From Bryum argenteum (lineage: Eukaryota; Streptophyta; Bryopsida; Bryales; Bryaceae): a stretch of 64,000 nucleotides of DNA. The notes beneath the pieces were generated by a model. The model did not search any database and had not been told where the DNA came from. It saw nothing but the letters and a program-made list of their open reading frames with translations. Within the stretch, counting starts at the first letter, position 1, and every line of letters begins with the position of its first letter. The stretch is taken from NCBI GenBank assembly GCA_037043015.1, contig CM073322.1, forward strand, positions 33,935,364 through 33,999,363, in the 5' to 3' direction. A program made the translations under genes and the position numbers. Of the stretch, positions 1 to 64,000 are shown in pieces.

Positions 1-456
1 TGCACTTGCAACTTCAGGGATCCAAGTATGTTATGTTTGTCGTTGGCATGGGGCTGTCATTGCACTTTGGGCTTGTCACAACCTTCAGTCGGCGCTGCAT
101 CTTCACAGGCAAAATCAAAGTTGTGGAGGTGCATTCCACTCTGTATGTCTCATTCACGAATATTCCAACAAAAGTTGGAGCAAGGGTGGGGCTCTAAGGA
201 GTGATGGGACAGACAGAAAACTCAAGTAAGGGACGCTTTACATGGGGAGTCGAGGCCAACAAATCTCCAAGCCGTTTCACTCAAAATTTGAGCCCAAATG
301 GCTCAATGGGCCGCTTGGTGAACACATTAAGAAATTAATAAAGTGGGGGCCGATTCTCCCATGTGTAAAGCCCTTGGGGCCGTTTCTAGAGGCCATAAGA
401 GGAGTTTTCGACTATTTCAACCCATCTTGATCTTTCTTCTTTATCATTTGATAAAG

Positions 457-1884
457 ATGGATGAGAGGAGGCATAAGGTGTTAGTTGCACTTGTTTTCTT
501 TATGGCCATAAGGCATGTTTTTTCCGTTGTTGCAATTTTGCAACAATTGGCATTGGCTCAACATTATAGTGCCATGACTATAATGTATGCTATCATGGTG
601 GAGGGAGATGGCTTTTCAAGGGAAGCACGGAGCATTTGGATGCGGGATCGTACAACTTTTTTTTGGAGAATCAATTGTTTGGGAGCTATACCACACATTT
701 ATTTCGGCAACATACAAGGTTACTCCCGGAGACTTTTGATTATTTATGTGGTATTTTAGCTCCTTCATTGTACCGAGTAGATACAAACATGAGATGTGCC
801 ATTCCACTTAAAGCCCGAGTTGCTCTTGCTCTCAATAGGCTTTGTAGTGGGAATTCTTTGGGGATGTCTTTGAAATTTATGGAGTTCATGAAAGTACAAA
901 GATCTATAATTGTTAGAGAATTTTGTATGGCAATTGAAAAACATTTGAAGCCATTAGTAATTGAGAAACAAACGGCAAGTACATTGAGGAGAATTGCTGC
1001 AGAGTTTGAGGATTTAAGGGGCATTCCTTATGTAATAGGGGCGGTAGATGGTAGCCATATTCCTATCATAGCCCCTCCTCTAGACCCAACTTCTTATTAT
1101 TGTAGAAAGGGGTATTATTCAGCCCTTCTCAAGGTGTGGTAGATAGTAGGTGTCGTTTTTGGGATTATGATTTTGGTTGGGCCGGCCGTTGTCATGATTG
1201 GACTTTATTTCAAAATTCACATATTGGAAAAAAAATAATGAGTGGGAAATTAGCACCCTATAAACTTGTAGGTGATGCCGCTTATCCAATGCGGCCGTGG
1301 TTTTATTCACCGTTTAAGGGTGAAAAAGAGGGATTACCACGAGCTAAGGCTCATTGGAACTTTATACAATCCTCTACTAGAATGGCCGTTGAAAGAGCCT
1401 TTGGTATTTTGAAGGGACGTTGGAGGATTCTTTTGAAAAGAATTGACATGCCTTTAAGGCATATACCGTCTATAGTTACCGCTTGCATATGTTTGCATAA
1501 TTTGTGTATTATACACAAAGACGTGTTTGACAATGAGTGGGCAAAAGAAAGTGAGCAAATTATGAGGAGAGAGAGTTCCCGGTTGATGGGGCAATTCAAA
1601 ATGTGGACATTTTCAATGCAAAGATTGAAGGTGCAAGAGAGATGCGTCGGTTTCTCCGTATAAATGACAATGATGTGTCCATGGAAGAAAATGAAGATGC
1701 TACATACAAGGACAGCAATGGCGGATTTGAAGAAGTTGAAAATACCGAGGCACATGAAACAAGGCTTGAAAGGGAAGCAAGGGTGAAAAATTTATTGATT
1801 CAAGCTACACAAGCCCATGAATTGTCAAGCGAATTCATTTTGGGAAGCTCATTTGCTCAAAGAGGGCGTAATTCTCTTTCCTAG
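457..1884 (+). pseudogene. HARBI1-like DDE transposase, frameshifted
   Basis: This was a nuclease-type transposase of the PIF/Harbinger superfamily, which cuts and rejoins the element ends. The start at 457 opens a frame that breaks in a T8 run near 652. The reading continues in another frame through a helical region (TFDYLCGIL) to the first catalytic Asp in GAVDGSHIPI (codon 1047). A second shift near 1128, inside the usual LLQGVVD segment, leads to the second Asp in VGDAAYP (codon 1274) and the catalytic Glu in RMAVERAFGIL (codon 1391). A third shift near 1605 precedes an acidic, probably coiled C-terminus ending at 1884. All three DDE residues survive, so the gene decayed by small indels and not by loss of the active site. 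Confidence 0.88.
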
Positions 1885-1921
1885 CATGGAAAGTGATGAA
1901 GAGTAGAAACATAAGTAGCAT

Positions 1922-3138
1922 CTATAGTTTATCTATGAGGCGGTCCATTTGATGCTCTACCTTCTCTAGTAAAGCATTTGTTTTCTCAAAGTTTTTAACC
2001 ATGATGGTACTATTCTCTACCATTTGAGTGAACATACCTAGAGTTTGATCTTGAAAAGTCTTCTTGGCTTGTTTTTGAGAAGAACTTGTAGTAGTTGTTG
2101 AATTTTGTTCTTTATTCCCACCTTCATCACTATCTTGACTAGCTTGAACCGGTGTGGTGTCACTTGCCGTTGAAGTGACATGTTTGGAAATGGTACTGTT
2201 TGGTGCCACCATTGATCAAAAGCTTCATAAAACTTACACTCCTTACGGTCTGATCCGGAGACACCATTTGCAAGCTTGTCAATTCGGTATTGCTTGAACA
2301 AGATGTTGAATTTCTTCTTGCATGCCTCGGAAGTTCGATTTAATCCGGGAATCACCGCAATCATCCGAGTATGAAGCTTCAGCCATGTATCAACACCTAA
2401 AACATTGGAGTGAAAAAATTAACACATAAGCAATTACATATTGTGATTGAACCTAAAACATCGAATTAGTGAAAAAAATCAGCACATTTGACTCAAAATC
2501 CCTAATTCCCAAAAATTACAGCTTTGCAAAGTGTACAAATAGAAGGCTAATACAAATTAGGACATCTCAAGGGGGAGAAGAAGACCTTGGCAAGCATGTG
2601 CAAGGCATTCACCCAGGGTTCAAGTCCCAATGCACTCACCCAGTTCCCTCCATGGCAAAGGCCTCAACTTTCTCATAAGTCCCCAATGGGGGGATAAAGG
2701 GGGCAAAGGCTAAGGCCAAGGCCTTTAAAAGGCCCAATCTGAATTTTTTTTTTAATTTTTTTTCATAAGCAAACTTATGGACAAAAAAATTTAGGTATGA
2801 GCAATTACCTTGTTTTTTGGCATTCTTGACAAATTCCGGGTCCATCTCCCCTCGCAATGCAATCATTTGAAGGACGTAATTGTCCTTCCAATGCTTCTTG
2901 TCATCCTCCTCCTCCTCCTCCTCTTCCTTCTTCACGCTTTCTTTGGAGCCTTTTTTGAAGATGTTGCCCTTTTCAAACGACCTTCTTCTTGGGAGCAATT
3001 GGTGCAATAATCTCCACATCATCATCTTCTTCAATTTCCTCAAAGCTTCTCTTCGATGGTGTGATAAACCCCGAAATTAGTGGAGGTGGAGTAGGAGTAA
3101 TTGAACCAATCGACCTCCTAAAACTCGAATTTCGACAT
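1922..3138 (-). pseudogene. Myb/SANT-like ORF1 protein of the Harbinger element
   Basis: This is the DNA-binding partner of the transposase, which in known PIF/Harbinger elements binds the ends and imports the transposase into the nucleus. The likely start is the ATG at 3136-3138. Exon 1 holds an acidic N-terminus, a lysine-rich stretch that could be a nuclear signal, and the first Myb-like helix (KHWKDNYVLQMIALRG). A good intron (donor at 2808, acceptor TTTTAG at 2397) joins KKQ to GVDTWLKLHTRM, followed by RTSEACKKKFNILFKQYR and YEAFDQWW, the classic trihelix/SANT spacing. The C-terminus (1922-2212) is a heptad-like, probably dimerising segment. An early stop near 3120 and shifts near 2990 and 2210 disable it. 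Confidence 0.8.
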
Positions 3139-3701
3139 TTCTAGGGTTTCTTTGTGATAAGACATTAAAGGGCTGAAATGCGTGAGACTCAAGCTATATG
3201 CCCTATGCGATGCATCATACTCCTCACTACTCCATCCGGGGATTTGGGAAGATGAACCCTCCATCAAATCTCAAAAATTTCAGCAACAAACAAGACAATG
3301 ACAAACAAAGACTCAAGCAAGGCAAGAGAAAAAGAATGAAGAAGTGGAAGAGGAAGAGGGTGAAAGAAAAGGAGAGCAATTTCCACCGTCCCGATTTTGG
3401 CACTATTTGATGGTGCCGATTTGTTTAAAAAATAGTTTTTAAAAAAAAAATTTAAAAATAAGGATTTGTGGAAACGGCCCCGAGGCCAAGAAACGGCCTT
3501 CCATTCTTGTAGCACCCGATTTTTGGCGCGCGGGCCGTGTCGATTTTGTCCCCACCATTAAAAATTGTTTCAAAAATTTGGCCTTGACTCCCCGTGTAAG
3601 GCCCCTCGGGCCAATTTCAGAAAACTGACCAATCATATTGCTGGATTTTGGTGTTCATTGGCCCCATCAACGGCTTGGCCCCTCGTGTAAAGCGGCCCTA
3701 A

Positions 3702-4296
3702 GAGCTTGCCGAAACCCATTTTGTGAATCAAGCTTGATGCGTAGATGCCTCAAACAAAGTACTGATTTTGAACTGCGAATGTTAAAACCTCACCAGAATG
3801 TAGGGTGACCTGTAACCCCAATCAAGGCACTCACTCAGAGATTCTATGCATGGATTCCTGATTATTGGAGAAAACGTAACAACACTACATGCCACAAATT
3901 ACGAACGGAGGTGAGTCTATAGTTTGACTTTGGAGGCCTGGTCTGCGATGCCTGCCCAATTTATAAAATTCCTGTTGAGCACGGCTACCATGAAAAAGTG
4001 CAAATTTTGTGGAGACGAAGCGAGCAGAGGCGTTTGTACAGTTGTACGAGGGAAGGGAAGGGGCCCCACGGCATCAGGCAGTGACTAGGAGGGTAGGTTT
4101 CCAAAACCTTCTCCGGGGTTAGCAGGGGTGCACAAAATTCTATGCCTCCCTGAACAGCCTGTTCCTTGACGGTCCTTGTCAGGTAACCTAACCCCCAAAA
4201 ATTGACACTTTTGTTTGCACCAATCACCTGCTTTCCTTCAGATTGGCAGCAGCGACTTTTGAACAAGACAAAGAAAGAGCGAAGATAAATAGTGAG
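3702..4296. other. Intergenic, no gene recognised
   Basis: Only one open frame of about 105 codons (3985-4302, minus) is present. It has no recognisable domain and no signs of a gene model, so it is not called. Confidence 0.6.
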
Positions 4297-4365
4297 CCAC
4301 ATTTACCACGTGGTTTAACCCACATTTACCACGTGGTTTAACCCACATTTACCACGTGGGTAACC
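4297..4365. promoter_or_regulatory. Three tandem 23-bp repeats, each with a perfect G-box
   Basis: A 23-bp unit (CCACATTTACCACGTGG plus TTTAAC) is repeated three times from 4297, 4320 and 4343. Each copy contains the palindrome CCACGTGG (4306-4313, 4329-4336, 4352-4359), the core bound by plant bZIP and bHLH factors. No convincing gene starts beside it. The lipid-transfer gene promoter is about 2 kb away, so a regulatory role is only inferred. Confidence 0.6.
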
Positions 4366-4565
4366 CCTCAATATCTACTGCCACCAAATTGGCGTTTTGT
4401 GATTTCGGGCAGCCTAGAAGGTGTTAAAGGTAGTGTTTTTGCAAAGTGTTATATGTGGTAAAATTTGCAAAGTCAAATTTCCAATATTAAAACCTTCATC
4501 TAGTAAGCGCGCAACCCCGACCATGGAGGCCCACTTTGGTTCATGATCATATTTCTCAAAATTGA

Positions 4566-4834
4566 TTAACCCCTAAAGGCCCACGGCCGCCGATTCGGCT
4601 TTTACGGTCAAGGCCAAAAAAAATTTACAGTCAACTTCAAATGTTATGATCTCACATCCAGTGATGATCCAACGGTTGAAAATTTTCACACTACTACCTA
4701 TGGTAGTCTACTTCAAGATCCTACGGTTGAAGTTATCAAAAATTTCCAAAAATATTGGACGTACCCGCATTAGTACATAGTGGTCAGTGTTGGGATTTCA
4801 AGCTCCCAAAACATCATGGGCCTTTAGGGGTTAA
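4566..4834. mobile_element. TTAA-bounded MITE, 269 bp
   Basis: The ends are perfect 14-bp inverted repeats, CCCCTAAAGGCCCA (4570-4583) and its reverse complement (4817-4830), each followed outward by TTAA. The interior is unlike the other TTAA elements of the window and is non-coding. Confidence 0.82.
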
Positions 4835-5880
4835 TACATTGATTACATTTTAAATTTTAAATTTTAAAATTTTAAATCTTTCTTTAAAAAAAACACGTTC
4901 ATCTAAAAAACTTTGGTTTCAATTTTCAAACGGGTAGTTTAAATTTATTCTTTTTTTCAAAATCATTTTTAAAAATAAGTTTATAAACAAATCACTACTC
5001 GGTAGTTTCAAACTGATCCAAGTCAAAAAGTTTACCAATTATACAATTTTCAGTAATGTCCAAATTACTTCTTTGAAAATTCAAAAATATTGCATGAGAG
5101 TACCATCATGTGTCATGATCTTGCAAATTTTGACAAATTTTGAAGTAAGTGTAGGATAAGTGCATGAGAGTACCCATCATATGCAAGATCATGACATGCA
5201 AAGTTGGTGAATAACTTTCTTTCCCTTGTTGTAGAGAGAGAAGAGATCTGCAAGCCTATACACCACTTTCAAAAGTAAATACGACTTGTGTATCTTCATT
5301 CTTGCTACTTGGTGATTTGGAAATAAGTTACATAATTTATACTCTTATAGAACCTGTAAAAGTTTTGATTTTCACCCAAAGGTATGGTGTTATTAAAAAC
5401 CAAAGGCCAGTGATCTGATAATAAAAAGGAGCTCAAATCGCATAGAGTCAACTTTGAACAAGTTTTTATTAACTGAAGCCGATCTTATTCATCTTATTGT
5501 ATGAAGTTAGACCTTATTGCTAACCTTAGAACTTTTCTAAACATTTCCAACAAGACCATTCGTGCTTCAATATCTTCTTGTACTTTAATACAAAGTGTAT
5601 ATTTGTATATATATTTAAAACTAAGGTATATGCTTATTTATTCTTAGAAATTGTTGGAAATTAATTATTTAGATTGTAAAAACTTTAAAGTTAAACTTAA
5701 ATCAAACTTTTATTTTTTCTTAATTTTTGTTTATGTACATGTAAAGGGTTACCAAGTGATATATGAGATACATGATATTTGAAATTCTTTACATGATATT
5801 TTACTACACATTCCGATGAGTTCAAAAAAAAAAAAGAAAAAGAAAAAACTACCCGTCTTTGTTCATACTAAACCAAATCT
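4835..5880. other. AT-rich intergenic DNA
   Basis: No gene is visible. The stretch contains a short near-direct repeat around 5090-5190 (GCATGAGAGTACC, two copies about 70 bp apart) and A-rich runs next to the 3' end of the lipid-transfer gene. Confidence 0.5.
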
Positions 5881-6345
5881 CTAAAAATAAAAAAATTCCT
5901 CCTCCATGGGACTTGGGGCTGGTTCATTTTCAGGTGCTGATGTAGCGGACTCGCTTGGAGAAGGAACTGGTGCATTTGCAGACTCGTGATTAAGGAGAGC
6001 AGGGCACTTGTTAATATCTACAGCAACTGAGCACATAGGCGGAACTTGCAATGCGCGATCAATACCAAAGGTTGGAAGGCCCAATGCGCCTGCAGTAAGA
6101 GGATTTTGAACAGCTTGCAATAGCTCGCAAAGGCACTCAGGATGCTCCATTTGTATATTATACACACCTGCACAACAAGCTACCGAAGGTGCCGGTGTAG
6201 AAGTATCAACCACAAAGTCGAGGCATTCCATAAGAGGATCGGTAATGATATCACACTTGTGCAAAAAAAGTTGCCCATGTGCTACGTTTACAACCATAAT
6301 CACAAATAAAATCCATAACACAAGAGAATTTTTCACGGACTTCAT
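5881..6345 (-). CDS. Non-specific lipid-transfer protein (8-cysteine, LTP-G/D-like)
   Basis: This is a secreted lipid-binding protein of 154 residues. The start chosen is the ATG at 6343-6345 because it opens a clean signal peptide (basic MKSVKNS, then a hydrophobic core, cleavage likely after VAHG near residue 24). The in-frame upstream start would place 18 charged residues before it. The mature part has the full eight-cysteine motif C-x9-C-x15-CC-x12-CxC-x31-C-x8-C, which forms four disulfides around a lipid cavity. A Pro/Ser/Ala/Glu-rich tail follows, as in LTP-G proteins, but it ends EEEFFYF without the hydrophobic GPI signal. Either the protein is soluble or a further spliced exon is missed. 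A TATA box and three 84-bp repeats lie upstream. Confidence 0.85.
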   Translation of the reverse strand: MKSVKNSLVLWILFVIMVVNVAHGQLFLHKCDIITDPLMECLDFVVDTSTPAPSVACCAGVYNIQMEHPECLCELLQAVQNPLTAGALGLPTFGIDRALQVPPMCSVAVDINKCPALLNHESANAPVPSPSESATSAPENEPAPSPMEEEFFYF

Positions 6346-6442
6346 TTTTACAAAGTTATATTCAAAATCAAAAACAATTATAAGGTGATATATTTTCAAT
6401 GAACAATTATAGAATATTGAATAACAACAATATCATAACTTG

Positions 6443-6450
6443 CTTATATA
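6443..6450 (-). promoter_or_regulatory. TATA box of the lipid-transfer gene
   Basis: TATATAAG on the minus strand lies about 100 bp before the chosen start codon, implying a leader of roughly 70 nt. Confidence 0.55.
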
Positions 6451-6491
6451 TCCTATAATAATCTATAAATATGTAATTCTTAAATCATACA

Positions 6492-6743
6492 GTGGAATAT
6501 AAAACAAACACTCTTATTACTTGATCATAAGTACTACTCAATCAATTATATTTATGCTTTAATTCTATTTATATAGTGGAATATAAAACAAACACTATTA
6601 TTACTTGATCATAAGTACTACTCAATCAATTATATTTATGCTTTAAGTCTATTTATATAATGGAATATAAAACAAACACTCTTATTAATTGATTATAAGT
6701 ACTACTCAATCAATTATATTTTTGCTTAAACTCTATTTTTATC
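6492..6743. repeat. Three tandem 84-bp repeats in the LTP promoter
   Basis: Units begin at 6492, 6576 and 6660 (GTGGAATATAAAACAAACAC and variants) and are nearly identical. Each carries the inverted motifs TTGATCATAAGTACTACTCAA. The array lies immediately upstream of the TATA box, so it forms the distal promoter. Confidence 0.9.
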
Positions 6744-7490
6744 TACTGAAACATGCTTCTACTCATACACTTTACAAGTTTTTTATTTATATTTTTATGA
6801 TATTAGTATGTGTATTATTAGGGGTTACAAAGTAAAATTACATAAATATATAGAATCCATGTGAAGAATCAAGCATTACATTTGGGCTTATAAGTTCAAT
6901 GATAGTAAAAGCTATATAAATATATAATAAACTTATCTAATAACAATTAATTAAAAAGCCTCAAGTTTAAGTTACTTCTAACAATGTTTTTTTTTTACAA
7001 ATTCCTTTTCTGGCCGTATAAAGACAAAAGGTATACCTAGCCTTAGCGTGCGTGAACAAGGGAGAACTGTTCTACTGGATCTGCTACTGTACTGACCGCA
7101 GGAAAAAATAAGATCAAGCGCCTTGCGGTGACCAAAACCCCCTACAAAACACTTCAGTTCCTTTCCACAACAAGGGAACACTGATAATTTCAACTTTAAA
7201 CATCATAATTTTACAAATGCGTAAGAATTTGAACCTAATATCAGGTGCACATGCACAAACTGGATACTAGATCCTATTATTACACACCTCAGAACATGTC
7301 AGAAAATTAATTTTATCTTGCAGTAGGCAATCGTGAAGGTTAAGCACGAAATACGACTATTCCCCTTTCGTGATTTACCTTTGGTACAGTATGTATATAA
7401 AACAAGGATTTGAATTGGTTACTGTAGGCCTGTTATTAAACTTGATACTTCATCATGCACAACTTCTCACGGGTTTCACAAGATGCGAGA
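6744..7490. other. Intergenic, no gene recognised
   Basis: AT-rich DNA. A 71-codon frame at 6978-7193 (minus) shows no recognisable feature. Confidence 0.5.
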
Positions 7491-8053
7491 TAAGGTAGAG
7501 GAACCCATAGTCGATAAGTTAAGGCGATTTGCATAGTAGAAGTTGTATTACTCATGAGGAGAAATTTTTCTCGTATAAGGAAATAAGGTTTAGGTAGAAT
7601 GCACATTTTTCCAAATTTTTTTTCTCAAAATTGAAATTACTACAAAATAAAAAGGTGAAAAGTTGATCCGGACTAGTTACCAATATGTAGCTTCACCTGT
7701 AACCGATAACTATAAGACTAGTTCACAAACACAAATTCACTAATTCCCGTGATGGAAACTGATGTAATTGAGCTAACCACATAACTAATAGTTGATACTG
7801 TCGTTCACTAGTGGCCGGTCATGCTTAAAGCCGAGCAAAAGGCTAACAATAACCAAGCCACCAAATTTTGCTGCTTAATTTAGTGCAGCCATTCTAAACT
7901 TGGGGAAGCCACCATGCACAATCACAGAAAGTTGCCATGATTTTCAGTGTTTGCCAAAACCAAATGCCGACAATTGGTCAATCAGACCCTGGCAATTGGG
8001 GAGTCTACAACTTGGGCATGGGGACCGTATCGACTATGGGTTCCTCTACCTTA
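7491..8053. mobile_element. Candidate MITE with perfect 26-bp inverted ends
   Basis: Positions 7491-7516 and 8028-8053 are perfect reverse complements over 26 bp (starting TAAGGTAGAGGAACCCATAG). The 511 bp between them contain no gene. The outer TAA/TTA could be Harbinger-type targets, leaving 23-bp repeats starting GGTAGAGG, but the two flanks are not identical so the class is open. Confidence 0.6.
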
Positions 8054-8686
8054 CATCAATGTTGAATTACAGCTACATTCACCATCTTTCTACAATTACC
8101 GTAAGTACACAGTAGATGGTATCAGAGAAAGAGACGGTGAGGGTGTAATATCGAACTACGTCCAGTAAGTTTGTGAGAACTTGACACTAGTGGGGGGGGG
8201 GGGTGAGATCTACCGCCAATGTTTTGATAAAAGAGAATTAAGAACGTAGCAGACCCACAAACCAAGGAGTAGATTTTCCGATGAAATTAAACTCTACAAA
8301 TTCAAGAGTGGAAAACTACGATACGGAATGGTGTTCAGGAAAAAAACTATGCCACATTCCAGTTGAGTATCTTACTTGGACACATCAAAGCAAATAATAG
8401 ATGGTCAACAGTATTGAAATCGTCAAAGACAAGTCCTAATCTTCGAAGGCAAGTGGATGCAAACTTGCACAATCAGTAGTCACATATCAAGCAGTAATGT
8501 GGTCAACATGGTCATGTATGCACGTACTCATGAGGGCAACTCTCATATTTACGAAATACGAATGTCACAAAATTGGTTATTATGATAGCCGTAAGAGCAT
8601 CGCTGCATCCGAGCTACTATTTACAAAAAGCAAGCAGTTCAACTGCACAAGAAGAAACTCTCAGACTGCATCTCCATGTCAATGAT
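8054..8686. other. 3' flank of the LURP-one-related gene
   Basis: A homopolymer G run occurs near 8192-8204. The part nearest 8686 is likely 3' UTR of the minus-strand gene. Nothing else is recognisable. Confidence 0.5.
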
Positions 8687-9978
8687 CTAGTCGGAGTCAG
8701 AGCCGTTGTCGTGCAAGAACACCTCGTCCATGATCACCACCAGCGCAAATACGAGAGCCTCGTCCACGCCGGGGAAAACGGTCACTCCAAATGTGTCCTT
8801 GTCCAAGATCGCCGTCGTGAACGTGATCTGCCTTGTCACCTGCAGAAGTCCCAACATCCAGATTAGCGACATTGCATGCATCTGATTCATCCTTGCTCAA
8901 TTCTAACATTTTGTGATAGATTAGTTCTGATTGTGGATGGCGATGGAGGAAGGAGCGATGGGTACCAGGGCAGCCTGTTCAGCGCCGCGGAAGACGGTGA
9001 TGTTTCGGTCGAAGAAGTCACCCTTCACTTGGTAATCCGGGGTGTGCTTGCCCGTGGTGCTAGATGCGAGCATGACGTCCATGGCGGTCTTAAACTGCAC
9101 CAACGACGACTTTTTGCATGTCGCCACGACGTGGTCGCCATCGCCAGCCAGAATCTCCCATGTATCGTGCATCGTGATCAGCTGCAAGCACAATCGGGTC
9201 GAATCAGCAAACCATGATCGATTGATCGTAATGGACGAGCTGTGGATCGTTTAGGGTTGAGGATTACCTTCTTCTTCATGGTGAGGATCTTGTTGCCAGC
9301 GGCGTCGCGCAGGAAGCGCCTGTCGCGCATGCTCGCGACGCGGCCGTCCACCTTGAAGGAGCTGTGACCCATCTGGTCGGTGATCGACCAGTCACCCTTG
9401 CTCACCGACATCTTCTTCTTCGACACGGCGTAGCTGCGCACTGTCTGCGCAACGTACTGCTGCCCCACCACCGGAGCGTGTTGCATCTGCCCAACTCCTA
9501 CTCCGGCTCCGGTAAGCCCCGTGGTCTGGTTGATGTTCTGCGGCGGCTGGACGTAGCCACCTCCCAGGCCCGTCGATTGCCCTGTGGGATGCATGGCTGT
9601 CGCACCCGGTGGGTGGTGCATGCCCGTCGTTGTGCCCGTCGGATTCATGGCTGCACACAAGCGTCCGATCAGATCACCACATCCAAGGCAAGATGCGCTT
9701 ACACCGATCGCAACGACCAATCAAGACCTACTTCTACAATTTGCATTCGCACAAGACATGGAACGATTGCCTCAGCAACGATCTGTCGACCAACAACTGC
9801 TTTAAAAATTAAAAACAAAAAGAGTCGTGAATACACCAACGATCACTAGATCTCGATGGTTACGATCTTTGCCATAGCTAGACCGATCAGCATTGCATTC
9901 AATCTATGTGAAGTTTCTACCTGGGTTGGTTGGCTGAGTGTGCGGGTAGCCTCCGCCAAGTCCCTGGTTGTATGCCAT
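8687..9978 (-). CDS. LURP-one-related (LOR) protein
   Basis: Four exons (9978-9921, 9650-9268, 9181-8966, 8839-8687) join in frame at GT-AG sites into 269 residues. Residues 1-79 are a Gly/Pro/Thr-rich low-complexity leader (repeated HPTG, GLGGGY). From about 80 the LOR fold follows: YAVSKKKMSVSKGDWSI, then VDGRVASMRDRRFLRDAAGN, LITMHDTWEILAGD, KKSSLVQFKTAMDVML, and the closing hydrophobic strand-helix FGVTVFPGVDEALVFALVVI. The family is a Tubby-like beta barrel around a helix. Some Arabidopsis members act in basal defence, but the biochemical role is unsettled. The 58-bp first exon encodes the same Gly/Pro-rich style. Coding GC is much higher than the surroundings. The leader resembles the long N-termini of some plant phospholipid-scramblase-like relatives, but the core is LOR. 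Confidence 0.9.
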
Positions 9979-10832
9979 CTCAGAACAGTGCTTCTAAATA
10001 GTGCTTTGTAATCGATCGATCTGCAGTCAAGACAAGATAAAGGAATCGAAGGAATTCAGGAAGTAGGATCAATGTGGTGACGAAAGAGCTTGAATGCAAA
10101 GCATTTATGCACGAGCAAAGAGACGAAGCCCGGCGCTACGTGGTAGAAACCCACAGGCTGAAGTATCAGAGCCCATAGATAGAATGACGAAGCACTAATA
10201 ATATCGTTGAGTATCCATCGGTATAATGTTCAAAAATGCCAAATGGCAGGAACCGATTGTGTGAAACCCATGGAAAAGCATACGTGACGATCGATACATC
10301 GGAATTCGCAGTGAGCCGCGTCGGTGCTTTGGCTCACCATGATTCGAGGAAACCTCCAATAGTTTGGTGAAAGAGTTTCGAGTAAGGCATCCACCTGGCC
10401 GAATTGCATGGGATTAGCGACAAGTGGCGTGACACTAGGTGCATTAGTCAGAGTACAAGTGCGCAGCAAAAAAGTGGACCTTACTTGAAAGCATCTTATC
10501 GACCTACTTTCCTGACGAATTCAGCCCATCGCAAATCATTCTCTTCAGCATATGCTTTCAGAACTGCGTTTGCAAAGTCCTTGGAATCTGATGCTTCGGT
10601 TTGAAATTGAGTTGTGATTGACTTTGAACTGATAATTGCACCTCAGATTGCGCATTTCAAGCATATTCAGAGAATCTGTCGAATGAATTCTTCTACTTCG
10701 AGTTTGTGCACCTTCGTCTTCGACTGTTGCGCATTCTCAGCATATCAAAAGAATCTCTCCTCATGGAGCTTCACATTCCTTTGTGAAGCGTGTCCTTGCT
10801 GAAGGATAATACAGTACTTCTTTTAAAATATT
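9979..10832. other. LOR 5' flank and unassigned DNA
   Basis: A weak TATA-like GCATAAATG on the minus strand near 10097-10105 could serve the LOR gene. The region 10470-10800 is less AT-rich than its surroundings and gives short minus-strand reading frames interrupted by stops, possibly an old gene relic. Nothing is recognisable. Confidence 0.4.
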
Positions 10833-10960
10833 TCTCACTACACAAGAGTTGTTAATTAGTGTTACAGACATTAATGGCTAACACGGCAACACTAAATGTC
10901 ACGTATTACCATAGTGTTACAACACTAATTGTCAAACTCAACACTAAATGCGAGAGCATG
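10833..10960. repeat. Dispersed repeat copy 1, CACTA-like start
   Basis: The stretch starts CACTACACAAGAGTTG and contains GTTGTTAATTAGTGTTA plus an imperfect inverted counterpart (ACACTAATTGTCAAACTC). It matches 40497-40620. CACTA..AAGA is the usual tip of CACTA elements, but no opposite tip is seen. Confidence 0.5.
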
Positions 10961-11622
10961 CAAAGTTTATTGCAAGTGAAAGAATTTATTGAAAGTGGTG
11001 CAATTGGTGACCTGAAGAAAAGACAAGGAACATTGATTGCAATGGCGGCTTAAAGTGAACACTAAACCCAAGAGAGTTAGGATATAGTATTCTTTACCAA
11101 TAATTACCCATTACACTAACCTTTAGGTAGCACTAATTGAGCCTTAAAGGTCCAAGCGTTTCGTGGACCTCAAGAACCAGAAACTGCAATTCTTGACCAC
11201 TTGTACGAGTTGAGGTATGATTCAATTTAATTTACATATTTTGTATCTTTTAACTGTAAGATCTTCAACCTTACTATCTACACGAATACCAAGTAAAATT
11301 TCAACGGTTGGATCTCTACCGTCTCTAAGATAATAACGTTCAAAGTTGATTGAAAAGTTTTTTTGAGCTTTGCCTGAAAGACATAGTCTAAATGGTGCCA
11401 AGGGAGACTTGATGATTGTTACTCCAAACATTTTGCTCATGTTTTTTCATGTAGGTAATACTTCCATGTAAGTTGCATGACATATTCAACTTTATGTTTT
11501 TGGGTCAATTTTGAGCTTCAACGTAGATTTGGTTATGAAAACATTTCTACAAAAAAAAACAAGAAAATTTGAATCGAAACTCTCTATTTGGACTTGAAAC
11601 CTAAAAATTCAACATGTAGGTT
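10961..11622. other. Unassigned intergenic DNA
   Basis: A short open reading (10859-11053) contains the segment EFIESGAIGDLKK, which recalls oxidoreductases of the Gfo/Idh type, but it is far too short to call. Repeat-like DNA related to the 58.8-kb element (regions around TTCATCC and CTACGGTT) may be present. No gene is seen. Confidence 0.4.
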
Positions 11623-12175
11623 TTGACTCCTTAATGTCCTTGGGTTATTTTTAGCCAAAATCTCATTTTTGAAAAAAGTGACAGATGAAAATAAACACAA
11701 GCTATTCGAATCTCAACCATACAAATTTATAATAGACTTGTTGTAAATCAAGTGGTCCAAAACTTGACTTTTGTGACCTTATAGATTGTGAGATCGTAAC
11801 ATTTTAGTGCGCAAAATAGGCACATAATATTATAATTTTCACTTTGAAGTAAAAATGCTACCAACACTAAATTTACAATAAAAAAATCACCAACTAAAAA
11901 TTTGTTCATTTTCATCTCAAAAGCACTCTTGTACCAAAAAAAATTCATCAAACAAACATCTTGTCTAAAATAGTAGCCTTGTTATGGTGAAAATTGCCAA
12001 TCATTTTATAAAGGAAAAATAGTCCAAATCTAGACCCCTTGCACTCAAATTCATGCCTTATCTTCAATACATCTTTGATCGGGTCAAGGTTTCTATCACT
12101 AAAACTAGACTAGAGTTAAAATCCATCCCAAAACATAAAGTCCAAAATCTAATAGTGGATGAAGAAGATTCCTTG
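11623..12175 (-). mobile_element. TTAA element family 1, truncated, reverse orientation
   Basis: The terminus reads TTGACTCCTTAATGTCC, a mutated TTAACCCCTAAACGTCC. The inner sequence (TATTTTTAGCC, then ACAAATTTATAATAGACTTG) matches the reverse complement of the copies at 13-14 kb and 19-20 kb. The far end is missing. Confidence 0.65.
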
Positions 12176-12345
12176 CATTTGTCTTTTGAATAATTGTTGT
12201 TTTAAATAAATAAGTACATAGTTCATTACAATTGAGGGGCGCTTTACACTACAGATCAAGAGCCCTTACCATGAACAGTCAAAATTAGATTTTAAGTGGC
12301 TTTGTCGCTCTTTGTAGTGTAAAATGAAATTAGAGGGGGACAAGT

Positions 12346-14277
12346 TTAACCCCTAGTTGTCCTTGCAGTTGTTTTGATACATTTTGAATGAAGGTCAAAA
12401 ACTTTGAAGAGCCATGACTTCTTCATCTACAGTCCGTATTTGACGAAAGCTCTTCGGTTGGGTCGCAAATCAAGTCTAGTTCGTGTGGTGGAAATTGCAG
12501 ACACATACAATGAAATTTTGAGTTTATGGCATGCATTTTAGTGACAACAGCTTTTGGTTTGAGACTTCCAACCTTGGGCATGTTTTATCTTTGCAAGCCA
12601 ATTATGAGGAATTGAAAATAATTCTCTATGAATTATTTTTTTACATAAGTATGATCCGAAGATGAATCTCAACAACGTTTTAGTTGGAAGCTTTTTGATC
12701 CAAATAACTTTAGTGTTAGATTTGCCATGATATTTCTACGATAGAGATAGTGAAAAATTGGATGAAGTTTGAGGAGCTATATCTCCTTCATCCGACGTTA
12801 GATTTCAATTTTATTTTTTAGGATGGACTCCCATTAGAGTCTAGTTTTAGTGGTAGGGATTATATTGACTTAATTAGAGATGTTTTGATGATAAGGCGTA
12901 GGTTTGGGTGCAAGAGGTGTAGTTCTCGACTACTTTTTCTTTGTAATGTTTTGGTAGTTTTCACCATTGCAAGGCTACCAGAGGAGCCAATGAACATTTT
13001 TGATGATCATTTTTGAACAACTTTTTGGTTGGTGATTTTTTTATTGCAATTTGTTAAGTGGTAGGATTTTCACTCTAAAGTGATATTGATGAAATTTCAC
13101 AATTTGCTTTTAGTATTAAAACGTTACGATCTCTCAATCTATGAGGGTTCATAACTTGAAAGTTGGTCTACACAATCTAAAATAAGTCTACTATAAGTTT
13201 GTACGGTTGAAATCTGAATAATTTACCTTTATTTTCATTTGTGACATGTTTTTAACCCCTAAACGTCCCCAATGTCGTTTTTCTACATTTTGCATGGAGG
13301 GTAGAAACTTTGAAGAGCCATAACGCCTTCATCCAAACTCCATTTTGGATGAAATCACTTGGGTTGGGTCCCAAATTAAGTTTAGTGTGTATGGTAAAAC
13401 TTTCAAAGCCATACAATCAACTATGAATCAATGGCATGCATTTTAATGAAGGCAACTTTTGGTTTTGGGTTTTCAGATATTAGGCATGTTTTATCATTAC
13501 AAGCCAATTATGTGAAACCAAAAATAGTTTTTGATGAATTTTTTTTACACGAACATGGTCTTTAGATGAAATCTAACAATTTTCTACTTGGAAGATTTTT
13601 GATCCAAATACTATTGGTATTACATTTTCAATGATGTTTCCACAATGAAATAAGTGAAAAAATGGGTGGTTTTTGAACAGCTATATCTTTTTCATCCATC
13701 GTTAGATTTCAACTTTATATTTTTGGATGGATTCTAATTAAAGTCTACTCTCAGTAGTACAAATCTTGACCAAATCGAAAATGTTTCGTAGATAAGGCGC
13801 AGATTTGAGTGCATAGGGACTAGTTTTGGACTATTTTCCCTTTGTAACTTTTTGGGCAGTTTTCATCATTGCGAGGGTATTTTTTGAGCCAAGTAATTAT
13901 TTTGATAATTTTTTTTACATAGGGGTACTATTGAGATGAAGATGAATAACTTTCTAGTTGAAGATTTTTTCATTGGAGTAACTTTGTTGGTAGATTTTCC
14001 ACTCTAAAGTGAAAATGATGAAATTTTGCTGCTTGTTATGCGCACTAATATGTTATGGTCTTGCAATCTATAAGGCCTCATGACTCAAATTTTGGTCCAC
14101 ATGACCTACAACAAGTCTATTACAAGTTTGTACGGTTGAGATCTAAATAGCTTATATTCATTTTCATCTATGACAAATTTTTTGAAGATGTGATTTTTGG
14201 CTAAAAATAGGCTGGGACGTTTAGGGGTTGAAAATTGTATTTTTGGGTTAAAATAAGCAGCGACGTATAGGGGTTAA
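12346..14277 (+). mobile_element. TTAA element family 1, outer copy of a nest
   Basis: The element starts TTAACCCCTAGTTGTCC at 12346 and ends GACGTATAGGGGTTAA at 14277. After the inner copy is subtracted, its two parts (12346-13251 and 14232-14277) total 952 bp, close to the 980 bp of the inserted copy. Non-coding. Confidence 0.8.
13252..14231 (+). mobile_element. TTAA element family 1, inner copy
   Basis: Bounded by TTAA (13252-13255) and TTGA (14228-14231, one substitution), with ends CCCCTAAACGTCCC and GGGACGTTTAGGGG, a perfect 14-bp inverted repeat. It interrupts the outer copy just before its terminal 46 bp. The interior contains the family hallmark GAAGAGCCATAACGCCTTC. Confidence 0.85.
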
Positions 14278-14382
14278 GCTCATTTTTTTTTTATAAATAT
14301 TCAATATTCTCTTTTATACTTTCCCTTCTCCTCCTTTCTCTTAAGATAATTGAACAGTAGCGAATAAATGATTTGTGACCCT

Positions 14383-14450
14383 CATGGTCTCCTAGTTTGT
14401 AGTTAAGTCAAGGCATTTGCTACAACTCAACTATAACTGAGGAGACCATG
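14383..14450. repeat. 68-bp imperfect hairpin
   Basis: CATGGTCTCCT at the left and AGGAGACCATG at the right, with further pairing (GTAGTTAAGT against ACTCAACTAT), make a near-complete palindrome inside the Harbinger-related shell. Confidence 0.6.
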
Positions 14451-14683
14451 AAAACATTATCCACTTGGATAAATTAAGCATCTTTGGGGACCTCAAAGTT
14501 AAGTCGCCATACTCCTTTTTTTTCAAGAAAGTTGGTGAAAAACTAAATAGGATCAAGAGCACTTTATTGGCCAATCACAAATTTTGAAATACCATAGTCA
14601 CGGCTCTTAGTCCATAGTGTAAAGCACCCTTAGTACGATGTAGGGTAGAAATATTTATAACCGTGCATTTTAGAATCTTAGTC

Positions 14684-15115
14684 TTAACCCTTAAGCGCCC
14701 ATAGTGTCGTTTTTCGACATTCTGGAAGTGAGGCTCCGTCTTTGGTGCACAGCTCCGCTTTCATCCCATTGATTTTTCATCCGTCGATTTTTTTGACCAA
14801 CTCCTTGGTGGGTTTACTCTACTCCCTCCTTGGGTAAATAGTAATAACCTTGATCCTCAATTTGTGAGAGTGGGCGAAAGAGATTTTTCATGAAAGTTTT
14901 GGTGGTGTGATCTTCACCCCTTTTTTGCATGGATCTTGAAATCCATAGCTCCAAATGGCATGCAACTTGTCGGTCATACTAATTGCCATGCTCCAAAGAA
15001 GATCCTACGGTTGGATTTTCCATTTTCATCTTTTATTTTTTTTTACGCAATTTTGAAAAAATCAGCATTATTACCAACTTTAAGGAGCTTTACCCCGTGG
15101 GCGTTTAGGGGTTAA
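14684..15115. mobile_element. TTAA-bounded MITE, 432 bp
   Basis: Left end TTAACCCTTAAGCGCCCA; right end, reverse-complemented, TTAACCCCTAAACGCCCA. The interior is a separate family without coding capacity. Confidence 0.8.
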
Positions 15116-15495
15116 TCTAGTGAGATTTACATGGTGATTTTTACGGTGTATCAAAGTAATCTAACAGTGGTGTGAGACTTGCATACCATTGAAGATGCAA
15201 AATTATTGGCTTAGAGATAGGAAATCATGAGCAAAGTTCTTTTACCATTTATAGCATCATTCATAGCAACATTTGTTTTAAATTTTCAAGTTGTTTACTA
15301 AACAATCAAATATATAGTAAATGAATATGTAAATTTACATTAGAGGCGAGAAGCTAAAAGCAAAAAGAAATTGAGCCAATGGGAGACTTTAACCTTAAAG
15401 GTCCAAATGTTTGGAAAAGAATTCATGTGTTATAGAATGTGCATTTTTGTAAATTCAGTGAGGTTATGCTCCAAAAAAAATAAAAAATAAAGACC
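15116..15495. other. AT-rich spacer between two TTAA elements
   Basis: No gene or repeat is recognised. Confidence 0.5.
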
Positions 15496-15864
15496 TTAAC
15501 CCTTAAACGCCCAAGCAAGCCCGAGGGGCTTGATTCCAACAGAATCTACCTTGTAGCTCTCACTGTACTCAACTTTTCACTTATATTTTGATGTCAAACT
15601 GGTCACCGTCTTGTGATGCATTCAAAAGTGAAATTTTACAATTCAAATCACAATTTGTATGAATGATTTTGTGCTTTGAAAGGATTGTGGTAGGTAGGTT
15701 GGGGTTGTACATAACCTTGTAGGAGGTTGCAAGCTCATCATTGATTGGTCCATTCATGATGCCCAAGTTCAAAAAGTGCACTATTCATGATGCCCAAGTG
15801 CAAAAGATGCTGTGATCCAATTTTGGGCTGCCCGTTTTAGACCCCATGGGCGTTTAAGGGTTAA
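15496..15864 (-). mobile_element. TTAA element family 2, copy 1
   Basis: Ends TTAACCCTTAAACGCCCA and its exact reverse complement. The interior is homologous, in the opposite orientation, to 35120-35520 and 38334-38702 (for example GACATCAAAATATAAGTG and GGGCATCATGAATAGTGCAC). It contains two copies of a roughly 31-bp minisatellite. Confidence 0.88.
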
Positions 15865-16790
15865 CCCCTAAACATGCTGAATGTCAAAAAAAGATAGTTT
15901 GAATGGAGGGCAAAAACTTTGAAGAGCTAAATTCTTCATCTGAAGTTCGTTTTGAATGGAATCACTTGGATAGGGTCCCAAATCTATTTTGTGTGGTAAA
16001 AACTGTAAATCCATACAATGAAGTATGGATAAATGACAAACATTTCAGTGAAGGCAAGTACTATTTTTAAGTTTTCAAACACGGGGCTTGTTTTACCATT
16101 GTGAGGCAATTATGGGAAATCAAAAAGTTGTTTTTTTGAGTATTTTTTTACATAATAATGATCTCAAGATGAAAGCCAACAACTTTCTAGTTGAAAGATT
16201 TTCATATTGGATCTACAATGAAGTTTCTACATTGGAAAAAGTGAACAAATGGATGATTTTTGAGGAGCTATATCTCCTTCATCCATCGCTAGATTTTAAT
16301 TTTCTTTATTGGGATAAATTCCAACTAGAGTGTAGTTTTAGTGGGAAAAACATTCACAAAATTGAAGATATATTGAAGATAAGACATAGATTTGAGTGCA
16401 AAGGGTTGAGTTTTGGAATATTTTTCCTTTGTAAAATTTTTAGTAGTTTTTGCCATTGCAAGGCTATTATGTGCGCAAAGAGATATTTCTCAAGACTTTT
16501 TTTTGTTCAAGGGTGTTATTGTGATGAAGGCAAATATCTTTGTAGTTGATGATTTTTCACTGCTCTTAGTCTATCGGTAGCATTTTCACTTCAAAGTGAA
16601 AATGTTGAAACTTTGTGATCATCTTTTAGTTGTAATACGTAATGATCTCGCAATCTATGAGGCCTTGTGACTCAAAATTCAAACCACATAATTTAAAATA
16701 TGTCTACTACAAGATTGTATGTTTGAGATGACAATAACTTAAACAGTTCTTTTGCTTTCATCAATAACACTTTTTTTGGGATTGTGTTTT
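15861..16790 (+). mobile_element. TTAA element family 1, 3'-truncated, abutting family 2
   Basis: It starts with TTAACCCCTAAACATGC and shares its TTAA (15861-15864) with the preceding element. Family 1 landmarks follow in order (AACTTTGAAGAGCTAAATTC, TTTTTTTACATAATAATGAT, AATGTTGAAACTTTGTGATC). The 3' terminal repeat is not recognisable. Confidence 0.7.
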
Positions 16791-18110
16791 TTAATATTTT
16801 ACAAGTAAGTCAGTCCATTTAGAGGTCATTTCTTGGATTAAATGGGCAATGGTAAGCTTGGGGTATCACTTTTTGGACACACTAATTAGGTTATTTTTAT
16901 TGAAAGCCTCCAAAGTTTGTCTAATTTAGTCATTTTAATCAAGTAAAAAGACCCTAAAATAGAAAATAAAATATCATGCACCTCACTGAAATCAAAGTAT
17001 ATATGCCTATAGATTTTCTTTTAGATTTTTTATTTTTTTTGGATCCATTCATAGATGAGGGAAAAAGTGTTGAATTTGGGGATTTGCAGGCATTATAGTG
17101 CACAATGAATTAATTTTTTTATTATTAAATAAATTATTTTGTATTCTATACAAGAAGATGTAGGTCATATTCAAAAATTATATTAAAAAAAAAATGGTTG
17201 ATATTCCATTTGCTTGATTCTATGGATTTTAGGTTATTGGGACATGACTTACTTTTTCAACTAAAAAATCAAATAAAATTACTTCAAAATATTTTTTTTA
17301 ATTTTTAATTTTTTTTCTTGATACATTATAAGTATAGACAACTAAAACCACATCTAATGAAGTCTTATTGTATTACAGTTTAAAAATGGATATGTTTGTC
17401 ACACCAGCATAGAGTGCAATTGTTCATGGGACAACCTTTTTGGGTACCCCAACCAGACCATCACCCAAATAATATGACTAAAGAGACTATCTATTTTCTG
17501 TAATGAACTAAAGAGGCTACAAATTTGAAAATCATGTTGAGATGAATTTTGCCCTTCTTCTGCCCAAATTAAAACTTGACTTCCCATGTTGTACAAGAAA
17601 TGGACCGATATACTGAGAGAATTCTTTGCCCCATGTATGTCTTGACTTCTCATGTAAAGTATTCTTGAAATAAACTATTCAAGTGACCTCCTTCTACTTC
17701 AAGACCAAAACAACTCAAATTAATCAGTAATTAATAGATCTAAATGTAGCATCTTAGAGTTAACTTGAAATAATACTTACATGCCAAATTTGAACAGTTC
17801 ATTTTTTTCATTTGTGAGATTATAACAGTCAGAGTTGTATAAGTTTTGTTCCAGCGGGAACCCTCAAAACTAGTTTGAGGTTTGAAGGATCTTCAGGAGT
17901 TAAAAGAGTCTTGACATATATTTTACTAGAATGGGTTCTTATGATTTTGTGATAATTTTAGGTGCGTCTGAACATTTCTACTTCCGCGAAATATTCTAAA
18001 TTCATAATAATATACCCATGAGCATGTCGGCATGGGATTGTGAGGAAAAAAGTTGAAATCCTCTTGCTCAAGATATATACATTGTGCAAGAATTGCTGTA
18101 ATCCTATACC
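16791..18110. other. AT-rich intergenic DNA
   Basis: Nothing gene-like. Short frames at 17399-17653 and 17958-18311 lack recognisable features. Confidence 0.5.
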
Positions 18111-18195
18111 ACTGTTGTTATGTCCTGTGGGCATATCATCAAGGGTAGGTCGAACGGACACTTTATATACGCCAACCCTCACGGGTCTGGTGTTC
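18111..18195. repeat. Short interspersed repeat, copy 1
   Basis: This 85-bp stretch matches 36011-36102 (shared GGGCATATCATCAAGGG, then CGAAC/TGAAC, then CGCCAACCC). It is less AT-rich than its surroundings. No terminal repeats are seen, so the class is unknown. Confidence 0.7.
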
Positions 18196-18893
18196 TTCTT
18201 CTTCTTCTTCTCCAAGAATTGCTTACATATGCCTCCTTGGCTAAGCTTCTCAATGAATGAACAACCTTGTGATGAAACATCCTCTACTGCATCAAAAATC
18301 TCACTGTACACGCGTTATTTCCATCTTTAACTTTTCATCATGTGTTTTTAGTGATGACTAAGGTTGGACTACCTAAAAGCGACAGGGAACCCAAAAGCAC
18401 GGTGTACCTCATTTGTAGATTGTGAAAATACAGATGTACCTCATTTGTATATAACGCAATTGGGTCAAATCTTACTTAGCACTTTGGAATTTTGTATAAT
18501 ATTCACAAATGCGAATTACATGTTGCAATTTTTTGCAATCCTCCTGAAAACCTATTTCGAATGTGGTCATAATTTTATTTTGAATTTACTAGTGCTAAAA
18601 ATAGGTCAAATCTCTTAAGTTGGTGCTTTTAGGACACTCAACCTTACCTGATGAGTACAGGACGATAAACAATGTGCTGATACAAAGGTATACAGTTTCA
18701 AGTTAGTCGTTTATGTCACTTTTGCTTACATCATTATTTATTTCAAGTTGTAATACCACGTTTTTATATTGTTATTAACCTCAATTTGGAATCCAACGCA
18801 ACAAAATTGGAGAATAATATTATCGGATAAAGAAGTTATGGTTTTACCAAGTTTTAACCTATCATCCAATTCTTTTCCCCAACATACGGTGCT
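18196..18893. other. Intergenic, no gene recognised
   Basis: A CTT microsatellite follows the short repeat. Otherwise nothing is recognised. Confidence 0.5.
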
Positions 18894-19161
18894 TTAACCC
18901 CTAACTCTCCTTAAAACCCGAAACAGGTTTCGAAGGTTCCCGCAGGAGAAAAACTCAGCCAACTTTGACCATTATAATCTCACAAATGAGGAAGAATGAA
19001 CGCTTCAAATTTGGTATGTTAGAAGAATGTTAAGTGAACTTTGAGATCTTACGGTTGGATCCTTCAAATAATGCTTAGATTTAGATTTTTTGAGCTTAAT
19101 CCAAGGGAAGGTCAAATTTTGTGTCTTAGACCGTTTTGCAACAAGGAGATTTAGGGGTTAA
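18894..19161. mobile_element. TTAA element family 3, copy 1
   Basis: The element starts TTAACCCCTAACTCTCC and ends GGAGATTTAGGGGTTAA. The interior (CAGCCAACTTTGACCATTAT, then ATCTTACGGTTGGATC) matches 58716-58965. Confidence 0.82.
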
Positions 19162-19221
19162 GGCGTGAAATTATTCCTACATGCAAACAAACCCTTTCGC
19201 GTCCACATCGTATCAAAATAT

Positions 19222-20043
19222 TTAACCCCTTAACGTCCCTAGCTTCAAAAAACGACATTCTGGATGAAGAGCTTGAAACTTTGAAGACTCATAACTTCTT
19301 CATCCGAACTCTGTTTTTGACGAAATCACTTGGCTTTGGTCCCAAATCAAGATTAATTTTTGTGGTAAATATTGCAGACCTATACAATAAAGTGTTAGTA
19401 AATGGCATGAATTATTGTGAAGGCGGCTTTTGTTTTTGGGGTTTCACCCATTTGGCATGTCTTACCATTGCAAGCCAATTGTATGAAATCAAAGTATTTC
19501 ATGAATTTTTTTTTACGTAAGAATGATCTCAAGATGCATCTTAATAGCATTTGTAGATGGAAGATTTTTGATCGTGATAACTTTGGTATTGGATTTGAAA
19601 TAAGGTTTCCACGATGAAAAAAAATGATAATCTGGATGACTTTTTTAGAGCTATATATCCCTCATCCAACGTTTACTTAGATTTTGACCTTTTTTTTTGG
19701 ATGGAATCTAATAATGGTCTAGATTTTGTGGTAGAAACCTTGACCCACTCACAAATTCATAGACACATAGATACATTGGAGATAAGGCTTGGATTTGAAT
19801 CAAAGGAGTGAAGTTTTGGACTATTTTTCCTTTGTCAAATGTTAAGTTGTTTTCACCTTTGCAAGGCTATCATTTGAACCAAGATATTTTTTTAGTCAAG
19901 CTTTTGTCAACATGATCTATAACAAAGTTTATTACAAGTTTGTATAAATGAGATTTAAATAGCTTAACTTTATTTTCATACATGACACATTTTTTGAAAA
20001 TGAATTTTTGGCTAAAAATACCTCAAAGACGTATAGAGGTTAA
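19222..20043 (+). mobile_element. TTAA element family 1, near-complete 822-bp copy
   Basis: Bounded by TTAA at 19222-19225 and 20040-20043, with ends CCCCTTAACGTCCC and GACGTATAGAGG. The interior follows the same order as the nested copies (CATAACTTCTTCATCCGAAC, CATGAATTATTGTGAAGGC, AACAAAGTTTATTACAAG). Confidence 0.82.
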
Positions 20044-21275
20044 GAGTTATATCTTCATCGTAGTCTTGCATTTTTTTCTTTAATCTTTTCTTCCACTCTA
20101 CATGTCATAATCAAATCAAACTACTTAGTTACAACTTGGATTTGGGAATAAAAATAAATAAATCTACCTGGGCCTCCGCTTCTTTCAACAATTCTTTCTA
20201 CCCCAAAGCAATAACTTTGAATTACAATGATAAACACCTCAATCAACATCTCACGAATGGGCATATGGCAATGAGCCCAACCATCACTCAAAGATCACGA
20301 TCATAAGAGAGGGAACATACGATCTAGGAGGGACACAAAAAGTCCCAGAAGTGCAAAAAACTCTCACCAGTATGTTTACCTCAAATGATACAAGAAGCTA
20401 AATGATTACTAAAGCTACCGATTGTACAGTAGAAGAAAGCGATAATATCCGAAGTATCTTACCATTTGACCAAGTCTAAAAGAGAGGATCGACATGAGCA
20501 GCACTTTGAAGTGAGTTGGACACCATCGCTGCATGCCACATGACGAATCACCAGTGAACGCAGCTGTGTTCTCACTATTGTTTTTTTGTCCCTCATGTGC
20601 ACATCATGGACTTACACATCAGCACTCATCTTTAACATTTCCTTTCGTTGCAATATCTCATGCACTCTCAATTACTATACTGTATTGTACATGTATCTAC
20701 AGCCAAGGGTCGACCCCAATGAAACTTTTCAAAACTCTTGGTCAGGCACTGGTCAGTCCGTATGAAGCTTAGTCGATAACACAACGAGAGATGGAATGTA
20801 GAAATCGCTCTCCCTGCCCTCCACAACTTTCACCTGGGTGAGAGTTATGCCTGCATCAGAACTACCTACTCTACATAAAGATAATGATTCCGAAGCTTTG
20901 TCCAGTAAGGGTTGTACTTTCTCTTTTGCAAGGAAGACTGCTTTCATTCGCGAAGAAAAAGAAGAACAAAGATAATGATTCTAAAGGTTCAGTTTCCAGC
21001 GCGTAAAAGGTTTCAGTTTCCACTGGAAGGATTCGTAGAGCTCGGGTGCGGTTGCTTTGGGCAGGTGGTGTACTGTACCTTTGAGGACGCCCTACTTTCG
21101 ATCAGACAATAAGTGACTGTGTGGAATCTGGCAGTGGCCTCAATTTTATCGATGGGCATGGATGGACATTCTTGAGACCATGGACGTGGCGGCAGCTATG
21201 ACATTTGCCATAAGGGATCCGACACTTGGAACTCGCGCTGAGCTGGCTGCTGAGTGTCATCAGTATGGAAATGTG
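20044..21275. other. Intergenic and 5' flank of the dehydrin-like gene
   Basis: No convincing exon. A minus-strand frame at 20753-20947 and a plus-strand frame at 20912-21112 overlap, and neither has a supported gene model. Confidence 0.45.
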
Positions 21276-21283
21276 TTATATAG
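21276..21283 (+). promoter_or_regulatory. TATA box of the dehydrin-like gene
   Basis: TTATATAG lies about 125 bp before the start codon, implying a leader of roughly 95 nt. Confidence 0.5.
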
Positions 21284-21403
21284 CCATCTATCCATCGCAT
21301 CTTTGTACCTCCAGATCCCACACTGATTTTCCAGCTTTCAATCTTTCTGCACGACTCACACTCCAAGGACCTTGTTATCGATTAGCTAGTTTCATCGCCT
21401 GCC

Positions 21404-22250
21404 ATGGATCCCCAGATTGAGTATCTCGATGACGACAAGAAATATGGAGTGACCAAGGCTGACACCGATACGCCGGCAGGAGACGAGCTCACTTCGTCGA
21501 TGCAAACCGAGACGACGACGACGGAGTCCAGGGGCTTGTTCGGATTTGGGGTATGCACCTTCAATCCCTTGTCGGTGCCATGAATGAATGAACTTTTCAC
21601 CTGGTTCTGATTCTATTGCCGGTGATATGTCCATAGCTGTCGTCATCTGATCCTGCAGAATTTGCTCTAGTAGGATCACTTCCTCTTTCGCTTGATCCTG
21701 TTCCTGAAGGATTCAACTTGTTTATGCTTGCCAGAGATCGATCAGGAAGCATGTCTGTGAAATACAGTGAAACGTAATGCAATCTGATTGTGTAAACTAA
21801 GTGTTGAATCACCTCGCTGGATTCTGGATTGGATCGATTAATGTGTTGATCTATTTTCATGGCGACAACGTGCAGGGGAAGGCGGACACTTCCAGCAGCT
21901 CGGAGTCCGAGTCGGAGGAGGGCAAAGAGAGGCAGAGCCGGCGGCGAGCGGAGAAGGCCAGTCGCAAGAAGCAAGGAACTGGAGTCGCAGGCTTCGCGAC
22001 GGGGACGGATTACTCCGTGGATTCGATTGAAGGGGGCAATCCCACCGGCGGCACCGACTACTCTGCGGCCACGCTCGAAGGCGGCAACCCCACTGGAGGC
22101 ACAGACTACTCCGGCGCTTCGCTAGAAGGCGGACACCCCACCGGCGGCACCGATTACTCTGCCACGACTCTGAACGCCGCTGAGACCAATACCACCACTG
22201 TCGCCGAGCCAGCTCCGGAGCACAAAAAGCGTAGCCTCCTCGGATTGTAA
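21404..22250 (+). CDS. Dehydrin/LEA-like hydrophilic repeat protein
   Basis: Two exons (21404-21550 and 21876-22250, intron GTATGC...GTGCAG, phase 0) encode 173 hydrophilic, probably disordered residues. In order these are an acidic Thr/Glu-rich start, SRGLFGFG (42-49), a Ser/Glu tract (54-64), a basic region (66-81), then a 16-residue unit GTDYSxxxLEGGNPTG repeated three and a half times (92-151), and a basic end HKKRSLLGL. The first segments resemble the F-segment (DRGLFDFLGKK) followed by the S-segment of dehydrins. The repeat recalls glycine-rich dehydrin repeats, but there is no lysine-rich K-segment. Dehydrins protect membranes and proteins during water loss, and that role is inferred only. 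It could also be an unrelated lineage-specific protein. The gene is GC-rich compared with its flanks. Confidence 0.7.
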
Positions 22251-23240
22251 ATCACACCCTCCATCCATCGCCGGCCATATCCGCATCCCGTGATCGAGCT
22301 CTCTGTCCTGAGATTCGATCGACATATCTGTCGAATTGGGTTGGAAGCTTGATCGTTTTGTTTGTGCGAGCTGTTTATACTCCTCCGTTGTCAAGTAGTT
22401 TCACATGCAGTTGGCAACTAACTGATGAGTGCGCCTTTCAAGTGAGACTTATACCCTCTTGGGTTTTGTGTACTAAGTCACATATTGTAAGAATATGATT
22501 CTTCAAGGTTTTGTATACAGATTTGTCTTTTTTGTGATCTTGTATTCATTATATGTCTTACTCATTTAAGTATGCTTTTAGTATACTAATCCTAAGAATT
22601 TGATTTGGTGTTCAATGATCGCTATCCTTATACATAGTTGGAGATTTTTGGTTACTCTTAATTGTAGGATTATGAAGCAGAATACTACTACAAATATTAT
22701 GCTAAATTTCAGATTTGTACGATTTATGATGTGTACAATTTATAATAATTAAATCATAGTGTTTGAAGTTGGTAAACTATTTGTCTAAAAGCAAAGTTTA
22801 CTTTGTGCAAAAGGGAGCTTTGTAATTATTAACCTAAATGTCAACTCAATCTTCTAAAGGGGCTTTGTGATTACTAATCCAAATAGTGTGCTATGCTTTT
22901 TTCTAAGGAGTATATACAAAGAGTAGCAAAACTGATTCAACTTGTTACAAATGAAACTCTGAACTTGAATTGCACATAACACAAAGCATAATCCTCTTAA
23001 ACTTTATTGTCAGAATATATTGCTTCAAGTGTGGTATGTGACAATCAATCCACAAAACCAGATGTCAAAGTTTAAATGAGAAATTGATGATGCAACTCAA
23101 ACATGTAGCATGACTCTCTTTACATCTTTTTATTGATCTTGTTTTATCACCATGATACATTTAAAGGAACTTTCTGCTACTGCTCGAAGAGACCTCAACA
23201 ACTCTATTGTTGTCAAGTTGGAAGTTGGTAAATACATTTA
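22251..23240. other. 3' flank, AT-rich
   Basis: The proximal part is likely the 3' UTR of the dehydrin-like gene. Nothing else is recognised. Confidence 0.5.
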
Positions 23241-24300
23241 TTCAATTAGTTGATAATATGAAGGGCGGATCCTGTGATTCACGAGCATGTGAAAACCTGC
23301 ATCCTTGCGTTATTGCGTTTCTGAAAATCTGCGTTCTTTTTCACTTTTATTGGTAAGCTTAACACTTTATGTGCAATGGGTAATTTACCGGTGAACAACC
23401 AATTACCGATCACATCTCCATACGGCCTCGCTTTTATCAGATCCACATCACTCCAGCGATGAGAACCTACCGTATGGCACATGTGGACCCAAAGAATGTA
23501 CGCATATTAGCATCCGAAGTCTTACAATGACTGGTGCCATCACGCATCAATATTTTACGTACAAGAGTCAAGTTGTTGTACCTGGTTGTTTTATGCCATG
23601 TTTCGACATTCAAATGATAGTGATATTCGAATATCTTTCCAAGATACCTCGTTTATATCAAGCAATTGACCCCTATAGGAAAGTGAAGCCCAAAACATGT
23701 CGTTTGGACTTTGGTCAACCTCATAATTACTAAATATAAACAGTTTGAAGCTAGAACTATTTGAAGATTGTAGAGTTTTTCCATACCTTTCTGAAAAATT
23801 ATTTCATGCTTCAGAATTCCTCATAATCAAAGTTTGAAAACACTATTTGAAAACTACCCAAAACTGCCCAAATTGCGATATATGCTCATTTATTCTCAAA
23901 ATATGCCCCATATCAATTAAAATGCAGAAACTTTGAAAATTTACCAAAAACTGAGCTTATACTTTTTTTCAAATTTGTTGTTTTGAGCATGTAGAAAGAG
24001 GTACCAAGGCATGATCTCACTGTTCCAATTCTTAATCTGATAATTCTTCACATGCCTTTTTATTGTCAAAAATTGACCTTTGTATTTGATTTTAGCATAC
24101 CTTCAAGCTGTAATTTATTTATTTATTTTATTATTTATTTTATTATTATTTTTCTTTTTTTCTTCTTCTTCTTTGCCCTTTCTGAAAACTTACAACTGTA
24201 AGATCTTGTACCTAAGAATCTGCTTAATTACCCTTTCAAGAATTAAATGTTAGATATTTACATATAAGAGATCATAACATTCAAAGTTTGTCTCTCAAGC
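23241..24300 (+). repeat. Dispersed repeat family B, copy 1
   Basis: Homologous to 25250-25900, to 42260-42900 (reversed) and, in its second half, to 31903-32739 and 50320-51110. The segment starting near 23665 (TTGACCCCTATAGG) resembles a decayed TTAACCCC end. The whole therefore probably includes a TTAA element inside another repeat. Non-coding. Confidence 0.6.
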
Positions 24301-24457
24301 TTTTTTTTTAGCATTGTGAAGAGTTTTTTTAAACTTTTGGAGGCTACCCTTGTTTTTTTTGTAATTTTGGAGGCTTCCAACTTGGGTTTTTTGAAAAATT
24401 TAGTGGTTGTATTATCAACATATTTCCAATTCATTTATTTATGTTGTATGTATGTAC

Positions 24458-24510
24458 GGATGGATGGATGGATGGATGGATGGATGGATGGATGGATGGA
24501 TGGATGGATG
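24458..24510. repeat. (GGAT)n microsatellite
   Basis: About 13 uninterrupted GGAT units. Confidence 0.97.
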
Positions 24511-24639
24511 TGTATTTTTCTTCATTGCAATTAGGGATTGGAGTATATTCTAAGCTAAAAATTCCAATTTCAATTGTAAATTTGACATGAGACTCTTCAA
24601 ATTCTTATTTCTATGTGAGCTAGAACGCAAGACCGTAAA

Positions 24640-25900
24640 AGTGACACATGCCATCCTATATTCCTATAATCAAATTAGCTCCTAAAGCTCCTTGAGAGTT
24701 GAGACCTAAAATGGGTTCTTGCAATTTCAGGTTACTTAGATAAAGGAGTTCAAAATAATATTTTTGCTTAAGAATTTTATTTAGGGCTCCTTATATTGCA
24801 AAATGTATGTAATAAAATTTGCAAAGTCAAATTCCAATTTTTGAGTCTTCTAAGACAAACCTTGGGTTGAGAGCCAAATTTGGAAATGTGTTTATTACTA
24901 AATCATTACGTAAGTTCTAAAGTGACCTAAGTGAGATAGTTCACTAAATCTACAAGGGCACCCTCTTAAAACTTCAAAATTAATCTTCACAATGCCAAAA
25001 ACACCTGTGAGACAAACTTTGGATGTCTCGAATGGTAAACATCCAACTGTCAGAATTTAAAATAGTAATTAGCTACAAGTAATTTGAGTCATATAAGTTC
25101 AATCATACTTTAATTTTAATAGTACACATGACATGAGTGATTTCACTCAATCTTGTACAGAAGAAAAGGGTTAACGTGCCTTCCCCTCTTCCGTATCCTC
25201 CTCCCTCATCTCCAGCATTGAAGTCCAAATTTCAATATTAGAATTCCCAATACATTCACTCAATTAGATGATAATATGAAGCCTGGGCAAATCCTCTTAT
25301 TCATGAGCACGTGAACTTGCGTTCTTGTTGTGTTCTTCCTATTGCGTTCTTGTTGCATTCTTGCTCCGTTCTTGCGTTCTTGTTTTGTTCTTCCTATTGC
25401 GTTCTTGTTGCATTCTTGCTCCGTTCTTGCGTTCTTGCTTCGATCTGCGTTCTTTCTGCGTTCTTTCTACGTCCTTTCTGCATTCTTTCTGCGTTCTCAA
25501 TACAACCTCGCTTTTATCAAATGCACGTCACTCTAGCGATGAGAACCTTCCGTATGGCATGGGCCCAGCAAATTGCACCGAAAGTTTTACAATGACCATC
25601 AATATTTTAGGTACAAGAGCCAAGTTGTTGTACGTGATTGTTTTATGTCATGTTTCCACATTCAAATCATAGTGATATTTCAGAGGTATTTCCAAGATAC
25701 CTTGTGTATATCAAGCAATTGACCCCTAGAAGAAAGTGAAGCCCAAAACGGGTCGTTTAGACTTTGGTCAGCCTCATAATTACTACATATAGGCAATAAG
25801 AAGCTAGAACCATTTGAGGATTGTAGAGTTTTCCCATACCTTTCTGAAATTTATTTCATGCTTGAAAATTCCTCGTAATCAAAGTGTAAACACTAACCGG
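24640..25900 (+). repeat. Long dispersed repeat with internal GTTCTTGC array
   Basis: The stretch is homologous, inverted, to about 42300-43745. Shared blocks run from ACACATGCCATCCTATA, through AATATGAAG..GGGCAAATCCTCTxATTCATGAGC, to the GCGTTCTTG-type minisatellite (25317-25500) and AAGCCCAAAACGGGTCG. The minisatellite length and composition differ between copies. Class unknown, no coding capacity. Confidence 0.7.
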
Positions 25901-26506
25901 TCAAGAGTGGCAGTTTCAATCAATCGCAATTGAGAAACGCCATTTTTTCACATGACCCGTGGACTTCTCTACATTGTGTGAACGGGCCCTCACTTTCGTT
26001 TGCCACTGTAGTTGGACTCTGTCCTAATATGTAAGCCATATGCACATGTGGTCAGTGAACATGAAGATTATAGCAGTGCAACACCTTGCAATGAATCTAT
26101 CTTCATTTGCTTTAAAATACAAAAACAACAAGATGACAAGAAAACGACTTTGCAACAGGAGATGAAGGATATTCCACGAACATTGTTGGGAGTTGGTGAA
26201 ATATCTCCTGACGACGGGCTAGCAAACAAAGGTTCGCAAAGTTCACAGATTCCTGCGACCGCCCTCCCTCTCCACTCTCCAGCTGGGCTCTAATCACAAG
26301 CTCCCTCTCAACAGACACTCTACCTCCGATCGAGCCCAATTGGCAGTCTTCCATGATCCACACACAATCTGGAGCTTTCTTAGATTTCTCCCGCAGCAGG
26401 ACACGTACTACTTCAGACATAAACTCAGTGCCTTGTCATCCCTGCATGCCTCCAGGAACCCTTCCTTCCATATTCTACTGATTCTTATTGATCACTCGTA
26501 ACTTAC
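25901..26506. other. Intergenic; possible relic reading frame
   Basis: A minus-strand frame (26112-26420) containing VVRVLLREKSKKAPDCVWI is open but has no recognised domain. Joining it to the upstream exon at 26507 puts a stop in frame at the best acceptor. Confidence 0.35.
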
Positions 26507-26710
26507 CATTGTCTCAATGGCCGTGGCAGCTGAAGCGGCTGTCGAATTCGAACTGTTTTGAGTTGGGGGACAACCGGACAACCTCCTCACTAAGGTAGTA
26601 ACTGGGGTAGTTTTAGTACAGAGTTTTTCTGACATTAAGATCCTTTTACAGTTCTGAAATTTATTTGCGGATCGAAGGAAAGAGCTCTTGATGCGCCGGA
26701 GTGGCTTCAT
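26507..26710 (-). CDS. Possible small organelle-targeted protein (first exon)
   Basis: The ATG at 26708-26710 opens 68 codons that end at a consensus donor (ATG|GTAAGT at 26505-26507). The sequence is rich in Arg, Lys, Ser and Thr and lacks acidic residues for the first 25 (MKPLRRIKSSFLRSANKFQN), then VRRLSGCPPT and an Ala-rich end. This is the composition of mitochondrial presequences. If the acceptor GCATGCAG (near 26432) is used, the protein ends after one more residue. Without splicing it ends four codons on. It could be a short mitochondrial protein or the presequence of a longer gene whose next exon I cannot find. No family is recognised. Confidence 0.35.
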
Positions 26711-28112
26711 GTGTTTTCATGCTTCTTTGATGAGTTCTTAGAGTTCTACATGGCGCAGAATATATTCAAACGATTAATGGCACCATACTTCTTCAGAAAT
26801 TGTTGATTGATCGATCCTGAAGTCATACACAAAGAGCAAAGCTCGAGTTCATGGATACACCATCTTGGTTGACGCCGATGGCTCGTACTTGGCCAGCACA
26901 AAAATTTATCGCTTTAGTACCAAAAGATTTCAATTCCAAGCTGGGTATGACAAGGAGCTGACGATCGATTAGCTGTAAGACTGCTTTGTTACAAGTTTAC
27001 AAGACTAATTCCAATGATTCTTCTGTAGGTCGGAACCTGTACTAGATGCCAGTCGTGCGGACACTTGTGTCAATGGTTGCCAGTAGAAATCGTTTGCAGA
27101 TACATTTTAAATTCAATATTGAGATGGGAGTGCAACCTGTAAGGCTGTAACCGTATTACTCAATTGAGCTATCTTGATATCATATAATCGCTTTAAGTTA
27201 AATGAACGTCCGGAGAAAAATCACTTGGAGGGTAATGAACAGATTCTGGTAATTTATGATCAAGTGGGTCACATGAGAGCAGAGCCTTCATTATCATCAC
27301 AAATATAATGCGAAATATAAGAGCGCCCATGTTTGTATTACCTACTGCTAACTTCTGATTTTGATGATTCTCTGATCGGTGCCTCAAAAGTCAGATTGTA
27401 AATTTATGTCCGAACACTTGTCGCTAATTGAGACCAATGGACCCACTCAACAATTTATTCTAATTCAAAGAAGAAATTGGCCACATCTCCGACGTCTCCT
27501 ATAATCCAAAGATACCTTGTTCCTGATGAGGTAGAAAGTGTTTCATGTTCACAAAGAGCCTCTGATTTCATCTTATTCAAGCAACCACTACACAGCATTG
27601 AAGAAAAACATTGTGAGATATGTGTCCCGTGCTCCGCCATCGACGTGGGCTCCATTACCCGATGCTCAAACTGTCATCCAGCGGGTGTTACCGATCGAAG
27701 CAAATCGGAACATATCATGTCCACAAGCTAAAATGAATAGTAGCAGCTAAGTGCAAGTATACAACAGTACACAACATCAAAATTTTGAGTCGGTGCGTTC
27801 AGATGGAGAGATGCAAGGATCAGGAACAGGGACGTCAAAGTGCTAAGGAAAGCACAGTCGTCTCCATGATATTGATCAGAACAATACAATTTGTCAACCC
27901 ATGTAAGTGCAGCTCAGGCTTGGAAGCACGCACCCAGTATTCCCTCCAATTCAAAAGGGTTTGGCTACCTGACTGCAGGGTGTTATTCACAAAACAAACC
28001 AGTCACTCTGTATGTATCATCTCGCTCACCAAAGCTACACAAAATGGTAATACGAGCTACAGTGTCTATTATATAGCTGCCTCATAATAGCATATTAAGA
28101 AGCGGTGTATAT
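26711..28112. other. Intergenic, no gene recognised
   Basis: Several open frames of 60-100 codons occur on both strands around 27450-28090 without domains or splice support. Confidence 0.45.
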
Positions 28113-28460
28113 TCATTCCTTGGCACAGGTTCCTGCAGCGCAGTCGCAGTTGGCTCCGCACTTGCCATTCTCCTTCGCGCAGGTTCCTGCCAAGCACACA
28201 CCCACAAGCTCAGCTCAGCCGATGCTCTATCGCATGCATAATTCCAACACTGTAGAGACTAAAAACAAGTGGATACAGTTTTTCATGCATTTTTTGCTCT
28301 GGAGATCGGAGATTGCTGACAAGGAGGAAACTAGGAAGGAGAGTTATGGATCATTACCTGGGTCGCAGTCGCAGTTTGCGCCGCACTTGCCATTCTCCTT
28401 GGCACAGGTTCCAGCTGCGCAGTCGCAGTTGGCGCCGCACTTGCCGTTGTCCAAGGCCAT
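28113..28460 (-). CDS. Metallothionein-like protein, three-repeat, 12 Cys (paralog 1)
   Basis: Exons 28460-28358 and 28186-28113 (intron GTAATG...TTGGCAG, phase 1) encode 58 residues. The protein is three copies of an 18-residue unit built around KCGANCDCAAGTCAKENG, with spacing C-x3-C-x-C-x4-C, giving 12 cysteines and no aromatic residues. In repeat 2 AAG is replaced by DPG. Such proteins bind Cu(I), Zn or Cd through thiolate clusters in the cytosol. Classical seed-plant metallothioneins have two Cys clusters separated by a long spacer, so this compact triplet design is atypical. A leader intron (28602-28489) and a TATA box complete the gene. The repeat and the coding-intron position match the gene at 39 kb. 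Confidence 0.88.
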
Positions 28461-28846
28461 GGTGATGAGCTGATCGGATCGAAGTAAGCTGCAAAGTGAC
28501 AAATCTGTAGATCGTTAGAGTTCACGTAACCCCAGCTAGCCTCCTCGGGTTAAGACGTCATCACCACAGAACTGAATGTACAAACTTGGACAATAGTCAT
28601 ACCTGAGAAGATATTACTGAACAGGTAATCTGTTGCAACAATCGCACAAATCAGTTAGTGCACAGGTCCAGCTATGGCCGGTCTAGAGACACTATGCAAC
28701 TCGCAAGAAGACAGTGCAAAAGAATACTAAAATCTGATGATGAACTCAAGAAAACAGAAAGCAGACGAATAGTGATGATGAGAAACTCACTGCTTAATTG
28801 CACTGAAAGACGATTGAAAGTGTGTAGATCGTGTGCCTGGTGGGGC

Positions 28847-28854
28847 AATTTATA
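28847..28854 (-). promoter_or_regulatory. TATA box of metallothionein paralog 1
   Basis: TATAAATT on the minus strand lies about 390 bp before the start codon. This distance fits a leader containing the 114-bp intron 28602-28489. Confidence 0.55.
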
Positions 28855-28860
28855 CCCAAA

Positions 28861-30739
28861 CCTCAACTGACTGAGTTACCTCCCATTTCACGCAACAGGT
28901 TGGCGTGTGTGGGCCACAAACACCACACTCTGAATGATTTTACTGCGAATGAACCTTTCGAGCGACTGAGGTGTCAATAAAACAATTGCAACTCAAGGCC
29001 TTGATTTGGGGTGTGTTGAATATTCGGGTGACGTGCGACCTCATCCACTCGTGAGCTTTCCATTGGGCGCGATGGAAAATCATTTTCCATTTCGGGGCCT
29101 GTAATGGATGAGTATCTGCATGGTCCTCAACTCTGGGCGTGTGCAGTATCTTGCCCCTGTTGCAACCAGTACGTCATGCTGGGGCTTGGGTCCCCTGAAA
29201 ATGCTCTCTCACTTACCATGCAGTACAACAACTTCATCTACTGTACATGAACGACAGTACAATCTTCTATTGCCTTGTCACTGCGAGAATCGCTCTTATC
29301 TTTTGTGGCTACATGATTGATTTCTTTGGGATAACAAACATTCCCAAAAATGCTTGAACAACTTTATGGGATCAAGTTACTCGTAGCAGCATTCTTGCAA
29401 TGATGTTTCGAATTGAACTCGATTCGCGACCGATTGCTTGGAACTCACAATGCACAAAACGAGAAGTATAGTATATTTATCGGATACGGAGCAAATATTC
29501 TGTTGAGGGGTCGAGGAAATTGTAGAACCTCAACTGATTTTACGTGCCAGTACAAACGTTATCTCCTAATTGGCTGAGAAATTTCAAACTGGGAAGCTAT
29601 CTCTTCTTTTTGGTTGCTGCATTGCGAAGTTGCTGAAGATGAGTCGGTAGTGGAACGTTTTCTAAATTTAGTGAGGAACCTTCTAGCAACTTCAGATTCT
29701 GATTCTGTTCTATCACTGACTGCCGTACAAATTGTTGACATCATTTTGGACATGTCTCAACTAATATTGCGACTGTACCTCTACAAAGCCCCTGGATCAC
29801 GCCGGGAATCGTGGAGCTTGCAAGAAATCTGGCCTTTGATCAGCGTCAATAGCTATCTCATTTGCGAACTCTCGGGTAAAGTAAACATGGATAAGGTAAA
29901 CCTGCCTTCATTCAACCACTTCTTTAGCAATTCCTTACTGATTCAGTGTACCTTAGTTCTGGCTTCCAGCACAATCGTGCGATGAGTTTAGCCAGAGAGG
30001 AAAGTCAAGATGAAAGAAAGAGTACGATAGGTTGTTGTTGATAGGTGAGAGTAAAAAACAAAGGCTACAATGTAATAGGGTAAGTAGAGATGAATGGAGA
30101 GGGGGTGGCCACTTGTTGCAATCGAAGTTGGTGCACTGAATGAATTGCTTGCAAGCCACAACAGCAATCATACAATCAGACTTTTACTTTTCTTTCACTT
30201 GGCAAGAGGCAGGCGGTTGCTTGTTGCGCTCCACAGTCTATTGAGTGCTCAAGAGGCAAACCACAACGCATGCGGTTGTTAGGTGTCTCTATTGTGAGAC
30301 CCCGCTTGCCTGGTCTTAGTCTTGCTTTTACCTCTTTGGGTCACTCTCAGGCCTCAAGTATCATTGAAAGATTCTGGTTGATCTCGCACCAATGCAAACT
30401 CTTACTCCCTTTTTTGCATTCTCATCAAAATTCGATTCATGGATCAATTTTGGGCAACCTCCATGTGCTGATTCTTCTATTCCGTCAGGATCATTGGGTC
30501 AAGTGAGAGATTTGCGGTTGTGGGTTTGGAAATTCTGAGGTTTTATGAATATACAAGTATGATTGTTTGTTTGATTCTTTGTGATTGTGCATGTGCACCA
30601 TAGTTTTAATCTAGGAATGAGTGAATCATAGCATTTGTACATTCTCGTTCTCATGATTGCATGGCCACATGCTATCATGTTACGTTGCGTGTGAATCTCT
30701 TGCTTTGAACTTCTTTGTTTTTTGATGGGTTGCATCTCA
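28861..30739. other. Intergenic, no gene recognised
   Basis: Open frames of up to 123 codons (29614-29985) lack recognisable features. Confidence 0.45.
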
Positions 30740-31570
30740 TACTGAGTCTAGTTTTTGTGGTAGATATTGTAGATTCATGCAAGCTAGTATATTAAATTAT
30801 GGCATGTATTTTGATGAAGACATCTTTTGATTTTTGGTTTGTAAACATATTTTACCATTGCAAGCTTATTATGTGAAATTTAACACATAATAGCATGATT
30901 TTTATTTGACGTAGGTATGATCTTAAGATGATATCCAACGATTTCATAGTTGGGCGTTTTTTGATTTAATTAATTTTGGTATTGGATTTTCTATGATGTT
31001 TCTACATCAAATAAACTGAAATAAGTCAAGGTTCTTGAGAAATTGTATATTTTTTATTCAGTTTTGGATTTTCAAATTCATTCGTTGGGTTTTAATGTTT
31101 TTACGTGGTAAGATTATTTTCTCAAATCTCAATCCAATATGTGAGGAATATATGATATTCATGTTAGTGCAAGTCGTTTAGCTTTGGACTTTTTTCCTTT
31201 GTGAGTTTTGGGTTGCTTTCATCATTACAAGGATATAGTTTGAGCCTTGAAGTTTTCATGGATGATCATATGTTCTTCAAGGTTAGGGTGTTATTGAGAT
31301 GAAGGTAACCAACTTCTTTGTTACAATTTTTTTGATTGATGTAGGTTTGTTAGTAGCAATTTCACATCGATTTGCAAATAGTGATATGATGTAATGCTTT
31401 TTTGAATTTTTTTTGAATTAACAGAATGTGATCTTGAAAAATATGAGGCCTTACAATTTTAATTTTAGTCCTCATGACCTGCAATAAGTCTAATACTAAT
31501 TTGTACAATCAAGATCTAGATAGTTTATCTTTACTTTCATCTACAACACTTTTTTTAACATTGTCTCTTT
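30740..31570 (+). mobile_element. Degenerate TTAA element family 1 copy
   Basis: Family 1 landmarks appear in the right order (GAGTCTAGTTTTTGTGGTAG, ATGGCATGTATTTTGATGAAG, TACGTGGTAAGATT, CAATAAGTCTAATAC, CATCTACAACAC), but both terminal repeats have been lost. Confidence 0.55.
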
Positions 31571-31902
31571 AGGTTATTATGACTTTGTTAAATAGATATG
31601 AAACATATTACAAAAATCAAAATTTAAAGACTTGCTACATTGATGACCAAGCTAGCAGAATATTGTAAGTAAAACCATTTGCCAATTTTTCTATACATTG
31701 GTTCTTAAAATTACTCTTAAATGAACATGAAGGTTTACAGAAATTCTTGAAAAGTTATAAGAGAAATTTTTATGGCAAATTCATGATTCTCGAAAGTTAT
31801 AAGAGAAATCTCTTATTAAAATCTAGAGTTTTGTAAATTCAAGAAGGAGCTTAGAGGATTTTGGGAGCGTGTTTTTACCTCACTTGCAGCTAGGACTTCC
31901 AA

Positions 31903-32739
31903 TTAATCCCTAAAGTTTCAAGGCACTATTTGAATGCTTTTCCCTCAAAACTGCCCTCTTTCCATGCAAGATGCAAATTTTTTTATTTTGACAAATTTTG
32001 AAGTTTGCAACCGTAGGATCTAGTGCTAACTAGTACATGTACATGTATACCAAAACTTAGATTCAAATTCTTCACCATATGTGAGATCATAACATTCAGA
32101 GTTGAAAAAATAGTTTTTTTCATGTTGTAAAATGGCAAATTAATGTTTTGGGGGCCAAAAAAACCATTTTTGGTAGATAATTTGGTTTGAGGCTTTGTAG
32201 AGTCTTGTTCCTAGGTAAGTTAGGAACATGTCTATGCAACTTTTACCCTCATACCACCTATAGAACCTATACACATGGAGTTATGTTGAAACTCAAATAC
32301 AAAGGCTAATTTTCAACAATTATACAGGCATGTAAAATTATTAGATTGATTTTCCAAACAGTAAGATCATGCCTTATTACCTTCTCTACATATACAAAAA
32401 ACAAAACTTGAAAAAAATTAAGATCCCAAATTTTGGTACATTTTGAAGATTCAGCGTTTTGGTCTAGTTTGGACATATTTTGAGAATAAATGAGCATATA
32501 GTGCAATTTGGGCAATATTGGGCAATATTGGGCAAATTTCAAATAGTCTTTTCAAACGTTGACTCCAAATATCTCCTAGAATATGAGGAATTTTGGAGCA
32601 TGAGATGACTCTTCGGAAAGCTATGGAAAATATCTACAACTCGCAAAAGGTTTCAACTTCATGCGTTCTTAAATAGTAAGTCAAAGGTGACCAAAGCCAA
32701 TTCGGCATAGAACAGGCCTCTTGAAATTTTAGGGGTTAA
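31903..32739. mobile_element. TTAA element family 4, 837 bp
   Basis: Left end TTAATCCCTAAAGTTTCAAG; right end, reverse-complemented, TTAACCCCTAAAATTTCAAG. The interior (GAATAAATGAGCATATAGTG, GGAATTTTGGAGCATGAGAT) is shared with dispersed family B at 23.7, 25.7, 42.4 and 50.3 kb. This copy therefore supplies the ends of that family. Confidence 0.75.
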
Positions 32740-34221
32740 AAAGTAATGAATGAAAGATTCAAAAGTAAATCAAGTTTAAAGTAAAAACTTTTGTAGTAAA
32801 TCAAGTTAACTTCTAACGTTTAATCCTCAAGTTAAATTCACAATTTATCTTACATTGATCTTTTATTATAAGTGTAAAATTGCAAGAAGTTAGTCATAAC
32901 ATGAATATGTCATAAAAACTGGGGGTTGGTTAGAAGTTGAAACAAAATTCACAAAGCCAAGATTAACTTGATGTAAAGAACTTGAAATACATAGTTTTTG
33001 AGGAAGGTCAATGAATATATTGATGAAGAAGACAAAGTCCTTACATAAGATTCTTCATTTTTCATATATATAAATGACTATAAAAGTTATCATGCAAGCG
33101 TTTGAAAGTGGTTCACTAAAAAAGGGTATATAATTTAGCATGTTTAACCAATATACATAATAAAATGAAATGCATGCAAGGTATTCATATGTGAATCAAG
33201 ATAAGTAGAGCTTTGTAATATTAGACCTAATCTTGTATATTATGGTTAACAACTACTAACAAAAAATATGAGTGTCGTCACCCTTAAGTCAATTGAAATT
33301 TATACACTCAAAAAAGTGTCTTATAAACAATCAAGATGTCATCATTTTCTCAATAGACTTTATTAAGAGCTTATTTCAATTGGCATAATATGCGAGACTT
33401 GTGGCTACACTATAACTTACAAAGACCCTGCTTACTTATAGGAATTTCAACTACCCAATATAAAAGAGTAACAAATAATAAAGTCCCTTTGTCCCAATTT
33501 TTTTGATTGATATGTTTTTATTTATTTGTCCCAAATTGTCTTAGCAGTTTCAAACAAGTACAAACACAACATTTTTTTGAACACTTTAATGACCATACTA
33601 CATTGTAATTTTGTGCAAGCCCTTTGATTACCTCATGGTACTACTTTACTCATCCTATTTTTATGCATGATCAACTTAAAATTAAAAGAAACAAAATTGA
33701 ACTTCCAATACCAACCAGCAATATAGATAACATGAACATCCCCAACATGTGCCCAACATTTGGTGGCCCAAAACTTTATGATATATTATCATAACATAGG
33801 TTTTCATATCATATAACACTACAAAGCTCTTGGTAAGAGCTATTTGCTTACTATCATTGCACCTCTCAGTTCTCAGTATCATCAATTGAGCTCAAGATGG
33901 GTGAATGATCCTTAGTCAGTCAAGTTTTGCCCTTTGGAGCGCCAAAACCTTATGTTAAGTAGGACAAAGTTCAAACATTGCTACAAAGCTCTTGGTGAGA
34001 GCTTTCCACTCACTATCATGGCACCTCCAATTATTATCGATTGAGCTCAAGGCAAGTGCTTTTTGATGGGTCAAATTTGGCCCAAGCTTTATGATTACTT
34101 TAGCAAATTTTTTTTAAATGATATATCATAATAGTGCTATTGAAAAAGAGTTGTCCATGCAACTAAAGTGAAGCTTTTAATTATGAAGATTGTCCTTACT
34201 TCAATGAAGTTTCAATATTGA
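32740..34221. other. AT-rich intergenic DNA
   Basis: An imperfect direct repeat of about 50 bp lies around 33815-33910 and 33980-34060 (CTACAAAGCTCTTGGTxAGAGCT, then ATTGAGCTCAAG). No gene is seen. Confidence 0.5.
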
Positions 34222-34454
34222 TTAACCCTTAAAAGTCCCTTGGGGATAGTATGTACGCTGTCGTATAATTAGGATTTGCTACCAACAAGAAACTCTAAAT
34301 TGGAATTGTAATAGCTCACTAGAACCGCATTAATTCAAATGTCAACTTCTTCTTTGAACTCAAACCCATTAAAAGTATGCATTTACTCCAAATACAACCA
34401 AAATATACCGTATTCTACTGGTCGCCACGGCACGCTCAGACCTTTAGGGGTTAA
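34222..34454. mobile_element. TTAA-bounded MITE, 233 bp
   Basis: Left end TTAACCCTTAAAAGTCCC; right end, reverse-complemented, TTAACCCCTAAAGGTC. The interior is unique in this window. Confidence 0.75.
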
Positions 34455-35119
34455 ACATTCTGGACCAAAGCGAGTAATAAAGATGAAGTTGGAGTTTCTA
34501 TAGTCAGAGACCACAGTCTAGAATACTTAGAGGATTTTCTTAAGAAAGAAAGGAATGTAATAAAAAATTCTAGTTGTTATTGTTGTGCACTTCTACAAGC
34601 CTTGTAAACCTTGGAGTTAGAATCCACAATCTCAAAGTGTCAATGACATGCTCATTAAAAAATAATAATAAATCTTGCAAATTTCTAGTATAATATCCAA
34701 AAATGTATCTAGATCATGAATCTTAGTTATATTTCATGAGCATTACATCGTTCATTACAAAATTAGTAAATTTTTTCACAAATTTCTACAAGTATAGTAA
34801 GCTATGGTACTATTTACTACACTAATAGAAATTTGTAGAAAAGTAACTACTGTAATAACTTAATTAATTTTGATGTCATCAAAGATATACTTAAATAAGG
34901 ACTTCTCACTACGAACATATCAATTTGGACATATCTTTAAACCCTTTTTCTACAGGAAAATAGGAGTATCTAGATATCAATTCCTTCTTGATCATCTAGG
35001 ACTTTCTACTACGTAACCTTGTATAGTAAATTCGATTGCTTTGTGAGTTCCTACTTGCTATAATCGCATTAGCTTCTTCTCCACTTGCATGCACTTCCAT
35101 CTCAGAGATTTGTAGACCT
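34455..35119. other. AT-rich intergenic DNA
   Basis: Nothing recognisable. Confidence 0.5.
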
Positions 35120-35520
35120 TTAACCCTTAAACGCCCATGGGGTCTAAAAAGGGCAGCCCAAAATTGGATCACAACATCTTTTGGACTTGGGCATCATGAA
35201 TAGTGCACTTTTTGGACTTGGGCATCATGAATAGTGCACTTTTTGGACTTGGGCATCATGAATGAACCAATCAATGACGAGCTTGCAACCTCCTACAAGG
35301 TTATGTACAACCCCAACCTACCTACCATAATCCTTTCAAACCATAAAATCATACATACAAATTGTGATTTGAATTGTAATATTTCACTTTTTGAATGCAT
35401 CATAAGATGGTGACCAGTTTGACATCAAAATATAAGTGAAAAGTTGATTACAGTGAGAGCTACAGAGAAGATTCTATTGGAATCAAACCCCTCGGGCTTG
35501 CTTGGGCGTTTAAGGATTAA
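35120..35520 (+). mobile_element. TTAA element family 2, copy 2
   Basis: Ends TTAACCCTTAAACGCCCA and (reverse complement) TTAATCCTTAAACGCCCA. It carries three copies of the 31-bp minisatellite TGGGCATCATGAATAGTGCA, against two in the other copies. Otherwise it is near-identical to 15496-15864 (reversed) and 38334-38702. Confidence 0.88.
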
Positions 35521-36010
35521 CGTCATTGTTGACAACTCGGCTCTCAATCACCCTCTCCTACTTAGAGGACATTTGACCTTACAAAGTAGTTGCGACAGAT
35601 GCCTCCCTTCAAGTGACCAAGTGGACAAGAGAAGCTTACACTATGCTACCGTCACTTAGGAAAACATCAACACCTTGTGTATAGGCAATATAGCGTTAAA
35701 CTCATATTGTTGTGCCCCATGTTTAGTGTCAAAATCTTGTTGCTACAATGCTACAAATACGTTTGAAGCATATTTTGCACCTTAATATGTTGCAAATTTT
35801 AATGAAAGTGATCGATTTCTATTACATAACACCATGTAAAACTACAAGTCATGAATTCATGATTGCATGATCCTAATTTTCTCACCTACAAAGAGTTCAA
35901 ATTTAAGCCTTCCAATAAATAAATGATAATAATAAAAGCTCTAATTGATCATGGGAGTAATTGGTTGAAACAACGAGTCCCCCTGTAAGAGGAAATAGTA
36001 GTCCCACGTC
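35521..36010. other. Intergenic, no gene recognised
   Basis: Nothing recognisable apart from AT-rich sequence. Confidence 0.5.
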
Positions 36011-36102
36011 ACTGTTGTTATGTTCCGTGGGCATATCATCAAGGGCCGGGTAGGTTGAACGAACATTCCATTCACGCCAACCCGTCAAGGGTCTCTGTTC
36101 TT
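36011..36102. repeat. Short interspersed repeat, copy 2
   Basis: Matches 18111-18195 with a 5-bp insertion after CAAGGG. Its flanks are unrelated to those of the first copy, so the unit is about 85-92 bp. Confidence 0.7.
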
Positions 36103-38333
36103 ATTTATTTATTTGAAACAATGAGATTTTTACATAATATATAGTGCCTTTTTATTTTTACAATGAATATAATCTTAAATGATGCTACTAGGAATCTAGG
36201 ATAGTAGAAATCTACACTTGAATAAAAATCAAAGTGTTTATCATTTGTGAGGTGTTCAAAATATTTTTTACTTGAGCAACATTTATTACTTTGCTGTATC
36301 CAAGTTGGATGAAGATAAATTTGAAGTGTTTCATCCAACATAATTATCCCAATTAATAAGTTTTGGTCATATAATTCAAAACAAGTTCTATTCTGGACAT
36401 TCAAATTGAAAAATGCAAGCTACATTCATTGTGAGATGGTTCCTAAAAATCTCAAAAAAACCTCATGCTAGAAAAATTAATTTCTGTCTTTCTTACATTT
36501 TGGTTTTTGAAGCTACTCAAAATTGACATGAAGTTGATTTGAAGATCTTTAGGAAGACCTGACAGAAGAAGTTCAACTGAAGTTTGTTGAGGCAAAACTA
36601 AAAAACTATAAAATAAGTTGTTGAAAGTGAGGAATTTATTTATACGAACTGCTTTTGTAGTTACAAAGTTTTAAAAAGTGTCAATTCAAGACAAAAAAAC
36701 AATGTTGTCAATTTGGTCTCTTATATTGTATATATTATATAGAGGACTATAAATCTCGAATGAATGATATGGAAATGCAACTCAATTGTTAAAAGTCCTC
36801 GCTACTTCAATCATTTGGGTTTTGAACAACCATTGAGAAATAAATTGTCTTTACAAAAAATTGAGACTTTCTTTTTTAAAAGGGTACTGGAACTTAGAGT
36901 CAATGCCAAGCATGTATATTTTAAATATTACCTCCAATTTTTGTAATGTTGCCTTCCTTTAACACAACCGTCTTGAAGTTTCAACTAACTATATTTACAA
37001 GTTACAATCATTATTACAAATTATCATTACAAGTATCAATGGATACCAATCTAGACCACGTTCATGAAAACTCACAAAATTCCAGAACTTCAAGAATCTT
37101 TTGACTTTAACATGTGAATTTATATGTAATATTGTAGAGATGATAGAAAATTTTACTATAGGAAAAAAGTGATATCACACTACATCACCTTGTAAGCGCA
37201 TGAATGCAAGTTTTGGTATGAGAATATGGTGCATGAAGTACAATCATTTTAATGGAATTGTCCATCTAGTTTCAAATTATGAATTCTCCTACATATTTGC
37301 TAGTTAGACATCAAAATTTGAAACATGTATGGATAAATACTCCAAGAATTTCCACACAAAATTTGGAAGGATATAATGAAACTATAAATTTTTCACGAAG
37401 TTTTAAGTATTATAGAACTTAGTTCCAAAAGCAACTTCTGAATTTAATAAGCTCCAAATTCAATGCATCTATAGTTCATAATAATTTTAAAGACAAAATG
37501 CTACTTAAGTATCATCAAGATAGTACTCGCACTTTCCTTATGTAGTGTGTAAAGAAATTTTTCAAAATTTCTACTACCTAAACATGTCAGAATTGACTTT
37601 ATTTTTATAAAAATGTCAAGGTTCTAAAGGATAATCTGACTTTATTTTTATAAAAATGTCAAGGTTCTAAAGGATAATCCTATTGCGTAGTAAAAATGCC
37701 CCAACATGAATGCATAGTACAACAAGTATTGAAGGACATATTTGACTTGCCTTTTTATTCTTTTTACTCTAACACGCATTATTCTGTAGACTAGTTGCTG
37801 ATTTCACTTATTCGTGAGTTAGTATATTATATTATCACTCTTGATAGTTATGTAGTTGCCTTTAGTATGCACAATATGGAGTTAGTGCTCTATTTACGTT
37901 GCTCTTCTAAGGCGTCTACTTTTTTTTCTTTATTTCCCATAGAGATTATTTATAACATCAAACCTTGAAACTAGGTTGATATATGAAAAGAGACACTAAA
38001 TGAAACATGCATCAATGCTACAAGAGACTTTGTTCCAAAAGCATATGAATGGTAGCGGAAGAGCATGCTTAGCCCGCCCTTTAGGCTAGAGACTCGAGCT
38101 GAATGGGGGTGAGGAACCCCACCCCATGCACTAACCGTCTAGATGTTAGAAGTTAAAAGAAATCAGTTTCTGCAATCGTAGAATGTTACAAGGAATCAGT
38201 TTCTGCAATCGTACGTATAAATATGTGCCATAAGGACGGTTTTTATGCTTTCAAGAGTGGTGGTGGTAAATTCTTGCAATTGAGATTATGGCTGAAGCGC
38301 CTTTAGCGGCTTAGTCATGAACATCTAATTGAC
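36103..38333. other. AT-rich intergenic DNA
   Basis: No gene is seen. A 43-bp tandem duplication (37594-37679) is listed separately. A CATATCATCAAG-like block is absent here. Confidence 0.5.
37594..37679. repeat. Perfect 43-bp tandem duplication
   Basis: The unit starting TGACTTTATTTTTATAAAAA occurs twice head to tail with no differences, implying a recent event. Confidence 0.95.
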
Positions 38334-38702
38334 TTAACCCTTAAACGTCAGGCTATACGGATTTGGGCAGCCCAGTCTTGAATCACAGCATCTTTTGGAC
38401 TCGGGCATCATGAATAGTGCACTTTTTGAATTTGGGCATCATGAATGATCCAATCAATGATGAGCTTGCAACCTCCTACAAGTATTGTACAACCCCAACC
38501 TACCTACCACAATCTTTTCAAAGCACAAAATCACTCATACAAATTGTGATTTGAATTCTAAAATCTCACTTTTTGATTGCATCAAAAGAAGGTGACCAGT
38601 TTGACATCAAAATATAAGTGAAAAGTTGAGTACATTGAGAGCTACGGAGAAGATTCTGTTGAAAAAGGACCCCTCGGGTCACCTTAGACGTTTAAGGATT
38701 AA
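38334..38702 (+). mobile_element. TTAA element family 2, copy 3
   Basis: The left end is TTAACCCTTAAACGTC and the right end (reverse complement) is TTAATCCTTAAACGTC. Two minisatellite units. Homologous to the two other family 2 copies. Confidence 0.87.
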
Positions 38703-39058
38703 TACAATCATGCTATGCACGGAGTTGGTTTCATGATCTTGGAGTGGTGCACGCAATGCAAGCCCCCAGCCCATGTATGTATAACCTCGCAGTCCCGGAT
38801 GAGAGCGACCAAAATATGCGAAGAGTCTACTAATGAAGGCCATGGAGGAACGACGAACAATAGATGAGAAATCACATGCGACAAGCACACGCTGAAATTC
38901 TATCAGTTTTCAGATCCAGTACAATTTGGCAATCTCAAAGTAAGGATACAGCTACAATCATCCTGGCTTTTATTGATTCGCACTCTTCACGTGACTTATT
39001 CAATGCTCTGTATGTTTCGGCATGTCTGGACACTGCTTACACATGCAGTGACGACGAT

Positions 39059-39409
39059 CTAGAACTCCTTGGCACATGTTCCTGCAGCGCAGTCACAGTC
39101 GCCGCACTTGCCTCCGTTCTCCTTTGCGCACGTTCCTACCCCACCAAGGAACACACAACCCTTCTGAGATACTTGCATCCATCATGATTATCCTCTTCTG
39201 ACAGAAACGAATATATAGAAAGTGGCATGTTCTCCAAATGATCGATCTTTTACATTCTTGTCGAGCTGTTCCGAAGATGATCATGTTAAGCATATGTAAA
39301 TGAAAGTACCTGCGGCGCAGTCACAGTCTCCGCACTTGCCGCCGTTCTCCTTGGCGCAGGTTCCTGCAGCGCAGTCGCAGTTGCCACACTTTCCATTGTC
39401 CTTGGCCAT
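39059..39409 (-). CDS. Metallothionein-like protein, three-repeat, 12 Cys (paralog 2)
   Basis: Exons 39409-39310 and 39135-39059 (intron GTACTT...GGGTAG, phase 1) encode 58 residues, the same length as paralog 1. Three units of KCGNCDCAAGTCAKENGG (KCGDCDC in units 2 and 3) give 12 cysteines with spacing C-x2-C-x-C-x4-C, one residue shorter than in paralog 1. An extra Gly between units restores the period. The stop follows KEF. A leader intron (39591-39428) and a TATA box lie upstream. Both paralogs share strand, exon structure and the phase-1 intron in the AAG linker, so they arose by duplication and then diverged in Cys spacing and presumably in metal preference. Confidence 0.88.
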
Positions 39410-39822
39410 TGTAGTGGGCTTGCAAACCTGCAGAACGGAATAGAAGTCAGATCCGCACATAAACTTTGATGTAGAAAATGGAGAAGATCGAGTTTGCGAT
39501 CAGCTTTGATTCTCAAATCACGACACATTCTGTTGACCAAGACTCAATAAAGAAACAGAAAAAATGGTGAAGTTGTTTTCTGACTGCGTACCTGAAATCA
39601 GCAAGATGGCTCACAAAGCTTGATCTGCAAAACAAGCAGAGCAGTCAGTACCAGTTTCAAATGCATGAACAAGAATGCATCCTCGCTGAGAATAAGGACT
39701 GCGTAAACAGAAGGCTTTGTAAAGCAAAGGTGGGAGGGAGAGACACAAACTTCACCTCCGAAAGAAAGGCAAGATGGAGTCAGATGTATGAATGATGCTC
39801 TAGGCTTCCAACTTCCTCGCAT

Positions 39823-39830
39823 TATATAAG
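39823..39830 (-). promoter_or_regulatory. TATA box of metallothionein paralog 2
   Basis: TATATAAT on the minus strand lies 414 bp before the start codon. The leader would contain the 164-bp intron 39591-39428. Confidence 0.55.
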
Positions 39831-40496
39831 TGTGTCCGAACTTCGGCTGGGTCCCAGTATCGATACTTTCCATCTAGTGTTGATCCTCTATGGATTCTGT
39901 GTTCCCTCATACATCGACAGTGAGGAGACTATGGCCGGCCATGGCATATGCCTGTCAAGGACATGGCTTGCGACGTAGCATATTTGGTAAGCAGATACAC
40001 CTGCCAATGATCTTTCTTGTGCTGTACAATAAGGTAGTCAAATTTACAAGTTATCGTTTGACTGTACGATCACTTACCTACGCAATGTTCATCCTAATTG
40101 TATCTGTAAACTACACTTCGAGGACACCTAAAGACTACTGACTTCGATGTATACACCAGTTTTCTGCATGAAATAGTCTTGTCTTTGCCAAACAAGAGGG
40201 AATTGGATTGCGAGCAAGTAGTAGCAAATTACATTGATTATTCTTTGTGATATTGTCTTGTTGCTGGGAGAATCTTGAGTGGTGCGCTTGCAATGCAGTT
40301 GGAGAAGGACATTCTGGTTGCATGATCCACTGTTGCTGCATAATTTTCGTTGCCACGCTCCACCGCGTGCCAGATTCCTACAGTAGTGTGTGCAACACAC
40401 GCTCGTTAGTACATGAGCTGCACAATAAGGAAATCAGTAAATGCTCAAGAAATGCTCTGTGGATTTAAATTCCATATGTAAAAAGCAAACCTTTCT
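39831..40496. other. Intergenic, no gene recognised
   Basis: Overlapping open frames occur on both strands near 40130-40470, none with recognisable domains. Confidence 0.45.
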
Positions 40497-40620
40497 ACTA
40501 CACGAGAGTTGTTAATTAGTGTTATAGACATCAATAGATGTGTTATAGAGTTGTTAATTAGTATTATAGACATCAATTGCAAACCGTAGCACTAAATGTC
40601 ATACATCACCATAGTTCAAC
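40497..40620. repeat. Dispersed repeat copy 2
   Basis: Matches 10833-10960 (ACACGAGAGTTGTTAATTAG and AACACTAAATGTCAT-like blocks), with an internal tandem duplication of GAGTTGTTAATTAGTxTTATA. As at 10.8 kb, a reversed family 1 TTAA element lies beyond it. Confidence 0.55.
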
Positions 40621-40621
40621 A

Positions 40622-41641
40622 ATTTAGATCTTAACCGTACAAACTTGTAATAGACTTGTTGCAGGTCATGTAACCAAATCTTGACTCATAGATTGCAAGA
40701 TTATAACATATTAATGCGGAGAATATGTTTTAAAATTCCTTCATTTTCACTTTGAAGTGAAATACTACCAATATGAAAAATGCAAGAATAAATCACAAAC
40801 TAGTAAATATTCATCTTCCTCTCAAAAACACTTTTGTAGCAAAAGAATTCATCAAAGAATATCCTGGCTCAAATAGTAGCCTTACAATGGTGAAAACCGC
40901 GAAAAGTTTTACCAGGGAAAAGTAGTTCAAAACTAAACCCCTTGCACTCAGATCCATGCCCTATCTTCAATACATCTTCGATTAGGTGCAGGTTTCTGCC
41001 ACTAAAACTATACTATTATTGGAATCCTTTCCAAAAAACAAAGTTGAAATCTAAGGATGGATGAAGGAGATCTAGCTCCATGGTTGTCATATTGGACAAA
41101 TTACTATTCATTTCATGTCCTGTAGGACGAGTTACCATTTATCAAATGTACCTTTCAAGTACATGTGATGAATAGTAACTTGTCCTGTAGGACATGAAAT
41201 GAATAGTAATTTGTCTGATATGACAACCATGTCTAGCTCCTCAAAAGGCATCCATTTTTCACTTCTTTCATTGTAGTAACATCAGTGCAAATCTAGTACC
41301 AAAGTTCTTTGGATTGAATTACTTGCAACTAGAAACTTGTTAGGATGCATCAAAGATCATACTTGTTGTAAGAAAATCATGAAAAACTATTTTTGATTTA
41401 ACATGATTAGTTTGCAATAGTAAAATATGCCCCATGTTTGAAATTCCAAAAACAAAATTTGTCTTCACTAAAATGTTTGCCATCAATTCATACTTCATTG
41501 TATGGGTCTGTGAATTCCACCACACAAACTAGACTTGATTTGGTTGAAAACAGAGTCCGGATGAAGAAGTTATGGCTCTTCAACGTTTTTGCCCGTCACC
41601 CAAATTGTTGTTTTTTGACACTAGGAACATTTAGGGATTAA
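40622..41641 (-). mobile_element. TTAA element family 1, reversed, carrying an insertion
   Basis: The TTAA end is at 41638-41641 (ACATTTAGGGATTAA). The body is the reverse complement of family 1 (TTAACCGTACAAACTTGTAA, CATCCATTTTTCACTTC). The other terminus is missing at about 40622. A 153-bp palindromic element interrupts it at 41079-41231. Confidence 0.72.
41079..41231. mobile_element. hAT-like palindromic MITE, 153 bp
   Basis: The element is almost one long hairpin. CATGGTTGTCATAT at the left pairs with ATATGACAACCATG at the right, and pairing continues through ATTACTATTCATTTCATGTC for roughly 70 bp per arm. The target TCTAGCTC is duplicated on both sides (41071-41078 and 41232-41239). Other family 1 copies show the empty site (GGAGCTATATCTCC-type, reversed). 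Eight-bp duplication and CA...TG tips fit hAT. A 9-bp reading, as in Mutator-like elements, would leave asymmetric tips. Confidence 0.85.
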
Positions 41642-41865
41642 ATTCCAAACTAGGTTTTTCTTGTTTTGGGCAATATGGATGAAGGATCTAACTTTATTAT
41701 TACGGGCCATAGAATGACAATGAGATTTCAAATTGAAAAACCAATTTGTATAGGCCATTGAAGTAGTGTGAGACTTCAAATTCAGATACCAATTTTGAAT
41801 TTTTTATGCAAATTCTTGTTTTCAAGCCCAAATAGAGCCCACAAACTTTTTTTTTCTTCTTTAAA

Positions 41866-42050
41866 CATACATTCATACATACATGCATTCAAGCATACAT
41901 GCATTCAAGCATACATGCATTCAAGCATACATGCATACATGCATGCATAAATACATACATGCATACATACATACATTCATACATACATAAATACATACAT
42001 ATATAAACTACATGTATACATACGTACATACGTACATACATATGTATTCT
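41866..42050. repeat. (CATA)n-rich microsatellite block
   Basis: An interrupted CATA/CATG array with a higher-order unit TTCAAGCATACATGCA repeated about four times near 41886-41930. Confidence 0.9.
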
Positions 42051-42259
42051 TAGGCAGATTCTTAGATAAATCTTAAGTCTTACGGTTGTAAGTTTTGAAA
42101 AATAAACTAAAAAAATAAAAAATATATATGTCAGCTTGGCAGCCACAAAGTATGCTAAAATTCAAGTACAAAGGTCTGTTTTTAAAAATAAAAAGGCATG
42201 TGAAGAGCAATCGGATTGGGAATCAGAATGGTATAATCATGCTTTGGTACACCTTTCTA

Positions 42260-43745
42260 CATGCTCAAAAAGACAAAGTTTGAAAAAATAGTAAAATCTC
42301 AATTATTGGTGAATTTTCAAAGTTTATGTGTTTTAATTGATGCGGGGATGATTTTGAGAATAAATGAGCATATACCGCAATTTGGGTAATTTTGAGTAAT
42401 TTTAAAATAGTGTTTTCAAACTTTGATTATGGGGAATTTTGAAGCATGAAATAAATTTTCAGAAAGGTATGGGGAAACTCCACAATCCTCAAAATATAGT
42501 TCTAGCTTCATATTGTCTATTTTTAGTAAGTATGAGGCTGACTAGAGTCCATACGACCCATTTTGAGCTATTTGTGTAGGAGTTATTTGCTTGATATACA
42601 CAAGGTATTTTGGAATTATCTTTGAAATATCACTATCATTTGAGTGTCGGAACATAACATAAAACAACCACGTAGAACAACTTGGCTTTTGTACATAAAA
42701 TATTGACGCGTGATGGCACCGGTCATTGTAAAACTTTCGGTGCTAATATGCGTACATACTGTGGGCCCATGCCATGCGTTCGTGAAAACTTGCGTTCTTT
42801 CTTACTTTTATTGGTAAGGTTAACACTTTACATGCAATGCGTAATTGGCCGGTGAACTAACACTCGCCGATCACATCTCAATACGGCCTCGCACATTCTC
42901 GCTTATTTCAAATCCACATCACTCTAGGGAGAACGCAAGAACGCAACAACAACGCAATAACAACTCGCAACAACAACGCAGCAACAACGCAACAACAACG
43001 TAACAACAATAGAATGCAACAAGAACGCAACAAAAACCCAGCAAGAACGCATGAACACAAGTTTTCACATGCTCATGAATTAGAGGATTTGCCCTTCATA
43101 TTATCATCAATTGAGTAAATGTAAAGGGGATTCTAATATTGAAATTTGGACTTGAATGATGGAGATGAGGGAGTAGGACACGGAAGAGGGGAAGGCATGT
43201 TAACCCTTTTCTACTTTACAAAATTGAGCGAAATCACGGATGTCATGTATATTATTACAATCAACATAAATTGAACTTATATGATTCAAATTACTTGTAC
43301 CCAAGACTATCTTCAATTACTATTTTAAAAATTGATCATTGGATGTTTACCGTTCAAGAGATTATGACATCCAAAGTTTGTCTCTTAAGTGTTTTTGGGC
43401 ATTGTAAAGATTGATATTGAAAATTTTGGAGGCTCCCCTTGTAGATCTAGTAACTATTTCACTCGGGTCACTTTGGAACTTAATTAATGATTTAGTAATG
43501 AGCACATTTTTTAATGAAGAAATTAGTTTCATAGCTGCCCCATTTAAAATCTCTACCCAAGGATTATCCTAGAAGACTCAAAAGTTGGAATTTGACTTTG
43601 CAGATTTCACCACATACACTTTGCAATATAAGAAGCCCTCAAAAGAATTATTGGCGAAAATAATACTGTGGACCCCTTTATCTAAGCTACCCGAAATTGC
43701 AAGAACCCATTTTAGGTCTCAAAGAGCTGTAGGAGCTAATTCAAT
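42260..43745 (-). repeat. Long dispersed repeat, inverted copy of 24.6-25.9 kb
   Basis: Reverse complement of 24640-25900, with its own diverged minisatellite of CAACAACGCAA/CAAGAACGCA units (42930-43060). It also carries the family B segment (42300-42560). Substitutions and indels throughout indicate an old pair and not a recent inversion duplication. Confidence 0.7.
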
Positions 43746-43930
43746 TATAGGATGGCATGTATTACTTTAATTTACCTTTGTAAAAAGTAATTGATGCCAA
43801 ATTTGACCTAGCCTATGCATGCATGAGGTATTGAGTTGTTTGGTAAGCTAATGATGAATCTAGTTTTACTCCCCAAAGCCTTGTTGAAATGGGGTTGTGG
43901 ATAGCTGCCTTGGGAATTTACATCATGCAA

Positions 43931-44067
43931 CACTAGTAGAAAAGGAGGTCCTAATTAGGTGGTGTAAAATCGACATAAATATGTTGAATTTGTCATTGAC
44001 TCAAACATTCAAATTGACATGTTTATGTGGAGATTTTAGTTGATAAGGGCCCCCTTTTTTACTAGTG
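43931..44067. mobile_element. CACTA-type MITE, 137 bp
   Basis: Tips CACTAGTAGAAAAGG and CCTTTTTTACTAGTG are near-perfect inverted repeats with the CACTA signature. The flanking triplets are CAA and TAA, close to the 3-bp duplication expected. Confidence 0.8.
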
Positions 44068-44108
44068 TAACTTTGGCCACTCGAAGTAGTAAGTAGAAAT
44101 AGTACTCA

Positions 44109-44409
44109 TACCAGTAGAAAACTGCACACATAGTGATGTATGTAGTGACTTGTCCCTAGTGACGCAAGAGAGCTTGTTTGATTGTCCTTCTAAATACATC
44201 AAAATAAGTTCTTATGTTTGTCACTTCTCTTTGAATTTTTCTTGGTGTAATAAGCTACACTTTAGGCTACTAGATTTGCAAACATTTAGGGAGAGGTGAT
44301 AAATATAACAACTTAGTTTGATGTCTTTAGAAGCACAATTTAAAAAACACTCTTTATCACTAAGGACAATTCACTATGGAGGTCACTTTTCTACCATTTT
44401 CTACTAGTA
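44109..44409. mobile_element. CACTA-type MITE, about 300 bp, decayed tips
   Basis: The left tip ACCAGTAGAAAA and the right tip (reverse complement ACTAGTAGAAAA) are followed on both arms by the subterminal repeats ATAGTGA, TTGTCC and TAGTGA, in the same order. Confidence 0.68.
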
Positions 44410-44711
44410 TTAGAAAGTTGTGAGGAATGCCGATATAAGAGTCAATATGTAGTTATTGTCAATCTTTATTTCTATCAACATCAAGAATTGCTATTAACAT
44501 CGAGGCTTTTTCCTAAAATTTTGTGTGACGAGCTCTCTTGTCTTATGTGAGCTAATCAATTGCATGGATACCTCAAAATCCTCTAAGAAATAACATGTCA
44601 CTTATTTCTGGGGAGTTTAATAAATATTCTTCAATACTTAATATCCATTTACTGTAGATAGTTCAATTTAGTAACAAAAATTATGTCAAGGTTTACCATA
44701 GAAAAGTTTTC

Positions 44712-45010
44712 TCAGCCCCTAAACATCCTATTCTATTTTTAGCCAAGAACACAAAATATGTTATAAATGGAAACGAAGACAAGTTATTCAAATCTCAAAA
44801 ATACAATCTTGTAAGAGACTTAGTATAGGTCATATGGGTCAAGGTTCAATTATTATGCTTTATAGATTGCAAGATCATAGCATATTTATACTAGGAAAAA
44901 AAAGTACAAAATTTCATCATTTTCACGTTGAAGTGGAAATGCTACCAATAAACTTGTTGTAATGAGAAATCAGTGACTATAAAGTTGTTTACCTTCATTT
45001 CAACACCACC
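44712..45010 (-). mobile_element. TTAA element family 1, truncated, reversed
   Basis: The end reads CTCAGCCCCTAAACATCC, with the TTAA mutated. Then come TATTTTTAGCC and CAATCTTGTAAGAGACTTAG, as in reversed family 1. The remainder is lost near 45010. Confidence 0.6.
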
Positions 45011-45639
45011 TTTGAAGTAAAATAAAAAATAAAAAATAAAAAAATAAAAAAACAAACATAACAAATATCCAACTTTATTGGATTGCATTAATTGTTTACT
45101 ATGGACACTAATTGAACTTAGGGTCTGTCCCCACTTAGATGCCCAGAACGACTTTTTAGTCGGCACTGGGTGTTAATGTATTAGTGCGTCCGCACTACAA
45201 ATTGTATTTTCCAATAAGATGATGTTGCAGCCTATGTGGTGGATGAAAAAGTGACCTGTAAATCAGAGTTTATGTAGAGGTTGGTTGGTGATTGCACGAA
45301 GAGGTAGGGGTGTTCCGTATTTCATTTAACTCATGAAAATGAAGATTTTAAATTAAAAATCTACGTTTGCACTGAAGTTCTCTAGAATTGCCTATTTGGC
45401 AGTTGAAGGGGCACTTAACTTATTTGTAAAGTTGACAGTTCTCCTGCGGTTCAGGAATGATATTCGGCAACAATTGTGGGTGTAGAGCTACAAAAGTGCC
45501 AAAAGTAACGTAACCCCTAGTTCAAATTGTGAGGCACCACCTCTTCACTACATTCTATATTAGAATTTGTCTAAGAACCTCGGCAGCTCGTTGCACATTC
45601 TTTCATCTTCTACAGTCCACATTGAAGCTGCTCCTTGGG

Positions 45640-47588
45640 ATGGCGGCTCCAACCGGCACTTCGTGGCAGGACTTTGCAGGGCATCCTGCTGACGATGCGC
45701 ACAATGAGCACCATTTTATTTTCTTTTATGTATACTATTTGCCTCTCATGATTGCGTTCACGATATTCAACTTCATTTCGGTGCCACTTACATGTATCGT
45801 CTAGCATTCCAGTTTCATGCTCGTGTAGACCATTACGTTGTATATATTCCTATGCCCGACAACCTGTGCAATGCTACAACCCCCCTCTGATGCCTCAATG
45901 AGTACATGCACTTTAATTTCTATATGCATTGACAAAAGTGTATTACAAAATAAATTAACTTGCGGAGCTCAATGCAGTGGACATCGCCTCCCCAGCTCAA
46001 GTGCCACAACATGCTAACTTAGGAGGTGCAGTCAGACATAACAATCGAGGAAAGCGCAAGATATCTGTAAGTACAAGTCAAGGCCAAACTTTTCAACAAG
46101 ACGTGAATACAATCGACGGAGGCGGACCACCAAGGCGCCGCAAAGAGAGAGATCCAAACTGGAGCAAGGAGGAGGTTATGGCACTCGTTGAGGCAAAGCG
46201 CTTGGAGCACTTAGATGAGATGGAGGTCATTGATGCGAGAGATTTAATGTCCACAGACGTGACAAAGTGGGGGAAATTGCGTTGGAGGTAAATGCCATTT
46301 CAAGGGGGGAAGTGGTCCGAGAAGCCCCGACTTGCAAGCATAAATGGCAATCAACAATGTCTGACTTCAAACATATCGTTGACTACCACAAGGGCACATG
46401 CAGGAATGAAGAAGAATACTTCCTGATAACATTCGCAAATAGGCGCAAGCAGAACTTGCCAAGGTCGTTCTTCAAGGAAGTGTACAGTAGCATGTTCGAA
46501 TTTCTCATGACACAGCCCATGATGAATCCTCCATATAGCCGGGATCTTCCCCAACGTCATGATGCGAACTACAGAGCGGATAACTCTGGCTTGGAGATCC
46601 ATCTGAACATGAATGACGATGACAACTTTTTTGATTCACAACCCAAGTCATTCAACTACAGTGACAACTCACCCGACATTCGAGAGTCTACTCCAAATGT
46701 TTCCCGCTAGGGAAATGGACCCTGGACTAATCCTCGTCGTGAAGAAGTTTCCTCCCATGTTGTTCCACCTCATACAGCCTCAAGAGTAAACTTGGCCTCC
46801 ACGGTCAAGTGGTCAACGTTAGAGCGTATGGGAGGTCATTGGTAGCCCCCCCTAGTTTTATGCCTAGTGTCAATCTCAATTCACCTCCGGGCGTTGACCA
46901 ACACCACCCCGACCTGAATGTAGCAGGTATCGACACTGAGGGAAACGAAGTCAAGAGTAGACCCCTCCAGAGCCTTGTAAATGTCAACAAGCAGTCACCG
47001 AATGAAAGCAACCTACATAGAGGACGCAGTTCACCAGCTTCTCCACTCAGTGCACGTGCACGAGCATCCCGGGTTGGTGGTCAGTCTGCAAGCGGCCAAG
47101 CTGGGCGACCTCACGTCCTTTCGTCCTCTAGTACCAGCACTTACAACCTGAAGAGGCTCAATCGCAACACTGGGCAACGGAAGCATGCACATACTGGTCA
47201 CAAGCTCATGGCAGATGTCACAGCCGAGGCAGGTGAGAAGATGGTCAAAACGCTTCAGGACATGACATATACGAATAAAGAGTTGGAGAGTATGCGACTT
47301 GACATGCAATCCAAGATGCATGCAGAAGAGATGGAGTATAGGCGAGAGAGAGATCAGCAGGAGATGGAGAACATGAGGTTGATTTTATTAAACCAGGGCA
47401 TGGTTGTGCAAGCAATATCTAGCCTTGCAAAGGCAATTGGACGTACGGTAGGACACAATTTGCCGCACGTTCGAACACATATTGCGCTGCAAGACAAGAG
47501 GCCCACGGCCCCCACCATCCCCAGTGACATACCTATGTCGAGTACAGCACCTGCTCGTGATACTGGAGATGATGATCCTCTCCTATAA
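45640..47588 (+). pseudogene. Myb/SANT-like ORF1 protein of Harbinger element 2
   Basis: The ATG at 45640 (MAAPTGTSWQDF) could start a first exon, and the clear homology begins at 45977. The DNA-binding domain reads NWSKEEVMALVEAKRLEHLDEME, then, after a frameshift near 46275, EAPTCKHKWQSTMSDFKHIVDYHKGT, the trihelix/SANT pattern with three spaced Trp/Phe positions. A stop at 46708-46710 separates this from a 259-codon frame (46809-47588). That frame has a Pro/Ser-rich middle and a long coiled coil (about 47240-47400, LESMRLDMQSKMHAEEMEYR) of the sort that mediates contact with the transposase. An intron could bridge the gap, but the frameshift argues for decay. Confidence 0.72.
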
Positions 47589-47671
47589 CGGATAGGGGTC
47601 CAGTAGGCATGCACAACATTGAAGGATCGACCTTAGTTGAAGTAGAGACATGGTTTATTTTATGTCACGTG

Positions 47672-47725
<54 letters not shown>

Positions 47726-47735
47726 AAAAAAAAAA
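47672..47735. repeat. 64-bp poly-A tract with one G
   Basis: A41, G, A22, located 84 bp past the stop of the Myb-like gene inside Harbinger element 2. It could be a microsatellite expansion or the tail of a retroposed sequence. Confidence 0.97.
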
Positions 47736-48504
47736 TACCATCACTGGCAGTAGGAGTGATAGAAGTAGAAGACAGACTAGCATATTGGTTGCTGAGTTCT
47801 ATACTTGTGCTAGCAACTTGTATTCACGTGATTGTGACAAAATCAAATTTAAATATCATCCACGATGAGGTGACCAAGGGAAGGAAGTAGTGCTATTGAC
47901 CTACTGTTGTGGCCTCCTATTTGCTAGATGTATGCCCAACGCGGTTCGTTTTGCAACACCTTCCACATGGTCATTGTTTGGCGGGCCTGGAAGAGGGGTT
48001 CGATAATAGGATCATCACCGACAACAGGAACCATGCCCTCATTCTGAAGGACCTCGAGTACCCTTTCCACCTCATGTGGCAAGTGACCGAGTATTAGGTT
48101 GTGTAGCAAACAACACGTTACAATGACGTCTCGTAAGAACGTTACATGCAAGTTTGATTTCTTGAGTAACTCTCTGAACATCTGCTTCAAAATACCGAAA
48201 GCATGCTCCACAATACTCCTCCCTTTTCACAGTTTCTTACCGAACAACCCCTCAGCATAAGAGCGAGGAGTGTTAGGCCTATCACGGTAGGATGTGAGCA
48301 ACGAGGGGAGGAGCAAATAGCCCTTGTCACCAATTAGGTAGGGGCTAAAGCCTTGCTGTGCATATGCACCATCAAATAAATTCGTCTAAGTAGCCAAGTG
48401 GTATAGTCCCGATCGCTTCAGGGCTTGAACGTTGTGAGTGGAGTCTGGCATTCCGACAGAGACGTCTAGAAAACGTGCCCTCCTATCGACTACTACTTGA
48501 CATT

Positions 48505-48938
48505 AACCTCAATTCCGTTAATTTGGCAATATTCTGGTAAAATGGCACGATTTAAGGTGGAAAAAATGAAAAAAACAAAACTCGTTTTTGTCATTTTTTG
48601 ACATAATAGAGCAAATTTTTCTGAGCGGCCGCTCAAAACTAGAGATATTTTTGAGCGGCCGCTGAGAAAAAACTGCCCTTCGACAGAATTTGAAGGTCAA
48701 AATTCATCAAATAGTGTGATATTATGGAGTTTTTGATGATATTACAGAAATTTGTTGATATAATGGAAGATGTGGGTGATATTAAAAAACGTGCCATTTT
48801 GCAAGCATAAGTCTTTGAGATTTTGAGTTCAAAAATATGCCGGTAAAATGGCACGTTTCAGAAACGCGACCAAATTGGCACAACATGGCTTTGGCAATAT
48901 GGCACAAGGAATTGTGCCATTTTAACGGAATTGAGGTT
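48505..48938. mobile_element. 434-bp inverted-repeat element with 4-bp target duplication
   Basis: The ends are AACCTCAATTCCGTTAA (48505-48521) and its exact reverse complement at the right, flanked by CATT on both sides (48501-48504 and 48939-48942). Removing the element plus one CATT restores the transposase frame (codons TTG CAA TGT CAA), which fixes both the boundaries and the 4-bp duplication. Repeats of GGTAAAATGGCACG occur inside in both orientations, and the centre holds two GCGGCCGC palindromes. Non-coding; superfamily not recognised. Confidence 0.88.
48615..48672. repeat. Inverted repeat built on two GCGGCCGC palindromes
   Basis: GCGGCCGC occurs at 48625-48632 and 48655-48662, exactly 30 bp apart. 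The flanks (TTTTTCTGA and TCAAAA) are mirrored, so arms of about 23 bp pair in an otherwise AT-rich element. Confidence 0.9.
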
Positions 48939-50319
48939 CATTGCAATGAATAACCTGAGGTCTTGAAGTAGTAGTATTCCTCTAGAGACAATGAAGGCTT
49001 TCTAATCTCAAAATGCGTCCCGTCTATCACCCCAACTATACCCCGGAGGCTGCAGTATTGTTCGAAGGCATGCATACTCTCTATCATCTTGTTTCCCTTC
49101 GGCCACTCTATTTCTCCCCTCAACTCAATATTGATCGCGTGCACAACCTCACTAAGTATTTTGCTCATTGTCATCGTGCCAACAACAAAGCTCTCTGATC
49201 ACTTAAGTAAACTAGCCCCCTGGCTCAGTTTGTAGAGGGTGCAGACCACCCTAATAATTACCGGGATGGAACACCGAAATTTAGTGTTCTGTTTCTCTAC
49301 GTGAGGTGCTAAGATGTTTGTTAGTCTGATGATTGACTCTTTTGACCATCGGAAGTTTTTAATCCACCGCTGGTCGTCAAACTCGAACATTACAAACTGT
49401 GAAAATCAAGTGGTCGACCTTAGGAGAATCCACCAACCGAGGTCGGGGGGAAGAAAAACTAAGGATTGTTGGAGGCGGAAGTCATGCAAGACAGCAACGA
49501 CAATAGTATTCATGTCCATCAAAGAGCGGAGGACAGGGTCCTCACCATGGGATTCTGCGCCCTCGTCACGATCTCGCACACTGCCAAGGGAGAACATCCC
49601 ATCGAATGCGTCGAGGAGGAGAACGACAAGATCAGAGAGGAATTGACCTACTTCGGCCGGATCACTCACAGGTAGCATTGGAGGCGGGGCTACAGGAAAC
49701 AAGAACGAGATTTGGCAACAACCATGGACTAAAGATATTGGGACATTCACAACTGATTTGATTGCGGCACGGAAACGCAAGGGCTCGAGACCACTGCCCT
49801 GGGGATTGAAAGTTACATGTTTCGGAAGTGGAAGGCGTCGAACAGAACAACTGGCAGTGAACCGGTGGAAGGCGTCGAACATAACAACTGGCAGTGAACC
49901 GTCCATACAAGCTGCAAGACTATTTGTGGCATGCCAACTTACCCCCCCCCTTATCATATTTTGCACGTCCCACGCCACCTTTTTCGTAATCTACCGACTT
50001 AGATGCGGATACATGCATGAGTACGAAGTCCATACAAACCACTGAGGCTTTTCATATTTGGCACGAAACCAAACTGGTGCGAACTTCGTCAAGCGGTGTG
50101 AAAACATGTTAAAAAAATTGAGTTCCCTTGGATATAGGTCCCTTTAGCGGAGTTTCCTATGCCCAGGTGCGAATGGACCATTAGCAATGTTGTCGCTAAA
50201 TATGAATTAGCACAGTTTTCAATCTGATAAGTAGTCCCTCCATTAGTATTATACCTCCCCATGTAAACATCAAGGATAGTGTAAATTAACACTCTATTCA
50301 TGTTGACTTCAAAATAAGT

Positions 50320-50883
50320 TTAATCCTCAAAGGAGAGTGAAGCCTATTTGGGATTGTTTGGACTTTGATCAAGGTCTCAATTACTATATAATAATTTTAT
50401 GAAATTGAGACTTTGTGAGGAGTATAGATTTTTCCCATATCTTTTCAACAAGATCATTCATGCTTCAAAATTCGTCACCCCATAGGGGAAATATACCCTC
50501 AAAGCTTCAAAACACTATCACGGCATGTCGAAATCTACCCAGAACCGCAAAACATGCTCATATATTCTCAAAATCATTCTAATATCAATTGATGTGCATA
50601 AAATGTCACTAAATGGAGGTTATACCTTTTTTGAAAATTGCTTCTTTGTACATGTAAAAAGGTCTAATGCCATGATCTCACCGTTTGGGATTTCAAGGTC
50701 ATAATAATTTATTTATTTATTGTTGGAACCATGCTTTTGTATTTGAATTTCAGTAGTCCTTGATGAGAAAGATTAAGCATTTCTCTAAGTTTTACAGGTG
50801 CTATGAGGGTGAAAATTATACAAAGCTGTACCCAACTCACTTAGAAATAAGACTTTGAGAGCCTCATGTCAAATTTACAACTG

Positions 50884-50924
<41 letters not shown>

Positions 50925-51110
50925 GCTCAGAAATACTCCCATTCATATTTGCAGTGAAGAAAAAAAATACATTTTTCAACTTTGAATAGTATGATCTCAC
51001 AAATGGTGAGGAATTTGAACGTAAAATTTGGTGTACATGTACATGTTAGGGACTAGATCCTTCAGTTATACACTCCAAAACCAGTCAAAATTTGAAAATT
51101 TCATCTATCG
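50320..51110 (+). repeat. Dispersed family B copy with decayed TTAA end
   Basis: It starts TTAATCCTCAAAGGAGAGTG and continues AAGCCTATTTGGGATTGTTTGG, as in the copies at 23.7 and 25.7 kb. The later part (ACCAAATTTTACGTTCAAAT when reversed) matches 32030-32090. The right TTAA end is not found. Confidence 0.6.
50884..50921. repeat. Poly-A tract, 38 bp
   Basis: An uninterrupted run of A inside the family B repeat. The matching position in other copies is a short A/T-rich stretch. Confidence 0.97.
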
Positions 51111-51704
51111 AGGCCATTGTTCTCTAGAATTCAGAAAAGGTTCAATATGTTCCCAAGTCAAGACGTGATTGCATAGAAGAAGACAATGCAGTAGCCGGAG
51201 TAACTGCACACACTTAGGTCAAAAATTTAGGGTTCGGTTTGCAGAACTTTGGAGGAAGCTCCGTGTCCAAGACGGAATTGCATCGGAGAAGATTTTCGGC
51301 ATTTCGGTCATGGAATAGGAGAAACCAAAAGCGTTCTTCTTTTCTGCGGGCACTGGCAATGCACTAGTTATGTTTAGTCACATGCTTCATCATTCTGTGT
51401 GAAACCGGGAACCTCTTCTGGTATCTGTCAACATTTGGAACTACTTCGAAAGAACATTGATTTCGGATTCAGGTGATAGTTCAGATTGTGTCTTAGCCTA
51501 AAGAAGAAGAATCATCATCATCAGTGGGTATTAGGGTTTAGGGTTTAAGGTCGAAGTGCGAGATGAGCATTTTGAGTGCGTACAATCTTCACGAAATGGT
51601 CACGTAGTAACAATGTTCCAGAGCCCGAATCGATCAGGGAAAATGCGGGATTGAAAGCATCTCTATTTTCTTTCTTGCGCTTGGCAAGCCACATTTTAAA
51701 CAAG
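51111..51704. other. 5' flank of the DEG protease gene
   Basis: It contains TTAGGGTTTAGGGTTTAAGG near 51530, a short telomere-like (telo-box) motif of the type found in promoters of plant housekeeping genes. No TATA box is obvious. Confidence 0.45.
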
Positions 51705-54700
51705 ATGAGATCGGCACAGTTTCGGAGGAGTGTAATCGCGTCTCGAGGTTTGTTCACCTCGAAGCCAAGCGCAGGGAAAGTAGAGGCAGATGCTTCGCAG
51801 AGCGTGTGTGAGAGATTCTCTGGTGCCGCAAGGAAGACATCTCTTCATCCCCCTTTCAGAATCTCAGCTGGTTTTAGCTCAAGAGTCCTTGGCAATGCTG
51901 ATTGCTTAGGTTACGAGCGGGCACTGCATGTATTTTCCCGAGTGAGTGCTGCACGCCAGCTTACTACGAGTGTTGCGAATCCTCCTGTTGAGAGAGGTCG
52001 AGCTCAAGATCCTTACCTGGCCACAGAAATAGCGTTGGACGCAGTTGTGAAGATCTTTGCAGTTTCCAGTAGCCCGAACTACTTCCTTCCTTGGCAAAAC
52101 AAAGCACAGCGAGAAGCCACTGGCTCTGGTGAGTTCCTCAGGGTTTTCGTCGGTTTCATGATTCAGCCTATCAAATTTTCTTCAATGCAGTACGAAAGTG
52201 GACGAATATGGACATATTTTAGAATCATAATCACCTCTTTTTATTCAGACTTCGGAGGTCATAACAGAACGAAGTGGAGAAAACAATAGTTTACCCACTC
52301 GAGTCATGTCAATACTTCAACGTAGGACATTTGGATTTCACCTTCAAGTCGCCTCATTTTCCGTCGTGAGAGTGAAATTGCAAAGATCGGTTTTTTGATA
52401 TAGAGTTCTGAGCGACATGCACTTGACATGCTCACAAGTATTAGTCATCAGTTACCAATAGATTGAGTTCCCGTAGGTCAACAACATGAATCTGTCAGAG
52501 GTCTTAGTTCTGTTGGTTATTTCAGAACCAACTTAGCTGTAAACCGGATATTGATTGAATTCCTCTGCTTTGGTAGTCCAGCACTTGACCCAGAAGTGAG
52601 GTGATGTGCAGGATTCGTGATATCTGGGCGCCGGATCGTAACAAACGCCCATGTGGTAGCTGATCAAACGCACATGATGGTACGCAAGCATGGGTCGCCT
52701 ATCAAATACCATGCGCACATTGAGGCTGTGGGTCACGAGTGCGACTTGGCTCTTTTGCGAGTCGATGACGATGAATTCTGGCAAGGAATGATAGAGCTCG
52801 AACTTGGGGACATCCCGTTTTTACAAGAATCTGTGGCTGTTGTTGGATACCCTCAAGGTATGGTTGCAAAGCACCTCCTCATCGGTGATTTCAACCAAGT
52901 CTAGGTCTTTGCCGTTCAGTCGAACAGGGAGTTACGGTTTCGTGGTCTATGTACCTGCTGATGTGCAGATGTTTACTCTTCGCTCTACTCCTAATGTATC
53001 CCTTCATCATATGTTTTTTACTTCTTTAAAGTCACCTAAAAGGTCTATGTTTTTCGGAGGGGCCACTGAATGGTCAAGATATTCGTTTAGTTTTGCACTT
53101 TCTGGGACGTTCCATCATTATGTTGTTGACACAAGGATCTGTTATGAATTTCTGCAGGAGGCGACAATATCTCAGTTACTGGCGGCGTTGTGTCTAGAGT
53201 CGAGCCAACGCGGTATGTGCATGGAGCTGCTCATCTCATGGCTATCCAGATTGATGCTGCCATTAATCCAGGCAACAGTGGTGGCCCTGCTCTCATGGAG
53301 GACAAGGTGGTTGGAGTAGCCTTCCAAAATCTTGCCAACGCAGAAAATATAGGGTCTGTATTACCTCTCCAAGAGAATTTACCTTGTTTGTACAACTGTG
53401 TAGTTAGAACATGACTGAAATATGGCTTTCCATCTAGAGTTTGATATTATATTCTAGATTTTCATGTGATTTTGCAACTAAGAGATATCAGAATGTGGTG
53501 CTGGGGCTTCGCTGAAAGTACTTCGTCATATTTCAGGTATATCATACCAGTCCCAGTCATCAAGCACTTTTTAGCGGACGTGGAGGAGACTGGAAGTTAC
53601 ATTGGTTTTTGTTCGTTGGGCGTCACTTGCCAGTCAACTGAAAACGTGCAACTCCGCGAGCACCTCAAGTAAATGACTCTGAAACCTACTACAATGTGGT
53701 GGGAATCACCAGAAAGCTGATTTAGACTCTCTCTTCGTTTTCAATTCACTCACATTTGGAGCTTCTGTAGCTGCTTCCACCACGGAGAGATTTACCACTT
53801 AGTGACACAGTAATTTAGATCAGCTCCACAGGACACATGACCATCAATGTTTCAATGCCACTGATTGTTCACTACTGGCACTTCATTATTGGTAAACTAC
53901 AGGATGCCGCCCGGCTTGACAGGTGTATTGATCAACAAAATCCATCCTCTCACCGACACCAGTCGATGTCTTCAAAGAGATGATGTAATCCTCAGTTTCG
54001 ATGGTATTCCCATTGCTAATGATGGAACAGGTACTATTTCAGACCAACTTTGTGACCTGAATTTCTCCAACTTGCTCCTGTAAATTCATTTCTCTGTATG
54101 CTACATACTCGTATTTGCGATGAGTTTCTTCGGAATCATGAAGTTCCTGTGAAGACTGACCATTGAGACTGAAACTAACATTTGAGGTCTTAAAGCAGTG
54201 AGGGTACTTCCTGAGAATCTGGCGTTGAGGTGAGGGTGAGCTGACAATGCTGAAAATTGCAGTGCATTTTCGTAACAGGGAGCGTATCTCATTTGATCAC
54301 CTGGTGTCGATGAAGAAGGCCGGTGAAACCGCCAAAGTCTCTGTAATGCGAGCAGGGCAAGAACTCCATTTTGACATCAAGCTGGGCCCTGTATGTTGGA
54401 CTATCCTTATGCTTTAGTGTATTTGTTTCGGGGTTCGTTTGTCAATCAAAAATCGAGGAAGTGTCGACCTTTGTTTGTATACTGCACTGAAGATCCGTAG
54501 TTCTCAGGGTTCGGGGAAGCTTTTTGAAAAATAAAGAAACTAGGGGTTAGGAATGCTAATGTAATATGGATGAAGGATCAGATCTGATTGATTTGAGTTA
54601 AATCAAACAAATGGGCAGCCAATGATCCTTTTAGTGTGGATCGAGTTTGACATGGTATTGTAACCGTCACTACACTGGATTATGCAACAAGAATTTGACT

Positions 54701-55984
54701 CCTTACGCTGGGTGCTATTTTGCAGTTGCGACCTCTGGTACCCATTCATCAATTTGATACGTTACCAAGTTACTACATTTTTGCGGGTCTTGTATTCACT
54801 CCCTTGTCCCAACCCTATCTGCAAGAGTATGGGGAGGATTGGTACAACACCTCACCGCGGCGTCTCTGTGAGCGTGCATTATCTGCTTATCCAACCAAGC
54901 CCGGTCAACAACTCGTCATTTTGTCTCAAGTAAGAAAGAAATTGTTGCTGCTTTTATGTCTTCCTAAATACTTACGAAAATTGTCTCTAGAATTGATTAT
55001 GCATATGAGATCAGATATATTTAAGCGTGAGGTTGCCTTTAATTTGTGGATTGAGTTTACAATAGAAACAATTCTTAGGCCGGTTCACGAGAGGTGGAGA
55101 TTCTTAGGCCGGTTTAGGCCGGTTCACTAGAGGTGGAGAGAGAAGTCCATTGAAAATTATTATTAGTGACTATTGAGTATTTTATTGAAAAAAAATGATT
55201 TTGGCTTGGCTTTCCAATTTACTGTACCCAAACTCTTGGTTGGGAGGCCAGACTGCACTTTGGGCACCTTTCACCTCTGGACTTTGGTCACTAGGCCAAA
55301 CTTTCGCTCTCCATTGGATTTCCTTGACCTCTCGACTCATAGGTCCTCATAGGCCCCTTATTTATGACTGAATCTAGAGAATCTAGAGGGCATTTGTAAA
55401 TGAATGTCATAACAATCGGCGGTTGGCATGCAGGTTCTGATGGACGAGATCAATGCAGGCTACGAGAGATTTCATGAATTTCAGGTATTTTCGCATGCAG
55501 CAGGAGCTTGTTGGCCATCTGGTAGGAGTTGTATGCTATGCCATGCCAAGAAGAATGGAATGACTGAATAATCATCATGAAAAGTTTACCTGTGTTATTG
55601 GTTCGAGGTGGTCATAACATGGTTAAGCATGAGGTCATTGACCAACCTTTGGTCCTATAGGTAAACAAGGTGAACGGCGTTGAAGTCCATAACCTTCGGC
55701 ACCTGCGCGAGCTTGTGGAAGAATGCACGGAGCCCAGCCTCCGCTTTGATCTGGATGATAGTCGAGTAGTAGTTCTGGATTTCCGAGCTGCCAGAGAAGC
55801 ATCCTTGCGAATTTTGCAGCGGCATCGTATTCCTTCAGATACCTCGAAAGACCTTCTGGAAGAAGAGGATTCTAACGCTGGTGCTTTTCTGAGTTGGGAG
55901 AGCCCTTCACATACGAAAGAGGACAAGGATTCCGAGGGCATGCCCGTTGAGGATGACAGGGTGCCTCAGCCAGTGAGGGCATAG
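51705..55984 (+). CDS. DEG/HtrA serine protease, DEG10-like, probably mitochondrial
   Basis: Nine exons (51705-52128, 52612-52857, 53158-53353, 53537-53668, 53903-54030, 54263-54390, 54726-54929, 55434-55484, 55661-55984) join in frame at GT-AG sites into 610 residues. The first 100 or so are basic and Ser/Arg-rich ([15 protein letters not shown]), fitting a mitochondrial presequence. The trypsin-like domain has His155 (TNAHVV), Asp186 (CDLALLRVD) and Ser264 (NPGNSGGPA). A PDZ domain follows (about 305-400, [26 protein letters not shown]). The degenerate second PDZ and C-terminus ([32 protein letters not shown]) are typical of the plant DEG9/DEG10 branch. The presequence favours DEG10 over nuclear DEG9. 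Such ATP-independent proteases degrade damaged proteins, especially under heat. Intron 7 holds a short tandem duplication at 55071-55139. Confidence 0.92.
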
Positions 55985-58715
55985 TCGTTATTGATCTAGT
56001 GAGGCATGCATCCTTTACTGCTGGGCAGATACTTGTATTCTTAGCTGAAGTATACTTTCTCTTTCGAGAATATTTCGTCTCAGTGTTGCAAAATTGAAGT
56101 CTATTCTTGAAAAGAACAAATCGCGCACATATTATCACAACTTTTTGATTGACCGAGTGCTGTACTGTATGTGCTCGCCTGATACTGATTGATCTCGAGA
56201 CCAGCGAGCTGCCAGCTAATTATTCAAACCCCAGCCTGTCAGTGCGAGCCACGACATTCACAGAGACAGTTGCATCGTCGTGTTTATCTTCAATAACATG
56301 TGGGTTTGCAGATCTGGGATTCTAGGGCCCGCTTCGCATTCAAGGACATGCAAATGTTGAGAGATGAAAATTTTGATAGTGGCGGTGTCTGATAGGCATT
56401 GGCCGTTGTTAACTGATTGAAGTGAAAGTGCCGAATTGGCATCTACAGCGGTTTTCATACTCGTTGTATTTCTTTTTTTCACTCTGCAGCTGTGCTCTCT
56501 GTTGTGTTTTTCTTCTCTTTTCTGCTCTTATGTGTAGTATTACTGTACTAGCACGATTGTGGTGATTTACCCCTTCCAGCCGACCAGGACATTCTTAAAC
56601 AAGGCTGACAGTTCTCTTTTAGACAGTCCCTTGAAACCCTTGCCGAGCACTCGATCGAAGTACATATGGTACTGGGGTACAAGAGGGACCCGTGCTTTGT
56701 GCTCTTAAAATGTCATAACTCGGAAATATTCCCATTTCAAAACTGTAGCCTTCTCATCGATATGGATGCCTGACAATCGGGACAACGATGGGATTTGTAC
56801 CTTTACCATTTTACACCGTGTGCTATTCTTTTTGGCTCTCACCCTAATCGAATTCTGAAAGGAATGTGTTACAGGAATCAGAAGGCTGCATCTGGGTGAA
56901 GTGATTTGGAGATCTGCAGGTCATATTTCAGAGCTGCTGAGTCTTGAGCAGCCATCAGCTCAATACGCAGCTCATATAACTTGCCCTGCTGTACTGTATT
57001 CTACAGTACCCTCACCTTGCCTTACGAATACTGCTCTTTACGAATACTCCTCTACTTTTCACTTTTCAGAAACTTTGAAAAGTCCCATTGTGGAAATTTT
57101 TCCAAAAATTTCAGACACTTTGTGCACGATTTCTCGATAGTTGAACAGACAATCCATTGGGTTTAATGCATGGTGTGTTCGCTTGTCGTCTTTTACCAGT
57201 TGTTGGTGTGACGGATTGTGAAGCCTAACGAAACTATTATCCTCGTATCCCTAATGCATGTATGAGAATTGCACCACCGTTTAGGTGTGATTACTTTTTT
57301 GCATACAACATTGAACTAGCACAGTCAGCGATATAGTCCCGTTGAGGTGTTTCTACCGAGTGATAATTTTGAGATAAATGGTTTGCGGGCTGTTTCAGCT
57401 AGCCGTGAAAAGTAGGGTACGACAAGGTTGAAGTCCACCCAGCACCCATGACAGTGACTCTGTGACTGAATGATGCAAGTGGGTGATGGCTGCAGAGATC
57501 AACTTACTATTTCAGGAGTCTGGGCACACTTCTAGAACTTCCCTGGACCTCAAGTCTCATAATGGCCCTTCCTGCACCTGCTGCCATTGTTATTGAGTAG
57601 GAGTAGAATGATAGATCTTCCGCTCTTAGAATGTACAGTACGTGTCAATCGATTCCAAACAAAAATATCATTTAAACACAAGAAATAAAAGAACAGTCAA
57701 AGTTGAATCTCATTGGATGAGTGATTCTTGGGGACTGCAAATCTGAAGCTATCTCAGGAACAAGCATCTGGCCATATGGGGCCTCTCCATATTACCAGTG
57801 TCATGTGAAAGCCAGTTCAATAATCATCGAATGAATTCCTGTTCATAAAATTTGCATACGTGTTGTTACTACTACATGTGGTTTGTCATAATGCTCTCGC
57901 CATTATCTTCTTGACATACTCTTAGTGGAGAATTAGACCTTGAACATGTAAACGATCTCTCATTGACTCATCTTGACTTGAAAAATGATAAGTCTAAGCT
58001 TTTCTCAATCGTGTTCTATGGATATTGGATTGGTCGTACAAAAATTAATACAACCAACAACATATTGTCCAACAATAAGCTTATTATAGAGTAACTGAAG
58101 GATGAATCAGCTGAAAATTCATTGTTGCAGCGGCATGTATGCAGGGCGGTAAAACAAGAAGTGAAGGCTTGTGAATCACATGGCTTTGGGTTCAACTGTG
58201 GACGGAATATAGAATGAGTTTCCCATGTTAGTGATTTATCATATAGTATAAATGTTCAGAATAGAATCTCCGCATCATTATAAACGTTCAGACTGAGGCT
58301 GTCACCAAACAACAGACCTGGTCTGTACGGTGGCCAACTGCAGCTTGCAATTGAGTGGCAGGAAACATCAATACCAAATTGTTGAAATTGTTCAAGGGGA
58401 TGATGAGCAGCTTGTTTCATTATTGAGAAATATGTTGCTTGCTTCTGCATTAGACTGTACCTTTCATGTCAGGCATTGTTTCATATTGCATGATCTACTT
58501 CTGTTTTTCACTCTAAACTATAAGTTGGACATGGTTTAAATCATTTCTACTCATCAAGCATCTTCTACAAATTATCCTCTCCAGTGAACGAACTTCTAGA
58601 TTTCGAACAAGGACAGAGTTCATGTCATCTGGACTCAACCTGTGCACGGGTTCGAAAGATATGCAACAATGTGAATTGGATGCACTGTTTATGTGTTTTT
58701 TACCCTTAGAGATTC
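55985..58715. other. 3' flank of DEG and intergenic DNA
   Basis: No gene recognised. Open frames of 60-80 codons on both strands lack features. Base composition is less AT-rich than at 30-38 kb and transposon debris is sparse. Confidence 0.45.
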
Positions 58716-58965
58716 TTAACCCCTAAAGGTCCAAGAAAGCGAAAACTGCTTTTTGGAGTCCCCGATTCAGCCAACTTTGACAATTATAATCTCACAATTG
58801 AAGAAGAATCAACGGTTCAATTTTGGCAAGTGAGTGGAAGGTTAAGTCAACTTCAAGATCCTACGGTTGGATCTTCCAAATAATTCTTAGGATTGGGAGT
58901 TTTGAGGCCTGAAGTAAGGGCATGTCTATTTTTACAATTTTGCATCAAGAACCTTTAGGGGTTAA
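58716..58965. mobile_element. TTAA element family 3, copy 2, 250 bp
   Basis: Ends TTAACCCCTAAAGGTCC and GAACCTTTAGGGGTTAA. The interior is collinear with 18894-19161 (CAGCCAACTTTGACAATTAT, ATCCTACGGTTGGATCTTCC). Confidence 0.85.
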
Positions 58966-60030
58966 AAGCCAAATCTTATTTTGGGATTTGGTCAGCTTAG
59001 AAGTAGTATCAAATCTCTACATGTTGTGCTTTTAGTAAAGGTAGAGAATTCGAGAAGCTTAGTGAGAAACTAGTCTACATTGAAAGAAGAGGAAAGAGGA
59101 TATTGTTCGAAACACTTCATTTAATAGAGCCTCAGCCCTGAAAAGAATTAAAAAATAAAAAATCTTCTACAAAATTTATTTTTTAGTATTTTGTTCATGA
59201 CCAAATACCTACTCAATTTTCCAATCGACCCAAGTTGAAACTTCACAAGTTTGAGTAGGGTCTAGGGTGGGCTTCAGAAGTCTTTTGTAGTTTTACATGA
59301 CAATAGTAGCAGGTCTACATATCTATGAAATGCAAACTAATCATTGTGGGGCAACCTAATTTTACTGTTTAGTGTAGGAGCGAAGTGCTCTGGGTAGCAA
59401 AGGATGAAGTTATATAGTAGAACGGTCAATAATGGCGCAATGTCGAAAATGAAGCTCTAGTAATCTTCACTTACAGGTACATAATAGCTTCTTCATACAA
59501 CTGTACATGGTAACATCATAGGGTTTCATTGTAGGAACACCAATATTTCCAACTTCAAAAATTCATAACTCAGTGTAGAAAAGTCCAAGAATGATGATTC
59601 CACTTGCTCGGGCTTTCTTCTTATTCCCCCATGCAAATTAAATTTGCTTGCAGTGGTAACATCCCTGTAGCTTTTCCGTGGTGAAAATTGAGCCATTTTT
59701 GGCCAGCTTACTATACTTAGGCTGACAGTTAACACAATCTGCAAATGTTGGTTGCAGTACTTAAGTTGTAACATCGATCACAGAGCCTGCTAGACAGTGC
59801 TCTCTCTAAAACCACCTGGGAGATTAAATAACTCACATGTGGGGTTTGGCCATCCCTCGGAAGTATTGATTAATAGAGAAGTGGTGTTGGTGGGGAAAGT
59901 GGTCCCCAGCCCTAAAAGCCAAGTTTGTTAAGTGGGGAAAGAAAATGATTGAGCATGATTTGGAAGGGGACTTCCCCATCAAATGAAGCTTCTGGCAAGC
60001 TGGTCTCGCACTGCAGCCCATAACCTACCA
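58966..60030. other. Intergenic, no gene recognised
   Basis: Nothing supported on either strand. Confidence 0.45.
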
Positions 60031-60031
60031 T

Positions 60032-60039
60032 TATATATA
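60032..60039 (+). promoter_or_regulatory. TATA box upstream of a short ORF
   Basis: TATATATA lies 44 bp before an ATG, with a CAACAACACCAACAAC leader typical of well-translated plant mRNAs. Confidence 0.45.
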
Positions 60040-60082
60040 CATATTGTTCCTTCATAGTTTATTAAGCAACAACACCAACAAC

Positions 60083-60181
60083 ATGGATAAGAAGGAGACT
60101 CCAAACCAAATCTCTCTAGGTTTTGGTGCCATTATGGATAAGTTGTGGACTTCACAATCTGGGGCTGCTGATTCCACCTGA
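60083..60181 (+). CDS. Possible 32-residue peptide or first exon
   Basis: An ATG in good context (AACATGG) follows a TATA box and a CAA-rich leader, and opens 32 codons (MDKKETPNQISLGFGAIMDK onward, Lys/Asp-rich start, Trp near the end) to a TGA. No domain is recognised and no clear donor splits the frame before the stop. It could be a small peptide gene, the start of a longer spliced gene, or chance. The promoter-like arrangement is the main support. Confidence 0.35.
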   Translation: MDKKETPNQISLGFGAIMDKLWTSQSGAADST

Positions 60182-63100
60182 AACTGAGAATGTGAGAGTT
60201 CGCACCTAATATGCCTTCCCTCCACTCTTCCATCTATTCTAATTTAGTGACATGGAACACAATGTGCAGCCAGCCCCAACTCATTTTATATTAATTAGTG
60301 TCCCACTCTCACAAGCACCATGTACATGTTGACAACTGCTAGCACCAAGCACGTTATATTCTGTTGAACCACTTTCCGGGGTGATTGTGGAGCCTGTAGC
60401 AACATGTTATACTACAAACTCAACATCACTGAGAGAAAAGATAGATAAAATCATTTCACAAGTTGGGGTTGAAACTGGAAAAATCGTGTTGGATCAGATG
60501 TTTTATGTATTCATTTTCTTGTACTTTAAACACTTCGTAGAATGAGGGGTGTACGTTGTATATGATTTTAGTAAGCTATCTGTAGTAATGTTTTGTTTTC
60601 CTTGGCTCTTCAGTTGAGGAATTATGGATGGGTAACAATGTAATTGTTCATGAGCAGCATCTTTGAAGGCAGAGAAGGACAAAGGTTGATGAGGGTTGGA
60701 TTATGTGAGAGTGTAAGAAGATGAGGATGAGTTATTGCAGGTGCGACTCGGTGAGTCAAGAAGACTGAAGTGGTAAGGGCAGCAGCAGGCAGGCAGGCAG
60801 GCAACTAGTAACTGCTTTGACTGTACGAGCCTGATGTGAGCTGTATTGGGGTCACATGTCCCGGATCCCGAGGAGGGGCAAACTCAGGCGGGGTGCTTGC
60901 AGGTAGGAGGGGGCCAGCACAGGGCCTGATGTCCATGTGCAAATGTTCCCAAACCAACGCAAAAATAATTCGGCTTGACGAGCCGCAGCAGCAGCCAGCA
61001 TGCGAGCAAAGATCCTTGCAAAGATGCCAGACAGACAGACGGACGGACGGACACGGGATGTGTGCACTCACTCACTCACTCCTGATGCGCCTCGTCTCTC
61101 TTCCAAAGCTGATCCTGTGACCCAGAATCTCAATATCCTATTAGGTTGTTGGGCCTCATTTATGGATGGATTTCTTGAGTGTCCCTCAAGAATTGCTCTG
61201 ACCCCCCATGTTGCCACGCCTTGTCAACCCCATTTTCATACCCCACACATGGCCTACCCCATTCAAGGATAATGCTTTGCATCTCGTATTTGCCACATTA
61301 TTTTTCTGCTGCAAGGTGAACTGACCACCCATGCACTTTGTCTCTTCTTTACTTCTCTGGAGATACACTACATTGCAGGAATGTCTTGTACATCTGAAAC
61401 ATCTTCGCCTTCATCATGACTGAGCCAAGGTTTCAAAGATTTTCCACTATTTTAGAGTCATTGGTACAAACTCCATTCAATAGATTCTTCCAATACTGTT
61501 GTGCTTTCAAAACTTGTCATGATTCATTTCCAGATCATCTACACTCACTTATTGAATGTGGCTTACATTCCATTATTCAAGATTAGTGATCTCGAAGTAG
61601 GGCAGGCGGAGGGAGACATGAACTCCATTTCATCAGGTCGCTAAAATGCATTGTGTAATGTAATGAACATCCAAGTTTCAATATTGATGAGGTTCTTTAA
61701 CATCTATCTTTCCCGTTGAAAACATGCTTTAATTGATTGGGGTGATATCTCGGTAAGAGTGTTATTATTTTGAGTCAAACAATGTATTAATTGTTTGAGA
61801 AAAGCGTCAAGAACCAGGGTAATCGTGAGGAAACATGGGAGTATTTTCATCTGAGGGCATCTTGGTGTCATTGACTCGTGTCTTATTTGCTGCATCTGAC
61901 CAGATTATGTTGACCAAGAGGAGGAAGTGTTGGGCGTTGCTGGCAGCTGCCCCAGAGGGTACAAACTTCTGGTGCAAAATGAGTAATGACTAGCTGCAGA
62001 GTGAATATTGGAGCCCACACTCGAACAAGACACCAATATGATTCTCACATGTGCCTTTGCACATGCACAACCAAGCAAAACAAATGCATGGTTACCAGAG
62101 TCCGACCGAGAATGTTCTTGTACTTTCGAATGTTGAATACATACATCTTCCTCAAATCATACATACTTGAAAATTATTCTCTGTACTTACATGTACCCAT
62201 ATTTTCGATGTTTCAAACATGTTGAAAGTGCAAAGATAACATGGACATTTCTTGACAAAAAAAAAAAACACAAGATATACCGTATACTCCTGTTCCGTTC
62301 CTTGCGACTTGCAACGCGGCGCATAGAGTTGCCCTTCCCCCAAAGACCTAGCATGAGAGACTCTGATGGAGCACACCGAGGGAGGGAGAGCGCCTGGGAC
62401 CCTAGCAGCTGATGGCAGACAAAAGCCTTCCATGTCTGGCCATTTCCTAACTTACCCATTTTGCCAATGATATAGGGGGTTACCACTTATAGAAGTATCC
62501 TCCGCACATGTGAAAGCTGCCGGTACCGTTTTCACCCACCTCAGCATGACACCACCCTTACGGAATACCCACAGATCAGAGTATCATGCCTTGACCATCT
62601 CTCAGCACATTTTTGCTCATGTCAGAATGTAGCATGCCTGCAATCCTTCTCTTATTCTGTACCCCTGCCACAAAACACCATCACCCAATGCTCTCCTCTA
62701 TACGTAAAACCAACAACACCAAACATCTATTTCCTTCAGATAAATCAATCTTTCTGTGGACATACATTTCAACATTTCAAAACATTGCTCAGGTACTAGA
62801 ATAATGAGGTATCAGCATGAATGAGGACCGTACTCCTGCAAGAGTATTGATTACGTGTTTGTGGAAAGAAGACATTCAAGGAGCAGGGGGAATTTTGCTG
62901 AGGAGGAGATCTGACAATGATACAGTTTGAAAATGGATGCCTGTGAAGATCCTGAGGAGAAGGTGGTGACCAAAGGGGACAAACGCATTCAACCACATGT
63001 AGAAAAACCAGTCATCCAAGCATTGAATGATTGATGCAGTTACATGGTGCAGCGTGAGGCTGGCTATCTTTTCGAGGTCTGCGTAATCCTTATTGTTTTC

Positions 63101-64000
63101 TATTTTTGGGGATGCCAATGCCAATGCTGCTGCTGCTACTACAGCACTAGCTTGATCAATTCCCCAGGGGTGGTGCACTGGTGCTGCCTTTGTCTATAGT
63201 CTAACTTACAGCACCTGGTAAAGGAGGAGCACAACAACAACAATATCAACATGAGTCTGGCAGAATGATGCTCATCTTGCTCAGGATAACAACTAGCTAG
63301 TCATCTCTCCCACTTGCAATCTCATGCCAGAGTTTTGATTCTCCAAAATTCAATCTGTTGTGTAGAATCACCGAAAGTAATCTGAGCTCGTGCAGTCCTG
63401 GAGGTAGCATGGTTTCATCCAAGTAACATGCAGGAGTCAAACTCATGAAAACAATCACTCCTTTGTACACAGCAGTTGAAGGATCTTTGCATGAATGTAT
63501 GATCTTCCGATGATTGTATAACCCACAAGTGAAAATTTACATCAGTAAATTATCAGTTGAGTGGATAGAAACTGCATATGTTCCTGAGATTCAGGAGCAT
63601 TGAGTGATTCATGAGGTTATTTGGAGTGGAATATTTGGAGGTATTTGGGCTCCTTACCACATGCAGGAGATTTCGAGTATGCTGGTGGGGTATATATGAG
63701 ACCTCTGCAGCTGCTCAGTGAGGCTTCCATTTTGGTGCGTGATCACTTAGGTGCAGAGTAGCCAGTTCTGCCACTCTAATTTTCTGTGCATGTACTTACA
63801 GGGCCGCCTTGCCTGAGTGTGTGGTTTTCCTCCTCTATTTTTTTCCAGTCAAATGAATGTTGACCAATTCCATTATCCGCCCGGCCCTGCACATAATCCC
63901 TATGCATTGTATCATCATCATTAGCATCATCATAAACTCCACATGGCAAGCAGTTACAATTTTCATAGTATGTGACGTACCTAAACTCATCCAGTTGCGT
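60182..64000. other. Intergenic with microsatellites; window end
   Basis: Short simple repeats occur at about 60784-60801 (GGCAGGCA), 61031-61050 (CAGA/CGGA) and 61066-61080 (CTCA). A TATA-like GGTATATATGAG at 63689-63700 followed by a pyrimidine/purine-mixed leader could mark a promoter running off the window on +, but no ORF follows. A 100-codon minus-strand frame (62876-63178) lacks a real ATG and a family match. Confidence 0.4.

Follow-up and report, generated by a model that had tools for sequence, protein, structure and literature searches.

The piggyBac superfamily is best known from animals, and the T. ni piggyBac element carries 19-bp internal repeats. Plant MITEs of the PIF/Harbinger and Tc1/mariner type are short, non-coding, high-copy derivatives that arose by internal deletion; they use TWA or TA, whereas the moss elements studied here have a TTAA site and piggyBac parents.

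Among the closest described counterparts are the CMITEs of corals, i.e., piggyBac-related MITEs, which the sections of PMC2872659 cited here tie to piggyBac-like transposons of the same genome. The moss elements resemble them in this pairing and also in that elements adjoin one another. According to the same sections, the interiors of CMITE families are more conserved between families than their tips, whereas in the moss the tips are conserved and the interiors differ. The coral arrays are attributed there to replication slippage (PMC2872659), while neighbouring moss elements have a TTAA in common, which fits insertion into a tip.

Among plants, the cited parts of three repeat surveys give 1,230 PiggyBac copies in Ceratopteris (PMC6890710), report PiggyBac in all groups studied (PMC4438587) and name it among plant superfamilies (PMC10794571). 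In these parts, the surveys consist of lists or counts without tips, empty sites or pairing of MITEs with parents. The superfamily is already recorded in land plants, and the moss elements are unusual for their host. The piggyBac system used in plants originates from the cabbage looper moth, as stated in the cited part of PMC10905368.

Inverted tip pairs and their TTAA sites

The window is the whole stretch of 64,000 nucleotides of Bryum argenteum DNA that was analysed. The original prediction had listed twelve elements in it with shared tips, and an inverted tip pair is present at 12/12 of the start coordinates. The claim that TTAA bounds them holds at both ends for 11/12, the exception being 13252-14231 with TCAA at its right end. 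The tips start with CCC (TCC in some copies), and their fit to the 17-mer is uneven, with 3 mismatches in the left tip of 31903 and also in the right tip of 19222-20043. Counted on both strands of the window, we find 9 exact 17-base tips; allowing up to one mismatch raises the number to 17, and either count compares to a mean of 0.05 in 20 dinucleotide shuffles. A genome-wide search with the 17-bp tips, as the prediction had proposed, yields 4,530 + 4,531 = 9,061 exact occurrences in the 258.8 Mb host genome vs. 1 + 0 for the reversed control; for the 12-mer TTAACCCYTAAA, the counts are 11,520 + 11,664 vs. 207 + 194. At least four interior families and a few singletons had been proposed; blastn returns three multi-member families (12346/13252/19222, in the following family A, 15496/35120/38334 and 18894/58716) besides four singletons, with 12346-14277 and 13252-14231 forming a nested pair from one family.

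If the elements move as predicted, empty sites should hold exactly one TTAA. This is the case for the 5.7-kb element L064, whose joined flanks have 31 end-to-end empty-site matches with one TTAA in 6/6 read, as well as for the empty site of G09 and for the one paralogous empty site of 12346, located in G18 (L018+L040), which holds a TTAA. For G19, TTAA is found in 3/8 paralogous sites. It is found in 0/5 paralogues of the 13252 site and in 0/7 of those of the 939-bp element within G09 (7202-8140). For 14684-15115, a search with the joined flanks returned no empty site over their full length. The non-TTAA paralogues of the older nested insertion sites align with few or no gaps; judged by these alignments, mutation may have changed their sequence.

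The empty sites read show TTAA and no 3-bp direct repeat, while PIF/Harbinger elements produce a 3-bp TWA target duplication. Because TTAA is palindromic, its duplication looks the same in the sequence as that of a TA lying between a T and an A, such that the class of the transposase has to decide.

Transposases and gene-bearing elements of the host genome

We searched the moss genome with the PF13843 (DDE_Tnp_1_7) profile. From 775 first-look candidates 116 were scored, and 116/116 exceed the cut-off, the best with an E-value of 7.4e-82. None of these 116 domains lies inside the window, as the original prediction had stated; the genes reside elsewhere in the genome. A PDB sequence search returns Transposase 6x67, which we take to be T. 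ni piggyBac, at 8.9e-25 and piggyBat 9c0f at 2.7e-21. Among 30 fetched domains, the three positions of the catalytic triad hold D in 30/30, 29/30 and 30/30, and the alignment to 6x67 agrees with DDD. In their tree, four clades are resolved, and two of the long branches stand singly. The frames measure 867-928 aa from stop to stop in five examples, compared to 594 aa for the 6x67 chain. The 16 frames inspected at the C-terminus, not all of which are complete, have 4-9 Cys in their last 80 aa, and 6 proteins gave no match to a Cys-rich Pfam model. The moss transposons have DDE_Tnp_1_7, the DDD triad, the TTAA site and CCC tips in common with the superfamily (6x67; piggyBat 9c0f) and differ from it in their host, a plant; their Cys-containing C-termini may be a further shared feature. 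Viral carriage was considered as well, but scanning viral contigs with the domain of L010 turned up no relative.

Extending 16 loci gave 13 gene-bearing elements of 4.9-8.4 kb with paired TTAACCC tips, which fall into five lineages; three of four additional loci gave further elements of this kind. Where read, the tips of the lineages are akin yet distinct, i.e., the bases following CCC differ. The gene-bearing element with like tips and a DDE transposase that the prediction suggested looking for is therefore present, and its domain is the piggyBac DDE_Tnp_1_7. Four copies of one 5.7-kb element share 99.8% identity, and the flanks differ among the three of them that were compared. One of the full piggyBac families has been copied very recently.

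Parentage of the window elements

Sequence inside the tips ties 7/12 window elements to lineages I and IV; the link is firm for five and less so for two (31903, 58716); the same seven are short and have ends in common with a gene-bearing parent, these two again less firmly. The ends were scored against 200 shuffles preserving base composition only, with 12346 left out.

For lineage IV, the 5' end of 4566..4834 (+ strand, 269 bp) matches IV:G27 at 92% over 38 bp, and its 3' part matches the last 244 bp of IV:G14 at 88.5% (0/200 in the ends test). By these alignments, the element reads as a 38-bp 5' end (bases 1-38) fused to a 230-bp 3' end (bases 40-269) of lineage IV. Element 18894..19161 (+, 268 bp) matches IV:G31 at 89% with its 5' 37 bp and lineage IV 3' ends at 72-89% with its 3' part (0/200). 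Probably of lineage IV is 58716..58965 (+, 250 bp), whose 5' 25 bp match IV:G14 at 96% and whose 3' part matches G19, G25, G28 and G31 at 72-82% (5/200). Less firm is the lineage IV-like 3' sequence near the left end of 31903..32739 (-, 837 bp), where a stretch of 52 bp matches the 3' ends of lineage IV at 77-81% (1/200).

Lineage I accounts for 15496..15864 (+, 369 bp), both ends of which match G09/G10 in the correct asymmetry (0/200), and for 35120..35520 (-, 401 bp; 87% to 15496), with 88% to G09/G10 over 33 bp (0/200). The same family includes 38334..38702 (-, 369 bp; 89% to 15496), which passes the ends test at 0/200 and on its own has no blast match to the gene-bearing elements at 1e-4. 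The interiors of the lineage-linked elements contain parts of different parents' ends.

For five of the twelve (12346, 13252, 14684, 19222, 34222), none of the sampled elements qualifies as the parent. The ends of 14684..15115 (+, 432 bp), of 19222 and of 34222..34454 (+, 233 bp), the latter known by its tips only, show no link to the sampled parents, as 25/200, 27/200 and 87/200 shuffles, respectively, score as well. Neither did the ends test find a parent of 13252 among the sampled elements, nor does 12346 match any of the 13 gene-bearing elements. Family A comprises 12346..14277 (+, 1,932 bp), about 72% to 13252 over 1-908 (blastn), the copy 13252..14231 (+, 980 bp) that sits in it and has a mutated right TTAA, and 19222..20043 (+, 822 bp; 71-83% to 13252 by blastn). 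Its ends are CGTCCCCAATGTCG / CGTCCCAGCC, and another family A-like copy begins at 15861, where the right TTAA of 15496 doubles as its left tip. Relatives of 13252 are in high copy number genome-wide (7,383 first-look candidates, 40 scored); besides 13252 itself, 38 of the scored matches are nearly full length, 37 of them within 91-95% and the remaining one at 89%. Lineage V was considered as the source of family A, but its two 3' ends read (L035, L081) revealed no parent; they gave matches to 14684, short box matches and one 18-base match to 12346. We infer a piggyBac parent for family A, 14684 and 34222.

Overall, we are highly confident that endogenous piggyBac DNA transposons of this plant gave rise to the window elements as their non-autonomous, MITE-like derivatives. 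Internal deletion of gene-bearing elements would have left miniatures that retain tips and subterminal sequence. Transposase from full elements elsewhere in the genome would bind their ends, excise them and insert them into a TTAA, which would then stand on either side. Several lineages coexist in this genome, with I and IV each having its own miniature families in the window. We further infer that a piggyBac transposase may be active at present and act on these particular copies; cross-mobilisation between lineages may occur.

The original prediction was right about mobile TTAA-targeting elements of the piggyBac class, given the gene-bearing elements with like tips and the one-TTAA empty sites. 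Its single transposase, a promiscuous enzyme that moves all families via the common TTAACCCYTAAA with interiors as unrelated cargo, now appears unlikely. The tips are indeed closely alike across lineages, different families adjoin one another, and neither family A nor 34222 could be assigned a parent; against this stand several transposase lineages (four clades and two long branches) with distinct bases after CCC and the seven elements whose sequence inside the tips agrees with lineage I or IV. Sola and Kolobok also use TTAA, and with family A still lacking a parent one of these superfamilies might have made the elements, piggyBac being coincidental. We consider this very improbable, as gene-bearing elements with these tips contain the piggyBac DDE_Tnp_1_7, which contradicts it for lineages I and IV. 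Immobile telomere-derived or satellite tips can practically be dismissed: CCCTAAA, the plant telomere unit, lies within many tips, but these are paired and inverted at fixed element lengths in dispersed copies, they enclose transposase genes, and the empty sites rule out such an origin; gene-bearing elements with TTAACCC tips and one-TTAA empty sites are therefore piggyBac elements, not telomeric satellite.

A palindromic box inside one end

In lineages IV and V as well as in five window elements, including 58716, a palindromic box occurs at a distance of about 100 bp, about 160 bp or both from one end. It lies 98 bp from the right end of 14684, where 24/24 bases of the box region are common to L081 of lineage V, and 101 bp from the left tip of 31903. 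Lineage III (G17) and family A also show the box core near one of their ends; this was spotted post hoc and is excluded from the tally. While T. ni piggyBac has its 19-bp internal repeats, the moss box is found about 100/160 bp from one end, and we know of no second recognition site of this kind from piggyBac. Our tentative proposal is that the moss harbours a living community of several piggyBac lineages, at least one family of which still transposes, and that the box of lineages IV and V, confined to one end and located about 100 and 160 bp inside it, serves as a second recognition site retained by the miniatures.

As a guess at an additional recognition site, the box is concrete and testable, and coexisting lineages with paired miniature families make the cross-mobilisation of relatives testable. 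A plant in which several piggyBac lineages are native, with copies that are 99.8% identical and short like-tipped elements in the thousands, offers a natural system for the behaviour, spread and silencing of such transposons in plants. The moss piggyBac elements are also a possible source of plant-adapted transposases.

Tips and transposases in the host genome

All twelve window elements of the original prediction (named here by their start coordinates) bear the tip, i.e., the TTAACCC inverted end, at their start, and each has an inverted partner tip. TTAA is found at both ends of 11/12; the exception is 13252-14231, whose right copy is mutated. Allowing up to one mismatch, the window holds 17 tips, whereas 20 dinucleotide-shuffled versions average 0.05. 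The genome-wide search with the 17-bp tips (258,844,377 bases, 25 contigs) yielded 9,061 exact 17-mers versus 1 for the reversed control, and the 12-mer TTAACCCYTAAA was found 23,184 versus 401 times. Two strict tips stand back to back around one TTAA at 273 places (control: 0), and window positions 15861-15864 form such a junction by sequence. The genome holds about 1.29 million TTAA sites, an estimate scaled from the window. Since uniform insertion would lead to about 100 such junctions by rough arithmetic, the observed number is moderately higher, as would be expected if elements tend to cluster and also insert into the TTAA of tips already in place.

A six-frame search of the genome with PF13843 gave 775 candidates, 116 of which were scored, all above the cut-off. 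None of these 116 falls into the window, in line with the earlier statement that no such transposase is present there. All lie on contigs C1-C11, and this number would agree with three mosses that have 11 chromosomes according to their abstracts; another moss has 6. The 30 best-scoring domains were fetched; the residues of the catalytic triad are kept in 30/30, 29/30 and 30/30 of them, and the domain of locus L010 matches two solved structures of piggyBac-type transposases. DDE_Tnp_1_7 is found at 1.2e-77 or better in six frames of 867-972 aa, one of them cut by the locus end. In a tree, these 30 domains form clades I (9 rows), II (3), III (4) and IV (12); V (L035) and VI (L011) are single long branches, and their pairing in the tree may be spurious. 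Lineage V is large, i.e., more than 50 matches show at least 70% identity to L035, fragments among them.

The largest contig, C1 (44.1 Mb), carries 2/273 back-to-back junctions and 5/116 scored domains versus about 20 expected from its length; the roughly 100 exact-tip positions listed, all from C1, extend to 23.3 Mb. C1 thus looks poor in these elements; it may differ from the other contigs in some way, for example as a sex chromosome. The genome also encodes a LEAFY-type gene (SAM_LFY, E 1.1e-28), and the adjoining frame reads KPKMRDYVHCYALHCLD, with Asp, as in mosses, at a position where flowering plants have His. The host is thus probably a moss, and its assignment to plants is firmer.

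Gene-bearing elements and empty sites

We extended 16 of the 30 loci outward, four for an already visible tip (L009, L010, L013, L018) and 12 for clade coverage; among the latter, L016, L028, L031 and L035 already showed a TTAACCC sequence on the 3' side, leaving eight without one. Gene-bearing elements with the same kind of tips and a DDE transposase, as the original prediction had proposed to look for, were indeed recovered: 13/16 show convincing paired tips. These belong to lineage I (G10, 5,199 bp; G09, 4,950 bp; G18, 5,412 bp), lineage II (G16, 5,286 bp; G37, 7,623 bp), lineage III (G17, 5,851 bp), lineage IV (G14, G19, G25, G27, G28, G31; 4,940-6,399 bp) and lineage VI (G11, 8,392 bp). 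Outside this set are G13 (tips 8,593 bp apart), G29 (lineage III-like tip pair, one end mutated) and G35 (lineage V, only one end visible). The bases following TTAACCC vary by lineage. G10, the extended L010, carries a run of tandem repeats of about 21 bp, located about 380-555 bp from its gene-3' end; the L009 copy is without this run at that length.

Four more loci were fetched for their equal domain scores, and three show paired tips. L064 is 99.8% identical to the other three equal-score loci over 5.7 kb, with longest frames of 831 aa in three and 916 in one. Because the flanks of the three copies compared differ from each other, we read this family, from its sequence, as probably reflecting recent transposition.

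Empty sites were expected to carry exactly one TTAA, which held for some elements only. The joined-flank search across 254,709 bases of sampled DNA started from 55 candidate pairs, of which many overlap one another or are spurious. TTAA is found at the paralogous site of the outer element 12346-14277 in G18 (1/1), of G09 at window 294-390 (1/1) and at 3/8 paralogous sites of G19 (L003, window 13219, window 40628), the other five reading TTAC, TTAG (twice), TTTA and ATAA. For L064, 37 sequences match the joined flanks, 31 of them over the full length at 93-99%; all six empty sites read are one ungapped block with TTAA. In the same 254,709 bases, the expectation failed for the nested 13252-14231 (0/5 sites) and the 939-bp element G09:7202-8140 (0/7). 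The single paralogous match of L005:1164-1517 reads TTGA, the G18:8083 pairs sit in a tandem array without a clear TTAA site, and no full-length match was found for the joined flanks of 14684-15115.

The window also holds the remains of a PIF/Harbinger element at 331-1663 (+) and 2038-2418 (-), with DDE_Tnp_4 (1.7e-24) at 1106-1663 and a Myb/SANT-like frame just below the cut-off on the opposite strand. Three adjacent frames at 45959-47588 (+) have no Pfam match and resemble, by eye, a plant Myb/SANT transposon protein. The window also contains LTP_2 and LOR genes.

A palindromic box in element ends

One end of certain elements carries a box near GATCCWACGGTTGGATC, at a distance of 92-101 bases, about 152-165 bases, or both. 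Shuffle figures are flattering here, as the box was defined from the sequences it was scored on: at most 1/200 shuffles reach it for the 3' ends of lineage IV (7/7 with box), 0/200 and 4/200 for the two lineage V 3' ends, and 0/200 for 4566, 14684, 18894, 31903 and 58716. It was not seen at lineage IV 5' ends, at the tested ends of lineages I, II, III and VI (for VI the 3' end; 21-200 of 200 shuffles reach the score) or in 13252, 15496, 19222, 34222, 35120 and 38334. Among 80 distinct, partly related tips of the sampled DNA, the half-box CAACCGTW occurs at 17 places 80-119 bases in and at 8 places at 160-179. Within lineage IV, common ancestry could account for the box; it is more telling that lineage V, at about 45% protein identity, has it as well. 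We consider it a candidate transposase-binding site, while a host-factor site is equally possible.

Miniature elements and their parents

We compared the ends of 11/12 window elements (without 12346) with the gene-bearing elements after removal of the first 17 bases, using 200 simple letter shuffles. The ends of 4566, 15496, 18894, 35120 and 38334 match better than 200/200 shuffles; links are less clear for 31903 (1/200 reach the score) and 58716 (5/200), and none was found by this test for 14684 (25/200), 19222 (27), 34222 (87) and 13252 (106). Blast matches support a link of 4566, 18894, 58716 and 31903 to lineage IV, and of 15496 and 35120 to lineage I. Element 38334 has no Blast match of its own to the gene-bearing elements and is assigned to lineage I by the shuffle test and its 89% identity to 15496. 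A short tandem repeat (window ~4298-4366, unit near CACATTTACCACGTGGTTTAACC) stands about 200 bp ahead of 4566.

Since repeat tables and reviews list PiggyBac for plants (PMC6890710, PMC4438587, PMC10794571, PMC10813416; consulted in part), the superfamily is not new there. For native moss piggyBac elements, no description was found in titles and abstract openings of the open-access literature, a scope that mostly excludes subscription papers. Coral CMITEs (PMC2872659, seen in part) are the nearest parallel found. Element 4566 consists of a 38-base 5' end fused to a 230-base 3' end, and the joining of a parent's 5' end to its 3' end is a usual origin of a miniature element. Parental ends account for the shared tips and different interiors of the parent-linked families without any cargo, and one transposase moving many cargoes, as originally proposed, is not supported.
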